A DNA stretch of 64,000 nucleotides. Origin: Arthrobacter sp. StoSoilB20. Its GTDB lineage: Bacteria > Actinomycetota > Actinomycetes > Actinomycetales > Micrococcaceae. Positions within the stretch are counted from its first letter, which is position 1; each line of letters begins with the position of its first letter. The stretch is taken from contig NZ_AP024651.1 in assembly GCF_019977295.1 (NCBI RefSeq), positions 1,178,001-1,242,000 of the forward strand, given 5' to 3'. The notes below the pieces were generated by a model that was given only the letters and a program-made list of their open reading frames with translations, was not told where the DNA came from and did not search any database. The translations under genes were made by a program, and so were the position numbers. This document shows, in pieces, positions 1-64,000 of the stretch.

Positions 1-2859
1 ATGGTGCACACCAACGATTCCGACCAGGCCAAGACCATCAAGGTGGACTTGTCCAAGTTCGCAACGATCGCCGCTGGTGCAACGGTTACCCCGGTGGTGA
101 CCACCCAGTCTCCGTCCGGCGACCCGACGGCCAACGCACTTGTCAGTGGTGCCGCCGTGGCCGTCGACGCCGGAACGCGCTCGGCGACGCTGACTGTTCC
201 TGCCAAGTCCGTCACCACCTTCGTGGTCAACGGGGCATCCGGCGTCGCTGCCGATGCGCCGGCGGTACAGGATGGACAGTCCTACAGCTTCGTTGGAGTT
301 CAGAGTGGCCGCGCAGTTTCGGCTTCGGACGGATCTCCCAAGACGGTGCTCTCTGATTCGGTGGCTGGCGGCAATCAGGTGTGGAAGGCAACCCTCATCG
401 CTGATGAAGACGGCACCACCCGTGACCGTTTTGTCCTCAGGCTCGCCGATGGCCGCGCTTTGGCCGCTGATTCCAATGGCACCACGCTGCGCAGCATCAC
501 CGATGAGGAAGCCCGCACGGATAGCTCGGCGCAGTGGTTGTTCAGCACCACGGACGGTAGCTCGTTCAGCCTCCTGAATGCTGGCCTTCACCAGGTCCTG
601 GACGTCTCGAACAACTCCACGCACGAAGGTGCTTGGATCGGGCTATGGACCTCCAACGGCGGGGCCAACCAGACCTTCACCCTCCGGAACGCCAGCGAGG
701 GCACCGGCTACAACAGCTTCCGGCCCGGCCAGGACTGGCGGGACAACAACGGCAATCTGATCCAAGCCCACGGTGGTCAGGTGGTCACGTCCAAGGATTC
801 CGCCGGCAAGACCATCTACTACCTGTACGGCGAAGACCGTACCAACGGCTACCACTCGGCACCGGGCGTGCACGGCTACAGCTCCTACGATCTCTATAAC
901 TGGAAGGACGAGGGAGTTGCGCTGAAGACGTTGTCCTCACGCGGGCAAATCGACTCGGATCCGTACTTCCAGAACCTGTACTCGGGTTACACCACGGAGC
1001 AGAAGGACGCCGTCTACCGTGACCTCGGTACGGTTCCTGTGAATGGCCAGACCCCGCCGATCCTTGAGCGACCCAAGGTCATCTACAATGCTGCCACCAA
1101 CAAGTGGGTCATGTGGGTGCACGCTGACGGACCGTCGTCGTGGTCTACCGCTCAGTACGCCAAAGCCAACGCCGGCGTAGCAATCTCCGATTCGCCCTTC
1201 GGGCCGTTCCGGTACATCGACAGCTACCGCCTTCACAAGGCAGCGGCCGGCGATCCCACCAACAAGGCTCCGAATAACCCGGGCATGGCCAGGGACATGA
1301 ACCTCTTCGTGGATGACGATGGCACGGGCTACATCATCTACTCCAGCGAAGAAAACGCCACCATGTTCATCTCCAAGCTCAACGCTGACTACACCTACCT
1401 GTCCGCTTCGCCGGACACCGCGTTGGAGGGTGTGGACTTCCGGCGGGCCTTCGTCAACCAGTCCCGTGAATCACCGGCCATCATGAAATACAACGGCCGC
1501 TACTTCATCATCTCTTCGGGAACCACTGGTTGGTCGCCCAACCCGTCACGGTACGGCACGGCCACCAGCATCCTGGGGGAGTGGACCGACAAGGGAGATC
1601 CGTTCAGCAGTGACGTGTCCTGGAACTCCAACAACTCCCAGCCGTCCTCGGTGATCCCCGTAGACCCGGCTAACGGCAAGTTCATCTATATGGGTGACCG
1701 CTGGAACGGCGGATCGGACCAGGCCCTGGCCACGGCACCCATGGTGTGGATGCCTATCCAGATGGGCGAAGGCGGCAAGACCCTGGCAGTGAAGGCCCCG
1801 TCTGAGTGGAAACTTGAGGACCTCGACGCGAACGCTGCATGGGACGTCTCAGGTGTTCCTGCCAGCCTGGCTGTGGGCTCAACCTTCAGTGTGAACTCCG
1901 TGACGGTCACCCAGAACGGGCAGAGCTCCACCCAGCCGGTGACCTGGCAGGTCAGTGGCAACACGAACACCGTGGGCGTCATTACTGCCACGGGCACGCT
2001 TCCCGGCTTCGGTAACCGGACGTTCACCCGGACCATCCCGGTGGTTCCGGATGGTGTTCAGTACGCAGTGAATGCCGGTGGGCAGCAGACCGCTGACTGG
2101 ACCGCCTTGAAGGCAGCGGCAGCCCAGGGCGGTCCTGTCCTGAACAGTGCAGCGGACCAGCCGTTCGGTGCTGACCCGGTCACGGGCAAGAGCTGGGGTT
2201 ATGAAAGTGAAGGCAGCGGCGTGACAGGCACCGCTGATGACAACATCTTCACCACCCTCCGTTACGCAGCAGCTGGCCGGGACCTGAGCTACAAGTTCAA
2301 TAATCTGGCTCCGGGTACCTACACGGTTTACGCCGGTTACTACGATCCGTGGGCCCAGTGGGATGACCGCGGAGCGAAGGTCACCGTCAACGGTGCAGTG
2401 GTTGAGGCTGATCACGACTACAGCGGCGACTACCAGTCCGCGGCCTACCAGAACGTCACGGTGGGCACGGACGGGAAGCTGACTTTCTCGCTGAGCCCCA
2501 CCCGTGGTCCGGATGTGCAGTTGAGCTGGCTGATGATCGCCAACCCGGTGCTCACCGAGACCGCACCGCAGTTGAAGGTCACCGCAGTGGCAAGCACCAA
2601 GTGTGTTGCCGGCAAGGTCACCGTGACCGCGCAACTGACGAACAACGACACCAAGTCGGTTCAGGCTACCTTCACGTCGGTCTACGGAACCAAGACCTTC
2701 GCTGAGGTCAAGCCGGGCAAGAACGCGCTCCACGCCTTCAGCACCCGTGCTGCTTCGGTACCAGCAGGCACCGTGGCCGTTGAAGCCAAGGCCACAGTGA
2801 ACGGACAAGCCGTGACAGTGACAGCGAACGCCGCCTACAACGCAGCATCCTGCAACTAA
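1..2859 (+). CDS. Secreted multidomain GH43-type exo-galactanase-like protein (5' partial)
   Basis: The frame is open at base 1 and the first residues look like the end of a GH30-type beta-sandwich (about residues 1-78), so the ATG at base 1 is probably an internal Met and the gene starts upstream. A ricin-B-like lectin region follows (about 90-232), then a five-bladed propeller-like GH43 domain (about 240-605) with the AHGGQ, ERPKVIYN and MWVHADG motifs typical of the exo-beta-1,3-galactanase branch (GH43_24). Next are a bacterial Ig-like domain (about 615-683), a carbohydrate-binding-like module (685-848) and a Cys-bracketed C-terminal domain (855-952). The last two modules recur in the phosphodiesterase at 11049-13337. 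By inference it is an extracellular enzyme trimming beta-1,3-galactan or arabinogalactan and feeding the transporters and GH35 enzyme nearby. Exact linkage specificity cannot be read from sequence alone. Confidence 0.8.
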   Translation: MVHTNDSDQAKTIKVDLSKFATIAAGATVTPVVTTQSPSGDPTANALVSGAAVAVDAGTRSATLTVPAKSVTTFVVNGASGVAADAPAVQDGQSYSFVGVQSGRAVSASDGSPKTVLSDSVAGGNQVWKATLIADEDGTTRDRFVLRLADGRALAADSNGTTLRSITDEEARTDSSAQWLFSTTDGSSFSLLNAGLHQVLDVSNNSTHEGAWIGLWTSNGGANQTFTLRNASEGTGYNSFRPGQDWRDNNGNLIQAHGGQVVTSKDSAGKTIYYLYGEDRTNGYHSAPGVHGYSSYDLYNWKDEGVALKTLSSRGQIDSDPYFQNLYSGYTTEQKDAVYRDLGTVPVNGQTPPILERPKVIYNAATNKWVMWVHADGPSSWSTAQYAKANAGVAISDSPFGPFRYIDSYRLHKAAAGDPTNKAPNNPGMARDMNLFVDDDGTGYIIYSSEENATMFISKLNADYTYLSASPDTALEGVDFRRAFVNQSRESPAIMKYNGRYFIISSGTTGWSPNPSRYGTATSILGEWTDKGDPFSSDVSWNSNNSQPSSVIPVDPANGKFIYMGDRWNGGSDQALATAPMVWMPIQMGEGGKTLAVKAPSEWKLEDLDANAAWDVSGVPASLAVGSTFSVNSVTVTQNGQSSTQPVTWQVSGNTNTVGVITATGTLPGFGNRTFTRTIPVVPDGVQYAVNAGGQQTADWTALKAAAAQGGPVLNSAADQPFGADPVTGKSWGYESEGSGVTGTADDNIFTTLRYAAAGRDLSYKFNNLAPGTYTVYAGYYDPWAQWDDRGAKVTVNGAVVEADHDYSGDYQSAAYQNVTVGTDGKLTFSLSPTRGPDVQLSWLMIANPVLTETAPQLKVTAVASTKCVAGKVTVTAQLTNNDTKSVQATFTSVYGTKTFAEVKPGKNALHAFSTRAASVPAGTVAVEAKATVNGQAVTVTANAAYNAASCN

Positions 2860-2865
2860 CCTGAC

Positions 2866-2898
2866 GCTGGTGGCCCGCCTGATTGGCGGGCCACCAGC
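2866..2898 (+). terminator. Rho-independent-type terminator after the galactanase gene
   Basis: A perfect 14-bp stem (GCTGGTGGCCCGCC and its complement) with a 5-nt loop begins 6 nt after the stop codon and is followed by CTCTTT. The T tract is short, as is common in high-GC actinobacteria. Confidence 0.8.
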
Positions 2899-2958
2899 CT
2901 CTTTAGCCCCCAACCTTCCCGGCTGAATCGCCGGACCTTCGTGAAAGAAGCATGAAAA

Positions 2959-3582
2959 GTGAACCGACATAAATTCCTGGCCCGAGGCGCAGCCATTTCG
3001 ACTGCAACGGCATTGTTGCTGGGTGTCGCCGGAATGGCGATGGCAGACCAGAACCACGGCGATCAGGACGTCGATGTCAATGTCGGCATTACCGAAATCG
3101 TAGACGGCGGTGTGTTGGCCATGAGCGTGGCGGGCACCGCCACGGCCCTGACTGAGGATGGCTCCACACCCACGGTGCGGCAGTTCAAGGGCACCCTGCC
3201 TACCGTGACGGTGACAGATACCCGGTCCCCGGATGAGATCCCTGCCGGTGCCGGCTGGTACGTGCTGGGTACCTCAACCGATTTCGCCGGCGGCGCGGGA
3301 CAACCTGCCATAGGCGCCTCCCACCTGGGCTGGGCACCGAAAGTCATCGACGGCGGCGCGTCCGGTCAGGTAGCCGAAGGCGACCAGGTGAACACCTCGA
3401 TGGATTCCGGCGCCAACGCAGTAGGCCTGGTGGACCAGGAACTGCTCGCGCTGGCTTTGGATTCGGGAGCAATTGCCACTGAAGGGCAGTGGACAGCCAA
3501 CGCTGACTTGTTCATGAAGACGCCTGCAGCCGTGGCGCCGGGCGACTACACCGCGAAGCTCACTCTGTCCCTGTTTGAATAG
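2959..3582 (+). CDS. Secreted WxL-like surface protein (csc-type), paralogue 1
   Basis: This 207-residue protein has a signal peptide (n-region NRHKF, hydrophobic core about 12-26, AMA cleavage site) and a beta-rich mature part starting with NHGDQDVDVNV. It matches the layout of WxL-domain proteins: a GWYVLG segment in the middle and a final GDYTAKLTLSLFE, although the second Trp of the canonical WxL motif is Leu here. It is closely related to the 207-residue protein at 22577-23200. The GTG start at 2959 follows an AAGAAG ribosome-binding sequence. The next gene, for a DUF916-like membrane protein, starts on the base after this stop codon, the same pairing seen in Firmicutes csc clusters. The role is inferred: non-covalent wall display in polysaccharide capture. 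It could instead be an uncharacterised secreted beta-sandwich family. Confidence 0.7.
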   Translation: MNRHKFLARGAAISTATALLLGVAGMAMADQNHGDQDVDVNVGITEIVDGGVLAMSVAGTATALTEDGSTPTVRQFKGTLPTVTVTDTRSPDEIPAGAGWYVLGTSTDFAGGAGQPAIGASHLGWAPKVIDGGASGQVAEGDQVNTSMDSGANAVGLVDQELLALALDSGAIATEGQWTANADLFMKTPAAVAPGDYTAKLTLSLFE

Positions 3583-4680
3583 ATGCGCCGGAGGTATCTT
3601 CATCCTATGAGGCTCCCAATGCTGGGGCGGGCCGGTCGTACTGCCCCAAGGCGGCTTGTCGTGGCCATGTACCTTGTGGCATCTGTAATCTTTGTCAGCG
3701 CCGCTTTTGCGCCGGCCGGCTTTGCCACCACCGGTGATCCCACGGCAAGTCCGGTCACGTGGGCCGTGACTCCCGCGGATGCTACCGGCCCTGACGGCCG
3801 CTCGTGGGTGGAACTGGAACTCGATTCCGGGGTGAGCGTGGATGAATATTTGGCGGTCAGAAACCTCAGCGACAGGGACGTCACTTTCTCTCTCACTGCG
3901 GCTGATGGGTACTTCACTCCGGCCGGCCGCTTCAACATGCTCCCTGGCGACAAACAGTCGGTAGCTGCAGGTACCTGGATCTCCATGGACAAGACGGTCA
4001 CCGTAGCGGCGGGAAGTACCGCCGTGGTGCCGTTCACGGTGACGGTCCCGGACAACGCGACGCCAGGCGATCATGCAGCGGGTATAGCTGCCTCGATCTA
4101 TTCACAAGGTGGCTCGGACGGGACTCAACTGGGCGTGGAGAGCCGCGTCGGGTTCCGGGTCATGACTCGGGTAAAAGGCGAGGTAAAACCCGCGCTGAGC
4201 ATGAAGGCAACCGCTAGCTACGATACGTCGTGGAATCCCTTGGAACCCGGATCTGCGGACCTCACGGTTGACCTAGAGAACACGGGCAACGTCCGTTTAT
4301 CCGTGGACCCTTCCACTATGGTGAACGACGCCCGGTGGCCGGCCGCTGGGACCGACGAAGCCCGAACTCTCGAATTGCTGCCCGGAGACCGTCGATCCGT
4401 CAGCATCCACGTCCCTCAGGTGTGGCCGCTGGGCATGATGACCTTGCCAGTGACGGTCTCGCAAGGGGTGATTGCCCCTGACGGTGCCACTCAGACGCTG
4501 GACCCGGTGTGGGAAAATGTGGCGCTCTGGGCGATTCCGTGGCCGCAGCTCGCCGTTCTTGTTGCTTTGTTGCTTCTGTTTGCGGGTCTCTTCCGGGGGC
4601 GCAAGCGGCGGAAGAAGGAGCTGGTCCGGCTGGTGGAGGAGGCCCGCGAGGCCGGGCGTCGGGAAGCGGGAACCCCCTGA
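3583..4680 (+). CDS. DUF916-like membrane-anchored surface protein (WxL-interacting type)
   Basis: The 365-residue product has a basic N-terminus and a signal-peptide-like hydrophobic stretch (about 25-48), then two beta-sandwich regions (about 55-175 and 200-300). A single transmembrane helix at about 317-337 is followed by a strongly basic cytoplasmic tail (RGRKRRKKELVRL). The first region carries DUF916 features: EYLAVRNLSDRDVTFSL and the GDHAAGIAASI segment. In Firmicutes such proteins bind peptidoglycan and partner WxL proteins. Here the gene directly follows a WxL-like gene with zero spacing (TAG then ATG), implying translational coupling. A second possible start is ATG 3607, 12 nt after a GGAGG. 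Substrate or partner binding is inferred only. Confidence 0.75.
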   Translation: MRRRYLHPMRLPMLGRAGRTAPRRLVVAMYLVASVIFVSAAFAPAGFATTGDPTASPVTWAVTPADATGPDGRSWVELELDSGVSVDEYLAVRNLSDRDVTFSLTAADGYFTPAGRFNMLPGDKQSVAAGTWISMDKTVTVAAGSTAVVPFTVTVPDNATPGDHAAGIAASIYSQGGSDGTQLGVESRVGFRVMTRVKGEVKPALSMKATASYDTSWNPLEPGSADLTVDLENTGNVRLSVDPSTMVNDARWPAAGTDEARTLELLPGDRRSVSIHVPQVWPLGMMTLPVTVSQGVIAPDGATQTLDPVWENVALWAIPWPQLAVLVALLLLFAGLFRGRKRRKKELVRLVEEAREAGRREAGTP

Positions 4681-4749
4681 TATCGGGGGTGCTTGCCGCG
4701 CTCCCGTAAAACTACCGGAATGCAGCAGAAATCCCTTGTCAAACCAACG

Positions 4750-4765
4750 ATGTTTACGTAAACTT
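4750..4765. promoter_or_regulatory. LacI-type operator 1 upstream of ABC transporter 1
   Basis: ATGTTTACGTAAACTT is a near-perfect palindrome centred on CG. The same motif recurs upstream of several genes in this locus. A possible -35 (TTGTCA, 4735-4740) lies just upstream, so the site would overlap the promoter. Confidence 0.7.
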
Positions 4766-4776
4766 CTTGCAACTCA

Positions 4777-4792
4777 ATGTTTACGTGAACAT
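4777..4792. promoter_or_regulatory. LacI-type operator 2 upstream of ABC transporter 1
   Basis: ATGTTTACGTGAACAT is a second copy of the palindrome, 27 bp centre to centre from operator 1 and about 125 bp before the substrate-binding-protein start. Confidence 0.7.
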
Positions 4793-4915
4793 CCACAAGA
4801 ATGTTGATTAGATCCGGCGACTTTCTGCTTCCACAGGCCCACACTTGAGCTATCTCACGGTGCGCATCCGGATGTTGGACAGTCTCACGAAGAACCACGA
4901 TCCAAAGGAGTAATC

Positions 4916-6232
4916 ATGGCTGTAAATCTTGGCCCGTTCCAGGCGGCGGAAGGCGCCGGTCCAGGACGGCGAACCTTCCTCAAGACACTTGGAATTGGCG
5001 CCGTCGCCGCCTCCGGCATCCCTTTGCTGTCAGCATGCACGGGTGGTTCCGGACCCGCGCCTGGTGCTTCATCAAAAAGCCTCACCTTCGGCTCGGGTTC
5101 ATCGGACGAAGTTCCCCGCGCTGCCTACAAGGCAGTAACGGACGCCTTCACCAAAAAGTCGGGCTTCGACGTGGTGACCAACGTGGTTCCCCACAACGAC
5201 TTTCAGAACAAGATCAACTCCTACTTGCAGGGCAGCCCGGATGACTCCTTCACCTGGTTCGCCGGTTACCGCATGCAGTACTACGCCGAGAAGGGCCTGC
5301 TAGCTCCCGTCGACGACGTCTGGGAGAAGATCGGCGGAAACTTCTCCGACGCCATCAAGAAGGCTTCCACCGGTCCTGACGGAAAAATGTACCTGGTTCC
5401 CAACTACAACTATCCATGGGGCTTCTTCTACCGGAAGAGTCTCTGGGCAGAAAAGGGCTACGCGGTTCCGGCCACTTTCGATGAGCTGACAACCTTGTCG
5501 GCCAAGATGAAGGCCGATGGCATCATCCCGATCGGCTTCGCCGACAAAGACGGCTGGCCGGCCATGGGCACCTTCGACTACATCAACATGCGGCTCAACG
5601 GGTACCAGTTCCACGTAGACCTTACTGCCCACAAGGAAAGCTGGGATCAGAAGAAGGTCAGCGACGTCTTCGATACCTGGAAAGCACTCCTGCCGTTCCA
5701 GGACCCCGCAGCACTGGGGCAGACTTGGCAGGACGCAGCCAAAGCCCTCGAGGCCAAGAAGACCGGCATGTATCTCCTGGGCTCATTCGTGACACAGCAG
5801 TTCACGGATCCCGCAGTTCTGGCGGACATCGACTTCTTCCCGTTCCCCGAGATCGCCATGGAAGGCACTGACGCCGTTGAGGCTCCGATCGATGGCCTGC
5901 TGCTGTCGAAGAAGGGTGGCGAGAATCAGGCAGCCCGCGACTACCTTGCCTTCATGGGAACTCCTGAGGGCCAGGACGCCTATGCGGCCGTGGATACCTC
6001 CAACATCGCAACGGTGAAGGGCGCTGACGCGTCCAAGTACTCTGCTTTGAACAAGAAGTGTGCGGACACCATTGCCAACGCGAAGTACATCAGCCAGTTC
6101 CTGGACCGCGATGCGTTGCCGGCCATGGCCAACAACGTCATGATCCCGGCTCTTCAATCCTTCATTAAGGATGGAAGCGTCGACGTGAAGAATCTGGAAG
6201 CGCAGGCAAAGTCGCTCTACGCGGCCCAATAG
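4916..6232 (+). CDS. Sugar ABC transporter substrate-binding lipoprotein (transporter 1)
   Basis: This 438-residue solute-binding protein of the carbohydrate (family 1, MalE-like) group carries a twin-arginine-like signal (GRRTFLK, residues 18-24), a hydrophobic core and the lipobox LSAC, with the lipidated Cys at 41. The mature part has typical SBP segments such as WFAGYRMQYYAEKGLLAPVDD and PNYNYPWGFFYRKSLW. The ATG follows a good AAAGGAG with 5-nt spacing. It is the first gene of an SBP-permease-permease operon with no ATPase gene, as usual in actinobacteria that use a shared MsiK-type ATPase. Two LacI-type operators lie upstream. The ligand is probably a galacto-oligosaccharide, by context. 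Confidence 0.93.
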   Translation: MAVNLGPFQAAEGAGPGRRTFLKTLGIGAVAASGIPLLSACTGGSGPAPGASSKSLTFGSGSSDEVPRAAYKAVTDAFTKKSGFDVVTNVVPHNDFQNKINSYLQGSPDDSFTWFAGYRMQYYAEKGLLAPVDDVWEKIGGNFSDAIKKASTGPDGKMYLVPNYNYPWGFFYRKSLWAEKGYAVPATFDELTTLSAKMKADGIIPIGFADKDGWPAMGTFDYINMRLNGYQFHVDLTAHKESWDQKKVSDVFDTWKALLPFQDPAALGQTWQDAAKALEAKKTGMYLLGSFVTQQFTDPAVLADIDFFPFPEIAMEGTDAVEAPIDGLLLSKKGGENQAARDYLAFMGTPEGQDAYAAVDTSNIATVKGADASKYSALNKKCADTIANAKYISQFLDRDALPAMANNVMIPALQSFIKDGSVDVKNLEAQAKSLYAAQ

Positions 6233-6288
6233 CGCAGGACTGCCCTGGATCTACGGTTGCTGGTCAACCGGCCAGGCTTCCCGAGCAA

Positions 6289-6320
6289 GGGTCGGCCGCG
6301 GGTCGCACCGCGGCCGGCCC
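6289..6320 (+). terminator. Intercistronic hairpin between SBP 1 and its permeases
   Basis: A 13-bp GC-rich stem (GGGTCGGCCGCGG against CCGCGGCCGGCCC, one G-U pair) with a 6-nt loop lies between the binding-protein and permease genes, without a T tract. Such hairpins often protect the 3' end of the binding-protein mRNA or attenuate transcription so that binding protein exceeds permease. Confidence 0.6.
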
Positions 6321-6348
6321 CTGTGCGACGAATACCAAAGGAATTCCC

Positions 6349-7359
6349 ATGAGTACCACAGCCGAAAAACCGGCCTCCCCGAACAGTGGGCCCCCTGCAG
6401 GGGGCGCCCAACGCGGGGCAGCACACGCCTCGCCGGCAACTGCCGGAAGAAAGCGCAATAAGTCCAGGAAGGTTCGCCGCCTGAGCCGCAGGGACAAAAT
6501 CGTCCTTGGCATCATGGTGGGCCTTCCAACGCTCATTCAGCTGCTGTTCGTTTGGTTGCCCACCCTGGCCTCAATTGGGCTGAGCTTCACCCGATGGAAC
6601 GGGCTGGACTTGGCAGACATCAAGTCTGCCGGGACGGAAAACTATGAGTTCATCAGCCAGAACTACCCACCGTTCTGGCCGGCCATGCAGCACAACGTGC
6701 TGTGGCTGGCTTTCCTGGCCCTGATTGCAACGCCGCTGGGCCTTCTGCTCGCTGTGCTCCTGGACCAGAAGATCCGGGGAAGCAAGATCTACCAAAGCAT
6801 CTTCTTCACGCCCGTCATGCTCTCCCTGGCATTGATCGGTATCATCTGGCAGCTCTTCTACAACCGCGACAGCGGTCTGCTGAACTTCCTGCTCGGTACG
6901 GCCGGCACGCCCCAGGCCGTGGACTGGTTCGGTGATTCGAACGTCAACATCTGGGCCGCCATGATCGCAGCTACGTGGCGCCACGCAGGCTACGTCATGA
7001 TCCTTTACTTGGCTGGCCTGAAGGGTGTTGACCCCGCCCTCAGGGAAGCAGCGTCGATTGACGGCGCAAATGCTGTCCAGACCTTCTTCCGAGTAGTCTT
7101 CCCCGCCATGCGCCCGGTCAACATCGTGATCGTGGTCATCACCATCATTGAGTCCCTCCGCGCTTTTGACATTGTCTATGTCATCAACCGCGGCACCAAC
7201 GGGCTTGAACTGCTCAGCGCCCTGGTGATCCAAAACCTGATCGGTGAAGGACAGGTGATCGGCGTCGGTTCAGCATTGGCCGTGGTACTGCTCGTGATTT
7301 CCTTGGTACCGATTGTCTTCTACCTCATCCGCACCTTCGGCAAGGAGAAAGAGGCATGA
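6349..7359 (+). CDS. Sugar ABC transporter permease, MalF type (transporter 1)
   Basis: This 336-residue inner-membrane protein has a long basic, Pro/Ala-rich cytoplasmic N-terminus (about 1-55) and then six hydrophobic segments. The EAA loop that contacts the ATPase is visible as REAASIDGANAVQTFFRVVFP. The length is normal for the family with a somewhat extended N-terminus. It overlaps the next permease by 4 bp (ATGA), so the two are translationally coupled. Together with the upstream binding protein it imports an oligosaccharide; an unlinked ATPase must power it. Confidence 0.92.
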   Translation: MSTTAEKPASPNSGPPAGGAQRGAAHASPATAGRKRNKSRKVRRLSRRDKIVLGIMVGLPTLIQLLFVWLPTLASIGLSFTRWNGLDLADIKSAGTENYEFISQNYPPFWPAMQHNVLWLAFLALIATPLGLLLAVLLDQKIRGSKIYQSIFFTPVMLSLALIGIIWQLFYNRDSGLLNFLLGTAGTPQAVDWFGDSNVNIWAAMIAATWRHAGYVMILYLAGLKGVDPALREAASIDGANAVQTFFRVVFPAMRPVNIVIVVITIIESLRAFDIVYVINRGTNGLELLSALVIQNLIGEGQVIGVGSALAVVLLVISLVPIVFYLIRTFGKEKEA

Positions 7360-8258
7360 GCACCATCGCCCGTACCCTTCCAGTCCAGAACGGCAGGACC
7401 GGCAAGACCGGCAAACGCCACTATGGCACTCACATCTTCCTCATCGTCATGGCCGCCATCTGGCTTGTGCCGCTGCTCTGGTCGCTCTATACGGCGCTCC
7501 GTCCCAAAGAGGACACCGACAAATACGGCTACTTCAGCTTCGGCGGCAGCTTCGGCTTCGAGAACTTCGTCCAGGCGTGGAACCAGGGAGGATTCTCGAA
7601 GTACTTCCTTAACTCAGTCCTGATCACCGTTCCCACCGTCCTGCTGACGCTTCTCTTCGCGTCCATGATGGCTTTTGCAGTATCGCGGGTGAGCTGGAAG
7701 TTCAACATCACGCTGCTGATCATGTTCACCGCCGGCAACCTCCTGCCACCGCAGGTCCTTGCAGCACCGCTGTTTGAGATGTTCAAACATGTTTCCCTGC
7801 CGTACTCCATCAGCGACTCCGGTAACCTGCTCAATACCTACATAGCTGTCATCATCGTGGACACTGCTTTCCAGATTGGCTTCTGCACCTTTGTGCTCTC
7901 CAATTACATGAAAGCCCTGCCGCAAGACCTGACGGAAGCTGCGTTGGTGGATGGCGCTGGAATCTGGCGGCAGTACTGGAACATCATCATGCCACTCTGC
8001 CGTCCGGCACTCGCAGCACTGGGCACGCTTCAAGTCATCTTCATCTACAACGACTTCTTCTGGCCGTTGCTGTTTATCCAGAGCGGTGACAGGCTCCCGA
8101 TCACCACCGCTATCAACAACCTTCAGGGCCAGTTCCTGAGCAACTACAACCTGATCGCGGCCGGTGCCATGATCACCTTGATTCCCACCATGATCATCTA
8201 CCTGGTCCTGCAACGACAGTTCGTGGCCGGGCTTACCCTGGGCGCAAGCAAGGGGTAA
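7356..8258 (+). CDS. Sugar ABC transporter permease, MalG type (transporter 1)
   Basis: The product (300 residues) has six predicted membrane segments and the EAA motif TEAALVDGAGIWRQYWNIIMP, which fits the MalG-type half of a carbohydrate importer. The start overlaps the stop of the MalF-type gene (ATGA). It ends the operon: a terminator hairpin begins 16 nt downstream, and the convergent lacI gene ends 33 bp away. Confidence 0.92.
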   Translation: MSTIARTLPVQNGRTGKTGKRHYGTHIFLIVMAAIWLVPLLWSLYTALRPKEDTDKYGYFSFGGSFGFENFVQAWNQGGFSKYFLNSVLITVPTVLLTLLFASMMAFAVSRVSWKFNITLLIMFTAGNLLPPQVLAAPLFEMFKHVSLPYSISDSGNLLNTYIAVIIVDTAFQIGFCTFVLSNYMKALPQDLTEAALVDGAGIWRQYWNIIMPLCRPALAALGTLQVIFIYNDFFWPLLFIQSGDRLPITTAINNLQGQFLSNYNLIAAGAMITLIPTMIIYLVLQRQFVAGLTLGASKG

Positions 8259-8273
8259 GCAGTATTGAACGGT

Positions 8274-8320
8274 GTAGCTGCGGAGGAGGGCTAGCCCTTA
8301 TCCGCAGCTACGCGCTTTTT
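8274..8320. terminator. Terminator between transporter 1 operon and convergent lacI
   Basis: An 11-bp stem GTAGCTGCGGA with its complement at 8301-8311 encloses a further short AGGG/CCCT hairpin. On the plus strand it is followed by GCGCTTTTT. It overlaps the 3' end of the convergent lacI gene. Confidence 0.75.
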
Positions 8321-9427
8321 CCGGGCAGGTGGCCTTGCGCTGGCAGGGGGAGCGGCAGTGCTCTTGCGCACCACCATGCTGGTAGGCACCGTGGTGAAAT
8401 CGTCCACCGAACCGGTGCCGGCAATCTGCTGAAGCAGGTTTTCGATGCTCAGGCGGCCCACGGCGTAGAAATCCTGGTGGATGGTTGTCAGAGGCGGCCA
8501 GAAGGAGGTGGACTCGTCCAAGTCGTCGAATCCCACAATGCTGACATCGTCCGGGATGCTCCGTCCTTGTTCGTGCAGAGCCCGCATTGCCCCCAGGGCC
8601 ATTTGGTCATTGGCGGCAAAAATGGCGGTGACATCCGGGTTGCCCGCAAGCTCCAAGCCGATTTGGTAGCCGGATTCTGTGGACCAGTCGCCATGGAGGA
8701 CCGGGGGAGCCTCAATCCCGGCTTCTTCCAATGTCCGCTGCCATGACTCTTCCCGGTGCGTCGCCGAGAAAGAGGTGGTGGGCCCACCGATATGCCACAC
8801 CTGTTGGTGGCCAAGGTCCAGAAGGTGCTGGGTAGCGAACCGTGCACCCTGGGCCTGGTCGGTATCCACCATGGGATAGCCGAAACCGGCATTGGAATCG
8901 ATCACCACTGCCGGGAGGTCCTCAGGAAGAGATATGTCAGCTTCATCCAGGAGGTGGGCCTCGAAGATGATCACCACACCGTCCACTTGCTGTTCGCGCA
9001 GTCTTTCGTAAGCCCCGGACACGGTTCCGGTAGTGGGATCCTGCACGGGTATGAGCGTCACTGAATAGCCAGCCCGTGAGGCAGCGGTCGCAATGGCGTC
9101 CAGGGTGCGCATGTTGCCGAAGCTGGAGAGCGTGAACATGACGACGCCGATGGATTTGAACTGGCCGCTCTTCAGTGCACGCGCGGCTCTGTTGGGCCGG
9201 TAGCCAAGTTCCTTCATTGCATCGAGGACTCTGTTCCTAGTGGATTCTTCGACGTTGGTGAGTCCGTTGGAAACCCTGGAAACCGTTTGTGCGGACACGC
9301 CTGCGGCCTTTGCCACGTCCCCAATGGATGGGCCCCTGGCGGCGCGCTTCTTGGCCGCGAGCTTCCTGGACTGCTTGGACTCTCCCGCCGGAGCCTCGAT
9401 GCTTGTGTTCTCCTGATCCATGTTCAC
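8291..9427 (-). CDS. LacI-family transcriptional repressor, paralogue 1
   Basis: The 378-residue repressor has an N-terminal helix-turn-helix (GPSIGDVAKAAGVSAQTVSR, about residues 33-52), the hinge helix NRAARALKSGQ and a periplasmic-binding-protein-like effector domain ending about residue 350, then a basic Ala/Pro-rich tail. It starts with GTG at 9427; an in-frame ATG lies two codons later at 9421. Its DNA-binding region and most of its effector domain match the LacI at 13379-14470. An operator-like palindrome overlaps its own start codon, indicating autorepression. The effector is unknown; a galactose-containing saccharide is likely by context. Confidence 0.93.
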   Translation of the reverse strand: MNMDQENTSIEAPAGESKQSRKLAAKKRAARGPSIGDVAKAAGVSAQTVSRVSNGLTNVEESTRNRVLDAMKELGYRPNRAARALKSGQFKSIGVVMFTLSSFGNMRTLDAIATAASRAGYSVTLIPVQDPTTGTVSGAYERLREQQVDGVVIIFEAHLLDEADISLPEDLPAVVIDSNAGFGYPMVDTDQAQGARFATQHLLDLGHQQVWHIGGPTTSFSATHREESWQRTLEEAGIEAPPVLHGDWSTESGYQIGLELAGNPDVTAIFAANDQMALGAMRALHEQGRSIPDDVSIVGFDDLDESTSFWPPLTTIHQDFYAVGRLSIENLLQQIAGTGSVDDFTTVPTSMVVRKSTAAPPASARPPARKKRVAADKG

Positions 9428-9435
9428 CTAAACAA
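9420..9435. promoter_or_regulatory. Operator overlapping the start codon of lacI paralogue 1
   Basis: ATGTTCACCTAAACAA matches the locus palindrome and contains the GTG start of the minus-strand lacI gene. The equivalent site is at 14463-14478 for the second lacI. Confidence 0.6.
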
Positions 9436-9455
9436 AGGTACTGTCACTTTCAGTC

Positions 9456-9471
9456 CTGTTTGCGTAGATAT
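9456..9471. promoter_or_regulatory. Weak second operator upstream of lacI paralogue 1
   Basis: CTGTTTGCGTAGATAT is a degenerate copy placed 36 bp from the start-codon operator, mirroring the 34-bp spacing at the second lacI. Confidence 0.4.
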
Positions 9472-9544
9472 TTCCAAATGTTGCCCAAAAGGCCTCCAGT
9501 GCCGGAACGGCCGGGAGGTCGGCGCCTACGGAAGGACGGGTTGT

Positions 9545-10582
9545 CTAAAGCGATGCGGATTCATGGAGCTGACGGCGCGCTTCGTCAAGTGTCTCGAGGA
9601 TGGAGATGGTCTCGTCCAGAGTATGGAGGGGTGATTCAATACGGCCTTCACCAACGAATCGCGCCAATGCCGTCGCTTCCCAAGACAGCCCGGCCATGGA
9701 CGTCACCCCGGTCGTATCGTTCCACACCATTGCGTCACCATCGTTGCCCGCGAGGCGGAAAGTGGTCGGCATGTAAAAGGAACCATCCATCTCGATACTC
9801 GCTTGTGTGCCGGAGATGACTGCGGTGGACGGAGTGCGGACGGCAAGACTGGTGGTGAGGGTGGATTGGACATCACGCCCATGTCCAAGCACAAGAGTGG
9901 AGAAGGCGTCGACGCCGGTATCGAGCAGACCGCCGATCGCCGTGATCGATTGTGGCTTCCCCAGTACCATCGAATCCAGTTGTACGGGGTAGATGCCGAG
10001 GTCGAGCAGTGCTCCTCCGCCCAGTTCACGGCGGTGAAGGCGATGATGCGGGTAGCCAGGAATGGCCTGGCCGTGATCGGCGACCACAGAACGGACATCC
10101 CCGAGGAACCCGTCGTTGACCAGAGTGCGCACCACGGAGGTCTGCGGTAGGTAGCGGCTCCACAGCGCCTCCATCAGTAGGACTCCGGCATTTTGAGCCG
10201 CCGCGGCCAGCGCTCGGGCTTCGTCGGCAGTGGTCGCCAACGGCTTTTCGATCAAAGTGTGCTTTCCGGCAGCGATAGACAGGCGCCCCAGCGTTAAGTG
10301 CTCACTTTGCGGCGCAGCTATGTAGACCACGTCAACCTCGGGGTCGGCGACGAGCTGCTCATACGAGTCGTACGCCCTGGCAATACTGTGCTGCACTGAG
10401 AATGATCGTGCACGGTCAGCAGACCGGGAGCCGACGGCGACGAATCGTTGGTCAGTGTGCTGGTGCATGGCAGACACGAAAAGGTCCGCTATCCATCCAG
10501 GCGCAAGCAGCCCCCAACCCAACGCCGGAGCGTCTTTGCCGGGGGAGAAGAGCTGAGGCTTGGGAAACGTGGCCGGAAACAT
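9545..10582 (-). CDS. Gfo/Idh/MocA-family NAD(P)-dependent oxidoreductase
   Basis: The 345-residue protein has a Rossmann N-terminal half (LGWGLLAPGWIADLFVSAM) and the family's EKP motif (IEKPLATTADEA). The C-terminal alpha/beta half has the HRRELGGGALLDLGIYPV segment seen in dihydrodiol/1,5-anhydrofructose reductase-like members. It would oxidise or reduce a sugar or sugar derivative in the cytoplasm. It lies upstream of lacI 1 on the same strand, 117 bp apart, with operator sites in the gap. The substrate cannot be named. The annotated ATG gives a 20-residue extension before the Rossmann fold; a shorter start is possible. Confidence 0.88.
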   Translation of the reverse strand: MFPATFPKPQLFSPGKDAPALGWGLLAPGWIADLFVSAMHQHTDQRFVAVGSRSADRARSFSVQHSIARAYDSYEQLVADPEVDVVYIAAPQSEHLTLGRLSIAAGKHTLIEKPLATTADEARALAAAAQNAGVLLMEALWSRYLPQTSVVRTLVNDGFLGDVRSVVADHGQAIPGYPHHRLHRRELGGGALLDLGIYPVQLDSMVLGKPQSITAIGGLLDTGVDAFSTLVLGHGRDVQSTLTTSLAVRTPSTAVISGTQASIEMDGSFYMPTTFRLAGNDGDAMVWNDTTGVTSMAGLSWEATALARFVGEGRIESPLHTLDETISILETLDEARRQLHESASL

Positions 10583-10912
10583 CGATGGACCATTCCTTCA
10601 TTCTGCGCCTTGGTGCGCAACGAAACTGATGGGGGGGAGCAGACAGCGGTCTTGGGGAAAGCGCAGCGGTGTCCCGGGCGTTGTTGTTCGGGAAGCCCGT
10701 CAGGGTGCGTCGTCGACGGCACGGAAGCGGCCTGTGCGTCCAGCGACAAGAAGCTTCAGAACGAACCCGATCCACCCTAAGGATTGCACCATTATCAAAC
10801 AATAGCTACCAAAATAGTACATTGTACGCGGGTAGTCCAAGCGCCTTCGACGGGGACGTCGGCGGTTAGTCCGCGACTACGCCCTTGTCGTGGCTGGTCG
10901 CGGTTCCCACCC

Positions 10913-10942
10913 TTGACAATGACGCCGGGTAACCCTTCAATG
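10913..10942 (+). promoter_or_regulatory. Putative promoter of the phosphodiesterase gene
   Basis: A consensus -35 TTGACA (10913-10918) is followed after 18 nt by TCAATG (10937-10942), which runs into the LacI-type operator at 10940. The -10 element is poor, so the exact start is uncertain. Confidence 0.4.
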
Positions 10943-10955
10943 TTTACGTAATCAT
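10940..10955. promoter_or_regulatory. LacI-type operator upstream of the phosphodiesterase gene
   Basis: ATGTTTACGTAATCAT matches 14 of 16 positions of the locus palindrome, about 95 bp before the chosen start codon. Confidence 0.65.
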
Positions 10956-11048
10956 TCGTCGGTGCAGACGATTTCGGGTGTTGGTGGGGCACTCCCTGGC
11001 AGCTGGTCGCTGCATCACGAGCACCCTAGAGATCGTGAGAACCACTCC

Positions 11049-13337
11049 ATGGCAAACCATCTACGTCTGTGGGCGGGGGTCGCGGCTACGGCCGTGGCAC
11101 TTACCGGCACAGTCTTGTCCAGCGCGCCCGTGATCGCCGCCGAGGCGCCCATTGCGAAGACGCTGATTATCGGGATTGACGGGGCAGCCTTCAATTCGCT
11201 GGGCCCGGCAGAGATGCCTCGGTTGGATGCCCTGCGTGCTCAGGGCACAACGTCGGTCAGCAACCTGTATACCCAGCCAATGGCGGAGACGTCCTCCGGG
11301 CCGGGATGGGCAACCATAGCCACCGGCGTCTGGCCGGACAAGCACAACGTCCTGGACAACGGGTTTGGCTCTCCAAAATTTGGCTCTTACCCGGACTACC
11401 TGACACGCATCAATGCGGCATCTCCGTCGCGCAAGACCGCGGCAATGGGAACGTGGCAGCCGATTACCGCCACCATTTTCGGTCCGGGTGTGGACGTGCG
11501 GACCAAATTCTCCACCGATGCGGACACAACGACAGCCGCAGTGGACGCAATCTCCACTGGCTCAGTTGACGATCTCTTCTTCTACCTGGAGGACGTGGAC
11601 ACGGTGGGGCACCGTGTGGGCACCGGCGGCGCTGACTACGGCGCGGCTCTTGCCATAGCGGACGCAAGGATTGGCCAAGTCATGGACGCGGTGGCGGCAC
11701 GCCCAACCAATGAGGAATGGACGGTTGTTGTCACCACAGACCATGGTCACACCCCCGCAGGAGGCCACGGCGGAAGCTCCGCGGGGGAGCGGCGAGTATT
11801 TACCACGATGGTTGGCAAAGGAATCGCCGCGAACGTCACCCGGTACGACGAAAAGCTTGTGGACGTTGCCCCCACCATCATGGCCGCCGCGGGCGTGCCA
11901 GTGAAGTCCGAATGGAATCTCGATGGAACATCCGTTGGCAGCCTCATCCATGATGCCTTCGACTCTCTCCGCCCAGTTCTGCAGCCCGGCGTCGATGAGA
12001 CCGCGATCCCCGCGGGCACTCTCGGGTGGACCAAGGCGACGCCCATGGGGTGGTCCATCGATAACTCGGCAATGCCCAGCGGTGGGACTGCGGAGTGGCG
12101 GGGGTGGACCTTTGCCACGGATGACTTCTGGTCAGCGGCCGATCGCGATCAGCGCCGTGAAACCACAGTACGTGGCCGCGACGTGATCGCGGTGGCTGAC
12201 TCGGACGAATGGGACGACAAGCAGCACGCGTCCGGTCAGTTCGACTCGACGCTGGTCAGTCCCGCTTTTCCCGTTGACGGGCTGCGGCGCGCGAGCCTCA
12301 GCTACGCAACCAACTATGCCATCGATGGTCCCCAGTCAGCCACGGTCACAGTAACCTTCGATACCGGGGCCACCCAGACGCTGAAGAGTTACTCCACGGC
12401 GACGAATACGGTGGAGAAGCTGCCCTTCACTGTGCCCACAGGAGCCACGACGGCGCAGTTCCGGTTCCGTTACACGGGAGAGAACAGTTCCTTCTGGGCT
12501 GTGGACGCGGTGGGTATCCAGGACGCGATCGAGGCGTCCGACATCCGTTACGTGGTCAACGCCGGCGGACAGCAGACGTCTGACTGGCTGTCGCTGACCG
12601 GTGCGGCCGCCCAGGACGGCGGTCTCCTCAACAGTGCGGCCGATCAGCCCTTCGGTGCGGACCCGGCCGGCGGAGCGCCTTGGGGATACGAAAGCTCCGG
12701 TAGTGGGAGCAGCGGCGAATCCAGCGGGGACATGTTCTCAACGTTGCGGTACGCCGTGTCCAGCCGGGACCTGACCTACCGGTTCGGAAACCTTCAGCCG
12801 GGCATGTACGCGGTTCACGCCGGGTATGCCGATCCCTGGTCCTGGGACAATCGCGGCGCCAAGGTGACCATTAACAATGAGGTCCGCGAAGCCGACCATG
12901 ACTACTCTTCGGAGAACCAGACCGAGGCCTACGGCAACGTCACCGTTGGCGAGAACGGCGAACTCACCTTTACGCTCAGCAAGACGCGCTCCTCTGATGT
13001 GCAGTTGAGCTGGCTCATTGTCAGTGCCGCGACCCCTGGGGAAACCGGTAACCAGCCCACGCATTCGGCCACCACCGCCGTGCGATGCATCGGAAACAAG
13101 GCATACCTCGCGGTCTCAGTGCAGAACACCATGGCAGAGGCTCTGACTATCGCTGTGGATACTGCGTACGGGGCCAAGTCCTTTGCCGGGGTAGCCCCGG
13201 GGAAGAGCGCTTCTATCGCTTTCAACAGCCGTGCCGCGGTGCTCCCAGCCGGCTCCGTCAGTGTCACCTCGGGTGTACCGGATGAGTCTGCGGGATTCAC
13301 CTCGACAGTTCCTTACACCGGCGCCAACTGCCCGTAA
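11049..13337 (+). CDS. Secreted type I phosphodiesterase/nucleotide pyrophosphatase-family protein with carbohydrate-binding-like modules
   Basis: From ATG 11049 the protein has 762 residues and begins with a clear signal peptide (MANHLRLWAG, hydrophobic core, VIAAEA cleavage region). Starting at an upstream in-frame codon would bury that signal. The catalytic domain (about 35-330) shows alkaline-phosphatase-superfamily metal sites: IIGIDGA (Asp44), the nucleophile region AETSSGPGWATIATG, EDVDTVGHRVG and TTDHGHTPAGGHGG. A jelly-roll-like region (about 340-525) follows, then the same carbohydrate-binding-like module and Cys-bracketed C-terminal domain as in the galactanase at 1-2859. A LacI-type operator lies upstream. 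The substrate is unknown: nucleotide or sugar-nucleotide pyrophosphates, or phosphodiester groups on glycans, are possible. Confidence 0.85.
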   Translation: MANHLRLWAGVAATAVALTGTVLSSAPVIAAEAPIAKTLIIGIDGAAFNSLGPAEMPRLDALRAQGTTSVSNLYTQPMAETSSGPGWATIATGVWPDKHNVLDNGFGSPKFGSYPDYLTRINAASPSRKTAAMGTWQPITATIFGPGVDVRTKFSTDADTTTAAVDAISTGSVDDLFFYLEDVDTVGHRVGTGGADYGAALAIADARIGQVMDAVAARPTNEEWTVVVTTDHGHTPAGGHGGSSAGERRVFTTMVGKGIAANVTRYDEKLVDVAPTIMAAAGVPVKSEWNLDGTSVGSLIHDAFDSLRPVLQPGVDETAIPAGTLGWTKATPMGWSIDNSAMPSGGTAEWRGWTFATDDFWSAADRDQRRETTVRGRDVIAVADSDEWDDKQHASGQFDSTLVSPAFPVDGLRRASLSYATNYAIDGPQSATVTVTFDTGATQTLKSYSTATNTVEKLPFTVPTGATTAQFRFRYTGENSSFWAVDAVGIQDAIEASDIRYVVNAGGQQTSDWLSLTGAAAQDGGLLNSAADQPFGADPAGGAPWGYESSGSGSSGESSGDMFSTLRYAVSSRDLTYRFGNLQPGMYAVHAGYADPWSWDNRGAKVTINNEVREADHDYSSENQTEAYGNVTVGENGELTFTLSKTRSSDVQLSWLIVSAATPGETGNQPTHSATTAVRCIGNKAYLAVSVQNTMAEALTIAVDTAYGAKSFAGVAPGKSASIAFNSRAAVLPAGSVSVTSGVPDESAGFTSTVPYTGANCP

Positions 13338-13338
13338 G

Positions 13339-13398
13339 CGGCCGCGCCGGCCCGTTAGGCCAGTACGGTCGCGCTGCCCTAACGGGCCGGCGCGGCCG
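13339..13398. terminator. Bidirectional terminator with a 20-bp perfect stem
   Basis: Arms 13339-13358 and 13379-13398 are exact 20-bp complements separated by 20 nt. They start one base after the phosphodiesterase stop codon, and the right arm includes the stop codon and last codons of the convergent lacI. The hairpin therefore serves both transcripts. Confidence 0.8.
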
Positions 13399-14470
13399 TG
13401 CTTTGGCGCACCATGAGGCGCGTCGGCACCGTGGTGACGGCGCTGGCCGGGGTGTTTCCGGCGATCTGCTGTAGCAGCTTTTCAATACTCACCCGGCCAA
13501 CTGCGAGGAAGTCTTGACGGATGGTGGTCAGCGGAGGCCAGAAGGACGTGGATTCCTCGAGGTCATCAAATCCCACAACGCTGACATCCTCCGGGATGAG
13601 GCGCCCAAGTTCATGAAGGGCTCGCATTGCCCCGAGCGCCATCTGATCGTTCGCGGCGAAGATTGCGGTGACTTCCCGATCGCGGCCGAGCTCCATCCCC
13701 ACCTGGTATCCGGATTCGGTGGACCAATCTCCATGAAGGACCGTGGGCGCTTCGATGCCTGCCTCGTCCAGCGTCCGTCTCCAGGACTCTTCCCGGTGCC
13801 TGGCAGAAAAGGAGGACACCGGGCCCCCTATGTGCCAAACCTGCTGGTGGCCTAGGTCGAGGAGGTGCTCGGTAGCAAAGCGCGCACCCTCGGCTTGGTC
13901 TGTATCCACCATGGGATAGCCGTAACCGGGGCTTGAGTCGATGACCACAGCGGGGAGGTCCTCGGGCAACGTAATGTCCGCACGATCAAACAGGTGCGCC
14001 TCGAAGATGATGACCACCCCGTCCACATCCTGTTCCTTCAGCCGGGTGTAGGCACCTGTCACGGTACCCGTAGTGGGATCGTGGAGGGGGATGAGGTTCA
14101 CCGAGTAGCCGGCCTGTGACGCAGCCGTGGCGATCGCATCCAGGGTGCGTCTGTTGCCGTAGGTCGAGAGATTGAACATGATGACGCCTATGGATTTGAA
14201 CTGACCGCTCTTGAGTGCGCGGGCGGCCCTGTTGGGTCGATAGCCCAGTTGTTTCATGGCGTCCAGCACCCGCTGCTTGGTCTTTTCTTCAACATTCGTC
14301 AGGCCGTTGGATACGCGGGAGACGGTCTGGGCGGAAACTCCGGCTGCTCGTGCAACATCGCCGATTGAGGGGCCACGTGCAGCTCGGGCACTCCTGACCA
14401 AGGCTGAATCGCTGGTGTGCGACGTGCTGGCAGGGCTAACACCGTCTGCGGCATCCTCTTGTATGTTCAC
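13379..14470 (-). CDS. LacI-family transcriptional repressor, paralogue 2
   Basis: This 363-residue repressor is highly similar along its length to the LacI at 8291-9427. The segment GVSAQTVSRVSNGLTNVEE, including the recognition helix, is identical in both, so the two should read the same operators. Differences cluster in the extreme N-terminus and in scattered effector-domain positions. It starts with GTG at 14470 inside an operator palindrome. It diverges from the transporter 2 operon, whose promoter region (65 bp) carries two operators. It probably represses itself and transporter 2. Confidence 0.93.
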   Translation of the reverse strand: MNIQEDAADGVSPASTSHTSDSALVRSARAARGPSIGDVARAAGVSAQTVSRVSNGLTNVEEKTKQRVLDAMKQLGYRPNRAARALKSGQFKSIGVIMFNLSTYGNRRTLDAIATAASQAGYSVNLIPLHDPTTGTVTGAYTRLKEQDVDGVVIIFEAHLFDRADITLPEDLPAVVIDSSPGYGYPMVDTDQAEGARFATEHLLDLGHQQVWHIGGPVSSFSARHREESWRRTLDEAGIEAPTVLHGDWSTESGYQVGMELGRDREVTAIFAANDQMALGAMRALHELGRLIPEDVSVVGFDDLEESTSFWPPLTTIRQDFLAVGRVSIEKLLQQIAGNTPASAVTTVPTRLMVRQSTAAPAR

Positions 14471-14478
14471 CTAAACAT
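14463..14478. promoter_or_regulatory. Operator overlapping the start codon of lacI paralogue 2
   Basis: ATGTTCACCTAAACAT is a palindrome containing the GTG start codon of the minus-strand repressor, matching the arrangement at lacI 1. Confidence 0.65.
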
Positions 14479-14496
14479 GCTAATCTTCTTTCAAGA

Positions 14497-14512
14497 ATGT
14501 TTGCGTAAACAT
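14497..14512. promoter_or_regulatory. LacI-type operator upstream of transporter 2
   Basis: ATGTTTGCGTAAACAT is a near-perfect palindrome 23 bp before the permease start codon and 34 bp from the other operator, within the divergent promoter region. Confidence 0.7.
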
Positions 14513-14534
14513 AGCGAGAAGAGAAGAATTAATC

Positions 14535-15452
14535 ATGACAACGACGTCGCCCGTGGCCGACGCTCCACCCTTGGTCCAATCCCGCAAGCGCGCAGGTCGA
14601 TGGATGGGGTGGGCATTTGTGGGCCCGTTCATGGCTGTCTTCCTGCTGGTATTCGTGGCTCCAGTCCTCTACGCGTTCTACCTGAGCCTCTTCCAGAACC
14701 AGATGGTGGGCGGGGACAAGTTCGTTGGGGGAGCCAACTATCTTCAGGCACTTGGCGATCCCCAGTTCTGGGACTCCGTGATCAGGGTGGCCGTCTTCCT
14801 GGTGGTCCAGGTCCCCATCATGTTGTTCCTCGCCCTTTTCGCAGCCTTGGCACTGGACAGCGGACGTCTCCGCGCGTCGTCGTTCTTCCGTATTTCGGTG
14901 TTCCTCCCGTACGCGGTCCCCGCAGTGGTGGCGACGCTGATGTGGGGATTCATTTACGGCCCCAGGTTTGGCCTGTTCGGCAGCATCAACGACTTCTTCG
15001 GTTTGAACCTTGCGGAGCCCCTGTCTTCCAGCTGGATCCTCGCCTCAATCGGCAACATCAACACCTGGGAGTTCACCGGCTACAACATGCTGATCTTCTA
15101 TTCGGCGCTGAAGGTCATCCCCGCCGAACTGTATGAAGCAGCAAATCTTGACGGAGCAGGCACGTTCCGGGTGATCCGGAGCATCAAGCTTCCCTCCATC
15201 CGCGGGGCTATCGGCATAGCGAGTATCTTCTCCGTCATAGGCAGCTTCCAGTTGTTCAACGAGCCGAACATCCTCAAGGCGTTGGCACCAAACTCCATCA
15301 GTTCCTACTTCACGCCGAACATGTACGCCTTCAACCTCTCGTTCGCAGGCCAGCAGTTCAATTACGCCGCAGCGATCTCCATCATCATGGGCGTCCTCAC
15401 CGTGGTGGTCGCCTACGTCGTCCAAATCTCCGGCTCGCGAAAGGATGCCTAG
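14535..15452 (+). CDS. Sugar ABC transporter permease, MalF type (transporter 2)
   Basis: The 305-residue membrane protein has six hydrophobic segments and the EAA loop YEAANLDGAGTFRVIRSIKLP. It opens a second transporter operon ordered permease-permease-binding protein, divergent from lacI 2. The ATG follows GAAGAGAAGAAT, an acceptable ribosome-binding region. No ATPase gene accompanies it. It is related to, but clearly distinct in sequence from, the MalF-type permease of transporter 1, so the two systems probably take different oligosaccharides. Confidence 0.92.
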   Translation: MTTTSPVADAPPLVQSRKRAGRWMGWAFVGPFMAVFLLVFVAPVLYAFYLSLFQNQMVGGDKFVGGANYLQALGDPQFWDSVIRVAVFLVVQVPIMLFLALFAALALDSGRLRASSFFRISVFLPYAVPAVVATLMWGFIYGPRFGLFGSINDFFGLNLAEPLSSSWILASIGNINTWEFTGYNMLIFYSALKVIPAELYEAANLDGAGTFRVIRSIKLPSIRGAIGIASIFSVIGSFQLFNEPNILKALAPNSISSYFTPNMYAFNLSFAGQQFNYAAAISIIMGVLTVVVAYVVQISGSRKDA

Positions 15453-15455
15453 CCC

Positions 15456-16412
15456 ATGTCCGTACGTTTGAGCCCAGCCCATTCCAGCGATACCTCGCCC
15501 AAGCCGACACCGGCGGCTAGGCCCCGGCGATCACCTGCGCCTAGGTTGAACACCCGGCGCCACGGCGTCACCCGGAAGCGCAGCTCCGTTCTGCTCACCA
15601 TCCTGATGGGGGTCATGGCTGTGTACGCACTGCTTCCCTTGTTCTGGCTCGTGGTCAATTCCACAAAGACCCAGACGTCCCTTTTCAGCTCGTTCGGCCT
15701 GTGGTTCTCCGGGGACTTCGCACTGTGGGACAACATTGTGGGCACCCTGACCTACAACGACGGCGAATTCCTGCGCTGGCTTGCCAACACCATGCTCTAC
15801 GTCGTGGTGGGTGCCGGCGGGGCGACATTCCTTGCCACCCTGGCCGGCTACGGACTGGCCAAGTTTGATTTCCCCGGCAAACGCGGCGTCTTCGCAGTTG
15901 TTCTCGGTGCCGTGGCTATTCCAGGTACGGCGTTGGCAGTCCCGACGTTCCTGATGTTCAGCCAGATGGGGCTCACCAACACCCCGTGGTCGGTGATCAT
16001 CCCGTCCCTGATCAGTCCGTTCGGGCTCTACCTGGTGTGGATCTATGCCCTCGAGTCCGTGCCGACGGAAGTGCTGGAGGCAGCCCGCATGGACGGAGCA
16101 GGGGAGTTCCGGACCTTCTTCACCATCTCGCTGAGAATGCTGGCGCCAGGCTTCATCACCGTCCTCCTGTTCACCGTGGTGGCCACGTGGAACAACTACT
16201 TCCTCCCCTTGATCATGTTGAGCCAATCAACCTGGTACCCGCTCACCGTGGGGCTCAACAGCTGGAACGCCCAAGCGACCACGGCCGGAGGCGAGGCCAT
16301 CTACAACCTCGTCATCACCGGATCACTGCTCACCATCGTGCCCATCGTGGGGGCGTTCCTCTTCCTCCAGCGCTTCTGGCAGTCGGGATTGTCTGCCGGA
16401 AGCGTCAAGTAA
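15456..16412 (+). CDS. Sugar ABC transporter permease, MalG type (transporter 2)
   Basis: The product has 318 residues, with a basic Pro/Arg-rich N-terminus (about 1-45), six membrane segments and the EAA motif LEAARMDGAGEFRTFFTISL. It starts 3 nt after the upstream permease stop, so the genes are co-translated. It forms the transmembrane channel with the MalF-type partner. A hairpin at 16422-16445 separates it from the binding-protein gene. Confidence 0.92.
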   Translation: MSVRLSPAHSSDTSPKPTPAARPRRSPAPRLNTRRHGVTRKRSSVLLTILMGVMAVYALLPLFWLVVNSTKTQTSLFSSFGLWFSGDFALWDNIVGTLTYNDGEFLRWLANTMLYVVVGAGGATFLATLAGYGLAKFDFPGKRGVFAVVLGAVAIPGTALAVPTFLMFSQMGLTNTPWSVIIPSLISPFGLYLVWIYALESVPTEVLEAARMDGAGEFRTFFTISLRMLAPGFITVLLFTVVATWNNYFLPLIMLSQSTWYPLTVGLNSWNAQATTAGGEAIYNLVITGSLLTIVPIVGAFLFLQRFWQSGLSAGSVK

Positions 16413-16421
16413 TAAGCCCCG

Positions 16422-16445
16422 ACGACGGCGACCTCCCGCCGTCGT
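16422..16445 (+). terminator. Intercistronic hairpin between permeases and SBP 2
   Basis: A 9-bp stem ACGACGGCG/CGCCGTCGT with a 6-nt loop lies 9 nt after the permease stop and 37 nt before the binding-protein ATG. There is no T tract, so processing or partial termination is more likely than full termination. Confidence 0.5.
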
Positions 16446-16482
16446 GAATCTCCCAAACCGCATCTGAAAGGCACCACATTCA

Positions 16483-17838
16483 ATGAAGAACAATCATCGC
16501 TTCCGGCGGGCAGCCGGCGCCGCTCTGGCGGCAAGCCTCCTGATGGGTGGCCTCGCCGCCTGCAGTGGCTCCGGCACAACGGCCAACGCCGGGGCCGAAG
16601 GCGCCAGCGCCGAGGACATCGCGAAGGCACTGGACACCGAGACCACCCTCACAGTGTGGGGTTGGGCGCCGCAGCTCGAACCAATCGTGGAGGCCTTCGA
16701 AGCCAAGTACCCCAAGGTCCACGTCAACCTGGAAAACGTGGGAACGGGCAACGCCCACTACACCAAGCTGCAGAACGCTGTTAAGGCCGGAAGCGGGGCT
16801 CCGGACGTTGCACAGATCGAATACAACGCCCTGCCGCAGTTCGCCCTGTCCGATTCCTTGGTCAACCTGAAGGACTTCGGCGCGGAGGAGCTCAAGGACA
16901 ATTACACAGCGTCAACTTGGGGCTCGGTGAACCTCAACGGTGGCGTCTACGCCCTGCCGCAGGACTCAGGTCCCATGGCCATGTTCTACCGGGCCGACGT
17001 CTTCGAAAAGCACGGCATCAGCATCCCCACCACGTGGGATGAGTACGTTGAAGCCGGCAAGAAGCTCCACGCTGCGGATCCCAAGGCTTACATCACCAGT
17101 GACACCGGCGATGCCGGTTTCACCACCAGCATGATCTGGCAGGCCGGCGGCAAGCCCTACACGCTGGACGGAAGCACCAAAGTAGCCGTTGATCTCCAGG
17201 ATGAAGGCGCCAAGAAGTGGACCGGCACCTGGAACCAGCTGCTCAAGAACGATCTCCTCTCGCCCGTCACCAGCTGGAGCGACGAATGGTACAAGGGCCT
17301 CTCGGACGGAAGCATCGCCACGCTGATCATCGGCGCATGGATGCCCGCAAACCTCGAATCGGGTGCGGCAGGCGCGAGCGGTCAGTGGCGGGTAGCCCCA
17401 ATGCCGACCTACGAGAAGGGCGCAGCCGCAACGGCTGAGAATGGTGGCGGTGGCGACGCCGTACTGAAGCAGAGCAAGAACAAGGCTGCGGCCTACGGCT
17501 TCCTCCAGTTCGCAAACGGCCCTGAAGGATCCAAGATCCACGCTGCAAACGGTGGCTTCCCGTCCACCACGGCCGATCTTGAGAGCGATTCGTTCCTGAA
17601 CGCCGAGAACGCCTACTTCGGCGGCCAGAAGATCAACGAGGTCCTGGTGCAGGCGTCGAAGGACGTGGTGCCGGGCTGGAGCTACCTTCCCTTCCAGACC
17701 TACGCCAACAGCATCTACAGCGACACCGTTGGCCAGGCTTACGGCTCCAAGGGTGACCTGAACGACGGCTTGAAGGCTTGGCAGGACGCCACCGCCAAGT
17801 ACGGACAGCAGCAGGGCTTCACCGTTACCACCAAGTAA
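16483..17838 (+). CDS. Sugar ABC transporter substrate-binding lipoprotein (transporter 2)
   Basis: This is a 451-residue family 1 solute-binding protein. It has a short signal peptide (MKNNHRFRRAAG, then a hydrophobic core) and a lipobox LAAC, with lipidated Cys27. TLTVWGWAPQLEPIVEAFEAKYPKV is a standard SBP N-terminal strand-helix region. The ATG follows GAAAGGCACC. It lies just upstream of the GH35 beta-galactosidase gene, which argues for a beta-galactoside ligand. Transport would need a shared ATPase encoded elsewhere. Confidence 0.93.
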   Translation: MKNNHRFRRAAGAALAASLLMGGLAACSGSGTTANAGAEGASAEDIAKALDTETTLTVWGWAPQLEPIVEAFEAKYPKVHVNLENVGTGNAHYTKLQNAVKAGSGAPDVAQIEYNALPQFALSDSLVNLKDFGAEELKDNYTASTWGSVNLNGGVYALPQDSGPMAMFYRADVFEKHGISIPTTWDEYVEAGKKLHAADPKAYITSDTGDAGFTTSMIWQAGGKPYTLDGSTKVAVDLQDEGAKKWTGTWNQLLKNDLLSPVTSWSDEWYKGLSDGSIATLIIGAWMPANLESGAAGASGQWRVAPMPTYEKGAAATAENGGGGDAVLKQSKNKAAAYGFLQFANGPEGSKIHAANGGFPSTTADLESDSFLNAENAYFGGQKINEVLVQASKDVVPGWSYLPFQTYANSIYSDTVGQAYGSKGDLNDGLKAWQDATAKYGQQQGFTVTTK

Positions 17839-17909
17839 GGCCGTGGCGCGGGTCCAGGGCGTCCCCCGGTCCTGGACTCTGCTCCACCATTTCAGATTGG
17901 ATTTCCCCT

Positions 17910-19679
17910 ATGCCAACCTTCACCATCGGCGAGCAGGACTTCATGCTCGACGGTCAGCCCCATCGGATTCTCTCCGGCGCTTTGCACTACTTCCGCGTCC
18001 ATCCGGATCAATGGGCGGACCGGATCCGGAAGGCCCGGCAAATGGGGCTCAACACCATTGAGACCTACATTCCGTGGAACGCGCATGCTCCCTCCCCGGA
18101 GGTCTTCGATACCTCAGGTGGCTTGGACCTTGGCCGTTTCCTGGACCTCGTCGCTGCGGAAGGGATGCACGCGATCGTTCGCCCGGGGCCGTACATCTGT
18201 GCGGAATGGGATAACGGCGGGCTCCCTGCTTGGCTGTTTGACCGTGGCGCTGCTGCCATCCGGGCCGATGATCCCGTGTATATGGCAGCCCTCACCGAGT
18301 ATCTCGAGCAGCTCGCACCCATCCTGGTTCCCCGCCAGATAGATGCCGGCGGTCCCATCATCCTGATCCAGATTGAGAACGAGTACGGTGCCTACGGCGC
18401 CGACCGTTTCTACCTGGAAAAGCTCGTCAAGGTCAACCGGGAAATGGGGCTGACCGTGCCGTTCACCACGGTTGACCAGCCGCAGGATGACATGTTGGCC
18501 AACGGCAGCCTCCCGGAACTGCACAAGACGGGCTCGTTCGGCAGCCGCTCTGCGGAGCGCCTGGAAACACTTCGCCGCCATCAGCCCACCGGCCCCCTCA
18601 TGTGTTCTGAATTCTGGGTGGGCTGGTTCGATCACTGGGGAGCGCACCACCACACCACAACCGTGGAGCAGTCCGCCAACGATCTGGAGGTGCTGCTGGA
18701 GCTTGGCGCGTCCGTGAATATCTACATGTTCCACGGCGGCACCAACTTTGGATTCACCAACGGCGCGAACGACAAGGGTGTTTACCAGCCGATCGTTACC
18801 AGCTACGACTACGACGCCCCTTTGGACGAAGCTGGAAACCCGACGCCGAAGTACTGGGCCTTCCGCGAGGTTATTTCCAAATACACAACCCTCGACGACG
18901 ACGACGTTCCGGCCCCGCCCCAGCTTGGTTCGGCACTGTCCGTCAACCTGACGCAATCACTGCCGCTGTGGGATTGCCTGGACAGGCTCGGGAAGTGGAC
19001 CTCGCACGAGGGAATCCGCTCCCACGACGAGCTGGGCCACTACTCCGGATTCACTCTCTACCGCAGAGGAATCGAAGTTTCCGGCCACGCTGTGCTGGAG
19101 TTCGACGAAGTACGTGACCGGGCCCAGGTGTTCCTGGACAGGGTGCCGGTGGGAATCCTCTCCCGGGATCACCATGAAAGGTCTCTGGCGCTGCCCCATG
19201 ACGCGGTTGGCACCTTGGAAATCCTGGTGGAGGACCAAGGGCGCGTGAACTACGGTCCCCGTTTGGGGGAGTCCAAGGGTTTGATCGGAAATGCCCGGAT
19301 CAACGGAGAAACCCTCTGGAACTGGGACATCCTTCCCTTGGAACTCGACGACGCAGTTCCGGTCTCAGCGGCATTGGAGGAACAACCCTCCCTTCCTGAC
19401 GTACCAGTGTCCGGGCCCGTCTTTGTCCATGGGACTTTTGACCTCCCCGGCGGTGGCGATACTTTCCTTTCCACCAAGGGTTGGACCAAAGGAGCGGTGT
19501 GGATCAACGGCTTCTGCCTGGGACGGTACTGGTCCCGAGGACCGCAGGCCACGCTTTACGTTCCAGGCTCCCTCCTGCGTAAGCACGGCAACACCATCAC
19601 CGTGCTTGAACTCCAAGCGGCCACCCACAGCTCCGTTTCCTTCGTGGCCAGCAACGATCTGGGCCATACGGAGTTCTGA
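17910..19679 (+). CDS. GH35 beta-galactosidase
   Basis: From ATG 17910 the enzyme has 589 residues; upstream in-frame codons overlap the binding-protein gene and encode no family sequence. The GH35 barrel (about 8-330) starts SGALHYFRVHPDQWADRI. It has the acid/base Glu158 in IENEYGAYG and the nucleophile Glu234 in MCSEFWVGW, placed as in human GLB1 (Glu188/Glu268). C-terminal beta domains follow, ending with WINGFCLGRYW. There is no signal peptide, so it acts in the cytoplasm on imported beta-galactosides and releases galactose for the following aldose 1-epimerase and GalE. Confidence 0.94.
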   Translation: MPTFTIGEQDFMLDGQPHRILSGALHYFRVHPDQWADRIRKARQMGLNTIETYIPWNAHAPSPEVFDTSGGLDLGRFLDLVAAEGMHAIVRPGPYICAEWDNGGLPAWLFDRGAAAIRADDPVYMAALTEYLEQLAPILVPRQIDAGGPIILIQIENEYGAYGADRFYLEKLVKVNREMGLTVPFTTVDQPQDDMLANGSLPELHKTGSFGSRSAERLETLRRHQPTGPLMCSEFWVGWFDHWGAHHHTTTVEQSANDLEVLLELGASVNIYMFHGGTNFGFTNGANDKGVYQPIVTSYDYDAPLDEAGNPTPKYWAFREVISKYTTLDDDDVPAPPQLGSALSVNLTQSLPLWDCLDRLGKWTSHEGIRSHDELGHYSGFTLYRRGIEVSGHAVLEFDEVRDRAQVFLDRVPVGILSRDHHERSLALPHDAVGTLEILVEDQGRVNYGPRLGESKGLIGNARINGETLWNWDILPLELDDAVPVSAALEEQPSLPDVPVSGPVFVHGTFDLPGGGDTFLSTKGWTKGAVWINGFCLGRYWSRGPQATLYVPGSLLRKHGNTITVLELQAATHSSVSFVASNDLGHTEF

Positions 19680-19681
19680 CC

Positions 19682-20677
19682 ATGACACTGACTCAAGCAA
19701 TAACGGCAGGAATTGCTGCTCCGACCGGCCGTCAGTTTCGGATTTCCGCGGAATCGGAAACCGACGGCCGCGTGGTCACGGCGGTGATCACTGAGATCGG
19801 TGGCACCATCCGCAGCCTCACCGTGGACGGCGAGCCCTTGATCGAGGAGTTTCCCGAGTTCGGGCTTCCCAAACACTGCGAGGGGGAGCTCCTCATTCCT
19901 TGGCCCAACAGGGTCCGGGATGGGCGATGGTCGCATGACGGACAAGACCTCCAGTTGGCCATCAGCGAACCCGAGCGCAGCAACGCCATTCATGGCCTGG
20001 TCAGGCTGCGTCCCCACACGCTGGTTCGCCGGTCCGCCAGCGAGCTGATCCTTCAGGTTCGGATCTACCCGAGCGAGGGCTACCCGTTCGCTGTGGACGT
20101 GGAGACCACTTACTCGGTATCGCCGGAGGGGCTGACGGTCACCCATGCGTTGACCAACAAGTCAGGCACGCCCGCGCCTGCGGCCATCGGCGCCCACCCG
20201 TACCTGCGGGTTGGTTCTACGCCCATGCAGGAGGTTTCCTTGACCCTCAACGCTGCCTCATATGTGGTGGTGGATGAGCGTCTAAACCCCGTGGGCACGT
20301 CCCCTGTTTCCGGGACCCCCATGGATCTGTCCGCAGGGCCCAAAGTGGGCTGGCTGCACCTGGACACAGCATTCCTGGATCTCACTCCTGCTCCGGACGG
20401 AAGGTACCGGCACCTCCTGGAAGCACCCAACAGAGACGCCGTTGAGGTCTGGGGCGATGCCAACTATCAGTACGCGCAGGTGTACACCACTAAGAGCTAT
20501 CCAGCGGGAGGCCACCGGACCGCGGTAGCGGTGGAACCCATGACGGCGCTCCCCAACGCTTTCAATTCCGGTGCCGGCCTGCGCTGGCTTGAACCGGGGG
20601 AGGAATGGATTTCGACCTGGGGTATTTCACACCGGTTCGGCCCCGCACAGGGCAACCACCATAGAGGAGACAACTGA
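19682..20677 (+). CDS. Aldose 1-epimerase family protein
   Basis: The 331-residue protein belongs to the galactose mutarotase-like superfamily: NAIHGLVRLRPHT and IGAHPYLRV hold the two conserved histidines, and a Glu near the C-terminus (VAVEPMTALPNAF) matches the catalytic base. It starts 2 nt after the beta-galactosidase stop codon and ends 2 nt before galE, so it is part of one operon. It would convert beta- to alpha-galactose released by GH35. Confidence 0.9.
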   Translation: MTLTQAITAGIAAPTGRQFRISAESETDGRVVTAVITEIGGTIRSLTVDGEPLIEEFPEFGLPKHCEGELLIPWPNRVRDGRWSHDGQDLQLAISEPERSNAIHGLVRLRPHTLVRRSASELILQVRIYPSEGYPFAVDVETTYSVSPEGLTVTHALTNKSGTPAPAAIGAHPYLRVGSTPMQEVSLTLNAASYVVVDERLNPVGTSPVSGTPMDLSAGPKVGWLHLDTAFLDLTPAPDGRYRHLLEAPNRDAVEVWGDANYQYAQVYTTKSYPAGGHRTAVAVEPMTALPNAFNSGAGLRWLEPGEEWISTWGISHRFGPAQGNHHRGDN

Positions 20678-20679
20678 CC

Positions 20680-21654
20680 ATGGCATGGCTAGTAACTGGA
20701 GGAGCCGGCTACATCGGCTCACACGTAGCCCAAGCACTCATGGATGACGGCCACGGCGTGGTGGTCATCGATGACCTGTCCAGCGGTAAGCGCGGATTTG
20801 TGCAGGAAGGTGCTGCTTTCGAGCAGGGATCACTGCTGGATACTGAATTCCTCAAAGAAGTATTCGATCGCAACGATGTGGCGGGCGTGATCCACCTAGC
20901 GGGTTTCAAGTACGCCGGTGTATCGGTTGAATGGCCGCTTCACACCTATTTCCAGAACGTCACCGGTACAGGAAACCTGCTCGCCGCCATGGAAGCAGCC
21001 TCTGTGCGCGCGATCGTCTTTTCCTCGAGCGCCGCCGTGTATGGGAATACGGATGTGGATCTCGTGACCGAATCGACGCTGACGAGGCCGGAATCTCCCT
21101 ATGGCGAATCCAAGCTCATTGGTGAGTGGCTCATCGCAGACCAATCACGGGCAACCGGGCTTCGCCATACATCCCTCCGGTACTTCAACGTGGTCGGCTC
21201 CGGAATCGCGGACGTGGTGGATGTCAGCCCCCACAATCTGTTTCCCTTGGTCTTCCAAGCGCTGAAGGACGGCGCAACGCCAAAGATCTTTGGCACCGCA
21301 TACGCCACGCCGGATGGCAGTTGCGTTCGGGACTACGTCCACGTTGCTGATGTTGCCGCGGCCCACGTGGAAGCTGCCCGGAAGCTCCAGGAAGGTGTTG
21401 ACCTTGAGCCCGTCTACAACCTCGGCAGCGGCACCGGTGTATCCGTCCGTCAGATCATGACTGAAATGGCCTCTGTGACGGGGATTCAGTTCGCTCCACA
21501 AATTTGCGCAGCCCGGCCCGGCGATCCTGCCCGGATCGTCGCTTCCGGCGAACTGGCACGCCGGGACATCGCCTGGGAACCGAGGCATACGCTCCGGGAC
21601 ATGATCTCCAGCGCCTGGGCGGCAGCCGGGAACCAGAAGTTATCCACCCAATAG
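20680..21654 (+). CDS. galE: UDP-glucose 4-epimerase
   Basis: The 324-residue extended short-chain dehydrogenase/reductase has the NAD-binding motif TGGAGYIGSH (residues 6-15), the catalytic SSSAAVYG serine region and the YGESK motif with Tyr141 and Lys145. Its family converts UDP-galactose to UDP-glucose in the Leloir pathway. It closes the GH35-mutarotase-galE run. GalK and GalT are not present in this window and must lie elsewhere. Confidence 0.93.
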   Translation: MAWLVTGGAGYIGSHVAQALMDDGHGVVVIDDLSSGKRGFVQEGAAFEQGSLLDTEFLKEVFDRNDVAGVIHLAGFKYAGVSVEWPLHTYFQNVTGTGNLLAAMEAASVRAIVFSSSAAVYGNTDVDLVTESTLTRPESPYGESKLIGEWLIADQSRATGLRHTSLRYFNVVGSGIADVVDVSPHNLFPLVFQALKDGATPKIFGTAYATPDGSCVRDYVHVADVAAAHVEAARKLQEGVDLEPVYNLGSGTGVSVRQIMTEMASVTGIQFAPQICAARPGDPARIVASGELARRDIAWEPRHTLRDMISSAWAAAGNQKLSTQ

Positions 21655-21684
21655 CACTGCAACGCACTATCCCAAAGGAACATC

Positions 21685-21900
21685 ATGATCGAGGCGCCTG
21701 AACTTTTGGCAACCATCACGGCTACCAGCAAGACCACCATGGAGAATAACCTCAACGCCGCCATCCAGGCTGCGGAGCAGCGTGCGCGCAATGAAGGCCG
21801 CCGCGGGATCCTGGTCACGCGGCTGGACTATGCGTCCTACACGGTGGAACTCTCACCGGACGTGCCCTACGGCTACACCTATGAGAAGCATGACGCCTGA
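21685..21900 (+). CDS. Small hypothetical protein upstream of the LPATG gene
   Basis: The 71-residue product is not a family I recognise. It has a helical Ala/Asn/Glu-rich middle and a short beta-like C-terminal half (ILVTRLDYASYTVELSPDVP), with no signal peptide or membrane segment. The ATG follows AAAGGAACATC. Its stop overlaps the start of the LPATG-protein gene by 11 bp, so the two are likely translationally coupled. It is 30 bp downstream of galE and may belong to that operon. Confidence 0.65.
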   Translation: MIEAPELLATITATSKTTMENNLNAAIQAAEQRARNEGRRGILVTRLDYASYTVELSPDVPYGYTYEKHDA

Positions 21901-22255
21901 GGCGAAGGGATCGCGGGGCATGCCTCGCTCCGCCCGGCGGCGCTTCACTGTTCGAAGTCGTTCAGCGGATTCTGCCAGGATTCTGTTGTCATGCGTGCTG
22001 GTCGGCTTCAGCCTGGTGCTGGGGCTTACGCCGGGTTGGGCTTCGGAGATCAACGGCTCCGACATCAAGATCAGTGTTGACATTGCGCCGCGCACAGAAT
22101 GTAGCGGTCAGTGTCTTCCGAACGGACTCCCCGCGACGGGCCTCGACCCCGTAGGGGCCCTCGTGGCTGCCGGGCTCTGCGGCGGGACCGGGGTGCTCCT
22201 CCTGTTCTTCGGTCGGGGGCAAACCGCCACGAGACGCCTTTCCACGGGCGGCTAG
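21890..22255 (+). CDS. Small LPATG sortase-anchored surface protein (CscD-like)
   Basis: This 121-residue protein has a basic N-terminus, a signal-peptide hydrophobic core (about 31-48) and a short acidic mature part (EINGSDIKISVDIAP). An LPATG sortase motif (80-84), a hydrophobic helix (about 88-107) and the basic tail RGQTATRR complete a textbook cell-wall sorting signal. Only about 30 residues would be exposed, as in the small LPxTG proteins of Firmicutes csc clusters. ATG 21890 overlaps the upstream gene; ATG 21920 is an alternative start that keeps the signal peptide. A WxL-like gene follows downstream. Confidence 0.8.
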   Translation: MTPEAKGSRGMPRSARRRFTVRSRSADSARILLSCVLVGFSLVLGLTPGWASEINGSDIKISVDIAPRTECSGQCLPNGLPATGLDPVGALVAAGLCGGTGVLLLFFGRGQTATRRLSTGG

Positions 22256-22576
22256 GCCGAGGACGCGACATCATGGATGCACGCCCGCCAAAAGGTACAA
22301 AAACCCCTTGCTGGGCACCAGTATTCCGTGTAAGTTTACGTAAACATTATTAGGAATCTTTGCACCTGGTTCCCTGAATCATCTGCTTCGATGCGCATAG
22401 CCGCGCATCGCCCAGCATGCCCGCCAACCCTCGAGGCAACCGCTCACAGCGGGCGAGGGAGGGTGGAATTTCGCCCAATGGGGCTCTGTATACGAGCACA
22501 GAGTCCGCCCTGGCGCTTCCCTTACCGACACCTCTGGACATGAATCTCCCCCGCATTGCAATGAAGGAGCAAGACG
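22256..22576. other. 321-bp intergenic leader of the second WxL-like gene
   Basis: It holds a LacI-type operator at 22332-22347 and then about 230 nt of leader. No convincing small gene, terminator or riboswitch is visible. Confidence 0.5.
22332..22347. promoter_or_regulatory. LacI-type operator upstream of WxL-like gene 2
   Basis: AAGTTTACGTAAACAT has a 12-bp perfect palindromic core, GTTTACGTAAAC, identical to the core upstream of transporter 1. Confidence 0.7.
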
Positions 22577-23200
22577 ATGAGCAAAGCAAGCTTGATCGTA
22601 AGAATCTCAGCAGTTGCCGCTGGCACTGCCTTACTGGCCGGCGTGGCCGGAGCCGCACTGGCTGAAGAAAACCATGGCGACCAGGACGTCGACGTGAACG
22701 TGGCGATTGCGCAGATCGATGAGCCGGGAATTCTGGCCATGAGCGTGGCAGGAACCACGGCCACCCTGACGGAAGCCGGCTCGTCTCCCACCGTGCGCCA
22801 ATTCACGGGTTCGCTGCCCACGGTAACGGTGACTGATACGCGACTCCCGGACCAGATCCCGGCCGGTGCCGGCTGGTACGTCATTGGTACATCCACCGAC
22901 TTCACTGGAACCACGGGCCAGCCGGCGATCGGCGCTGGACATTTGGGGTGGTCCCCTTCGCTGATTAACGGTGGTGAATCGGGGCAGGTCGCCGAGGGTG
23001 ACGTTGTGGAAACGGTCATGGACACGGGCGCGGACTCAGTTGGCCTGGTGGACCAGGAATTGCTGGCCCTGGCCCTGGACTCAGCAGCGATTGCGCCTGA
23101 AGGGCAGTGGACAGCAACGGCCGGATTGTTCCTCCGCACGCCTGCTACCGTCGCACCCGGTGACTACACTGCGAACCTGACGTTGTCGTTGTTCGAGTAG
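22577..23200 (+). CDS. Secreted WxL-like surface protein (csc-type), paralogue 2
   Basis: The 207-residue protein is the close paralogue of the one at 2959-3582. It shares the mature N-terminus NHGDQDVDVNV, the MSVAGT block, the GWYVIGTSTDF segment, the VGLVDQELLALALDS block and the end GDYTANLTLSLFE. A signal peptide spans about residues 1-30 (GAALAEE cleavage region). The ATG follows AAGGAGCAAGACG. No DUF916 gene is adjacent here; the LPATG gene lies upstream and a DUF1349 gene downstream. The upstream operator suggests induction with the saccharide transporters. Function at the surface is inferred. Confidence 0.72.
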   Translation: MSKASLIVRISAVAAGTALLAGVAGAALAEENHGDQDVDVNVAIAQIDEPGILAMSVAGTTATLTEAGSSPTVRQFTGSLPTVTVTDTRLPDQIPAGAGWYVIGTSTDFTGTTGQPAIGAGHLGWSPSLINGGESGQVAEGDVVETVMDTGADSVGLVDQELLALALDSAAIAPEGQWTATAGLFLRTPATVAPGDYTANLTLSLFE

Positions 23201-23303
23201 ACGCTTTGCTGGTCCGGCCCCTGGGGGAGCCGGACTATTCTCTGTGTCCAGTATGAAAAAGTTGCAGAGGAATGTCCTGACTGCCGAATACAAGGAGCGC
23301 CCA

Positions 23304-23906
23304 TTGATCCCCGAAATACCAGGACTGCCGCCCATGGAGTGGACCTCAACGCCCGGTCATGCCAGCTACGGCGAAGCGGACGGGACATTGGTGCTCACGG
23401 CAGCTCCCGGCGTTGATTGGACCAACGATTCCCTGGGCGGGGTGCCGCAACATGGCGCCACGGCACTGGGGTTCAGGGCTCCCGCGGCTTTCTCGCTCTC
23501 GGCCAGGGTCCTGGTGGCCTCACCCCGGACAACGTTCGACGCCGGCGTGCTGACATTGTGGGCGGACAGCGACCACTGGGCAAAGCTCTGCTTCGAGTAT
23601 TCACCGCAGGGCGAAGCCATGGTGGTCAGTGTGGTCACCAACGGATTCTCCGACGATTCGAATGGGCCCGTGGTCACTGCTCCATGGGTTTACCTTCGCA
23701 TCAGCAGGGTGGGCCCGGCATGGGCGTTCCACTCGTCAGCCGATGGCAGTGCGTGGGACTTTGTCCGCCTTTTCAGGCTGGAATCCGAGAAACCCGTGCA
23801 CGTTGGCTTCATGTCCCAGGCGCCGATGGGAGAGAGCTGCGAGGCACGTTTTGATGCCATCACCTTGACGGAAGAACCTCCTGCGGACCTGCGCGACGGA
23901 AGTTAG
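23304..23906 (+). CDS. DUF1349 (concanavalin-like) domain protein
   Basis: This protein of about 200 residues matches DUF1349/YteU-like beta-jelly-roll proteins: WTSTPGHASYG at the start, DAGVLTLWADSDHWAKLCFEYS in the middle and HVGFMSQAPMGESCEARFD near the end. The TTG at 23304 is chosen because AAGGAG lies 6 nt upstream and the conserved domain begins right after. An upstream GTG (23244) would add 20 poorly matching residues. There is no signal peptide, so it is probably cytoplasmic. Related proteins occur in carbohydrate-utilisation loci; the activity is not known. Confidence 0.75.
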   Translation: MIPEIPGLPPMEWTSTPGHASYGEADGTLVLTAAPGVDWTNDSLGGVPQHGATALGFRAPAAFSLSARVLVASPRTTFDAGVLTLWADSDHWAKLCFEYSPQGEAMVVSVVTNGFSDDSNGPVVTAPWVYLRISRVGPAWAFHSSADGSAWDFVRLFRLESEKPVHVGFMSQAPMGESCEARFDAITLTEEPPADLRDGS

Positions 23907-23979
23907 TCCCGGTCAAACGGGTGCAGCGGGTGCCTGTGGATATCCGGATGCTTAGGTAAGCCAAACAAGGTAAGTTGGC

Positions 23980-26214
23980 ATGGTGATTCCCTCCGTAGAA
24001 CCTGCCATTGACCGCGCCCCCGGAGTTTCCAAGGAGATCGAGGACGCGGCCTGGTATGTGCTCGGTCCGGCGCTGCAGGGGAGACCTTCGGCGCTGGACG
24101 GACAGACGCTGACGTGGACCGCGGACGCCGCCGGTGAGCTCCTGGAACGGCTGGAACGCGGCGTCGAGGACTCCAAAGCCCCCATGATGACCAACCTGCG
24201 GCAGAACCTGGAAGGCGCGTCGCGTGAGGCCAAGCTGCTCGCGGTGGAATTGTTGTTCCTGCAATCGCTGCCGCTGGCGCATGAGGTCAAGTCCCTCAGG
24301 GTAAAGCGTGCCCGTGTTGCCGAGGCCGCATCCTGGGTTGAGCCGGCCATAGAGCTGCCGGAGGCCCTTTACGAGGGCATGACGGACCATGGCGTCATCC
24401 GGGACCGTACCGCTGAGTTCAACTGGACCATCTGGGACCACTTGAAGTGGCTGTGCCGCTTCGTGGCCCACGTGGACAGCCAGAGCACGGCCACCATCAC
24501 TGAAGCCCTGGAAGACCCGCTGAAGTTCCACGAACTCGCGGCCGCTACACCTGATGACCAGCCCGCCCTGCGTCGCAGCATCGAATACCTGGTGTGGCCC
24601 AGCTACTTTGAGCCCGTGGTGGCCGACGTGGAGCGCCAGGAGATCCGGGACGCCTTTGCTTCACTGGTGGGCGGGGCCAAGGGCGATTCGGATGAGGACA
24701 TCACCGCGGACATCCACCGCATCCGCCTGCACCTCGATGAGCAGGCAGGCCAACGCATCGACTGGTACGCGCGCCAGCTGGTGAGCCAATGGCGCAAAGT
24801 AGGGGATCCCGGGCGCCGCTCCTGGCTCCTGCGCACCCATCATGACAACGCGGACCTCCTGGCCGCCTGGGTCGCCGAGGAAAAAGCCACCCTGGACGTG
24901 GAGCACCTGCGCGCCCTGACCGCAGGCGTCACGGCGGGCGTGGTCCAGCACGCCGTGGACGAGGATTACAAGCACCTGGGATACGTCGAACGCGAGGACA
25001 CGAAGACGGCTGTCTTCGCTTTCCTCACGGTCATGAAACCGGGCGATCTCACCCTGTACCAGCACGCCGGCCGGGTTCGCGTGGGCGTGGTCCTGGGCGA
25101 GCCCGAACACCACGAGGACAACCGCCGCATCCGCCGCAAGGTCCGGTGGTTCGATGACAGCTACGCCATCCCTGAGCTTCCCCGTCATGCCCAGCGTCAA
25201 CTGTCCACCCCGGGGATCCTGGTGGACGTCACCAGGGTCATCCAGGCGCTGCAGGAACTGCTCCCGGTGGAAGCCGAAACCGACGGCGAGGACGAAGCGC
25301 CGCCCACCGCCGTCGTCGAGGTTGTCCAGCAGGGCTTCCGGCCGCTGACCGAGGAGTTCGCGGCGTCCCTGCACATGGACTTGGAACCGTTGAAGGAAAT
25401 CTCGGAACTGCTCGAAGAGAACCGGCAGCTGGTCCTCTACGGTCCGCCGGGCACCGGCAAGACCTACCTGGCCAAGCACCTGGCAGCCGAGCTCGCCGGT
25501 GATCACACCGATGAACGGGTGAAACTGGTCCAGTTCCACCCCTCGTACGCCTACGAGGACTTCTTTGAGGGCTACCGCCCGGACAAAACCGACGACGGCC
25601 AGGTTTCCTTCAAGCTGGTCGCCGGACCTCTGCGCCGGCTCGCCGAGGAAGCTGCCAAAACGGAGAACGCGCACAAACCGTACTTCCTCATCATTGATGA
25701 AATGAACCGTGCCAACCTGGCCAAGGTGTTCGGAGAGCTGTACTTCCTGCTCGAGTACCGGGATGACCGGATCTACCTGCAGTACAGCCCCAACGAGCCC
25801 TTCAGCTTGCCGGACAACCTCTACATCATCGGCACCATGAACACGGCGGACCGTTCCATCGCCATGATGGACGCGGCAATCCGGCGCCGGTTCGCATTCA
25901 TTGAGCTCCATCCCAAGGAAGAGCCAATCCGCGGCACCCTGCGTCGGTTCCTGGCGGCACGGGGTCTGGACACACTCAACGCGGACCTGCTGGATGCGCT
26001 CAATGATGCGATTGATGACTGGGACCGGGACCTGATGATCGGGCCCTCCTACTTCATGAAGAACGCTGCCCAAAACCCTGCGGGTCTCCGCCGGATCTGG
26101 AAGTACGAGCTCATGCCGCTGCTGGAAGAGCACTATCACGGGCAACTGAACCGGGCCCAGCTGGAGGAACGCTTCGGGCTGGACCAGTTGCTGGGACGTC
26201 TTGCAGCCCGCTAA
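23980..26214 (+). CDS. mcrB: McrB-type AAA+ GTPase of a modification-dependent restriction system
   Basis: The 744-residue protein has a C-terminal McrB motor: Walker A YGPPGTGKT (about 487-495), FHPSYAYEDFFEGYRP, Walker B YFLIIDEMNRANL and the McrB signature GTMNTADRSI. The N-terminal half (about 1-430) differs from E. coli McrB and contains a segment (VFAFLTVMKPGDLTLYQHAGRVRVGVVLGE, in parts) that looks like a PUA/EVE-type reader of modified bases; this is inference. The motor would translocate DNA using GTP and activate the McrC nuclease encoded next. The mcrC start overlaps this gene's end. Confidence 0.9.
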   Translation: MVIPSVEPAIDRAPGVSKEIEDAAWYVLGPALQGRPSALDGQTLTWTADAAGELLERLERGVEDSKAPMMTNLRQNLEGASREAKLLAVELLFLQSLPLAHEVKSLRVKRARVAEAASWVEPAIELPEALYEGMTDHGVIRDRTAEFNWTIWDHLKWLCRFVAHVDSQSTATITEALEDPLKFHELAAATPDDQPALRRSIEYLVWPSYFEPVVADVERQEIRDAFASLVGGAKGDSDEDITADIHRIRLHLDEQAGQRIDWYARQLVSQWRKVGDPGRRSWLLRTHHDNADLLAAWVAEEKATLDVEHLRALTAGVTAGVVQHAVDEDYKHLGYVEREDTKTAVFAFLTVMKPGDLTLYQHAGRVRVGVVLGEPEHHEDNRRIRRKVRWFDDSYAIPELPRHAQRQLSTPGILVDVTRVIQALQELLPVEAETDGEDEAPPTAVVEVVQQGFRPLTEEFAASLHMDLEPLKEISELLEENRQLVLYGPPGTGKTYLAKHLAAELAGDHTDERVKLVQFHPSYAYEDFFEGYRPDKTDDGQVSFKLVAGPLRRLAEEAAKTENAHKPYFLIIDEMNRANLAKVFGELYFLLEYRDDRIYLQYSPNEPFSLPDNLYIIGTMNTADRSIAMMDAAIRRRFAFIELHPKEEPIRGTLRRFLAARGLDTLNADLLDALNDAIDDWDRDLMIGPSYFMKNAAQNPAGLRRIWKYELMPLLEEHYHGQLNRAQLEERFGLDQLLGRLAAR

Positions 26215-27496
26215 GGCCATCCCGCCAAGGCCGGGCCGGGCGCCTGCCTCAGCGGCAAAGGCCCCAACAGGTCCCCGGCACATCGTCATGGACGAGCTCT
26301 CCGGCGGCGTGGTGGACAAACTCGACCCGGGATCCGCAGCGTTCATCAATACCAGCGGACTGGCCAAGGCCTCTCCCATGGGCCTGGGCCTCTACCGGAT
26401 TGAACCGCTGGGCAAGGTGGGCTCGGTCCGCACGTCCACGGTGCAGCTGGAAGTCCGGCCCAAGGACCGCCTTGGCTTGAGCCGTTTGCTTTTCCTGCTC
26501 AGCTACGCCGGCGAACAGGGGTTTCGGGACCATTCCGTGGAGGCTGTGGAGCACCCGGACCTCTGGAGTGCGCTGGCCGAATCGCTGGCACAGTTGGCGG
26601 ACCGGGCCCTCAACCGCGGAGTCCTGCAGGGGTACCTGACCGTTGAGGAGTCGCTGCGGACCGTCAAAGGCCGGATCAGGATCTCGGACCAGATCTCCCG
26701 GCGTCCCGGAATGATGGTGCCGTTGGAGGTTGCCTACGACGAATTCACCGAAGACATTGCTGAGAACCGGATCCTGCGTGCCGCACTGGAGCGGATGGGC
26801 AAGGTCCCCGGAGTCAGGCCCGATGTCCTGAGCCGCCTGCGGCAGCTCAAGGGAAAACTCGACGCCGTGACCCGGCTTCAGCCCGGGGCGCCGCTGCCGC
26901 AGTGGCGGGCCAGCCGGATGAACCTGCGCTACCACCCCGTGTTGAGGTTGTCCGAAGTGATCCTGCGCAATGCCTCCGCTGAAGCCGGCGAGGGCAAACA
27001 GCAAACAGCATCCTTTGTGGTGGACATGGCCCGGGTGTTCGAGGAATTCGTGGGAACTGCGCTGCGGGGGGCCATGAGCGCCCATCCGGGGGAGATGCGC
27101 CTTCAGTACGGTGCGTTGCTCAACGAGGCCGTGCACGACTCTGACCGTCTCACCGTGCGTCCGGACGCTGTCCATTTCCTGGGTGGACGCCCCGTGGTGG
27201 TGTACGACTCCAAGTACAAAGCTGCCTCCGACGCCGGTGCCTCGCTTAGTGCCGACCATTACCAGTTGCTGGCATACTGCACGGCGCTCCGGGTGCCTAC
27301 GGCGTGGCTGGTCTACGCCGGCCGGGGGGACGTGAAATTGCGGCGCATCCTGAACACGGACATCGACATTGTGGAGTATCCACTGGACTTGTCACTGCCG
27401 CCGTCGGAAATCCTTGCAGCGGTGGCTGACCTCGCTGAGCAGTCCTGGGGTGAAGTAGTACGCCAGGCTGTGGCGGGTCGATCGGCGTCGGACTAG
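26201..27496 (+). CDS. mcrC: McrC-type nuclease subunit
   Basis: The 431-residue partner of McrB has the McrC N-terminal region (STVQLEVRPKDRLGLSRLLFLLSYAG) and the helical ENRILRAALERM block. A C-terminal PD-(D/E)xK nuclease core follows, with RPDAVHF and VVYDSKYKAA giving the Asp and Asp-x-Lys residues. A TTG start at 26201 overlaps mcrB by 14 bp; ATG 26288 is an alternative that drops a Pro/Ala-rich stretch without obvious domain content. With McrB it would cut DNA carrying modified cytosines, a defence against phage or methylated plasmids. Confidence 0.9.
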   Translation: MQPAKAIPPRPGRAPASAAKAPTGPRHIVMDELSGGVVDKLDPGSAAFINTSGLAKASPMGLGLYRIEPLGKVGSVRTSTVQLEVRPKDRLGLSRLLFLLSYAGEQGFRDHSVEAVEHPDLWSALAESLAQLADRALNRGVLQGYLTVEESLRTVKGRIRISDQISRRPGMMVPLEVAYDEFTEDIAENRILRAALERMGKVPGVRPDVLSRLRQLKGKLDAVTRLQPGAPLPQWRASRMNLRYHPVLRLSEVILRNASAEAGEGKQQTASFVVDMARVFEEFVGTALRGAMSAHPGEMRLQYGALLNEAVHDSDRLTVRPDAVHFLGGRPVVVYDSKYKAASDAGASLSADHYQLLAYCTALRVPTAWLVYAGRGDVKLRRILNTDIDIVEYPLDLSLPPSEILAAVADLAEQSWGEVVRQAVAGRSASD

Positions 27497-27534
27497 CCTG
27501 AAAGTACAACGGATTCGGAGCTAAAGGAGGCATG

Positions 27535-27771
27535 ATGGCGGGCAAGAAATCATGGCGCGGGATGAGCAAGGGACAACGCATCTCATTGGTGGTCAGCGGG
27601 GCCCTGAACCTGGCATTGCTGGTGGCGGCGCAGCGCAGCATCGCCAAGACGCCCGATTCGATGATCAGGGGCAAGAAGGTGCTCTGGCGCGCAGTGTCCT
27701 TCGTCAACTTCTTCGGACCGGTCAGCTACTTCCTGTTCGGAAAGCGTCGCGAGGCGGCCTTGAAGAGCTAG
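27535..27771 (+). CDS. Small membrane protein with PLDc_N-like region
   Basis: This protein of about 78 residues has two hydrophobic segments. It ends with the pattern RGKKVLWRAVSFVNFFGPVSYFLFGKR, read in two halves, which resembles the N-terminal membrane domain of cardiolipin synthases (PLDc_N). No catalytic HKD domain is present. An AGGAGG lies at 27525-27530, so ATG 27535 (4-nt spacing) is preferred over the ATG at 27532. It follows mcrC by about 40 bp and could be cotranscribed, but a functional link is not evident. Confidence 0.7.
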   Translation: MAGKKSWRGMSKGQRISLVVSGALNLALLVAAQRSIAKTPDSMIRGKKVLWRAVSFVNFFGPVSYFLFGKRREAALKS

Positions 27772-27777
27772 GGAGAA

Positions 27778-29448
27778 CTACGACGGCATTTTCACCGTAA
27801 AGGTGGTTCCCCTGCCCGGCTCGCTGGTCAGGGTGATGGTGCCGCCGTGTGCCTCCACAATCGCCTTGCTGATGGGCAGCCCCAGGCCGACGCCAGGGAT
27901 GGCACTCTTGCGTACAGCACCGGCACGGAAGAACTTGGTGAAGGCCTCGGCCTGCTCCTCTTCGGTCATGCCCATACCGGTGTCCGTGACTCGGCAGAAC
28001 ACAAACTCTTCATCCTCCCAGGCCGCTACTTCCACATCGCCGCCGTCGGGGGAGTACTTGATCGCGTTGGACACCAGGTTGTCCAGCACCTGCGCGATGC
28101 GGGATGAATCGACACGGGCTTCCAAGGCCTCGGGGATGTTCATGGACAGCCGGATACCGGCCTTCGCTGCGCGTGGTTCAGCGGAGTTGACGCTGCCACG
28201 GACCAATTCGGCGATGTCCACCGCGTGGGGCTGGATGACGATGTGCCCGGAGCGTACTGCCAGGAGGTCCGAGACCAGGGTCAGAAGGCGCTCGGCGTTC
28301 CGCCGGACGATGTCCAGTTGCTTCCGGGCGCGGGCGTCAAGGGCATCGGGATCGTCCATGATCAGCTCCACATAGCCCAGGATGGACGTCAACGGCGTGC
28401 GGAACTCGTGGGACACATTGGCAACAAAATCGTCTTTGGCTGCCAAGGCGTTCACCAGTTCGGTGACGTCGCTGAAGACCACAACGGAGCCGGCGAACTT
28501 ACCGTCGTCGTCCACCATGGGGCGGGCGCTTGCGGTAAAGGCGCGTTGGTCCGGCCCGGACCCCAACCACACCAGTTGATCCGTGAACCGTTCGCCCAGT
28601 ACGGCGCGCCGCACGGGCCGGCGGTCCGCGTCCAGCGGCGTGGTCCTGTCAATATCGAAAATCAGCAACTGGGACTCGTTGGGGTCATCGTTATCCCGGG
28701 GGGTGGCCAGGATGTGCGTTTGGCGTTGGCGGCGGTTCATGAGGATGTCATGGCCCTCGCCATCCACAGCCACCACACCCAGGGGCAGCGCCTCCATCAC
28801 GGTGTTGAGGAGCCGTTCCTGCTTGGTGCTGACATCCAGGGCGTCCTTGAGCGCCTGGTCCTTTTCCTCCAACGCCCGTTGCTGGCGGACCATGCTCAGG
28901 GTCAGGACGCTGACCGAGATCCCGATGCCGAGCATGAGGATGGGGAACAGCAGGGGTTTGGTGAGGTCCTGCTCGGTCAAGGTGCCACGAACGAACAGGG
29001 GAACCCACACGATGCCCAAGGGTCCGAGGAAGGACATGGAAATGGCCAGCTTGGGATATAGGCCCGAGGCACACAGCCAAATGACCGGCAGCACCACCAA
29101 AACGCTGAGGCCTGTGATGGACTCCACGGCGCCTTCGCGGGCGAAACCGATGGACACCATGTCCAGGATGGGGATGCTGAGGAAACTGGCAAAGGGCAAC
29201 CGGTGCCACGGCACCATGACGCACAAAGCCAAGAGCAGTGCCTGGCTCAGCAGGAATATCAGAAAGAGCGGATTTTCCAGTGTGGCCGGGAAATACAGCC
29301 AGACCAGGATGGCAGAAATGCAAACACATACCGACAACGGCAGTTGGCTGAGGACAACCCGCATTCTCAGGGTATGTTCGTGGAAAGAGCGCTGAAAGAA
29401 CAAGAGTTTCTTCTTTTCACCGATATCCCACGTCGAAGGGTGGGTCAT
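27778..29448 (-). CDS. Membrane PAS-domain sensor histidine kinase
   Basis: The 556-residue kinase has about six membrane segments (about 30-190), a coiled linker and a PAS domain (about 212-330). The HisKA dimerisation helix has His347 in VSHEFRTPLTSILGY, and the HATPase_c domain shows the N box (NLVSNAIKYS), G1 (DTGMGM) and G2 (GVGLGLPISK). It autophosphorylates His347 and would pass phosphate to the divergently encoded OmpR-type regulator. The signal is unknown; the multi-helix sensor suggests a membrane or small-molecule cue. It converges with the small PLDc_N-like gene, 6 bp apart. Confidence 0.93.
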   Translation of the reverse strand: MTHPSTWDIGEKKKLLFFQRSFHEHTLRMRVVLSQLPLSVCVCISAILVWLYFPATLENPLFLIFLLSQALLLALCVMVPWHRLPFASFLSIPILDMVSIGFAREGAVESITGLSVLVVLPVIWLCASGLYPKLAISMSFLGPLGIVWVPLFVRGTLTEQDLTKPLLFPILMLGIGISVSVLTLSMVRQQRALEEKDQALKDALDVSTKQERLLNTVMEALPLGVVAVDGEGHDILMNRRQRQTHILATPRDNDDPNESQLLIFDIDRTTPLDADRRPVRRAVLGERFTDQLVWLGSGPDQRAFTASARPMVDDDGKFAGSVVVFSDVTELVNALAAKDDFVANVSHEFRTPLTSILGYVELIMDDPDALDARARKQLDIVRRNAERLLTLVSDLLAVRSGHIVIQPHAVDIAELVRGSVNSAEPRAAKAGIRLSMNIPEALEARVDSSRIAQVLDNLVSNAIKYSPDGGDVEVAAWEDEEFVFCRVTDTGMGMTEEEQAEAFTKFFRAGAVRKSAIPGVGLGLPISKAIVEAHGGTITLTSEPGRGTTFTVKMPS

Positions 29449-29547
29449 GGCACATCCACCACGGATGCAGAAGAAAGTCGGTTCATGAGATCAGCCTAAC
29501 CATAATGGATATACTTCTGAGGTTATCGAAGGGGCTGAGGGGCAGCG

Positions 29548-30291
29548 ATGAGTGAAGTACGTGTGGGGCTGGTCATTGAAGATGACCAGGATATCCGTGA
29601 ACTGGTAAGGGTTGTCCTATCCCAGGCAGGGTTCGATGTGCACACTGCGTCCACCGGTTCTGCTGGTGTGACGTCGGCACGGGAACTGAATCCGGATGTC
29701 ATCACGTTGGACCTCGGACTCCCGGACATTGATGGCTTTGAGGTCGCCCGCCAAATCCGCAAGTCCTCGGATGCCTACATCATCATGCTCACTGCCCGCG
29801 CCGAGGAACTTGACACCCTCATGGGGTTGGAGGCCGGTGGCGACGATTACCTCACCAAGCCGTTCCGGCCCCGGGAACTGCGCGCCCGTGTCGAGGCCAT
29901 GATGCGAAGGCCCCGCGCGTCGTCGGACTCCAAGAACGTCGCTGAACAAGTGGATCCCGAGGTGAGCCACAACGGCTTGGCCGTTTCCGCGGGCTCACGC
30001 ACAGCCGTCCTGAACGGCCAGGAGCTGAAGCTCACACGGACCGAGTTCGACCTCCTGCTCGCCCTGCTGGAAACCGGACGGATTGTCCGGACCAAGGCGG
30101 ACCTGGCGCGTCGCCTCCGTAACGAACCGTACGACGTCGGAAGTTACGTCAGCGACGCAGACGAACGGGCCGTCGAGGTCCATATGGGAAACCTGCGCAA
30201 AAAACTCGGCGACAGCATTCAGGCGCCCCGCTGGCTGGAGACGGTGCGAGGAGTCGGATACCGGCTGGCGCCTGCCTCCAGCAATAATTAA
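29548..30291 (+). CDS. OmpR/PhoB-family response regulator
   Basis: The 247-residue regulator has a receiver domain (about 5-120) with the acidic pair EDD, phospho-accepting Asp55 (ITLDLGLPD), Thr82 and Lys104 (TKPF). A winged-helix DNA-binding domain occupies about 145-243 (LTRTEFDLLLALLE, VRGVGYRLAP). It is divergent from the histidine kinase with a 99-bp shared promoter region, the usual cognate-pair arrangement. A strong terminator follows. Confidence 0.94.
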   Translation: MSEVRVGLVIEDDQDIRELVRVVLSQAGFDVHTASTGSAGVTSARELNPDVITLDLGLPDIDGFEVARQIRKSSDAYIIMLTARAEELDTLMGLEAGGDDYLTKPFRPRELRARVEAMMRRPRASSDSKNVAEQVDPEVSHNGLAVSAGSRTAVLNGQELKLTRTEFDLLLALLETGRIVRTKADLARRLRNEPYDVGSYVSDADERAVEVHMGNLRKKLGDSIQAPRWLETVRGVGYRLAPASSNN

Positions 30292-30306
30292 AAGACCCAA
30301 GCAGTT

Positions 30307-30355
30307 AGCAGTTCAGGCCGTTCAGAGTGCTCAGAACGGCCTGAACTGCTTTCTA
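30307..30355. terminator. Terminator between the response regulator and the Hpt-like gene
   Basis: A perfect 17-bp stem (AGCAGTTCAGGCCGTTC and its complement) with a 10-nt loop is followed by TTTCT. It lies between convergent genes and can serve both. Confidence 0.85.
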
Positions 30356-30378
30356 CCGGGGCTAACGGACGCGCAGGG

Positions 30379-30756
30379 TTACCGTGGTGCTGTGAGCTCG
30401 CGGATGGTCCCGTGCACGTAATTGTCGATCTCCTGGAGCTGTACCGCGAGTTCGTCCAAATGATCCCCGTTGGGCAGCAACCTGATGCTGATCTCCAACT
30501 CAGCGGCCAGGCGTTCCATGCAGATGGCGCCCACCATGTGGCTTGAGGTCTTCAGGCTGAGGACGGCGTCCATGGCGTCTTCAATGTCCAGGTTTTCCGA
30601 GGCAATGTGAAGGCGGTCCACGCGCCACGGCAGGAGCCCCACATAATTGCGGACGAACGTGGTGATGATGGCTTGGTCTCCGCCAAGCTCGGCCTGGAGT
30701 TCGGTGAGAACGGTGCGATCCACCAGGGAATCAGTGCACTCGTCGTACTCAGACAC
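30379..30756 (-). CDS. Hpt-like four-helix protein lacking the phospho-accepting His
   Basis: From GTG 30756, which follows GGAGGAG at 5-nt spacing, the product has 125 residues; an upstream ATG would add 11 residues. The helical pattern matches Hpt domains: DRTVLTELQAELGGDQAIITTFVRNYVGLLP, then the motif region VLSLKTSSHMVGA. The canonical active-site motif is H-x-L-K-x-S/G, and here Leu occupies the His position (LSLKTSS). A His two residues after the SS does not align with the active site. It lies next to a histidine kinase and response regulator, so a non-catalytic regulatory role is possible. Confidence 0.75.
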   Translation of the reverse strand: MSEYDECTDSLVDRTVLTELQAELGGDQAIITTFVRNYVGLLPWRVDRLHIASENLDIEDAMDAVLSLKTSSHMVGAICMERLAAELEISIRLLPNGDHLDELAVQLQEIDNYVHGTIRELTAPR

Positions 30757-30959
30757 CAGACTCCTCCCGCCTCCAAACAATAGATTCACGATTCAACAGT
30801 AGGACCCCGCGAACCGGCAGGACGTCACAAAACGAAAGCTTGATCCAATCTTGAGCGGACTCAGAGGGAGTCTTGATTGCCGGCCCCCAGAGTAGGACAA
30901 GCAAAGGCAAGATCGTGGATCCGGGGGATTCCAGGCTTGTATCAAGGAACGGGAAAAGC

Positions 30960-31142
30960 ATGAACAGCAGCGCACGTCCATCACCAGGACTGATGGTCAT
31001 CATCGTCTTTTGCATGACCGTCCTCCTTGGCATAGGCGGGACTGCTGCCTATGCGCTTTGGGAGCAGGGCACGCACCCCTCGGGGGGAAATCAGTCCGTC
31101 AACTCTGCCCCGTCAGTTACCTCGGCGCCTTCGGGCCGCTGA
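30960..31142 (+). CDS. Predicted small single-pass membrane protein
   Basis: The 60-residue frame from ATG 30960 encodes a short polar N-terminus (MNSSARPSPG), one hydrophobic helix (about 11-33) and a Ser/Pro/Thr-rich exposed C-terminus. AAGGAACGGGAAAAGC precedes the ATG. The 3' end overlaps the end of the convergent vsr gene by 52 bp. No homologue is recognised and it may be spurious, but the membrane helix and ribosome-binding sequence support a real gene. Confidence 0.45.
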   Translation: MNSSARPSPGLMVIIVFCMTVLLGIGGTAAYALWEQGTHPSGGNQSVNSAPSVTSAPSGR

Positions 31143-31618
31143 CGCCTTCCGGCCGGCTTCGGGCTACTAACGTCTTCCGGCGACTGCCGGCGCCCCAAAA
31201 ACCTTGTGAGCCTCTCTTCCAGCACTGACCGGTCCTTCAATTCGCATTCCCACACCGTCAGTACCTCCCAGCCGTCCGTGGCGAGTTGCTCACGTTGCAG
31301 GGCGTCGCGCTGACGGGTACGGCTGCGCTTTGCTTCCCAGAACTCCGCATTTGCCGCAGGAGCGTGCTGACCGACCCGGCAGTCATGAAAATGCCAGAAA
31401 CAGCCGTTGACGAAAATGACTTTCCGGCGTCCTGCAAACACCAGGTCCGGCCGGCCCGGCAGCTTCGTTGAGCCAGCTTGACCGTGCAGCCGATACCTGT
31501 ATCCCTTGGCGTGCAGGAGCTTGCGGACCAGCAACTCAGGCTTGGTGTTCTTGCCGCGGATCTTGGACATATTGCGGCTGCGTTGCTCCGGCGTCAGGAG
31601 GTCCCGGCTCTGGCCCAT
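31091..31618 (-). CDS. vsr: Very short patch repair (Vsr) endonuclease
   Basis: The 175-residue protein matches Vsr nucleases: RSRNMSKIRGKNTKPELLVR, then the catalytic region GRPDLVF (Asp58) and NGCFWHFHDC (His76), equivalent to Asp51 and His69 of the E. coli enzyme. Vsr nicks next to T:G mismatches produced by deamination of 5-methylcytosine. A Ser/Pro/Arg-rich tail extends beyond the family core. No cytosine methyltransferase gene, the usual neighbour, is visible in the window; McrBC lies about 4 kb away. Confidence 0.92.
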   Translation of the reverse strand: MGQSRDLLTPEQRSRNMSKIRGKNTKPELLVRKLLHAKGYRYRLHGQAGSTKLPGRPDLVFAGRRKVIFVNGCFWHFHDCRVGQHAPAANAEFWEAKRSRTRQRDALQREQLATDGWEVLTVWECELKDRSVLEERLTRFLGRRQSPEDVSSPKPAGRRQRPEGAEVTDGAELTD

Positions 31619-31639
31619 GGGTCCAGCCTACCCAGGAGC

Positions 31640-31858
31640 TCAGGACGTCAGCCTGCCGTGCCGGGAGCATTCCGCGGTCCAGCCCAGAGGTGTGACCTGG
31701 ACTTTCATGCGGCGGCGGCACTCCGGGCAAAAGCGGGGCGGCTCCATCGCCAGCCGCTGGTGGCAGCTTCGGTGGGCGTCCGACGTCGAACCGTCACTTG
31801 CGTCGTCGGCCACACCGCCGCAGTGCCCACAGAAGGGCGGGATCTGGGCGGTGGTCAC
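31640..31858 (-). CDS. bsaP: Biotin synthase auxiliary protein
   Basis: This 72-residue Cys-rich protein has the pattern [30 protein letters not shown] and AECSRHG found in actinobacterial BsaP (Rv1590-like). In mycobacteria BsaP is needed for biotin synthase activity, probably by protecting or rebuilding its iron-sulfur cluster. The start overlaps the end of bioB by 4 bp (ATGA), which fits co-translation with its partner. Confidence 0.85.
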
Positions 31859-32889
31859 AGGGACTTCTGGAATTCCTTGATGGGCATATTGAGCTCCACC
31901 AACAGGTTCAGGTCCGCGTTTGCCGGCCGGCCCAGCGTGGTGAGGTAGTTGCCCACGATGACCGCGTTGATTCCGCCGAGCAGGCCATCGCGCGTGCCGA
32001 GATCGCCCAGGGTCAGCTCGCGTCCACCGGCGTAGCGCAGCACAGTGCGGGGCATGGCGAGCCGGAACGCCGCGATGGCGCGGAGTGCATCCTTGCCGTC
32101 CATGATGCCCTGGTTTTCCAGAGGCGTGCCGGGGCGTGGGTTGAGGAAATTCAGTGGGACCTCATGGGGTTCAAGGGCGGCGAGTTGGGCAGCAAGTTCC
32201 GCCCGTTGCGCCAAGGACTCACCCATGCCAATCAGGGCGCCGCAGCACAATTCCATTCCGGCGGCCTTCACCATGGCGCAGGTTTCCAACCGTTCCTCGT
32301 AGCTGTGGGTGGTGACCACCTCCGGGAAGTAGCTGCGGGCGGTTTCCAGGTTGTGGTTGTAGCGGTGGACGCCCCACCCGGCCAACTGGTCCACCTGACG
32401 TTGCGTCAGCATTCCCAGGGAACACGCGATGTTGATATCCACTTCTTCCTTGATGCGGTCAATCGCGAACTTGATCTGGTTCATGAGCTTGATATCGGGA
32501 CCCCGGACAGCTGCGACGATGCAGAATTCCGTGGCCCCCGTGGCCGCGGTTTCCTTGGCGGCTTTGACCAGCTCCGGGATGTCCAGCCATACGCCCCGGA
32601 CGGGAGAATCGAACAGGCCCGATTGGCTGCAGAAATGGCAGTCCTCCGGGCAGCCCCCGGTCTTGATGGAGATGATGCCTTCCACCTCCACGTCCTCGCC
32701 GCAATGCTTGAGGCGAACCTCGTGGGCGAGCTGGAGGGCGGCGGGGATGGCGTCATCGGGAAGCTCCAGGATGTCGATCAGCTGGGCCTCGTTCAGGCCT
32801 GCTCCGCGTTCGAGGACCTGCTCCCGGGCGGTGTCCAAAATGGCGTAGGTGCTGGTTTCAGGGGCTTCATATGTTCCTTGGCTGGTCAT
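31855..32889 (-). CDS. bioB: Biotin synthase
   Basis: The 344-residue radical SAM enzyme has the [4Fe-4S] motif CPEDCHFC (Cys80, Cys84, Cys87) and other BioB signatures ([28 protein letters not shown]). It inserts sulfur into dethiobiotin to make biotin. The gene overlaps bsaP downstream. No other bio genes are in the window, so the remaining steps are encoded elsewhere or the cell takes up precursors. Confidence 0.96.
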
Positions 32890-33058
32890 GTCCTTGACGG
32901 TATCGGCGCTGGTGGGCGGCGGTTTTGTGGGGTCCGGACAAACGTGGATGGTTGGTTTTGGCAGAAGTTACAACCGTGAAACATGGACGTGACTGAATTG
33001 ACGCGCTGCGTGACTAGCGTCGTGGGCGAGGCATGGACCACGACGAAAGCGACCACGA

Positions 33059-34786
33059 ATGATCGACGACAAGACGAGTACCGCCACATTGGAACCGACG
33101 ACGGCGGCCCGCACCGCCGTCGGGCCCGGCACCACATCTGCACCTGCGGCAGGCAACGCCGACGCCATGAGCGCTGCGAAGGAGAGCCTGGAGGATTACA
33201 CGCTCCGGTTCGCCCCGCGCTCCTACCGGAAGTGGAGTGCCGGTGTTGTGGCCACGAGCGCACTGGGTGGCATCGCCTACCTGGCCGACTTCTCCATCGG
33301 CGCCAACATCGGCATCGCCTACGGAACGGTGAACGCCATCTTCGGCATCATCGTGGCTGCAGTGATCATCTTCGCTACCGGGTTTCCCTTGGCTTACTAC
33401 GCAGCCCGCTACAACATCGACCTGGACCTGATCACGCGCGGCTCGGGCTTTGGGTATTACGGCTCGGTGGTCACCAACATCATCTTCGCCACCTTCACCT
33501 TCATCTTCTTCGCCCTCGAAGGCTCCATCATGGCCCAAGGCCTGCAGTTGGGCCTGGGCATCCCGCAATGGATCGGCTATGCGGTGTCCACCATCATCAT
33601 CATTCCCCTGGTGATTTACGGGATGAAGACGCTCGCTACGTTGCAGGTATGGACGACGCCCCTGTGGCTGCTGCTCATGGTGGTTCCGGTGGGCTACCTG
33701 CTCCTGTCCCACCCGGAGAGCATCGATGCCTTCTTCGCCTTTACCGGGGCGTCGGGCGAGGGTGGTCCCAACCTGGCTTCAGTGATGCTGGCTGCGGGCG
33801 TCTGCCTGTCCCTGATGGCGCAGATTGCCGAGCAGATCGACTACCTCCGCTTCATGCCTCCCAAGACCGCTGAGAACAAGGGCGCCTGGTGGCGTGCAGT
33901 GATCCTGGCCGGACCGGGCTGGGTCATCTTTGGCGCCATCAAGCAGATCATCGGACTGTTCATTGCGATCTACCTCATCGCCAAGCTCGATCCCGCAGCA
34001 GCTGTGCACGCGAACGAGCCTGTCCACCAGTTCCTTGGGGTTTACGAAGAAATGATGCCGGCATGGCTTGCCATGACACTGGCCGTGGTGCTGGTGGTCA
34101 TTTCCCAGATCAAGATCAACGTGACCAACGCCTACTCCGGCTCGCTGGCGTGGACCAACTCGTTCACCCGCATCACCAAGACGTACCCGGGCCGCATGGT
34201 GTTCGTGGTGGTCAACCTGGTCATTGCGTTGATCCTCATGGAATCGAACATGTTCGAGTTCCTCAACACCATCCTGGGTTTCTACGCCAACTGCGCCATG
34301 GCCTGGGTGGTGACGGTGGCCTCCGATATTGCCATCAACAAGTACCTGTTGAAGATCTCGCCCAAGGTTCCTGAATTCCGCCGCGGGATGCTCTACGCCG
34401 TGAATCCGGTGGGCTTCGTGTCCATGCTGGTGTCCGCAGGGGTGTCCATTGTGGTGTTCTTTGGAGCGTTCGGTGCAGCTGTCCAGCCGTTCTCGCCGAT
34501 CTTCGCCGTGGGCCTGGCGTTGGTGTTGCCGCCCGTATTGGCCCTTGCCACGAAGGGCCGGTACTACCTCCGCCGCACCGACGACGGTATTGACCTTCCC
34601 ATGTTCGACGCCGACGGAAACCCCAGCGACGAGAAGCTGCTTTGCCACGTCACCGGCCTGGAGTTCGAGCGCCCGGACATGCTCCGGTCCGCCCAGGACG
34701 GGCCCGACGGCGAACCCCAGTACATCTCGTCCCTCGCCTTGTCCACGGATAAGTCGGGCGGACTGGTGCTCCCGGCCCAAAAGTAG
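33059..34786 (+). CDS. NCS1-family purine/cytosine permease
   Basis: The 575-residue membrane protein has a long cytoplasmic N-terminus (about 1-55) and about 12 membrane segments. It shows NCS1 features: YTLRFAPRSYRKW at the first helix border, GSGFGYYGSVVTNIIFATFTF, the TNAYSGSLAWTN segment and an extended cytoplasmic C-terminus. It would import a nucleobase or related heterocycle by cation symport. A cytosine-deaminase-like and an adenine-deaminase-like enzyme occur later in the window but are not adjacent, so the substrate is uncertain. The ribosome-binding site is weak. Confidence 0.87.
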   Translation: MIDDKTSTATLEPTTAARTAVGPGTTSAPAAGNADAMSAAKESLEDYTLRFAPRSYRKWSAGVVATSALGGIAYLADFSIGANIGIAYGTVNAIFGIIVAAVIIFATGFPLAYYAARYNIDLDLITRGSGFGYYGSVVTNIIFATFTFIFFALEGSIMAQGLQLGLGIPQWIGYAVSTIIIIPLVIYGMKTLATLQVWTTPLWLLLMVVPVGYLLLSHPESIDAFFAFTGASGEGGPNLASVMLAAGVCLSLMAQIAEQIDYLRFMPPKTAENKGAWWRAVILAGPGWVIFGAIKQIIGLFIAIYLIAKLDPAAAVHANEPVHQFLGVYEEMMPAWLAMTLAVVLVVISQIKINVTNAYSGSLAWTNSFTRITKTYPGRMVFVVVNLVIALILMESNMFEFLNTILGFYANCAMAWVVTVASDIAINKYLLKISPKVPEFRRGMLYAVNPVGFVSMLVSAGVSIVVFFGAFGAAVQPFSPIFAVGLALVLPPVLALATKGRYYLRRTDDGIDLPMFDADGNPSDEKLLCHVTGLEFERPDMLRSAQDGPDGEPQYISSLALSTDKSGGLVLPAQK

Positions 34787-34820
34787 CCCCTGTCCACCTA
34801 ACTGACATAGTGGGGTTCAT

Positions 34821-34863
34821 GCAGAACGCCCCGGCTTCCATGAAGGGAACCGGGGCGTTCTGC
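34821..34863. terminator. Bidirectional terminator between the permease and csbD
   Basis: A perfect 14-bp stem (GCAGAACGCCCCGG and its complement) with a 15-nt loop lies between the convergent NCS1 permease and csbD genes. There is no strong T tract. Confidence 0.75.
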
Positions 34864-34887
34864 TGTGTGTGGTTTGTGCTGTGCGGC

Positions 34888-35073
34888 TTACTTGTCGAAG
34901 GCGTCCTTCGCGGCATCCTTGACGTTCTCGCCGGCCTGCTTGGTTTTGGCTGCCGCCTGGTCAGCGACACCCTCTGCCTGCAGTTTCTCGTTATTGGTGG
35001 CGTCGCCCAAGGCTTCCTTTGCCTTGCCGGTGACTTCCTGTGCCTTGTTGCTGATCTTGTCTCCGAGTCCCAT
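34888..35073 (-). CDS. CsbD-family stress protein
   Basis: The 61-residue hydrophilic helical protein starts MGLGDKISNKAQEVTGKAKE and ends VKDAAKDAFDK, the CsbD pattern. ATG 35073 is chosen because AAGGAGGG lies just upstream; an upstream ATG at 35106 would lack that site. CsbD proteins accumulate in general stress in Bacillus; the molecular role is unknown. It is divergent from a stress-type SDR gene, about 110 bp apart. Confidence 0.88.
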   Translation of the reverse strand: MGLGDKISNKAQEVTGKAKEALGDATNNEKLQAEGVADQAAAKTKQAGENVKDAAKDAFDK

Positions 35074-35181
35074 GGGCCCTCCTTCGATGTAATCCAACGC
35101 TGACAATCGCTAGGCTATCGAGCAATTCTGAGTACTTCCTGAACGGGTCCCATAGATAGTCAGGGTGCTTACACTAAGAGC

Positions 35182-36168
35182 ATGGCTGAGGAGATCCGCA
35201 ACGAACAAACGGAAAATACAGACCTGGACGAGGACATTGCCATGGCTTTGGTCAACAATGTGGTCTCCGAATCCTACGATCCGGACGATGAGTCGGGGGA
35301 TCCCCGCACAAAGTACCCGTCGGGAGAATTCCCATCCCAGACACAGGACTACCCGGGCTGGACCGAAGCCATGAACCCCCGGCCGGACCATGGTGAGCAA
35401 AGCTACGTGGGCCACCACCGCATGCTCGGCCGGCGGGCCTTGATCACCGGGGGTGACAGCGGAATAGGGAAAGCCGTAGCCATTGCCTTTGCCCGGGAAG
35501 GTGCCGATGTGGCCTTCACCTACATGCCCGAAGAGGAGCAGGATGCCGAGCACACGGTCCAGCTGATTGAGGATGCCGGCTGCAAGGCGTTGGCCCTGCC
35601 AGGAGATCTCCGGGATGAGGAATTCTGTCAGGAGGTCATTGCCCAAACCCTCACCGAGTTTGGCGGGCTCAATGTCCTGGTGAACAATGCCGGTTTCCAA
35701 ATGACCACCAACGCAGGGATCGAAGACCTCAGCACAGAGCAGTTCGACAGGACCTTCAAAACCAACGTGTACGCCCTGTTCTGGCTCACGAAGGCTGCCC
35801 TCCCGCATCTGCAGCCCGGTGCCGCCATCATCAACACGTCATCCATACAGGGCTACCATCCCAGCCCCTCGCTGATGGACTATGCCGCCACCAAAGCCGC
35901 CATCAACAGCCTCAACTTCTCCTTGGCAGAATCACTGGGGCCCAAGGGAATCAGGGTCAACGCCGTAGCCCCGGGCCCGGTGTGGACTCCGCTCCAACCG
36001 CCCACCCAGCCAGCAGGAAAGATCCAGAAGTTCGGCCAGGACACCCCGCTGGGCCGGGCGGGGCAACCTGCCGAACTGGCCTCAACGTACGTGTTGTTGG
36101 CCAGCGAGGACTCCAGCTTTATCTCGGGTTCGGTCATTGGTGTCACGGGTGGGAAGCACCTGGCCTGA
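35182..36168 (+). CDS. SDR-family oxidoreductase, general-stress (Gsp39/YhxC-like) type
   Basis: The 328-residue enzyme has an N-terminal extension (about 1-85) ending in the HHRMLGRRALITGGDSGIG cofactor-binding region, then NNAG, a catalytic Ser in the NTSSIQGY block and the YAATK motif (Tyr and Lys). The extension with DYPGWTEAMNPRPDHGE is characteristic of the general stress protein 39-like SDR branch. NAD(P)-dependent oxidation or reduction of an unknown alcohol or aldehyde is expected. Its divergence from csbD suggests shared stress control. Confidence 0.9.
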   Translation: MAEEIRNEQTENTDLDEDIAMALVNNVVSESYDPDDESGDPRTKYPSGEFPSQTQDYPGWTEAMNPRPDHGEQSYVGHHRMLGRRALITGGDSGIGKAVAIAFAREGADVAFTYMPEEEQDAEHTVQLIEDAGCKALALPGDLRDEEFCQEVIAQTLTEFGGLNVLVNNAGFQMTTNAGIEDLSTEQFDRTFKTNVYALFWLTKAALPHLQPGAAIINTSSIQGYHPSPSLMDYAATKAAINSLNFSLAESLGPKGIRVNAVAPGPVWTPLQPPTQPAGKIQKFGQDTPLGRAGQPAELASTYVLLASEDSSFISGSVIGVTGGKHLA

Positions 36169-36188
36169 CCGTCCGGATCGCCCCCAAA

Positions 36189-37364
36189 TCAAGGCTTGAG
36201 GACCACTTTAATGCAGCCGTCCTGCTTCTTTTGGAACTTCTCGTAGAGCGCCGGCGCCTCATCGAGCCCGCCGGTGTGGGTGACCAGATGCATGACTCCC
36301 AGCGGATCGGCGTCGTCCTCCACCAACGGGAGCAGGTCATCAATCCAGCGCCGCACATTGCACTGGCCCATCCGGAGCTGGATTTGCTTGTCGAACATGG
36401 TCATGAGCGGCATGGGATCGGCCTGGCCGCCGTAAACCCCGCTCAGCGAAACCGTTCCGCCGCGGCGAACCATGTCCACTGACGTGTGAAGGGCGGCGAG
36501 TCGGTCAACGCTCATGGTCTCCATGGCAACCTGTGCAGGCTTGTCCGGAAGCAGGGAGACGGCCTTGTGGAGGAAGGACGCCACAGGGGAGCCATGCGCC
36601 TCCATTCCCACCGCATCAACCACAGCGTCCGGGCCACGGCCCAGTGTCTGCTCGCGAACCTGCCCGCTGACGTCGGGACCGTAGTCCATGGTTTCCACGC
36701 CGTGTGCCTCGGCCATGGCCCGACGCTCCGGGACGGGGTCTATGCCGATCACCCGGAAGCCCTTCTGCACGCCGATCCGGGAGGCGAACTGCCCCACCGG
36801 TCCCAGTCCCAGAACTGCCAAAGTGCCGCCGTCGGGAACGTTGGCATACTCAACGGCCTGCCATGCGGTGGGCAGGATGTCGGAGAGGAAAAGGTAGCGT
36901 TCGTCGGGGGCATCCGAATCGACCTTGACCGGACCGTAGTCTGCGAACGGGACCCGCAAATACTGTGCCTGCCCGCCCGGGACGGATCCATACAGTTCGG
37001 AATAGCCAAAAAGGGCTGCCCCTGATCCCTTCGCAGTGACCTGGGTGGTCTCGCACTGGGACTGCAGGCCCTGGTTGCACATGTAGCAATGCCCGCAGGA
37101 AATATTGAACGGAACCACCACGCGGTCGCCCTTCTTGAGCCGGTGGACTCCGGATCCGACTTCTTCCACAATTCCCATGGGCTCATGGCCAATCACATCA
37201 CCCTTGTGCATGTAGGGTCCCAGGACTTCGTAGAGGTGAAGGTCCGAGCCGCAAATGGCTGTGGACGTGATGCGGACAATTGCGTCCGTTGGTTCCTGGA
37301 TGGAGGGATCGGGGACTTCTTGGACGCTGAGTGAGCGCCTGCCTTGCCATGTCACTGCTTTCAC
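36189..37364 (-). CDS. Zinc-dependent alcohol dehydrogenase (formaldehyde dehydrogenase-like)
   Basis: From GTG 37364, preceded by AGGGAG, the protein has 391 residues; a longer frame would add 36 unrelated residues. It has the catalytic zinc site (ICGSDLHLYE, GHEPMGIVEEVG), the structural zinc cysteine cluster CGHCYMCNQGLQSQC and the Rossmann motif VLGLGPVGQFA. This is the glutathione-independent formaldehyde-dehydrogenase-like MDR branch with a longer insert than classical ADH. The natural substrate is unknown; an aldehyde or sugar alcohol is plausible. Confidence 0.92.
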   Translation of the reverse strand: MKAVTWQGRRSLSVQEVPDPSIQEPTDAIVRITSTAICGSDLHLYEVLGPYMHKGDVIGHEPMGIVEEVGSGVHRLKKGDRVVVPFNISCGHCYMCNQGLQSQCETTQVTAKGSGAALFGYSELYGSVPGGQAQYLRVPFADYGPVKVDSDAPDERYLFLSDILPTAWQAVEYANVPDGGTLAVLGLGPVGQFASRIGVQKGFRVIGIDPVPERRAMAEAHGVETMDYGPDVSGQVREQTLGRGPDAVVDAVGMEAHGSPVASFLHKAVSLLPDKPAQVAMETMSVDRLAALHTSVDMVRRGGTVSLSGVYGGQADPMPLMTMFDKQIQLRMGQCNVRRWIDDLLPLVEDDADPLGVMHLVTHTGGLDEAPALYEKFQKKQDGCIKVVLKP

Positions 37365-37497
37365 GATTGGTTCTCCCTGGCGTTTCGGCTGGGTGGGTCC
37401 CTCGCTGCTGGAGACCCTTCCAGCGAAACAGAGTTGGCAGTTCAGCACAAGGTTGCCCACCCTCGACACCACCGGTGGCCGCGCCTACATTGTGGCT

Positions 37498-37701
37498 ATG
37501 AGCGATGAACCCAACACAACTGACGGGGCACCTCCTGAAGCCCCGGAACCTTCTGTGCCACCCGCCGTCGAGCATGACAAAGGCGACGCCGGTACCGGCG
37601 ACTTCACTACGGAAACGGATCCGACCTTTATCCCCGACGAGCGAAAAGAGACCCCGGAAGAGCAGCGCGCAAGGGAGCACCCGGAGGCAACCGGCAGCTG
37701 A
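37498..37701 (+). CDS. Small acidic, Pro-rich hypothetical protein
   Basis: The 67-residue frame from ATG 37498 is highly acidic and probably disordered (EPNTTDGAPPEAPEPSVPP at the start, ERKETPEEQRAREHPEATGS at the end). There is no recognised family, signal or membrane segment. The ribosome-binding sequence is weak. It is divergent from the alcohol dehydrogenase. Confidence 0.5.
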   Translation: MSDEPNTTDGAPPEAPEPSVPPAVEHDKGDAGTGDFTTETDPTFIPDERKETPEEQRAREHPEATGS

Positions 37702-37795
37702 GGCCGGCCCGGAGCATAGTAAGCAACCTGATTATTAGTGTTAAGATGGTGAAAGGGAGAGAGTTTCGGCCGGAGTTGACCGAGGAGTGATCGCA

Positions 37796-38227
37796 GTGCC
37801 CATGAGGAAGAACCCGCTGATTTCCGGGGATGCGCCCCATCCACCAGGGGACGCGCTCGCCTGCGCCAGCTGCGGTACGAGTTACTTTTTGAACCTGGAG
37901 ACCATCGAATCCCTCGAGCCGCATGCCGGCGAGCTGATGGTCCGGGTGGCCTACACCTGCTCGGCCTGTGAATCCTCTTATGAACACAACGCCTCCTTCC
38001 GGAACGTGGCCGCCGTCCTGAACCGCAAGGAAAGCTTTGCCGGGTTGCTCCAATTCGGCGGCACGTACTTACACTGCGGCGAGCCCATGACGTTCGCAAA
38101 GAACTCAGGCCGGAGCGTCTATGCGCCCATATCAACCGAAGACGTGGACGAGGACCTGCCGGACGTGTATTTGAAGACCCGCGTCATCCAGTGCCGCTGC
38201 GGCTTCCGAATGGAGCTGCCGGCCTGA
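37796..38227 (+). CDS. Hypothetical protein with paired Cys motifs (zinc-ribbon-like)
   Basis: The 143-residue product carries ACASCGTSYF, YTCSACESSYEH, LHCGEPM and IQCRCGFRM, which would form one or two zinc-binding sites. The GTG at 37796 is chosen because GAGGAG lies 8 nt upstream; ATG 37802 and GTG 37787 are alternatives. No signal peptide is present. I do not recognise a named family; related short Cys-rich proteins are common in Arthrobacter-like genomes. Metal binding is inferred only. Confidence 0.7.
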   Translation: MPMRKNPLISGDAPHPPGDALACASCGTSYFLNLETIESLEPHAGELMVRVAYTCSACESSYEHNASFRNVAAVLNRKESFAGLLQFGGTYLHCGEPMTFAKNSGRSVYAPISTEDVDEDLPDVYLKTRVIQCRCGFRMELPA

Positions 38228-38334
38228 GGCGACAGCAGTTTTGAGGTGCCCGATATGGGTACACCTCGAGTATCAAGCACAGCGAGGGCCGCGGGCGGCG
38301 CCCCACACAAGCCGCCCACCAGGAGGTAGTGCAG

Positions 38335-38865
38335 ATGGACACAGGACAAGTGGTTCTCATCATCGTGTTGGCCGTGGTTGTTATTGCTGTGGTGATCGTC
38401 GCGGTAGTCATCGGACGCCGCAAGAAGGCCGAAGCCAACCGGCATCGGGCCGCCGAACTGCGTGAGAAGGCAGCCGAAGAAGCCATCGGAGCCCACCAGG
38501 CCAAGGCCGAATCGGCACAGGCAGAGGCCGCTGCGCTCCAGGCGGAAGTCGAAGCGAACCGTCTCCGCAAGGACGCGGAGCGCCACGCCCAGAAGGCCGG
38601 CGAAGCACACGACCGGGTTGAAGAGCACCTTCGTCACGCCGACAAACTCGACCCGAATGTTCGCGGCGAGCGGGACGGTGCTGGTGAGCGGGACGGTGAC
38701 CGTGTTGGTGACCGCGACCGTGTTGGTGACCGCGACCGTGTTGGTGACCGTGACCGGAGCGACGAAGCGTCGGTCAACGAGGGCGAGCGTCTGACCCGGG
38801 ACCGCAGCGGCCGTGAAAATTTGCCCCGTGAGGGATCAACGCGCGAGGGCGACCGGAATTCATAG
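38335..38865 (+). CDS. Membrane-anchored coiled-coil protein with DRVGDR repeats
   Basis: The protein of about 176 residues starts with a short MDTGQ and one membrane helix (about 7-28). A long Ala/Glu/Lys/Arg-rich coiled coil (about 30-105) follows, then a highly charged, probably disordered tail with three DRVGDR repeats encoded by 18-bp tandem repeats. ATG 38335 lies 7 nt after AGGAGGT, so it is preferred over GTG 38329. The family is not recognised; DUF6411-type or cell-envelope-associated proteins look similar. Confidence 0.7.
   Translation: MDTGQVVLIIVLAVVVIAVVIVAVVIGRRKKAEANRHRAAELREKAAEEAIGAHQAKAESAQAEAAALQAEVEANRLRKDAERHAQKAGEAHDRVEEHLRHADKLDPNVRGERDGAGERDGDRVGDRDRVGDRDRVGDRDRSDEASVNEGERLTRDRSGRENLPREGSTREGDRNS
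38698..38751 (+). repeat. 18-bp tandem repeat, three copies
   Basis: GACCGTGTTGGTGACCGC is repeated three times in frame (the last copy differs in its final base). It encodes DRVGDR units in the tail of the coiled-coil protein and is prone to slippage-type length change. Confidence 0.9.
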
Positions 38866-38891
38866 TTTCAGTTGAGGAAGGGAGGCAGGAA

Positions 38892-39515
38892 GTGAGCATC
38901 GTGGTGAGGCGGACAGGTCAGGCGGTGCGTTCTGCAGAGTCGAAGGCGAGCAGGCACGCAGTGGATGTGGTTCTGGGGCACCTGGGGGAGATCGGCCCAG
39001 CTGTAGCAGCGCTGCGCAGGGAATCTTCCCGGCTGGCCGAATGGGGTGAGGAGTTGGCGCGGGTCCGACGCCGTGGAGGCAGTGTGTTCGCAGCCGGCAG
39101 CGACGGATCAGCGCACGAAGCGCAGCGCTTCGCTTCTGAACTCTCAGCCCACGACCCCGGCGACGGCGGCACTTTCAAAGCCATCTCTTTCTCCAGGAAC
39201 GCCAATGCGGAGGCTGACGGGGCCGGCAGCATCAGCGACCAAGTCTCCCAACAGGTCAATGACGGCGACATCGTAGTCCTGCTCGCGGCAAAGGGGATCA
39301 CGGACGATCTTCGCGCTGCTGCTGCAGCCGCCAAATCCAAGGGCGCCCGGGTGTGGGCGCTGACCGGCAGGGACTCAAGGGACCTTGCGCAGTCCGTCAG
39401 CGAGGCGATCTGTGTCAACACGGACCCCGCCCACGCTGAAGAAGCGCACCTGGTGGCTGTTCTGGCGTTGTGCGAGTGCTTTGATGACGCCATGAAGGCC
39501 GCCGGCCAAGAGTAG
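38892..39515 (+). CDS. SIS-domain protein (phosphoheptose-isomerase-like)
   Basis: The 207-residue protein has a GmhA-like SIS fold: a helical N-terminus, GGSVFAAGSDGSAHEAQRFASEL for phosphosugar binding, VNDGDIVVLLAAKG and GARVWALTGRDS. It would bind a sugar phosphate; isomerase activity is possible. There are no LPS-type heptose genes nearby, and the key GmhA catalytic Glu/His pair is not evident, so a regulator or another isomerase is possible. The GTG start follows GGGAGGCAGGAA. It lies 24 bp after the coiled-coil gene. Confidence 0.8.
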   Translation: MSIVVRRTGQAVRSAESKASRHAVDVVLGHLGEIGPAVAALRRESSRLAEWGEELARVRRRGGSVFAAGSDGSAHEAQRFASELSAHDPGDGGTFKAISFSRNANAEADGAGSISDQVSQQVNDGDIVVLLAAKGITDDLRAAAAAAKSKGARVWALTGRDSRDLAQSVSEAICVNTDPAHAEEAHLVAVLALCECFDDAMKAAGQE

Positions 39516-39610
39516 GCCGGCGGGGCGGCGTCGCTCAGGTGGCCGAACGGCTGCCGCTGGCTACGCGCGTGGCTTCCTCGAATCACTGAAGTGCGTGGCA
39601 TGGTGTTCCC

Positions 39611-40285
39611 GTGAAGAACACCGTTATTGCCTACTTCGCTGTTTTGGCACTCACTGGCCTTGTGACGTTGAGCATCCAAGGGGCCTCTTTGCTACAGAAG
39701 AGTGACCCTCGCGGCGCCTTGGTCCTCATCATTGTGGTGGGCGGGTTGTTGTTGACGTTCCTCTATGGGGTGATCATTAGTCGCACTGCCAGGGTCAAGG
39801 TCCAACCTCCAAAAGCTGCCAAAATGCCCGGTGTCAGGACCACCGCCACAACGAGCACCGCCGACTACGATTTTTCTCCAGCCGTCGTTTGGTCAACCAT
39901 CCGGCCCGCGGAAGCTGCGATCGTGGATGGAAGCAACGTCGCATACGCCTTCACCGTTCCGGCCATCCCCGACGGGCCGCGCGAACGACAATGTTTTTTC
40001 GGCCAGAATGGCGGTATTTCCATGCTGGAGATTATTGAGGAAGTGCCCGAGCGGCTCGCCGTGACGCAGTCGATCTTCCCTCCGGATGAGGATGGGGCCT
40101 CTACAAAAACGGTGTACCGCCTGGAGCCGACCGCCAGGGGCTGCAGCCTTACTCTCGAGTCGATCGTTGAGACTCCCGATTTCCTCATGGCAGATCAGCA
40201 AGCCATGCAGAGATTCGGCGATTCATACTTGGAAGGCCTTCGGGTGCTGCTGGAGCAAAGGAAGCTGGAGGGCGCACTCGAGTAG
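39611..40285 (+). CDS. Hypothetical membrane protein with SRPBCC-like C-terminal domain
   Basis: The 224-residue protein has two membrane helices (about 5-28 and 36-57). A soluble C-terminal domain (about 75-220) has a pattern of strands and a final long helix (DQQAMQRFGDSYLEGLRVLLEQ) resembling START/SRPBCC ligand-binding folds. It starts with GTG. There is no clear operon partner: the gaps are 95 bp upstream and 91 bp downstream. Function is unknown; the fold assignment is by eye. Confidence 0.65.
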   Translation: MKNTVIAYFAVLALTGLVTLSIQGASLLQKSDPRGALVLIIVVGGLLLTFLYGVIISRTARVKVQPPKAAKMPGVRTTATTSTADYDFSPAVVWSTIRPAEAAIVDGSNVAYAFTVPAIPDGPRERQCFFGQNGGISMLEIIEEVPERLAVTQSIFPPDEDGASTKTVYRLEPTARGCSLTLESIVETPDFLMADQQAMQRFGDSYLEGLRVLLEQRKLEGALE

Positions 40286-40299
40286 CACATCCTGTGACC

Positions 40300-40323
40300 T
40301 GCAACTCTTTCGGAATAGTTGCA
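40300..40323. promoter_or_regulatory. Inverted repeat upstream of the ene-reductase gene
   Basis: TGCAACT and AGTTGCA are separated by 10 nt, with a further TGCAGTTGC just downstream at 40331. This could be the operator of a redox- or electrophile-sensing repressor, as often found before OYE genes, or a weak terminator of the upstream gene. Confidence 0.3.
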
Positions 40324-40376
40324 GACGCCATGCAGTTGCGCACTATGAACCTGATTCATTCTGAAAGGAACTGCGC

Positions 40377-41447
40377 ATGCTGTTTTCCCCTCTGGCCCTC
40401 GGCGAGCTCGAACTCTCCAACCGACTTGTCATGGCACCGCTGACGCGTCTGCGCGCAGGCCAGAATGGTGTGCCGGGTCCGTTGATCGCCGAGCATTACC
40501 GCCAGCGGGCTTCCTTGGGGCTGATCGTCAGCGAAGGAACCTACCCTGTCCAGGCAGGCCAGTCCTACCCGGGGCAGCCCGGGCTTGTCACCGAGGAACA
40601 GATCGCAGGCTGGAAGACCGTCACCGACGCAGTTCACGCTGAGGGTGGACGCATCTTCGCCCAGGTCATGCACGGAGGCCGTGTTTCCCACGCTGACATC
40701 ACCGGCGGTCACGAGATCGTTGGCCCCAGCGCCGTCGCCATCGACGGGGACGTCCGCACCCCCAACGGCAAGCAGCCTTACCCCGTGCCCCGCGAACTGG
40801 GCACCGATGAGCTGCCGGGAGTCATTCAGGAGATCGTCACAGCCTCAAAGAATGCCGTCGAGGCAGGATTCGACGGCGTGGAGCTCCACTCCGCCAATGG
40901 TTACCTGCTTCACGAGTTCCTTGCCCCCAACTCCAACATCCGCACGGACAGCTACGGCGGCTCCCCGGAGAACCGGGCGCGCTTCGTCATTGAGACGGTA
41001 AACGCCGTGGTGGAGGCACTCGGCGCCAACCGCGTGGGCATCCGCATTTCACCCGAACACAACGTGCAGGGGATCGCAGAAACCGACCCCGCCGACGTCC
41101 GCGCAACATACCAGGTATTGGTGGACACCATTGCGCCACTGAACCTTGCTTACCTCAGCATCCTGCACCATGACCCCAAGAGCGGCCTGGTCCAGGACCT
41201 TCGCGAACGATTCAACGGAACGTTCCTTGTGAACACCGGTTTCGGTGAGATCACCACCCGCGAAGAGGCCTTTGCCATCATCGACAACGGGCTTGCCGAC
41301 GCGGTTGTAGTTGGCCGTCCCGCCATTGCCAACCCGGACCTCGCCCGCCGCTGGCGTGAAAGCCTGCCGCTCAACGAGCCGGACGCCTCCACGTTCTACG
41401 CTGACGGCGCTGAGGGCTACACGGACTACCCGTTCTACGCCAACTAA
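40377..41447 (+). CDS. Old Yellow Enzyme family ene-reductase
   Basis: The 356-residue FMN-dependent barrel enzyme shows OYE signatures: SNRLVMAPLTRLRA, the QVMHGGRVSH region with active-site His, DGVELHSANGYLLHEFLAPNSN, and VNTGFGEITTREEA and VVGRPAIANPDL for FMN phosphate binding. It reduces activated C=C bonds, nitro esters or quinones with NAD(P)H and is often part of electrophile detoxification. The ATG follows GAAAGGAACTGCGC. It is followed by a strong palindromic terminator. Confidence 0.94.
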   Translation: MLFSPLALGELELSNRLVMAPLTRLRAGQNGVPGPLIAEHYRQRASLGLIVSEGTYPVQAGQSYPGQPGLVTEEQIAGWKTVTDAVHAEGGRIFAQVMHGGRVSHADITGGHEIVGPSAVAIDGDVRTPNGKQPYPVPRELGTDELPGVIQEIVTASKNAVEAGFDGVELHSANGYLLHEFLAPNSNIRTDSYGGSPENRARFVIETVNAVVEALGANRVGIRISPEHNVQGIAETDPADVRATYQVLVDTIAPLNLAYLSILHHDPKSGLVQDLRERFNGTFLVNTGFGEITTREEAFAIIDNGLADAVVVGRPAIANPDLARRWRESLPLNEPDASTFYADGAEGYTDYPFYAN

Positions 41448-41475
41448 CCACTCCAGCACCACCAACCCAAGGTTG

Positions 41476-41517
41476 AACCACGACGTCGGCACTCACGCGA
41501 GTGCCGACGTCGTGGTT
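41476..41517. terminator. 19-bp perfect palindromic terminator after the ene-reductase
   Basis: Arms AACCACGACGTCGGCACTC (41476-41494) and its exact complement (41499-41517) flank a 4-nt loop, 28 nt after the stop codon. It is symmetric enough to act in both directions. Confidence 0.8.
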
Positions 41518-41591
41518 TAACTTCCTGGCGCCCGAGGCGTGGCTGCCCGCGCGGAATGTGACGGATACGCTTACCCGGCGGGAACCCGGCG

Positions 41592-41605
41592 TTCCTATAG
41601 GATTT
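41592..41605. promoter_or_regulatory. GntR operator overlapping the -10 and 5' end of the regulator gene
   Basis: TTCCTATAGGATTT lies 5 nt before the ATG and is the exact reverse complement of the site at 42457-42470. It contains TATAGG, a plausible -10 hexamer, whose transcript would begin about at the ATG (leaderless). Confidence 0.7.
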
Positions 41606-41610
41606 GTGGC

Positions 41611-42306
41611 ATGTCTGTTCCTTCCCCAGCTGCCCGCGCCGGCTTCCCCGTTAGCCGCCAAGTGTTGGCCGACCACGTCTACGAAGCACTCCTTGAGTGG
41701 CTCATGGATGGACGGCTTGAGCCTGGTGCGGCAGTGAGCATCGACGGGATGGCGCGCGAGCTTGAGGTTTCGCCTACGCCGGTGCGCGAAGCGTTGGCCC
41801 GTCTGGAGCACACCGGCATGGTGCGGCGGGTGGCGTTGAAGGGCTATAGGGTGGCGCCCGTATTCACCCGCGAAGATTTCGCTGAGCTCATGGAAGCCCG
41901 GCTTTCCATTGAACCCGTGAATGCCAAGCTCGCGTGTTCCCGTATGACACCGGAGGGGTTGGATGCCCTCAGGCAGGCTGTCGAGGATCTGAAGACCGCC
42001 CCCAGGGGCGGGACATTCGCCGAGTACCGCAGTTATCTGGAAGCCGATGAGCGGTTCCACCAACTCATCGCCGCCCAGGCGAACAACCAGTTCCTGCTCG
42101 CGGCTTACAACACCTTGGGCGGACAGATCCAACGCTTCAGGTTGTTCGGGGGAGTGGGCATCACTGACGCCGAGCAAGCCATTTCCGAACACCAGGCCGT
42201 GCTCGACGCCATGACCAGCGGCGATCCGGACAAGGCCGCTGAAATGATGATCGACCACGTCGAAAAGGTCCGTGGCAGGGCCATGGCTGACGCGCCGGAA
42301 GACTGA
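41611..42306 (+). CDS. GntR/FCD-family transcriptional regulator
   Basis: From ATG 41611 the protein has 231 residues; a longer frame would read through the operator. It has an N-terminal winged helix (QVLADHVYEALLEWLMDGRL, GMARELEVSPTPVREALARL) and a C-terminal all-helical FCD effector domain with the metal-binding His/Asp pattern (DERFHQLIAAQ, ISEHQAVLDAM). FCD regulators sense sugar acids, amino acids or related carboxylates. It precedes the sugar-catabolism operon and shares its operator, so it probably represses both. There is no Shine-Dalgarno sequence between operator and ATG. Confidence 0.92.
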   Translation: MSVPSPAARAGFPVSRQVLADHVYEALLEWLMDGRLEPGAAVSIDGMARELEVSPTPVREALARLEHTGMVRRVALKGYRVAPVFTREDFAELMEARLSIEPVNAKLACSRMTPEGLDALRQAVEDLKTAPRGGTFAEYRSYLEADERFHQLIAAQANNQFLLAAYNTLGGQIQRFRLFGGVGITDAEQAISEHQAVLDAMTSGDPDKAAEMMIDHVEKVRGRAMADAPED

Positions 42307-42434
42307 GCCGGGGCGCTGCCGCTTCCGCACGGGCGCACCCGCTCGATCCCTCTCCACCACGGAAAACACCTCCCAGTGACCCCCTTCACACACATTTGTA
42401 TGACATATAGGATCTAGGAAGTTTCCGAAAAGGG

Positions 42435-42463
42435 TTGACAGCCTTGCCTCGTTCGTAAATCCT
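42435..42463 (+). promoter_or_regulatory. Putative promoter of the C4-sugar operon
   Basis: TTGACA (42435-42440) is a consensus -35; a 17-nt spacer leads to AATCCT (42458-42463), a poor -10 that lies inside the GntR operator. A further partial copy, ATATAGGAT, lies at 42405-42413. Confidence 0.5.
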
Positions 42464-42470
42464 ATAGGAA
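42457..42470. promoter_or_regulatory. GntR operator upstream of the C4-sugar operon
   Basis: AAATCCTATAGGAA is the exact reverse complement of the site at the regulator promoter and overlaps the -10 region, so bound regulator would block transcription. Confidence 0.7.
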
Positions 42471-42497
42471 ACAGGATTCCACGAAGGAGTGATCATC

Positions 42498-43499
42498 ATG
42501 GCGTACACCGCCGAGAATTGGCCCATCACCGCGGCCCTCCTGCAGTTCCCCGGCACAGATGCCGCTGGACAGCACATCAACGACGCCGACTCTTCGGTTT
42601 GGGCATCCGTCCTGCAGGAAGTGAAGGAAACCGGGTTCGCCAACGCGGACCTCACCGACAGCTGGGTCCGGCCGGGCGACCTGAGCAAGGAACGCCTGGC
42701 CGAGTTCAAGCAGACAGCTGACCAAGTGGGCATCGGCGTCCCTGTCATCTCCGCCATTCGACGCAGCGTCATCCACGCCACCGACTGGGCGGACAACCTT
42801 GCCTACAGCCACCGCACCATCGACGCCGCGGCGGAGCTTGGTTGCGAAGTTGTGTCCTTCGGGCTGCACCAGGCCATCACTCCCGAGCAGCAAAAGCAGC
42901 TGTGGTTCTGGACAGTGGAAGGCTACAAGGACCCGGTGGGGGACAAGGAAGCCTGGGGCAACGCAGTCTCCCGAATTCGTGAACTCGGCAAGCATGCAGC
43001 AGAGGCCGGCATCCTGGTCTCGCTGGAAATGTACGAGGACACCTACCTCGGAACCGCGGACTCCTCGGTCCAGTTGGTCCAGGACATCGGACTGGACAAC
43101 GTAGGCCTGAACCCGGACCTGGGCAACCTGATCCGCCTTCACCGCCCTATCGAGGACTGGCGCGAGATGGTGGCGAAGACCCTGCCGTACTCCAACTACT
43201 GGCACATGAAGAACTACATCCGCGACGAAGACGTTGCCCGCGACAGCTACATCACCATGCCCGCGCCGATGGAAAGCGGACTCATCAACTACCGTGAGGC
43301 CTTCAAGCTGGCACTTTCCGTGGGCTTCCAGGGCATCCTTTGCACGGAGCACTACGGCGGAGATGGTTTGAGTGTCACCGCCAGCAACCAGGAATACCTC
43401 CGCAGGCATGTTCTCCCGAAGACTGAAGGCTACGAGCTCGGCAAGAGCCAGGTAGCACAAGGTCGCCAGGTACCGGCTACCGAGCTCGCAGGAGTCTAG
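42498..43499 (+). CDS. Sugar phosphate isomerase/epimerase-type TIM-barrel protein
   Basis: The 333-residue protein is of the xylose-isomerase-like TIM-barrel superfamily, with metal-site regions VSLEMYEDTYLGT (Glu), LNPDLGNLIRLH (Asp/His), YWHMKNYIRDED (His) and CTEHYGGDG (Glu). ATG 42498 lies 8 nt after AAGGAG. It is the first gene of the operon, before a fused ketose kinase. Related proteins include tetrulose-phosphate racemases/isomerases of erythritol catabolism (EryC-like) and 3-oxo-isoapionate decarboxylases of apionate catabolism; either would deliver an erythrulose species to the kinase. The exact reaction cannot be read here. Confidence 0.85.
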   Translation: MAYTAENWPITAALLQFPGTDAAGQHINDADSSVWASVLQEVKETGFANADLTDSWVRPGDLSKERLAEFKQTADQVGIGVPVISAIRRSVIHATDWADNLAYSHRTIDAAAELGCEVVSFGLHQAITPEQQKQLWFWTVEGYKDPVGDKEAWGNAVSRIRELGKHAAEAGILVSLEMYEDTYLGTADSSVQLVQDIGLDNVGLNPDLGNLIRLHRPIEDWREMVAKTLPYSNYWHMKNYIRDEDVARDSYITMPAPMESGLINYREAFKLALSVGFQGILCTEHYGGDGLSVTASNQEYLRRHVLPKTEGYELGKSQVAQGRQVPATELAGV

Positions 43500-43503
43500 G
43501 ACG

Positions 43504-45252
43504 ATGACCAGGATTTTCGACAATCCCGCAGACTTCGCCGATGACGCGCTGGACGGCTTCGTTGCAGCGAACCGCGGCTATGTTGCCCGCGTTGACGGCG
43601 GCGTGGTGCGGTCCACTGAAGTCCCCGGCGGCCAGGTCGCCCTGGTGGTGGGCGGTGGCTCCGGACACTATCCCGCGTTCGCCGGACTGGTCGGCCCAGG
43701 CCTCGCCACCGGTTCTGCGTGCGGCAACATGTTCGCCTCCCCGGCCGCCGGCCAGGTGTACCGCGTAGCCAAAGCTGCTAACGCCGGCGGGGGAGTCCTG
43801 CTCAGCTACGGCAACTACGCCGGTGACGTCCTGCACTTCGGGCAAGCGCAGCTCCGGCTCAATGCCGAGGGCATCGAAACCCGGACGGTCACGGTCACCG
43901 ACGACATCGCCAGTGCGCCGATCGAACAGCTCGAGAAGCGCCGGGGGATCGCTGGCGACCTGACAGTCTTCAAGATTGCCGGAGCCGCAGCAGAAGCGGG
44001 ACTGGACCTTGACGACGTCGAGCGTTTGGCCATCAAGACCAACTACCGGACGCGGTCCCTGGGCGTGGCTTTTGACGGTTGCACGCTTCCCGGTGCCAAG
44101 GATTCGCTTTTCCATGTACCTGCGGGGCAGATGTCCCTGGGCCTGGGCATCCACGGTGAACCTGGCATCTCCGAGCACCCCATGCCCACAGCTTCGGAGC
44201 TTGCCGAACTCCTGGTCTCGAAGCTTCTCGATGACAAGCCGGAGGACGCAGGGGATCGTGTGGTGGCGATCGTCAATGGCCTTGGCACGGTGAAGTACGA
44301 CGAACTGTTCCTGTTGTTCGGCAAGATCGAAAAGCTCCTGACGAACGCGGGCCTTACCGTAGTGGAGCCCGAGTGCGGGGAGCTCGTGACCAGCCTGGAC
44401 ATGTCCGGACTGTCGCTGACCCTGCTGTGGCTGGACGAGGAACTCGAGCAGTACTGGGCTGCGCCGGCTGACACTCCCGCTTTCCGCAAGGGCAGCATGG
44501 TGCCGCGCGCACCCCGCGCCGAGACAGCACTCGACGACGCCGAAACCGCCGACGTCGAACAGCCCACCCCGGCGGCCGCTGAACTCGGGCGGCAGGCCGT
44601 GGCGATCCTCGCCCAGGTGCGCGACGTCGTCGTCGAGCATGAAGAGGAGCTCGGGAAGCTGGACGCGATCGCAGGCGACGGGGACCACGGCATTGGCATG
44701 CGGCGTGGCGTTGACGCAGCAGCCGCGGCCAGCGAGGCCGCAGGTGAATCCTCGGTAGCGGCCGTCCTGACCGCAGCCGGAGAAGCATGGAGCGAACGGG
44801 CCGGCGGGACATCCGGAGCCCTCTGGGGTTCGGCCGTGATTGCCGCAGGAATCTCCCTCGGCAACCGTGAAACGTACAGCTCCGCCGACGCGGCCGCTGC
44901 CGTCAAGGCCTTCGTCCGCGCCATTGCCGAACTCGGCAAAGCCGATCCCGGGGACAAGACCATGGTGGACGCCCTCCTGCCATTCCGGGACACGTTCCTG
45001 GCAGAGCTCGACGGCGGAACTCCCGTTGACAGGGCGTTGGCCGTCGCCGCCGCAGCAGCAGAGTCCGCTGCCGCGAAGACAGCCGAACTCCGGCCGCTCA
45101 AGGGCCGGGCGCGTCCCCTTGCCGAGAAAAGCATTGGCCATCCCGATCCCGGTGCAGTGTCCTTTGGGCTGATCACTGCCAGGATCTCGCAATTCGTCGA
45201 TTCACAACTGGCCGCCGCCTCCTCAGCGGCCGGAAACGGAGCACAAGCATGA
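43504..45252 (+). CDS. Fused DhaK-DhaL ketose kinase (dihydroxyacetone/erythrulose type)
   Basis: The single 582-residue chain carries a DhaK domain (about 1-330) with [15 protein letters not shown] and a covalent-binding His in GIHGEPGI (about residue 217). An Ala/Asp-rich linker leads to a DhaL nucleotide-binding domain (about 360-575) with [12 protein letters not shown] and [11 protein letters not shown]. Fusion with DhaL marks an ATP-dependent kinase rather than a PTS-dependent one. In erythritol, threitol and apionate pathways such enzymes phosphorylate D- or L-erythrulose; dihydroxyacetone is the classical alternative. The stop overlaps the next gene by 4 bp. Confidence 0.92.
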
Positions 45253-45731
45253 GCAACAACCCAGGCTGGCGGATCGTCGTCGGCAACGATGAGGCCGGCG
45301 TCGAGTACAAGCAGGCACTCGTTGCCTTGCTGGAGGCAGATCCCCGGGTGGCATCGGTGACGGACGTGGGTGTGGGCTTCAACGATTCCACCGCCTACCC
45401 ACACGTGGCCGTCGACGCTGCCCGGAAGGTCGCTGAAGGCGAAGCAGACCGGGCGCTGCTGATTTGCGGCACCGGTCTGGGAGTGGCCATCGCGGCCAAC
45501 AAGGTCCCCGGGATCCGTGCCGTCACCGCCCACGACAGCTACTCGGTGGAACGGTCCGTGCTGAGCAACAACGCACAGGTCCTCACCCTCGGCCAGCGGG
45601 TGATTGGCTTGGAACTGGCCAAGAAGCTCGTCGGGGAATGGCTCGGCCACCACTTCGACCACACCTCATCCTCCGCCGCAAAGGTGGACGCAATCTGCTC
45701 CTACGAGCCCGACTACACGAAGGCAGTCTGA
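45249..45731 (+). CDS. RpiB/LacAB-family sugar-phosphate isomerase
   Basis: The 160-residue protein has RpiB signatures: [13 protein letters not shown], the active-site Cys in [14 protein letters not shown] and [23 protein letters not shown]. RpiB relatives interconvert ribulose 5-P and ribose 5-P or, in erythritol and threitol loci (EryI/DerI), D-erythrulose 4-P and D-erythrose 4-P. Context with an erythrulose-type kinase favours the second. Its ATG overlaps the kinase stop codon (ATGA), a sign of tight coupling. Confidence 0.9.
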
Positions 45732-45733
45732 TC

Positions 45734-46732
45734 ATGACCAACCCTGAAGCTTCTGCAGCAACTGAATCCACGGTGCCCGGCGCGGCCGGGAAGATCGCCG
45801 TCGTCGGCTCCGGCTACATGGGCGGCGGCATCGCCCAGGTGCTGGCGCTGGGTGGGGCGCGCGTTGCCCTGGCCGATGTTTCTGCCGAGATCGCCCAGAA
45901 GAACTATGACCGCTTGCTGGTGGAGTCGGACCAGTTCATCGCCGACGGACTCTTCCCCGCAGGGTCCACAGAAATCCTCAAGCAGAACCTGTGGGCCGCC
46001 AAGGACATCGAAGAAGCCGTGGCCGACGCCGATTTCATCGAGGAGTGCGTTCCCGAGGTGCTGGAAATCAAGCACCAGACCCTGGCCCGCATCAGCGCAG
46101 CGGCCCGTCCGGAGGCGCTGATCGGTTCCAACACGTCCACGATTTCCATCGCTTCCCTGGCCGAAGCCGTCACCTATCCGGAACGGTTCCTGGGCGTGCA
46201 CTTCTCCAACCCGTCGCCGTTCATTCCCGGCGTCGAGGTCATCCCCCACGCCGAAACCTCAGCCGCGACGGTTGCGGCGTCCCGGGAGCTGGTTCACGCC
46301 GCCGGCAAGCAGACCGCGGTGGTCAAGGATGTCACCGGTTTCGTGCTCAACCGCCTGCAGTACGCGCTGTTCCACGAGGCAGCGCAGCTTGTGGAGCAGG
46401 GAATCGCAACCGCGGACGACGTCGACACCCTGGTACGTACGACGTTCGGCTTCCGCTTGCCCTTCTTTGGTCCGTTCGCCATTGCGGATATGGCCGGTTT
46501 GGACGTGTACAACTTCTGCTACAAGTCACTGCAGACCGGGTTCCCGGAACGCTTCGCGACCCCGAAGATCCTCTCGGACCTTGTGGAGGCAGGCAAGCTC
46601 GGCACCAAGACCGGCGCCGGGTTCCTCAACGTGCCTGCAGAACGCACTCCCGAACTCATCGCCTACCGCAACAAGGCCTACGTCGCCATGCAGAAGCTCA
46701 TTGAAGAGCTCGGCCCGGCCCCCATCAACTAA
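45734..46732 (+). CDS. 3-hydroxyacyl-CoA-dehydrogenase-like NAD(P)-dependent oxidoreductase
   Basis: The 332-residue enzyme has a Rossmann domain (IAVVGSGYMGGGIAQVLALGG), the Ser-bearing GSNTSTISIASLAE, the catalytic-type HFSNPSPFIPGVEV with His, and the C-terminal helical domain (DVTGFVLNRLQYALFHEAAQL). This fold covers hydroxyacyl-CoA dehydrogenases, L-gulonate and carnitine dehydrogenases and related sugar-acid beta-oxidising enzymes. No CoA-pathway genes surround it, so a sugar acid is the likely substrate, oxidised at C3 before decarboxylation. It starts 2 nt after the isomerase stop. Confidence 0.88.
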   Translation: MTNPEASAATESTVPGAAGKIAVVGSGYMGGGIAQVLALGGARVALADVSAEIAQKNYDRLLVESDQFIADGLFPAGSTEILKQNLWAAKDIEEAVADADFIEECVPEVLEIKHQTLARISAAARPEALIGSNTSTISIASLAEAVTYPERFLGVHFSNPSPFIPGVEVIPHAETSAATVAASRELVHAAGKQTAVVKDVTGFVLNRLQYALFHEAAQLVEQGIATADDVDTLVRTTFGFRLPFFGPFAIADMAGLDVYNFCYKSLQTGFPERFATPKILSDLVEAGKLGTKTGAGFLNVPAERTPELIAYRNKAYVAMQKLIEELGPAPIN

Positions 46733-46753
46733 CTCTTTAGAGGAGAAGCACAG

Positions 46754-47518
46754 ATGACTTTCCCCGCAGAACGCACAGCAATTGTCACAGGAGCCGTTTC
46801 CGAGCGCGGCATTGGCCGGGCAACCGTCAACTACCTGGCCGCACAGGGCTGGAACATCGGCATCATCGATCTGGATGACGCCGCCTGCAAGATTGCCGCG
46901 AAGGAAATCGCCGCAGAGTACGGTGTCCAGGCCCACGGTGTTGGCGCCAACGTTGCCAGCGAAGCCGAAGTCCGGGCAGCCATTGACGAACTGGAATCGG
47001 AATTGCCGCAGATCGTCGCTTTGGCCAACGTTGCCGGCGTCAGCTCGCCGGTTGGGTACCTGGATCTCGAACCCGCCGAGTGGGACAGGGTTTTGAACAT
47101 CAACCTCAATGGTGTCCACTACGCCACCCGCCGTGTGGCCGAGTCCATGGTGAAGAACCGGATCGGCCGGATCGTGAACATCTCCTCCGTCTCAGCCCAG
47201 CGCGGCGGCGGCACGTTCTCCAAGACCCCCTACTCCGTGGCCAAGGCCGGCGTTATCGGACTGACCCGCGCTACGGCTCGTGAGCTGGGCGAATACGACA
47301 TCACCGTCAACGCCATCTCCCCGGGACCCATCGACACCGACATCATGGGTGGAACGCTCAGCCAGGAACGCAAGGACGAGCTGACCAAGGACCTTGTGGT
47401 CAACCGTGTGGGCTCCACCAGGGACATCGCCGCCGCCATCGCCTTCCTCATCAGCGAAAACTCCGGATACATCTCCGGCCAAACGCTGAATGTGGACGGC
47501 GGACTGTACATGCACTAG
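46754..47518 (+). CDS. SDR-family NAD(P)-dependent dehydrogenase
   Basis: The 254-residue classical SDR has TGAVSERGIGRATV for cofactor binding, LANVAGVSSPVGY, a catalytic Ser in NISSVSAQ and the YSVAK motif, ending SGYISGQTLNVDGGLYMH. Asp42 at the end of beta-2 (IIDLDD) suggests NAD preference. Likely a polyol or sugar dehydrogenase feeding the pathway, for example tetritol to erythrulose. The ATG follows AGAGGAGAAGCACAG, a strong ribosome-binding site. Confidence 0.9.
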   Translation: MTFPAERTAIVTGAVSERGIGRATVNYLAAQGWNIGIIDLDDAACKIAAKEIAAEYGVQAHGVGANVASEAEVRAAIDELESELPQIVALANVAGVSSPVGYLDLEPAEWDRVLNINLNGVHYATRRVAESMVKNRIGRIVNISSVSAQRGGGTFSKTPYSVAKAGVIGLTRATARELGEYDITVNAISPGPIDTDIMGGTLSQERKDELTKDLVVNRVGSTRDIAAAIAFLISENSGYISGQTLNVDGGLYMH

Positions 47519-47527
47519 GTCCCTGGC

Positions 47528-47620
47528 ATGAAGACTTGGACCAGAGAGCGCAAGATCTACCTTGCCGTGGGCGTCCTTGCCTGCGCAGTGGGCATGGTGC
47601 TCATTTTCTTCCCGCGCTGA
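47528..47620 (+). CDS. Predicted 30-residue single-helix membrane peptide
   Basis: An ATG at 47528 opens a 30-codon frame: a basic start (MKTWTRERK), one hydrophobic helix (IYLAVGVLACAVGMVLIFF) and a final PR. It sits in the 147-bp gap between the SDR and transporter genes, 9 bp after the SDR stop. The gap's coding-like composition and positive-inside topology support a real microprotein. The ribosome-binding sequence is weak. It might assist the following transporter. Confidence 0.5.
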   Translation: MKTWTRERKIYLAVGVLACAVGMVLIFFPR

Positions 47621-47665
47621 TTGCGCTGCATTAATCACTTTCCTGTCACTCAAAGAGGAGTTTCA

Positions 47666-49015
47666 ATGTCTGTTGCCACCAATTCCACGAAGGAGTTGCT
47701 GGATACGCCGGTCTTGAAATCGGCGATCTCCAAGGCGTCGCGGCGGCTCATGCCAATGCTGGTCATCCTGTACGTGGTGGCCTTCCTTGACCGCACCAAC
47801 GTTGGCTTTGCCGAAGCGGCCCTGGAAGTTGATAAGGGTATTACTGCCGGCGCCTACGCGCTGGGAGCCGGTATTTTCTTCATCGGTTACGCACTGTTCG
47901 AGATTCCGAGCAACCTGCTGCTCACCAAATTTGGGGCCAAGGTGTGGCTTGCCCGCATCGCCATTACCTGGGGCATCGTCTCGGCGTGCTTCGCGTTTGT
48001 GCAGGGCGAGACGTCCTTCATCATTCTCCGGTTCCTTTTGGGTGTCACGGAGGCCGGGCTCTTCCCGGGCGTCATCATGTTCCTGGCCGCATGGTTCCCC
48101 AACAAGGTGCGCGTGAAGATGTTCGCCATCTTCTACCTTGCGCAGCCGTTCTCCCAGATGATGGGCGCACCCCTGTCCGGTTGGCTGATCAACATCGGCG
48201 ATCAGGTTCCGGGCGTCGCAGGGTGGCAGGTCATGTTCTTCGTCGAGGGCATGCTGGCCGTGCTGGCCGGTGTCGCCGCGTACTTCTTCCTCATCAACAG
48301 CCCACAGGACGCCAAGTTCCTGACCAAGGAAGAAAAACGGGCACTGTCCGATGTCATGGCACTTGAGGACACTGTCAAGGAAGAAACCGGCCCCCGGGGC
48401 GTCCTGGCTTCCATGCGAAACGGCCGGGTCTGGTACTTCACGGTCATCTACTTCTGCCTGCAGGTGGCAGTCTATGGCGTGACGTTCTACCTGCCCCAGC
48501 AGGTGGCGCAACTGACCGGCCAAAAGGTGGGCTTCGCCGTCGGGCTCCTTGCCGCCATCCCGTGGTTCTTCGGAATCTTCGCCTGCTACTTCATCGGTAA
48601 GGCAGCCAACACCGTGGAGCGCCGCCGCCGTTGGGGCACGGCGTTGTTCATCTCCACTGGACTGTGCATTTTCGGATCCGCGTGGGCAGGCGCCAACCAG
48701 ATGCCCGCCCTGGGCATCATCTTCATCACCCTGGCGGTGTGCAGCTTCCTTTCCGCCGGTCCCATTTGCTGGTCTTACCCGACGGCGTTCCTCACCGGAA
48801 CTGCCGCGGCTGCCGGTATTGGGCTGATCAACTCGCTCGGAAACCTGGGCGGATTCGTGGCCCCAATCCTGCGCACCACTGTCAACCAGGTCACGGCTTC
48901 AGATACAGGAACCATGGGTGTCTACGCGCTGGGTGTCCTGCCGTTCGTTGCGGCCCTGCTCATGTTCGGCACCAAGCGCTTCAGCAACAAAGCCGACGAG
49001 CTCCTGGGGAAGTAG
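47666..49015 (+). CDS. MFS transporter, ACS (anion:cation symporter)-type
   Basis: From ATG 47666, which follows AGAGGAG, the protein has 449 residues and about 12 membrane helices. VAFLDRTNVGFA in helix 1 and GVTEAGLFPGVIMFLAAWFP are ACS-family signatures (tartrate, galactonate, phthalate and hydroxyphenylacetate importers). ACS members mostly carry organic anions, which suggests the operon's substrate is a sugar acid, or that this member has adapted to a neutral polyol. It is the only transporter in the operon. Confidence 0.92.
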   Translation: MSVATNSTKELLDTPVLKSAISKASRRLMPMLVILYVVAFLDRTNVGFAEAALEVDKGITAGAYALGAGIFFIGYALFEIPSNLLLTKFGAKVWLARIAITWGIVSACFAFVQGETSFIILRFLLGVTEAGLFPGVIMFLAAWFPNKVRVKMFAIFYLAQPFSQMMGAPLSGWLINIGDQVPGVAGWQVMFFVEGMLAVLAGVAAYFFLINSPQDAKFLTKEEKRALSDVMALEDTVKEETGPRGVLASMRNGRVWYFTVIYFCLQVAVYGVTFYLPQQVAQLTGQKVGFAVGLLAAIPWFFGIFACYFIGKAANTVERRRRWGTALFISTGLCIFGSAWAGANQMPALGIIFITLAVCSFLSAGPICWSYPTAFLTGTAAAAGIGLINSLGNLGGFVAPILRTTVNQVTASDTGTMGVYALGVLPFVAALLMFGTKRFSNKADELLGK

Positions 49016-49018
49016 ATC

Positions 49019-49795
49019 GTGAACATGGCTGTTACCGGCACACCCATGGACACAGTGTTCGTTGGCGTCAGCACCAAGATGTACATGGGCTACGCACACA
49101 GCCTGCGGTGGTTGGAAGAGCTGATAGTCGAAGTGGACGCCCGTCCGGCCCTCGCGGCCGGGCGGGTGGTCCCGTTGGTGATCCCGTCGTTCCCGGTGCT
49201 ACCTGAGGCAGCGCGTTTGATCACGGGAACACCACTGGTCCTGGGTGCCCAGAACTGCGGCTGGTCTGATGGCCCGTGGACCGGCGAGGTGTCACCCTCC
49301 ATGCTCGCGGAGCTGGGCGTGGGCTTTGTGGAAATCGGGCATGCGGAGCGGCGACGCCACTTTGCCGAAGACGACGCGATGATCGCGCTCAAGGTCAGTG
49401 CCGCCGTCGAGTCCGGCCTGAAGCCTTTGCTGTGCGTAGGGGAGACGGAGCTGACCGGCCCGGAAGCAGCGGCAGAAACTGTATTCCGGCAGCTGAAGGC
49501 GGCAGTGTCCGGCGACTGGTCCGTTGCCTCCGGGATGGTCATCGCCTACGAACCGGTGTGGGCGATCGGCGCACCCGAGCCTGCCTCTGCGCAGTACGTC
49601 TCCGAGGTGGTCGGCGCACTGCGGGCCGCCTTGGCTCCCCACGGGGTGGCAACCCTGCCCATTATTTATGGCGGCTCGGCGAAACCCGGCCTCCTGCCAC
49701 AATTGGACGGTGTATCCGGGCTTTTCCTCGGCCGCTTCGCCCACGATCCCGCCAACTTCGGCCGGGTGCTGGACGAGGCCCTCGCCCTCAGCTGA
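49019..49795 (+). CDS. Triosephosphate-isomerase paralogue (EryH/LerI type)
   Basis: The 258-residue TIM-barrel enzyme retains catalytic Lys20, His108 (GHAERR) and Glu178 (AYEPVWAIG), and the phosphate-binding IIYGGSAKPG. It lacks the canonical GNWKMNG start: here it is GVSTKMYMGY, with Ser replacing the Asn before the catalytic Lys. This pattern fits the TpiA paralogues that isomerise erythrulose phosphates (EryH, LerI). GTG 49019 is 3 nt after the transporter stop; an ATG lies two codons in. It is the last gene of the operon. Confidence 0.9.
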   Translation: MNMAVTGTPMDTVFVGVSTKMYMGYAHSLRWLEELIVEVDARPALAAGRVVPLVIPSFPVLPEAARLITGTPLVLGAQNCGWSDGPWTGEVSPSMLAELGVGFVEIGHAERRRHFAEDDAMIALKVSAAVESGLKPLLCVGETELTGPEAAAETVFRQLKAAVSGDWSVASGMVIAYEPVWAIGAPEPASAQYVSEVVGALRAALAPHGVATLPIIYGGSAKPGLLPQLDGVSGLFLGRFAHDPANFGRVLDEALALS

Positions 49796-49848
49796 ACACT
49801 GGCTGTGGGCTGTCGGTTGGACTGCGGCTGTCAGCTGGCGGATCGGCT

Positions 49849-52800
49849 CTAGAAGGATCGCTGGCAGAGGGCCACGAAACCGCCGAGGTTCTCCAGCCCT
49901 TCCGGATGCGTGGGCAGGTAGTTGGTCAGTTCGGGCGAACGTACGACGACGGCACGCCACTGCCCGCGGGAGACTGCCACGTTGATCCGGTTGCGTGAGA
50001 GCAGGAACTCCATGCCGCGGGGGACCTCTTCGGCTGCGGAGGCGGCCATGGAGACGATGACCACGGGCGCTTCCTGGCCCTGGAACTTGTCCACGGTACC
50101 CACCCGTACTTTCCCGAGTCCGGCGCTGCGAAGGGCATGCTTGATCAGCTGGACCTGGGCGTTATAGGCCGCGACCACCAGAATGTCCGTTTCCTCCAGG
50201 GGACGGCGTTCCGGAGAGTCTGAAGGGTCCAGCCATTTCAGGCCTAGATGGGCCTGCACTTGCCGGACAACCTCAGCAGCTTCTTCAGGAGAGGCCGTCG
50301 AGTTGGCACTGTGCTGGACATAGACACAGGAAATCCCGGGGGCGGCCCCTTCCAGTTCCCGCAGGGCGGCGGCAGGGGCAGCCTCCAGTCGGTTGTCGTA
50401 GGACAACTCAGAGACTGCGCTGCACAGTTCGGGATGCAGGCGCCATGACAACGCCAGGAAGTAGCCCAAGTGGGACGGCAACGTGTTGTGGCCATCGGAT
50501 AACCAACCCAGGGCCGATTCATCAACGGGCTCCGGGTGCTTGCCTTGGGTGACTTGCGGGAGCTGCTGGGGATCCCCCAGCAACAGCAGACGCTGCGCGG
50601 CGCGGCTGACAGCCATGGTGTTCGCCAGGGAGAACTGTCCTGCTTCATCTATGACCAGGAGGTCGAGGCATCCAGGGGGCACTTCCTTGCCAACCATGGT
50701 CCACGCAGTGCCTCCGATCAGGGCACCGCCGGGCCTGGACAAGAGCTCTTCCACATCTCCCTTGGCACAATTGGTCCAGGGCACGGGCTCATTGTGCTTG
50801 ACGTCCTTGGCCACCAGCCGGGGATCGAGACCTGCTTTCTCAACGGCTGCGCAGAGCATGTTCTCCACTACGGCGTGTGACTGCGCCACTACGCCCACCT
50901 TCCACCCGTCGGCCACCAGCCGGGCCAGTACGTGGGCGCCCACGTGGGTTTTGCCGCTGCCTGGAGGACCCTGAACGGCAAGGTAAGAGTGATCCAGGTC
51001 TTTGACCGCCGCTGTGATGGCCTCAACGTAGCCATCGGGCCCGGAGGGAACCAACGGCAGTGCAGTGAGGGTGCCCAGCCTGGGCGGTTTCCGACGGACA
51101 AGGTCCAAGGCAGGATCCTTGGGCCAGGAAGGCAGCGAGGCGCGGAGCTTTGTGGCCAAGGCAGCCAATGCGGCCCTTTGTCCAGTGGTCTGAATCGGGC
51201 TGTCGGGTGTCAAGGCCATGGGAGTTTGGCCAAATTCCGTGGAGTCGTTTCGCAGCTTCTCGACTATGGTGACTGACTCGAAATCGTCGTCTTCCCCTAC
51301 CTCGATGACCTCGGTTCCTCCCCACCCTGCACGGCCGAGCACCGAGGATTCCTTCGAAGCCAGAGCATCCGGCAGGGGAGACTGGTACATCCTGAAGTAC
51401 TTCTTGCTGGCGTCCAATCCAGCGCCGTCTCCGGACCGGCCAAGCAGTTTCACTTTCCGGGCGGGGTTGCTGCGGGGAGTGGGTTTGGCCCAGTCCTGGA
51501 GCACCTCGGCGCGATCCACTATGAAGAGGTCGCGTTCATCGGGCCACTGTGAGGTCGGCTTTTCCAACCTGTCGAAGTGTCCCCACCAATGCTGTTTGTC
51601 TTCCCGGCGGTGGTACCCCACTCCGGCGGCGACGATGCCGATGGCCCGTGAATCCGATGATGACTGTTCTTCCACAGGCAGCCCGGCGACGTACTCGAAC
51701 AGGGCTTTCTCTTCGGGCGGAGCCTCGTATTTTTCGGGCTCGGCGTCCTGTTTTCCAGCCTCGGCCACAGCATGGCCGGGAACGATGGAGCGCTCTGCAG
51801 CACGGGCAAGCAGCCAGTTCCGAAGTTCCAGGGTGGAGAGACAGTCGTATTCGTTGTAATCCCGGATGCCTTCGAGGATGGCTGCTGCTTCCCCGGCGTT
51901 TCCGTTGTCCCGGGCCGTGCAGTAGTCCGCGTAGGCAACTACGGAAGCTCCGGCGTCGGTCACGTCGCCCGAGCGCAGGTGTTGCCCCATGTACAGGGGC
52001 TCGAGTTTCTTGATGCTGTACGAATTCGCGGAGACCCGGATGCTGTGCCGGACGGTGTCGTAGAGGTCCACCAGGACCCCTTGGCGCAGGAGGTCGTCGA
52101 CGGCGGTTTCACCCACCACATGCGTCAAGGAAAGGTTGCGCAGGGCGGTCTTTTCGTAGGCGGCATAGTGATAGATGTGCATACCCGGATAGCGGGCGCG
52201 ACGCTGGGCCACGTAGTCGAGGAAGTCGACAAATGCCCTGCCCTCCTCAGCACGTGAGTGCGCCCAGAAGGGCCGGAACACGGGCCGGGCACCAGGTTCC
52301 ACAGGATTCTCGATGACTCCGAAAAGGTACTCCAGCCCCCACTTTCCGGTAGCGGGATCCTGCCACAGGGGATCGCCCTCGAAGTCGAAGAAGATGTCGC
52401 CGGGGTCCGGGGCAGGGAGCCGGTCAAGCGTGTTCTCCGGCAAGACGTTGTAACTGATGGCTTTGGCTTCCCCGGACTTGTCCGAGTAGTGGACGGTGCC
52501 ATCGGGGGTGCCCGTGCCAGTCTGCAACTGGGCTTGCCCACGGAGCCTGAGCAGGGTGGAGTCACCAACCGCTGGAAGGGCAGCCAGCTCATCAATGGTG
52601 GTGACGCCGGATTCGATGAGCTTTTTGCGGCGGCTGATCCGCATGCCGGCCACCATGAGGAGGTCCCGGTGAATTTCCACCTGTTCAGCGCAGTAATCAC
52701 AGCGGCCACAGGCGGAATACCGGGGATCGCCCCACTCCACCGGCCCGCTTGCCCTCACGTGCGCTCCGGTCATGGTGAGGAAACGTTCGCGGCGTTCCTT

Positions 52801-53406
52801 GAAGACAGGAAGGATGCGGGACAACGGATGGTCGCTGTGGACTCCGTTGCCCAGCACCAGGGTGACAGTGGGGTCCGGAGTGATGCCCGCGTTCAGGAGT
52901 TGGTCCCCGTATGCTGCGAGCTGCAGGAGGGCTGTGACCTTCGCGTGGCGGGCGAGCTTGGTATCGAACACCGCATAGAGCCCACCGGGCTGCTTTACCA
53001 GGAAATCGGACCGCCCATGGAACTGGCCGTCGAAGAAGGCGGCTTGGAACACCACGTCCGCTCCGGACCGCAGGGCGTCGATGGATTCCGCGTGCTTGGC
53101 CGAAAGGGTGGCGCGGTCCATCGCAGAGGCGGGAACGACGTCGTAAACGCCCTTCCCGGTGGCCGCATCCCAATGCCCGAACTCTTCCACGAACCCGTCC
53201 AGGACCCGATGCTCATGGACATCGCCAAGGGCGGCAGTACGTTCCAGCATGGCATCAGCGGCGAAGTCCGGTTTGGGGGAACGGCCGAGCTTTTCGTCGA
53301 GTTTGCGCAGCAGCTGGTACTCGCAGGTTGCAGCGATAACGAGGTCGCTGGCCGAGAACACCAGGTCCTGCGGAGCGCCCGCTATCTCAGGATCGAGGAA
53401 GAACAC
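49849..53406 (-). CDS. TM0106-family RecB-like nuclease fused to SF1 helicase
   Basis: From GTG 53406, preceded by GGTAGGTGGG, the protein has about 1185 residues. The N-terminal third is a RecB-like nuclease region with DFLVKQPGGLYAVFDTKLARH and a cysteine cluster (YSACGRCDYCAEQ). An RNase-H-like region follows (DIFFDFEGDPLW, YDTVRHSIRVSANSYSIKKLEPLY). The C-terminal part is a UPF1/Dna2-like helicase with Walker A QGPPGSGKTHVGAHVL, Walker B DLLVIDEAGQFS and GTVDKFQGQEAPVVIVSM. Family members probably act in DNA or RNA processing or defence; the precise role is unknown. It is divergent from the deaminase gene. Confidence 0.9.
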   Translation of the reverse strand: MFFLDPEIAGAPQDLVFSASDLVIAATCEYQLLRKLDEKLGRSPKPDFAADAMLERTAALGDVHEHRVLDGFVEEFGHWDAATGKGVYDVVPASAMDRATLSAKHAESIDALRSGADVVFQAAFFDGQFHGRSDFLVKQPGGLYAVFDTKLARHAKVTALLQLAAYGDQLLNAGITPDPTVTLVLGNGVHSDHPLSRILPVFKERRERFLTMTGAHVRASGPVEWGDPRYSACGRCDYCAEQVEIHRDLLMVAGMRISRRKKLIESGVTTIDELAALPAVGDSTLLRLRGQAQLQTGTGTPDGTVHYSDKSGEAKAISYNVLPENTLDRLPAPDPGDIFFDFEGDPLWQDPATGKWGLEYLFGVIENPVEPGARPVFRPFWAHSRAEEGRAFVDFLDYVAQRRARYPGMHIYHYAAYEKTALRNLSLTHVVGETAVDDLLRQGVLVDLYDTVRHSIRVSANSYSIKKLEPLYMGQHLRSGDVTDAGASVVAYADYCTARDNGNAGEAAAILEGIRDYNEYDCLSTLELRNWLLARAAERSIVPGHAVAEAGKQDAEPEKYEAPPEEKALFEYVAGLPVEEQSSSDSRAIGIVAAGVGYHRREDKQHWWGHFDRLEKPTSQWPDERDLFIVDRAEVLQDWAKPTPRSNPARKVKLLGRSGDGAGLDASKKYFRMYQSPLPDALASKESSVLGRAGWGGTEVIEVGEDDDFESVTIVEKLRNDSTEFGQTPMALTPDSPIQTTGQRAALAALATKLRASLPSWPKDPALDLVRRKPPRLGTLTALPLVPSGPDGYVEAITAAVKDLDHSYLAVQGPPGSGKTHVGAHVLARLVADGWKVGVVAQSHAVVENMLCAAVEKAGLDPRLVAKDVKHNEPVPWTNCAKGDVEELLSRPGGALIGGTAWTMVGKEVPPGCLDLLVIDEAGQFSLANTMAVSRAAQRLLLLGDPQQLPQVTQGKHPEPVDESALGWLSDGHNTLPSHLGYFLALSWRLHPELCSAVSELSYDNRLEAAPAAALRELEGAAPGISCVYVQHSANSTASPEEAAEVVRQVQAHLGLKWLDPSDSPERRPLEETDILVVAAYNAQVQLIKHALRSAGLGKVRVGTVDKFQGQEAPVVIVSMAASAAEEVPRGMEFLLSRNRINVAVSRGQWRAVVVRSPELTNYLPTHPEGLENLGGFVALCQRSF

Positions 53407-53504
53407 CGCGACCCACCTACCTCTCCATGCCGTCAACAAACCCTTGCAGCCAAGCTATCAGCGGGCACCGACAATTTAGTGCGCAGTCACTTTAGACTGC
53501 ACCC

Positions 53505-53999
53505 ATGACTGAAACAGCCCAGGCCTTTGACCCTGCCTTCGAAGCCGCCTACCAAGCGGCGCAAAAGAGCCTCAGCGAGGGCGGCATCCCCATTGGAGCC
53601 GCTTTGGCCCGCAACGGCGAGGTGGTGGCCAGCGGCCACAACGAACGGGTCCAGCACGGCGACCCGATTGCGCACGGGGAGATGTCTGCGCTCAGGGCGG
53701 CAGGACGCCAGAGGACGTACCTCGACACCACTCTTTACACCACCTTGGCACCGTGCGCGATGTGCACCGGAACCATCATCCAGTTCAAAATCCCGAGGGT
53801 GGTGGTTGGCGAGGCCGAAACCTTCCCGGGCGAGTTCGACCTCTTGCGCTCACGTGGCGTGGAGGTGGTGGTCCTGAACGATCCCCGGTGCGTGGATATG
53901 ATGCGTACTTTCCAAGAGGAACACCCCGAATTGTGGGCTGAAGACATCGCCGAACAACAGCCGGAAAGCGGCCCCTTGGAAGGCCACAAATTCGCCTAG
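53505..53999 (+). CDS. Cytosine-deaminase-like nucleobase deaminase (yeast FCY1 type)
   Basis: The 164-residue zinc deaminase has His57 and catalytic Glu59 (HGEMSALR) plus Cys84 and Cys87 (PCAMC). The surrounding sequence TTLYTTLAPCAMCTGTII, the RVVVGE segment and the C-terminal ELWAEDIAE closely follow yeast cytosine deaminase FCY1 rather than the E. coli CodA amidohydrolase. Cytosine to uracil is the expected reaction; guanine or another base is possible. The nearest candidate transporter is the NCS1 permease 19 kb away. Confidence 0.88.
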   Translation: MTETAQAFDPAFEAAYQAAQKSLSEGGIPIGAALARNGEVVASGHNERVQHGDPIAHGEMSALRAAGRQRTYLDTTLYTTLAPCAMCTGTIIQFKIPRVVVGEAETFPGEFDLLRSRGVEVVVLNDPRCVDMMRTFQEEHPELWAEDIAEQQPESGPLEGHKFA

Positions 54000-54091
54000 C
54001 CACGCTCACCCTCCGGGCGTAGGCTGGCATCATCGGCGTCGGTGCCGAGAGGCCCCGCGCGTCGATAATCCCAATCGATGAAGGAGGACCC

Positions 54092-54526
54092 ATGAGTGCC
54101 GTACGCGAATTCATGACAACCAACGCCCAGTGCATCGAAGAGGACAAGACTCTTCAGGAAGCCGCCCGGCTGATGAGGGATATGGACTGCGGTTCACTTC
54201 CCATCTGCGGCCACGACGGCAAGCTCACCGGCTTCATCACCGACCGCGACATTGTGGTCAAGTGTTTGGCAGAAGGTAAGGACGCACGCGAAGTGCGTGC
54301 CAGCGAACTGGCCACAGGCAAGCCCTACTGGGTGGACGCCGATGCCAACGTTGATGAGGCCGTCACCATGATGGAAGAGCACCAGGTGCGTCGCCTGCCA
54401 GTCATCAGTGATCACAAACTGGTTGGCATCATCAGCCAAGGCGATATTGCCCGCAACCACTACGCCGAACAGCGCCTCGGCGAAATGGTGGAGCACATTT
54501 CCGCCAAGGGGCACATGGCCCACTGA
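54092..54526 (+). CDS. Tandem CBS-domain protein
   Basis: The 144-residue protein consists of two CBS domains (about 1-62 and 70-135), with the paired motifs GSLPICGHDGKLTGFITDRDI and RRLPVISDHKLVGIISQGDI (each about 20 residues). Such stand-alone pairs bind adenine nucleotides and act as energy or stress sensors. The ATG follows an excellent AAGGAGGACCC. The partner protein is unknown. A hairpin terminator follows. Confidence 0.92.
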   Translation: MSAVREFMTTNAQCIEEDKTLQEAARLMRDMDCGSLPICGHDGKLTGFITDRDIVVKCLAEGKDAREVRASELATGKPYWVDADANVDEAVTMMEEHQVRRLPVISDHKLVGIISQGDIARNHYAEQRLGEMVEHISAKGHMAH

Positions 54527-54583
54527 CCAGTTGAACCGGTGCGGCTGGCCTAACCGACAAGTCCGGCCGCCCCCCAACCAGCC

Positions 54584-54618
54584 GCCGCGAGGCATCCCCG
54601 GAAGGTACGCCTCGCGGC
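54584..54618 (+). terminator. Hairpin terminator after the CBS gene
   Basis: A 10-bp stem GCCGCGAGGC/GCCTCGCGGC with a 15-nt loop lies 57 nt after the stop codon; there is no T tract. Confidence 0.55.
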
Positions 54619-54762
54619 CCGACTCCGGGGCACACGGATTTCGCTGTCATCGCAGCCTGTCCGCGGTCCCGCCTGATACAACTACAGCACTAAGACCGCA
54701 GCCCGGACAGGGCCGCCGAGTACCTGCCTTCGGAAACTGTCGGCCAGGTGAGGCAAACTGTC

Positions 54763-57309
54763 ATGGTGACTTCAAATCTCCAACACCAGTCAGCAGACTC
54801 AGCCATCCACGCCCAGATCGCCGAAGAACTCGGCGTCAAGGCGTGGCAAGTCAAAGCCGCAGTGGAACTGCTCGACGCCGGATCCACGGTCCCCTTCATC
54901 GCCCGCTACCGCAAGGAAGTCACCGGGACGCTCGATGACACCCAGCTTCGTGACCTCGAGGAACGGCTCAGATACCTGCGTGAGCTCGAGGAACGGCGTA
55001 AGTCCGTGCTCGAGGCGATAGCAGCGCAGGGCAAGCTGACACCGGAACTGGAAGCCGCCGTCGTCGGGGCCGACACCAAGGCGCGGCTGGAAGACATTTA
55101 CCTCCCCTTCAAATCCAAACGGCGAACCAAGGCCCAGATCGCCCGCGAAGCCGGGCTGGAACCACTGGCGGACGTCCTGCTCTCCAACCCGCAACTGGAC
55201 CCCAACGCCGAGGCCGTGAAGTACCTGAACGCCGAGCACTCAATCGAGGACGCTGCCGCTGCGCTCGCAGGGGCCCGCGCCATCCTGGTGGAGCGGGTGG
55301 GGCAGGACGCCGACCTCGCCGAGGACCTGCGCGAACGCCTTTGGAAGCAAGGACGCATGGTGTCGCGCGTGAAGAAGGGCATGGAGTCTGAGGGCCAGAA
55401 GTTCAAGGACTACTTCGAGTTCACGCAAGTGCCCTCCGGAATGCCTTCGCACCGGGTGCTGGCGCTGTTGCGTGGTGAAAAGGACGGTGTCCTTGAGCTG
55501 GACCTCGCTGAGGCGGACCCAGCCGACGACGACGCCCTGGCCGCCGCCCGCGGTAAGTACGAGAACGCGGTGGCCAAGTGCCTTGGGGTCGCCAACCAGG
55601 GACGGCCCGCCGATACCTGGCTGATGCAGACCGCCCAGCTCGCCTGGCGCGGACGGATCCTGGACAGGCTGACCACCGACCTCCGCGGACGTATGTTCGC
55701 TGACGCTGAAGACGAAGCTGTTCGTGTGTTCGCGGCCAACCTGCGCGATGTCCTCCTTGCCGCGCCTGCCGGGAACCGCGCCACCCTCGGGCTCGACCCC
55801 GGACTCCGGACCGGCGTGAAGGTGGCCGTGGTGGACGGCACGGGCAAGGTTGTCACCACGGACACCATCTACCCGCACGCACCTGCCAGGAAGTGGGATG
55901 AAGCGCTGGCCACCCTTGGCCGCCTCGCCAAGCAGTACAACGTGGAATTGGTGGCGATCGGCAACGGAACAGCCTCCCGCGAAACTGACAAGCTGGCTAC
56001 CGAACTCATCAAGTCCCTCGAAGCTGCAGGGTCCAAGGGAATTCAGAAGCTGGTGGTGTCCGAAGCTGGAGCGTCTGTGTATTCGGCCTCCGCACTCGCC
56101 GCGTCCGAACTGCCAGGCATGGACGTTTCCCTCCGCGGCGCCGTGTCCATTGCCCGACGACTCCAGGATCCCCTGGCGGAGCTGGTCAAGATCGAGCCGA
56201 AGTCAATCGGCGTGGGCCAGTACCAGCACGATGTCACCGCAGCGAAGCTGGACCGCTCGCTGGATGCCGTGGTGGAAGACTGCGTCAACGCTGTGGGTGT
56301 GGATGTGAACACTGCCTCGCCGGCTCTGCTCAGCCGTGTGGCCGGCGTCGGACCGCTCCTGAGTGAGAACATCGTGGCCTACCGGAACGAGAATGGTCCG
56401 TTTGCCAAGCGCAGCGACCTCAAGAAAGTACCCCGGCTTGGAGCCAAAGCTTTCGAGCAGTGCGCGGGCTTCCTCCGGATCACCGGGGGTGCCGAGCCAC
56501 TGGATGCCTCCAGCGTGCACCCGGAAGCATATTCTGTGGCCCGGAAAATTCTGGTCGCAGCCGGAGGCGGACCGGCCACGGCGCTTGATCCGCAGGCATT
56601 CGTGGACGGCACATTCGGCCTGCCCACCGTGAAGGACATCATGTCCGAGCTGGAGAAGCCCGGCCGGGACCCGCGTCCCGCGTTCAAGGCGGCCTCGTTC
56701 TCTGAGGGCATCGAGAAGATCTCAGACCTCAAGCCCGGCATGATCCTTGAAGGCACCGTTACCAACGTGGCAGCGTTCGGTGCGTTCGTGGACGTCGGGG
56801 TGCACCAGGACGGTCTTGTCCACGTGTCGGCGTTGTCCAACAAGTTCGTCTCGGATCCGCGCGAAATCGTGAAGTCCGGCCAGGTGGTCCGGGTCAAGGT
56901 CCTCGAAGCCGACCCCGAACGGAAGCGTATTTCCCTGACCTTGAGGCTCGACGACGAACCCGGCTCTGCGGGTGGCCGCGGCTCCGGCGGGCGTGCTTCG
57001 GGCGGGCAGAGTGTCGGCGAGCGTGCAGGTAGCCAGCGCGGCGGGGGACAGCCGGGTCAGCGTGGCGGGGGACAGCCGGGTCAGCGTGGCGGGGGTCAGC
57101 CGGGTCAGCGTGGCGGGGGTCAGCCGGGTCAGCGTGGCGGGGGTCAGCCGGGTCAGCGTGGCGGAGGTCAGCCCGGTCAGGGGGCGCCGCGGCAGGGACA
57201 GAGTGATCGCGGGCAGGGCGGCTCGCGGCAAGGAAGGCCCCAGCAGTCCCCGGAACCCGCGAACACTGCCATGGCAGAAGCGCTCCGCCGGGCCGGACTC
57301 GGGAAGTAG
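54763..57309 (+). CDS. tex: Tex-family transcription accessory protein with RGGGQPGQ tail
   Basis: From ATG 54763 (AGGTGAGG nine bases upstream) the protein has 848 residues; GTG 54748 would add five. It has the Tex helical N-terminus (VPFIARYRKEVTGTLDD), a YqgF-like domain (LGLDPGLRTGVKVAVVDGTG), helix-hairpin-helix (VNTASPALLSRVAGVGPLLS) and an S1 RNA-binding domain (EGTVTNVAAFGAFVDVGVHQ). The C-terminal tail has six exact RGGGQPGQ units plus more Gly/Gln/Arg sequence, well beyond a typical Tex. Tex binds nucleic acid and aids transcription and ribosome-associated processes; the RGG-like tail should raise RNA affinity. Confidence 0.94.
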   Translation: MVTSNLQHQSADSAIHAQIAEELGVKAWQVKAAVELLDAGSTVPFIARYRKEVTGTLDDTQLRDLEERLRYLRELEERRKSVLEAIAAQGKLTPELEAAVVGADTKARLEDIYLPFKSKRRTKAQIAREAGLEPLADVLLSNPQLDPNAEAVKYLNAEHSIEDAAAALAGARAILVERVGQDADLAEDLRERLWKQGRMVSRVKKGMESEGQKFKDYFEFTQVPSGMPSHRVLALLRGEKDGVLELDLAEADPADDDALAAARGKYENAVAKCLGVANQGRPADTWLMQTAQLAWRGRILDRLTTDLRGRMFADAEDEAVRVFAANLRDVLLAAPAGNRATLGLDPGLRTGVKVAVVDGTGKVVTTDTIYPHAPARKWDEALATLGRLAKQYNVELVAIGNGTASRETDKLATELIKSLEAAGSKGIQKLVVSEAGASVYSASALAASELPGMDVSLRGAVSIARRLQDPLAELVKIEPKSIGVGQYQHDVTAAKLDRSLDAVVEDCVNAVGVDVNTASPALLSRVAGVGPLLSENIVAYRNENGPFAKRSDLKKVPRLGAKAFEQCAGFLRITGGAEPLDASSVHPEAYSVARKILVAAGGGPATALDPQAFVDGTFGLPTVKDIMSELEKPGRDPRPAFKAASFSEGIEKISDLKPGMILEGTVTNVAAFGAFVDVGVHQDGLVHVSALSNKFVSDPREIVKSGQVVRVKVLEADPERKRISLTLRLDDEPGSAGGRGSGGRASGGQSVGERAGSQRGGGQPGQRGGGQPGQRGGGQPGQRGGGQPGQRGGGQPGQRGGGQPGQGAPRQGQSDRGQGGSRQGRPQQSPEPANTAMAEALRRAGLGK
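57037..57180 (+). repeat. 24-bp tandem repeat, six copies, in tex
   Basis: Six uninterrupted 24-bp units of the type CGTGGCGGGGGACAGCCGGG plus TCAG, with few third-position changes, encode RGGGQPGQ. The near-identity at DNA level suggests recent expansion by slippage or recombination. Confidence 0.95.
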
Positions 57310-57437
57310 GCCAACCGCCGTCGAATCCTCGCCTTGGTTCGCCCGACACACAACAGCCTGACGCGCAACGCACCATGGTGGGTCGGGCAAACAAGGCCGG
57401 GTCTGCCCGGCGCGCGTGGGCTACAAACGCCCGTGGG
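57310..57437. terminator. Convergent intergenic region with short hairpins
   Basis: Between tex and the convergent hydrolase are a small GCCGGG/CCCGGC hairpin (57396-57411) and a longer imperfect one formed by GTTCGCCCGAC and GTCGGGCAAAC. The 14-bp sequence CGTGGGCTACAAAC is directly repeated at 57415 and 57432; the second copy runs over the hydrolase stop codon. Confidence 0.45.
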
Positions 57438-58490
57438 CTACAAACCCGCTGTCTTGGCGTCCCACCCCACCGCGTCCGCTGGTTGCAAAGCCATAGGCAG
57501 CCAGCGTCCGATCCGGGTGAATGCTTCGCGCCGGATGGGCTCGGGGGACAGGAAGATGTCGTGGAAGGCATTGGGCAGCCGGCTCACAGTTACGGTGTCC
57601 GCCAAGGACAACGACCGGTGGGCCACTGCGTCCACGTTCAAGGCAACGTCGGCAGTGAGCGCATCGGCGGACCACTTGGGCTGCAGGTAGCTCTTGTCCG
57701 AGAGCAATACCAGGACTGGTGCGTCGATGCCCAAACCGGCGGCAACGGTGGCTTGGCCGCGGAACACGGCGTCGAGGAAGGCCGGAGTAACCGGGAAGCC
57801 CCGGTCTGGCCGCCATTCGAGGTTGTAGTCCCACTCGCCATCCAAGGTGGCTGATACTGCCCGGGTATAGATGCCCGGATCTACTGGTGGCAGTGGGGCC
57901 AAAGGGTGGAGCCGGGCGTGGAGCCCAACCAACGGCGCAATGGCACGCCGGCCGAGTTCGGTCGCCTGGAATTCCAACCAGGGACTGTTGAGGATCAGTG
58001 CTGAAACCATGCCGGGGTGGCGGGCAGCCCACAGGCTGAGCGTGAGTCCGCCGGTGGAGTGCCCCAACAGGATAAGCGGCCGATCCTCAGCGGTAGTCCC
58101 GGTAGCCCCGGTAGTCCCGGTAGCCCCGGCAGCGCCTGTGCGGCCCATGGCGGACAGGGCGGCTGAGATGTCGGCGTCATAGTCGGAGAGACTGGTGACA
58201 AAGCCCGGTACCAGGTCCGGGCTTAGGCTCCGGCCGTAGTTGTGTAGATCCAGGGCGTAGAAGCGGGCACCGGCCCGGTGCCAGAAGTCTGCGACATGGC
58301 GTTGGAAAAAGTAGTCGGACCAGCCGTGCACATAAAGGACGTCGGCGTCGAGGCCAACACTTTCAGCGTCGGGGTAAGGCCGGTCATTGCCAAGGTAGCG
58401 CACCAAGGTGGCGACAGCACCGTCGTCGAGGGTCAGCGTTTGCTGTTCAAAACCTTCGCCAAGAATGTCCGGTTTCCATGGCTGGGTCAT
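57438..58490 (-). CDS. Alpha/beta hydrolase (serine aminopeptidase/lysophospholipase type)
   Basis: The 350-residue hydrolase starts at ATG 58490, which overlaps the upstream DUF1622 stop (ATGA). It has VLYVHGWSDYFFQ for the oxyanion region, the nucleophile Ser145 in LGHSTGG and a catalytic His in LPNAFHDIF. A collagen-like, low-complexity insert of G/A/T (about residues 117-133) precedes the nucleophile strand and is encoded by short repeats, so its length may vary. It is cytoplasmic by sequence. The substrate is unknown; lipid or acyl ester is plausible. Confidence 0.9.
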   Translation of the reverse strand: MTQPWKPDILGEGFEQQTLTLDDGAVATLVRYLGNDRPYPDAESVGLDADVLYVHGWSDYFFQRHVADFWHRAGARFYALDLHNYGRSLSPDLVPGFVTSLSDYDADISAALSAMGRTGAAGATGTTGATGTTAEDRPLILLGHSTGGLTLSLWAARHPGMVSALILNSPWLEFQATELGRRAIAPLVGLHARLHPLAPLPPVDPGIYTRAVSATLDGEWDYNLEWRPDRGFPVTPAFLDAVFRGQATVAAGLGIDAPVLVLLSDKSYLQPKWSADALTADVALNVDAVAHRSLSLADTVTVSRLPNAFHDIFLSPEPIRREAFTRIGRWLPMALQPADAVGWDAKTAGL

Positions 58491-58879
58491 GACGTCGATC
58501 GTAGCGGCTCGCCGGCGTCGGGGCCCTTTTCCTTCTGCCACGGCCATTTGCCCGTAATTTCCAGCTCGAGGGAGAAGCTGAGGAAGGTCCGGATGAGCAC
58601 GATGATTGCCAGCACTCCGACGCTTTCAAAAGTGGGGGTGACGGCGACGGTACGGATGATGTCGGCCGCCACCAGAAGCTCCAGGCCCAGGAGGATGGAC
58701 CGGCCAAGCAGTTGCCGGTACGAGCGGTAGGGCGTGAACGGAGTGAGGCCGCGTGCGCGTTTGGGCTGATACCCGCGCAGCGCGAGCGGGATGGAAACCA
58801 GCGCTCCGATCACCATGACCGCCACCCCGGCCGCGTCCATGTACCGGCCAACTTGCTCAATGATGTGCTGGAAATCCAT
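58487..58879 (-). CDS. DUF1622-family small membrane protein
   Basis: The 130-residue protein has three hydrophobic segments (about 17-37, 62-80 and 86-106) and the block SYRQLLGRSILLGLELLVAADIIRT typical of DUF1622. The function is unknown. It is translated just before the alpha/beta hydrolase, overlapping by 4 bp. Upstream of its start lies the CACAGAA heptamer array, which may affect its promoter. Confidence 0.87.
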   Translation of the reverse strand: MDFQHIIEQVGRYMDAAGVAVMVIGALVSIPLALRGYQPKRARGLTPFTPYRSYRQLLGRSILLGLELLVAADIIRTVAVTPTFESVGVLAIIVLIRTFLSFSLELEITGKWPWQKEKGPDAGEPLRSTS

Positions 58880-58913
58880 GGCCCTCCCCGATAGCTGCGT
58901 GCACCCACCGTCT

Positions 58914-58962
58914 CACAGAACACAGAACACAGAACACAGAACACAGAACACAGAACACAGAA
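58914..58962. repeat. CACAGAA heptamer repeat, seven copies
   Basis: Seven perfect CACAGAA units lie 35 bp upstream of the DUF1622 start codon and abut a terminator hairpin. Length variation would change promoter spacing, as in phase-variable loci. Confidence 0.95.
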
Positions 58963-59015
58963 CGACGGCGGCAGCCCGGGTTCCGTAAGAACAGAACCCG
59001 GGCTGCCGCCGTCGT
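58962..59015. terminator. 22-bp-stem terminator downstream of the MSMEG_6728-type gene
   Basis: The arms 58962-58983 and 58994-59015 are perfect complements with a 10-nt loop. The hairpin starts 19 nt after the stop of the minus-strand gene at 59035-59949. Confidence 0.85.
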
Positions 59016-59034
59016 GCGTTATTGGGTGGTGCCG

Positions 59035-59949
59035 CTACAGCGCCGGCGCCGGGACCGGGAAGAAGACCCGGGGATCCTGAAGGAGCGCGGGGTAGTCGAA
59101 GTCGGAGCGCTTGATCACGTTGGTGACTTCGAAGTTGCGGGCAAACCGGCCATCTACCGTGATGGGCCGGCCTTGGATCAAACCAACGGCGAATGTCTGG
59201 CCGTTGTCGAAGGGTACCGCCAGTTCCGTCTTGCCGGGCAAGGTGTTGAAGGCGCGCTCCTGGGCTTGGCGCTTCCGCGTGGGCTTCTTCTCCGGGGGTG
59301 CAACCGGCCGCTTCTTGGGACCGCCCACCTGGCGGCGGGACTTCTCCTCGGCGTACACAAACTGGTACTCGTCAGGGTCCGTGGCCGGTGTTGCCTTCGC
59401 CTTGCCGTGCGGGGGCATGCTCACAACGGTGAGTTGCTCCGGGCGGAGGTCTTCGACATTGGAGCGAAGGATCAGGAGGCGGTCCTCTTCCGGGTCCTCG
59501 GGGTGGAACTCGTGCTTGGGCTCAGGCCACACGTATTCCAGCTTTTCCTCCGTGCCCGGGAACAGCTGTGCGTAGTACTTGGGGTCCTTGCTGAGCAGCT
59601 TGGACCGGTGGCTGAGGTGCAGGTCCTCGTATCCGAGCCACGGCGGCATGACAATCCGGGAGGCATAGTCCGGGTGGGCTGCCTGCGGGGCGAACTCGGC
59701 GATGTTCGCGCGCGTGTTGTCCGGGTGCCCACGTTCCATCCATTCGTCGGCCATGGCCAGGCCGTACATGGTCAGCGCGGGGACATGGCCCATCCACATC
59801 CGGACAGCCGGGTGCTGCTGCCAACCGTACTCCGGGATCACCAACGCGCGGAGGACCTGGAGCGCTTCGACGCGCTGCTTGCCGAGCCTGGAAGTGTCGA
59901 GGGCTTTGGCACTTTCACGGAAATCGGCGAAAGGGAGGAAAGTCTGCAT
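59035..59949 (-). CDS. MSMEG_6728-family protein (pyrimidine-dimer-glycosylase-like N-terminus)
   Basis: From ATG 59949 the protein has 304 residues; a longer frame would add 18 unrelated residues. It opens MQTFLPFADFRESAKALDTS and RLGKQRVEALQVLRAL, a pattern shared by actinobacterial MSMEG_6728 proteins and related to the MSMEG_6728/T4 endonuclease V-like superfamily. The second half (about 180-300) is a charged, Pro/Lys-rich region followed by a small beta domain. A DNA-repair or DNA-binding role is inferred from family naming only. Confidence 0.85.
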   Translation of the reverse strand: MQTFLPFADFRESAKALDTSRLGKQRVEALQVLRALVIPEYGWQQHPAVRMWMGHVPALTMYGLAMADEWMERGHPDNTRANIAEFAPQAAHPDYASRIVMPPWLGYEDLHLSHRSKLLSKDPKYYAQLFPGTEEKLEYVWPEPKHEFHPEDPEEDRLLILRSNVEDLRPEQLTVVSMPPHGKAKATPATDPDEYQFVYAEEKSRRQVGGPKKRPVAPPEKKPTRKRQAQERAFNTLPGKTELAVPFDNGQTFAVGLIQGRPITVDGRFARNFEVTNVIKRSDFDYPALLQDPRVFFPVPAPAL

Positions 59950-60032
59950 CCTTTCAGTTTGAGGGTGCCGGGCGTGAGAACCAAGTTGAGTGCTCCGGGA
60001 CACGTGCCATTGTTGGGGCCTAGAGTTGCAGG

Positions 60033-61064
60033 GTGGAAACTTTTGACGAGAAAACTGTCACCACGGCGCCCCCGGTTGCCGAATTGCACCTGCACATCGA
60101 AGGGACTCTCCAGCCAGAGCTGATCTTTGCCCTGGCCGAACGTAACGGCATTGAGTTGCCGTACCAAGACATCGAGGAACTGCGCGAGAAGTACCAGTTC
60201 ACGGACCTGCAGTCCTTCCTGGACCTGTACTACGCCAACATGGCTGTGCTGCAGACAGAGCAGGACTTCACCGACATGACGCGTGCCTACCTGGAGCGGG
60301 CTGCCGCCGGGGGAGTGCGCCACGCGGAAATTATGATGGATCCCCAAGCGCATGTCTCCCGCGGTGTCGCCCTGGAAACCTGCGTCAACGGAGTGGCCAA
60401 CGCCTTGGCTACCTCGGAAGAGGACTTCGGGGTCTCTACGCTGCTCATTGCCGCATTCCTGCGGGACATGTCCGAGGACTCCGCCTTGGAGGTTTTGGAT
60501 CAGCTCCTTGCCATGCACGCGCCCATCGTGGGCATCGGTCTGGACTCGGCAGAGGTGGGTAATCCGCCGTCGAAATTTGAACGCCTGTACCAGCGCGCCG
60601 GCGAGGCTGGGCTCCGCCGGATAGCCCACGCAGGAGAAGAAGGTCCGGCCAGCTACATCACCGAGGCGTTGGACGTGCTTCACGTGGAGCGGATTGACCA
60701 CGGCATCCGCTGCATGGAAGACACCGAGGTGGTCCAGCGGTTGGTGGCCGAGCAGGTGCCGCTGACGGTCTGCCCGTTGTCCAACGTTAGGCTGCGCGCA
60801 GTGGACAAGTTGGCTGACCACCCGTTGCCCGAAATGCTGGCCATCGGCCTGAATGTTTGCGTGAACTCGGACGACCCCGCCTACTTTGGCGGCTACGTGG
60901 ACGATAACTTTGAGCAGCTGGCCAAGGTCCTGGAATTCTCGGTGCCGGAGCAGGCTACGTTGGCTGCCAACTCCATCCGTTCCTCGTTTGCCAGTGACGC
61001 GCGGAAATCCGTCCTGCTGGACGAGGTCACTGAGTGGGTAAAAGCCTCGGTACCCCACCCTTAG
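60033..61064 (+). CDS. Adenine deaminase-type enzyme (adenosine deaminase superfamily)
   Basis: The 343-residue TIM-barrel hydrolase has zinc ligands in ELHLHIEGT (His19, His21), HAGEEGP, the catalytic-type DHGIRCMED, and NSDDPAYFGGY (Asp pair). The block VCPLSNVRL and ELHLHIEGTLQPELIFALAE match bacterial/fungal Aah1-type adenine deaminases better than adenosine deaminases. It would convert adenine to hypoxanthine. GTG start after GTTGCAGG. It is divergent from the MSMEG_6728-type gene. Confidence 0.9.
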   Translation: METFDEKTVTTAPPVAELHLHIEGTLQPELIFALAERNGIELPYQDIEELREKYQFTDLQSFLDLYYANMAVLQTEQDFTDMTRAYLERAAAGGVRHAEIMMDPQAHVSRGVALETCVNGVANALATSEEDFGVSTLLIAAFLRDMSEDSALEVLDQLLAMHAPIVGIGLDSAEVGNPPSKFERLYQRAGEAGLRRIAHAGEEGPASYITEALDVLHVERIDHGIRCMEDTEVVQRLVAEQVPLTVCPLSNVRLRAVDKLADHPLPEMLAIGLNVCVNSDDPAYFGGYVDDNFEQLAKVLEFSVPEQATLAANSIRSSFASDARKSVLLDEVTEWVKASVPHP

Positions 61065-61220
61065 CCCGCGCGCCGGCGTCCCAGCTGAGACCCGTACATC
61101 ACTTGCGGCGTCGGGGATGTCACACTCAGTCACGACACACGGTGTTTACGTTCTGCAGTCGCGGGAATTAACAATTCATTGGCAAACTGCAAAGAGAGTA
61201 ATCACCTTTGAAGGAGAAGC

Positions 61221-62192
61221 ATGGGCGCGAACACCGCCGAAAACACCAACCTTCGTCTGAAGGCCGTACTGGACATCCTCGCTGAAAGTGTGTGGTCCGA
61301 GACCACCCTCAACGCAGGCGAAGTCCTGGCCGAAGCGATTGTCCGCGTACCTTTCAATGATCACGAGGCTGAGCTGCTCAGCGGGGGGATCCCCCGCGGG
61401 CACAAGACCCTGACGTCGGCGTCGGCCAAGCTGGTCAAGGCCGGTTGGCTGGTCAAGGGCCGTTCTGGCTGGACCATTCCGGAGGACGGCTTGCGTGCCA
61501 CGGTGGCCTTCCCGGATGCGGCCGCCTTTGGAGCAGCGCTCGACGCCGGAACTCCGGTTCCGTCCGACGTCGCCGTTCCCACGGCCCCGCCAGTGAAGCC
61601 TGCGGCGAAAAAGGCAGCAACGAAACGGGCTGCAGCCAAGAAGGCAACCGGCCCCGCAGTTGCCGCGACCGACGTGGCTGAGCCGAAGGTTGCTGCCGCC
61701 AGGGTCTCGGCACCCAAGGCCAAAGCTGCTACGGGCAAGGCTGCAGCCGCCGAGTCTGGATCCACCGAGTCTGAATCCACCGAAGCTGCAGCTGGGGAGT
61801 CTGCACCCACACAGAAGAAGGCGCCGGCGGCGAAGAAGGCTACACGCAAGGCACCGGCGAAAGCAGCGACGCCTCCCGCCGTCGAAACCCTGCCGCAGCC
61901 GGACGCCGTAGCGGTTGCCGGGGACTTCAACAAGATCCTCGGTGCTCCGGAGGATTGGGCGCCACAGTATGACGAAGCCCAGATGGAGTTCAACCCGCTG
62001 GTCCAGGTATGGACCATCACGGCTGAACTGCCCGCCGGTTTCTACACCTACAAGATCGCGCTCAACCGCTCGTGGGACGAGAACTATGGTGCGTTCGGTG
62101 CCCGCGACGGCGCCAACCACGAGTTGAACCACGACGGCGGCCCGGTCACCATCACGTACAGCCACGCTACCCGGGACATCGTGGTCAGCTAA
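61221..62192 (+). CDS. Winged-helix-like N-terminus, histone H1-like linker and X25 carbohydrate-binding domain
   Basis: The 323-residue protein has three parts. Residues 1-100 (LRLKAVLDILAESVWSETTL, TLTSASAKLVKAGWLVKGRS) look like a winged-helix domain as in Mrr N-termini. Residues 110-225 are Ala/Lys/Pro-rich with KKAATKRAAAKKAT blocks, like histone H1 or AlgP-type linkers. Residues 228-323 (AVAGDFNKILGAPEDWAPQY and YTYKIALNRSWDENYGA) match the pullulanase X25 domain. ATG follows TTGAAGGAGAAGC. No signal peptide is present, so any glycan bound would be intracellular, such as glycogen. The function is unknown. Confidence 0.8.
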   Translation: MGANTAENTNLRLKAVLDILAESVWSETTLNAGEVLAEAIVRVPFNDHEAELLSGGIPRGHKTLTSASAKLVKAGWLVKGRSGWTIPEDGLRATVAFPDAAAFGAALDAGTPVPSDVAVPTAPPVKPAAKKAATKRAAAKKATGPAVAATDVAEPKVAAARVSAPKAKAATGKAAAAESGSTESESTEAAAGESAPTQKKAPAAKKATRKAPAKAATPPAVETLPQPDAVAVAGDFNKILGAPEDWAPQYDEAQMEFNPLVQVWTITAELPAGFYTYKIALNRSWDENYGAFGARDGANHELNHDGGPVTITYSHATRDIVVS

Positions 62193-62209
62193 GTTCCTTT
62201 GCCGGCATC

Positions 62210-62272
62210 AAACCTGCCCTTGTTCGCTCCACTCCCAGTTCAACGGTGAGTGGGACGGGCAGGGGCAGGTTT
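62210..62272 (+). terminator. Two-part hairpin terminator after the X25-domain gene
   Basis: An outer 10-bp stem AAACCTGCCC/GGGCAGGTTT encloses an inner CCACTC/GAGTGG stem and is followed by TTCGTT. It ends 16 nt before the acylphosphatase start. Confidence 0.7.
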
Positions 62273-62288
62273 TCGTTAAGGTGGTTCC

Positions 62289-62573
62289 ATGACTGACCAA
62301 GCCCAGCGCGTCACAGCCCGCATCACCGGCGTTGTCCAAGGCGTGGGTTTCCGCTATTGGACTGCCCGGAGAGCTGACGAGCTCATGCTGAAGGGAACGG
62401 TCCGCAACAACCACGATGGCTCTGTGCAATTGGTTGCCGAGGGAACTGTCTCCGACGTTGAGCACCTCGTGGCATGGCTCCACTCCACCCGCGCGCCCGG
62501 CCGTGTGGAGAATGTTGACCTTGAGCTCTCCGAAGCAACAGGGGAGTTCAGCGACTTCCGGATTGTGGACTAG
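62289..62573 (+). CDS. Acylphosphatase
   Basis: The 94-residue enzyme has the acylphosphatase core: ARITGVVQGVGFRYWTARRA with the catalytic Arg, then GTVRNNHDGSVQLVAEG with the catalytic Asn. It hydrolyses carboxyl-phosphate bonds in metabolites such as acetyl phosphate or 1,3-bisphosphoglycerate. It is a stand-alone gene. Confidence 0.95.
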   Translation: MTDQAQRVTARITGVVQGVGFRYWTARRADELMLKGTVRNNHDGSVQLVAEGTVSDVEHLVAWLHSTRAPGRVENVDLELSEATGEFSDFRIVD

Positions 62574-62587
62574 CGAGTCTGCGGATG

Positions 62588-62980
62588 CTACGCCCCTGGT
62601 GACGTGGTGGTCAGGCCTGACTCTGTAGCGGCAAGGAGCAGTTCATGGTCATAAGCAACCAACTTGTCGGTCTGGAGCCGAATGGCTGTGGCCAAATGAA
62701 TGGCATCGGCGCTGCGAAGTTGTCCCGGAAGGGCAGCTGCATACATGAGATCTGAGCGGGTTACGTCCACCAGATTGATGCCGGCCAAAACGGCATTGAC
62801 AACGTCGAACGGCATATTCCTGCGACGGGCCGCGCAGTGCAGCTCTGTGTAAAGGAGCATGGAGGCCACCAGGTGACCTCCGGAGGCTGCTACCTCTACC
62901 AAGTAGGCGGCAGCGGCTGAGGACTCGCGTTCATTGACCACCAACTTCATGGCGGCTGAAGTGTCTACGTAGGCGATCAC
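62588..62980 (-). CDS. VapC-type PIN-domain toxin
   Basis: The 130-residue PIN ribonuclease has the four acidic residues: Asp6 (AYVDTSA), Glu46 (YTELHCA), Asp92 (SADAIHLA) and Asp111 (AYDHELL). VapC toxins cut RNA and are held inactive by the cognate antitoxin, whose gene lies immediately upstream with a 4-bp overlap. Confidence 0.92.
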   Translation of the reverse strand: MIAYVDTSAAMKLVVNERESSAAAAYLVEVAASGGHLVASMLLYTELHCAARRRNMPFDVVNAVLAGINLVDVTRSDLMYAAALPGQLRSADAIHLATAIRLQTDKLVAYDHELLLAATESGLTTTSPGA

Positions 62981-63243
62981 CGATCGCCACGCAGATCGGC
63001 CAGGATCTCGGCTGTGGTCATGTCGCTGCTGATGCGAGGCAGGAGAGTGAAGTCCACAGGCGACTCACTGGCGGGCCGGACGCTGCCCGCTTGGAGAAGT
63101 CGCTCAAATGGCGAAGCTGATGGAGGAATGAGGGTGGCCGTCACCTCGCCATTGTTGGTGACGTCAATGACTTCCCCATTCTTGACGCGTTCCAGAATCT
63201 TACTGCTCTGGTTGCGTAGTTCCCGGTGCGGAATAGTTGTCAT
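62977..63243 (-). CDS. Phd/YefM-type antitoxin
   Basis: From ATG 63243, with GGAGG upstream, the protein has 88 residues. TIPHRELRNQSSKILERVKN and EVIDVTNNGEVTATLIP are the Phd/YefM DNA-binding fold; the C-terminal half (about 45-88) would bind and neutralise the PIN toxin. A longer frame would add nine residues without a ribosome-binding site. The gene overlaps vapC by 4 bp and probably autorepresses the pair. Confidence 0.92.
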   Translation of the reverse strand: MTTIPHRELRNQSSKILERVKNGEVIDVTNNGEVTATLIPPSASPFERLLQAGSVRPASESPVDFTLLPRISSDMTTAEILADLRGDR

Positions 63244-63297
63244 GGCTTGCCTCCGTAGCAATCGTAGCACGCGGGTTTTGGAGCCCCCTCGCGCGTA

Positions 63298-64000
63298 TCA
63301 AGCGGGCTGGGCAGCGGTCTTCGTCGCCTCGATGTAGTGCTCCAATGGCTTCAAAGCCGGCTGGGATGAGGCATCCCGGACGGCGTCCGCTCCAACGGCA
63401 TTGGCGACAGCCAAAGCGTGTGCATATTCCAGTCCGGACTGAAGTGCCAGGACCAGCGCCGCGCAGAAGGCGTCCCCGGCTCCGATGGTGTTGGCGATAT
63501 CGTTCACAAGCACGGCAGGAGCCTCGGCCACCCGTTCGCCGTCGACAAAGATGGCCGATCCATCCCCGCCGTAGGTCACTGCCACCAGCGGGGCGTCACG
63601 AAGAGCGGGGATCAGCTCATACTCCGTCTCGTTCACGATCACCAGGTCACAGCGCTCCAGGAGTTCAGGAATGAGCGGTGCCGCAGGGGCGGCGTTCAGG
63701 GCGAAGAAGCCCTTGGCCTGCCGCGCGGCTTCCAAGACAACGTCCTGGTCCACTTCGAGCTGGCAGAGAACGGCCTCGTTTGCACCGAAGGTCACGCCCT
63801 CCAGGGCCACATCCGCGTTGGCGCCCGGGCACACCACAATCTGGTTCTCGCCGTTGCTGTCCACCAGCACCAGCGCGGTGCCCGTGGCCGCGTCCACGCG
63901 GGCGATGTCCTGGACGTCGACGCCGGCACCTGCCATGGCGCTGATGAGGCTGAGTCCGGCGTCGTCCTGGCCCACTGCCCCCACCATGCGGGAAGTGCCG
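63298..64000 (-). CDS. PfkB-family sugar kinase (5' partial at window edge)
   Basis: The frame stays open to the right edge of the window (GTSRMVGAVGQDDAG at its start), so the N-terminus lies beyond it. About 234 residues remain, with VGAVGQDDAGLSL, the PfkB signature and catalytic Asp in VNDIANTIGAGDAFCAALV, and ALAVANAVGADAV. The pattern is ribokinase-like; the sugar cannot be determined from this part. It is transcribed on the minus strand and ends about 55 bp before the antitoxin gene start. Confidence 0.9.
   Translation of the reverse strand, partial: GTSRMVGAVGQDDAGLSLISAMAGAGVDVQDIARVDAATGTALVLVDSNGENQIVVCPGANADVALEGVTFGANEAVLCQLEVDQDVVLEAARQAKGFFALNAAPAAPLIPELLERCDLVIVNETEYELIPALRDAPLVAVTYGGDGSAIFVDGERVAEAPAVLVNDIANTIGAGDAFCAALVLALQSGLEYAHALAVANAVGADAVRDASSQPALKPLEHYIEATKTAAQPA

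Follow-up and report, generated by a model that had tools for sequence, protein, structure and literature searches.

In the cellulosome, dockerin–cohesin display pairs one small domain common to many secreted glycanases, the dockerin with its helical calcium-binding F-hand repeats, with few platform genes. In Lactobacillus plantarum and other Firmicutes, csc clusters are proposed to build surface complexes for plant saccharides (PMC1534035), and in enterococci, Listeria and lactobacilli, WxL and WxLIP genes lie together (PMC10599100, PMC9772566). The WxL domain is described as carrying two Trp-x-Leu motifs, the distal one YXXX(L/I/V)TWXL (PMC5817068), and more than 91% of 938 WxL sequences are reported from Firmicutes (PMC9772566). 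A distant csc-like cluster occurs in some actinobacteria of soil and plants, usually next to genes for secreted plant-sugar enzymes that have an undescribed tail domain in common, which suggests a possible plug-in means of holding them at the surface.

A probable galactan-use locus with csc-like genes

The window is a 64,000-nt stretch of Arthrobacter sp. StoSoilB20 (NZ_AP024651.1, positions 1,178,001–1,242,000). The original prediction had placed a csc-like complex inside a galactan locus, and we found all of its genes at the positions given and confirmed the observation: a small LPATG protein, two WxL-like paralogues and a DUF916 (WxLIP) protein sit in a putative beta-1,3-galactan regulon, which also has two LacI regulators, two ABC importers and genes for a GH43 enzyme, GH35, aldose epimerase and GalE (Table 1). 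PDB relatives of the GH43 exo-beta-1,3-galactanase-like enzyme include 3vsf, 7bys and 5flw. Its gene begins 1434 bp outside the window, judging from the 1430-aa orthologue in locus L069. The genome holds three sortases.

Table 1. Features of the locus, in window positions.
Feature	Position	Strand	Evidence
GH43 exo-beta-1,3-galactanase-like enzyme, ~1430 aa, predicted secreted, ricin-type lectin domain; C-terminal 952 residues in window	1..2859	+	profile matches, PDB relatives
C-terminal domain (CTD) of GH43 enzyme, ~98 residues, beta-sandwich, proposed docking domain	2557..2856	+	alignment, model
WxL-like protein 1, predicted secreted, 207 aa	2959..3582	+	
DUF916/WxLIP-like protein, 365 aa, C-terminal membrane helix; start possibly 3607	3583..4680	+	Pfam
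Operator-like site, 5' of ABC importer 1	4751..4764	+	
Operator-like site, 5' of ABC importer 1	4778..4791	+	
ABC sugar importer 1, binding protein and two permeases	4916..8258	+	binding protein by profile scan, permeases from sequence
LacI-family regulator 1	8291..9427	-	profile scan
Operator-like site at LacI1 start	9421..9434	+	
Operator-like site, weaker, near LacI1 start	9457..9470		
Operator-like site, 5' of phosphodiesterase-CTD gene	10941..10954	+	
Type I phosphodiesterase-like enzyme, predicted secreted, C-terminal CTD (13041–13334)	10962..13337	+	Pfam, alignment
LacI-family regulator 2	13379..14470	-	profile scan
Two operator-like sites (14464–14477, 14498–14511), LacI2/ABC importer 2 gap	14464..14511	+	
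ABC sugar importer 2	14535..17838	+	binding protein by profile scan, permeases from sequence
GH35 beta-galactosidase, aldose 1-epimerase, GalE	17913..21654	+	profile scans
Small LPATG protein, 121 aa, mature peptide with motif SDIKISVDIAP	21890..22255	+	
Operator-like site, 5' of WxL-like gene 2	22333..22346	+	
WxL-like protein 2, predicted secreted, 207 aa	22577..23200	+	
DUF1349 protein adjoining WxL-like 2; membership uncertain	23244..23906	+	Pfam

A common operator-like sequence marks the locus. The sequence TGTTTACGTAAACA occurs at nine window sites with at most 3 mismatches, against 0.53 expected, and none of 100 shuffles reached nine. Eight of the nine lie within 4751–22346, among them the one at 22333, which precedes WxL-like gene 2, in line with the original prediction that the same operator stands before one of the genes. 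Two more sites lie 22–56 bp upstream of the GH43 start. The two LacI proteins probably regulate the locus, which would function in galactan use.

The two WxL-like proteins are remote relatives of WxL, as judged from their wider family. They are 72% identical and are the only matches in the 4.78-Mb genome (E ≤0.001); their length of 207 aa and their pI (4.26 and 4.05) fit the WxL (CscB) range of 190–280 aa and pI 4–5. A Pfam/NCBIfam scan gave neither protein a WxL (PF13731) match, so relatives served as a bridge: of 44 relatives in the alignment, 11 match PF13731 with E ≤1e-3, the strongest at 2.8e-8; two near-copies were left out of the 46 domains found. The first Trp is retained in 44/44 (WxV 36, WxL 4, WxI 2, WxA 2), and the distal TWxL motif occurs in 0/44, the window proteins having YTxxLTLSL instead. 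The predicted WxL relationship thus holds through the relatives, but the dual motif does not. No large protein with a C-terminal WxL2 domain (CscC) was seen in the window, and a genome search gave only the two short copies. Two annotated records label the WxL-like gene "hypothetical protein".

Structure comparison of the WxL-like protein was equivocal. The model has 145 residues with pLDDT ≥90 and is confident except in a loose N-terminal segment (blocks 31–50, pLDDT 57–68). Neither Foldseek nor VIA gave a match at E ≤0.001, the matches listed including pilin, GH123 and other Ig-like chains at middling Z. The solved WxL chain 9i25 is not among the 50 matches listed by Foldseek or VIA, an absence that excludes nothing; it matched the WxL-like protein only in a sequence search, at E 0.17. 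In PDB sequence searches neither the WxL-like nor the DUF916-like proteins had a significant relative, and a plasmid search with a 9i25 fragment gave one match, a Klebsiella record.

The neighbouring gene, whose ATG at 3583 abuts the stop of WxL-like gene 1, encodes the sole PF06030 (WxLIP_PGBD) match in the genome. It scores 27.9 bits, just above the 27.3-bit cut-off, and 30.0 bits in a six-frame search. Its true start may be 3607, as inferred from an orthologue in locus L073. At 365 aa, with a hydrophobic stretch near each end on direct reading, the protein fits CscA (320–380 aa, signal peptide, C-terminal membrane helix), but its pI is 6.35 where most CscA members are basic (pI >9); acidic WxLIP examples occur in enterococci (PMC10599100). 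The predicted DUF916 likeness held up; DUF3324 (HBD), which follows DUF916 in CscA, was absent from the five Pfam matches at E ≤1 in a scan of the window proteins. Relatives in the family match PF06030 at E down to 1.3e-13, and in 27/28 additional PF06030 loci from the same family as the source (Micrococcaceae) the stretch retrieved contains a WxL-like gene, bearing out the expected co-occurrence.

The LPATG protein does have almost no exposed domain, as had been predicted. It is 121 aa long if it starts at 21890, and 28 residues separate the apparent signal-peptide cleavage site, itself inferred by direct reading, from LPATG. It fits CscD (90–140 aa, very short mature peptide), with a mature part shorter than the 40–60 residues published for CscD (PMC1534035). 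Motif scans of fetched loci found candidate small LPxTG-type proteins in several relatives; 4 of 10 in one scan were judged spurious.

A common C-terminal domain and its WxL-like neighbours

The exo-galactanase directly 5' of WxL-like gene 1 and the phosphodiesterase end in a common unnamed domain (CTD) of ~98 residues, by which both enzymes appear to belong to the surface-protein system. The original prediction saw part of this pattern and did not notice the CTD. The domain is modelled as a seven-stranded beta-sandwich (mean pLDDT 94.6) and sits at the extreme C-terminus: in 79 WxL loci, 109 of 124 matches end within 1 residue of the protein end and all within 24. The enzymes it caps there include GH43 (15/42), GH127, GH95, GH59, GH53, GH35, phosphoesterases and others. 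Across 101 CTDs no Pfam/NCBIfam model matched more than five (best E 2.8e-4), and a PDB sequence search returned no significant relative. A divergent WxL domain is unsupported (hhalign probability 0.2%), and a dockerin was rejected, the model being all beta and no dockerin appearing among the Pfam families listed.

Across the class, the CTD co-occurs with the short WxL-like gene. We drew 394 genomes evenly from the Actinomycetes, choosing them by neither gene. The CTD (E ≤1e-3) occurs in 20/20 genomes with a strong short WxL-like match (E <1e-40; the next weaker match is at 2e-25) versus 13/374 others, where zeros are lower bounds, only 12 (CTD) and 7 (WxL) first-look candidates having been scored per genome. 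Counted by genus, the figures are 8/8 versus 3/129, and all but one of the 36 strong WxL genes have a CTD no more than 10 kb away (35/36).

Locus-level counts agree. Around the best 79 of 265 WxL relatives, a CTD lies within 10 kb in 74, and in 61 it is on the same strand and ends no more than 400 bp upstream; with the nine Arthrobacter/Paenarthrobacter loci set aside, since they overlap or are related to those used to build the profiles, the counts are 67/70 and 56/70. Across 12 genomes that each harbour a locus from this set, 36 WxL genes match at E <1e-50 and 34 of them have a CTD no more than 10 kb away, where chance would give 2.3; no fewer than 12 of these genes were known beforehand, and nine weaker matches were left out. 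Other routes led to further loci: plasmid-collection loci recovered by DUF916 alone hold both WxL and CTD in 3/3 examined (of 11 matching records), and two of 20 further CTD loci (L128, L130) revealed previously unseen WxL genes. Relatives extend beyond Micrococcaceae to Microbacteriaceae, Micromonosporaceae, Streptosporangiaceae, Frankiaceae and Promicromonosporaceae.

Possible roles of the domain and platform

We consider it somewhat probable that an actinobacterial csc/WxL relative has turned into a platform that holds glycan-degrading enzymes on the cell surface once they are secreted, with the CTD as its putative docking domain. After export, the short WxL-like protein would be held at the wall alongside the DUF916 protein with its membrane anchor; in some loci a small LPxTG peptide attached by sortase may take part. 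Secreted glycanases, here the exo-beta-1,3-galactanase and the phosphodiesterase, would be retained on this complex by the CTD, so that sugars would be released beside the two ABC importers. LacI-type repressors would turn on enzymes, platform and importers together.

Alternatively, the WxL-like/DUF916 proteins and the enzymes with a CTD might merely share polysaccharide-use clusters, the CTD being a carbohydrate-binding or stabilising Ig domain that never contacts a platform. We think this rather unlikely, though both gene types do adjoin transporters and glycosidases, half of the CTDs in the 12 genomes lie far from any WxL gene, and CTDs also occur without WxL. Its generic beta-sandwich fold, with single members touching weak Ig-like and CBM35 profiles, would suit such a domain, as would a mirror-tree analysis of pair specificity in which paralogous pairs show no co-variation. 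What weighs against co-membership is the strong, one-sided dependence between genomes and the type of WxL gene involved: among the 28 DUF916 loci of the source's family, the CTD occurs in 4/5 with a short LxLSLFE-type WxL and in 0/23 others. In the WxL loci the CTD also ends phosphoesterases as well as glycosidases, and CBMs or lectin domains are already present in many of them.

That the WxL-like proteins are soluble or wall-bound glycan binders delivering oligosaccharides, with DUF916 as membrane anchor and the enzymes freely secreted, seems improbable. Lactobacillus brevis WxL proteins are reported to bind cellulose and xylan (PMC9026416), and WxL-like gene 2 adjoins a DUF1349 gene and is preceded by an operator-like site of its own, but the tight CTD linkage would be left unexplained. 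An artefact of low-complexity beta-sandwich similarity could be suspected from the missing Pfam WxL matches, the DUF916 match barely over cut-off and the middling fold matches; it is already contradicted by the PF06030 and PF13731 matches in relatives and by the 27/28 co-occurrence, and we give it hardly any credence.

A more tentative extension of the docking platform concerns the small LPxTG proteins. With near-copies L153 and L167 left out, seven of eight LPxTG peptides, two of the seven being orthologues of each other, resemble the WxL N-terminal strand above shuffles (p ≤0.0031; p = 0.14 for the eighth), as in SDIKISVDIAP beside DVDVNVAIAQI. Because of this likeness and the loose N-terminal segment of the WxL-like model, we raise, as a doubtful proposal, a two-part plug-in display in Actinobacteria: the CTD would dock on the short WxL-like/WxLIP platform, and the sortase-anchored peptide would replace the WxL N-terminal strand, donor-strand-like, stapling the platform to peptidoglycan. 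Strand replacement, if true, would also supply a role for the small LPxTG proteins in csc clusters, which are so far unexplained.

Should the CTD indeed dock on the WxL-like proteins, actinobacteria would possess a modular glycanase display, seemingly unnamed given the Pfam/NCBIfam result for the CTD and the "hypothetical protein" labels. Such a display would account for the way free-living bacteria of the soil retain what their costly secreted enzymes release, take csc/WxL biology outside Firmicutes and make the CTD a ready-made surface-display tag. The purpose of WxL-WxLIP clusters and the role of tiny LPxTG proteins would become testable.

Comparison with known systems

Among the papers listed from the open literature, which include all that contain "DUF916" and leave most subscription papers outside the scope, none treats actinobacterial WxL-like clusters or the CTD. 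DUF916 genes are reported as frequent neighbours of Ang-2, a protein found from a Streptomyces signal-peptide search (PMC12537917).

The csc likeness originally claimed is upheld in part. The locus shares with csc clusters as described in PMC1534035 a DUF916 membrane protein, a short acidic WxL protein, a very small LPxTG protein and carbohydrate-linked regulation, seen here as operator-like sites common with the galactan genes. It differs in having neither the dual WxL motif nor a large WxL protein, and its LPxTG gene lies 17 kb from DUF916; in the place that large WxL proteins take in csc clusters, the Arthrobacter system has presumably secreted enzymes bearing the separate CTD. WxL-WxLIP clusters likewise pair WxL genes with a PF06030 protein bearing a C-terminal membrane helix, and host-binding large WxL proteins are described there (PMC10599100, PMC9772566).

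For the proposed strand replacement, donor-strand pilins (FimG, CsuA/B, CfaE) are among the closest known systems. The cellulosome differs in its parts, the CTD being a seven-stranded beta-sandwich and not a dockerin, with no scaffoldin repeats, but is alike in outline: a small domain, here a putative docking domain, on many secreted glycanases and few platform genes.

Association of an enzyme domain with WxL-like genes

The set of WxL-like, DUF916-like and LPxTG surface-protein genes described in the original prediction proved real and under-described, and a linked enzyme domain can now be added to it. The GH43 enzyme and the phosphodiesterase of the locus share a C-terminal domain (CTD) of ~98 residues, whose two cysteines were invariant in the first 13 sequences. 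As judged by database comparison, the CTD seems to lack a name in Pfam and NCBIfam. The genome holds exactly two copies, both inside the window's locus.

CTD and WxL-like genes occur together. Profiles built on the first loci were then run elsewhere. The WxL alignment listed 265 relatives, and among the 79 best loci fetched from these, 74 have a CTD within 10 kb of the WxL gene; in 61 of the 79 a same-strand CTD gene ended at most 400 bp upstream of WxL. The five fetched loci with no CTD inside 10 kb are L152, L157, L161, L184 and L204; L152 and L161 are second WxL copies whose GH43-CTD gene sits more than 10 kb away, and L157 lies at a contig end. We also counted WxL genes (E<1e-40; the match list has a gap between 1e-46 and 2e-25) in a class sample of 394 genomes chosen with neither gene. 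All 20 genomes with such a WxL gene had a CTD, against 13 of 374 others (Fisher p 3e-25, kinship ignored), as did 8/8 genera with the WxL gene against 3/129 others (p 7e-11). Another 35 genomes had just weaker, mostly longer WxL-like proteins, six of them with a CTD. Of the 36 WxL genes in this sample, just one lacks a CTD inside 10 kb, and it is a fragment lying where a contig begins. The link was weaker when we searched from the CTD outward: we found a WxL gene in 2 of 20 fetched loci outside the known ones (L128, L130) and none in 18. A DUF916-first search of plasmid records returned 11 matches, and all three opened carry DUF916, WxL and CTD. Such clusters lie on Cellulosimicrobium pCPRO01 and Clavibacter pCP (L230, L231), and the system may therefore be mobile.

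Identity and layout of the surface proteins

The window's DUF916 protein clears the Pfam cut-off by a narrow margin, and 28 of 295 family-sample genomes, the window's own included, match PF06030 at E<=1e-3 (best 1.3e-13). We fetched 28 further DUF916 places from 27 genomes and searched them with a WxL-like profile that was seeded with the two window proteins plus four relatives and extended by iteration. Every stretch but L050 contained a WxL-like gene, mostly adjoining DUF916 (~2.8 kb apart in L061). The two gene types share a stretch in 27/28 family loci. In the genus sample a WxL-like relative turns up in just 6 of 150 genomes, so the locus is patchy. Two copies, as in the window, occur in four genomes (G083, G023, G114, G146).

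A Pfam scan of the window's WxL-like proteins gave no WxL match. Of 44 aligned members, 24 hit PF13731 when the limit is E<=1, and 11 still do so at E<=1e-3, where it is the sole family matched; all 44 keep the first Trp and lack the distal one. Given these matches, the retained Trp and the lost Trp, we class the window proteins as WxL relatives rather than strict WxL proteins.

The mature LPATG peptide reads SEINGSDIKISVDIAP... Small anchors of relatives have a similar alternating strand, and WxL-like N-termini open with the same pattern (DVDVNVxI). Scored with a position matrix of 75 non-redundant WxL N-termini, seven of eight anchor peptides beat composition-matched shuffles (p 0.00005-0.0031) and the eighth failed (p 0.14); of 5033 control 30-residue windows from DUF916 and CTD proteins, 0-16 match the scores of the seven and 681 that of the eighth. 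The resemblance is a lead, since the pattern was spotted by eye beforehand and the peptides are few, hand-trimmed and include two orthologues. Covalent anchoring of the LPATG protein is possible, as the genome encodes three sortases.

The genome is one contig of 4.78 Mb. Among named records, those closest to the locus come from Arthrobacter sp. MYb23, whose WxL-like 1 is 98% identical, Paenarthrobacter histidinolovorans, at 90%, and P. aurescens TC1, at 87%. Operator-like sites precede the GH43 gene, both importers, both LacI regulators, the phosphodiesterase and WxL-like 2. The site scan of the window found none for WxL-like 1 and DUF916, which follow GH43 after a 99-bp gap and therefore probably belong to its operon.

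Features of the locus, in gene order, and side observations in the window and other records
Feature	Position	Remark
GH43, exo-beta-1,3-galactanase-like	CTD 2557-2856	start outside window
WxL-like 1	2959-3582	
DUF916-like	3583-4680	
ABC importer 1, LacI 1, oxidoreductase		
Phosphodiesterase	CTD 13041-13334	
LacI 2, ABC importer 2, GH35, aldose epimerase, galE		
71-codon gene	21685-21900	conserved; present in relatives L070, L074, L076
LPATG gene	21890-22255	121 aa
WxL-like 2	22577-23200	
DUF1349		
AAA-ATPase gene (GPPGTGKT) and partner	23980-27496	presumably akin to McrBC-type restriction
Vsr-like reading frame	31091-31618	presumed likeness
Two small genes	62588-63270	presumably PIN-domain toxin and Phd-type antitoxin
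L060 (G233), DUF916 protein	6909-8435	508 aa, ends in LPETG sortase-type signal; like a CscA-CscD fusion
L073 (G146, orthologous locus)	5700-8594	964-aa protein gene separates WxL-like 1 from DUF916; L150 has a gap of comparable size
L140	312-9173	2953-aa protein, tandem CTD-like domains at residues 2557-2653 and 2753-2848; no WxL in fetched stretch
CP069367.1 (Klebsiella pneumoniae plasmid record)	99011-99340	93.6% match to solved WxL chain 9i25 fragment in an unannotated stretch; the assembly may contain foreign DNA

Docking or shared neighbourhood

The CTD associates with a single type of WxL protein. Several types occur beside DUF916 in the family sample, the short LxLSLFE proteins and others that are longer or divergent; a CTD accompanies four of five short-type loci versus none of 23 others (one without WxL). 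The fifth, L060, is cut by a contig edge, and its genome has a CTD gene at the edge of a different contig (L131). A domain scan of 42 of 56 non-redundant CTD proteins (25 of 64 families among the matches listed) found 15 GH43 and 3 GH127 enzymes, two each of GH95, GH59, phosphodiesterase and metallophosphoesterase, and one each of GH53, GH35, alpha-galactosidase and tannase-like enzymes; lectin or CBM domains are present in many of them. In the best 79 loci, 109 of 124 CTDs stop no more than one residue short of the C-terminus of the protein, and the others no more than 24; in loci without WxL it is sometimes internal or has a trailing tail. A divergent CTD occurs once per genome, in a ~1200-1300-aa protein, in 17 genomes of one Micrococcaceae genus (g32); its 11 fetched loci (L135-L139, L142-L147) have no WxL within ~16 kb, and some have a charged tail after the domain.

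Because it ends varied enzymes at the C-terminus and follows one WxL type, the CTD would fit a sorting, anchoring or docking domain better than an additional sugar-binding module. We lean slightly towards a model in which CTD enzymes are held by a WxL-like/DUF916 platform. That they are merely genomic neighbours seems rather unlikely, yet several results tell against docking. Within genomes, we found that divergence among WxL paralogues is not mirrored in the CTDs beside them, so that CTDs either are interchangeable between platforms or make no contact with them. Across 12 genomes, half of all CTDs lie far from a WxL gene, as expected of dispersed docking enzymes and also of an independent domain. 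Only 8 of 29 CTD genomes in the family sample are PF06030-positive, largely because the divergent clade sits in one genus with its WxL-free fetched loci, and a search of the best 79 loci (of 265) found no DUF916 in 42. The locus is a variant on csc/WxL biology, spread across several actinobacterial families.
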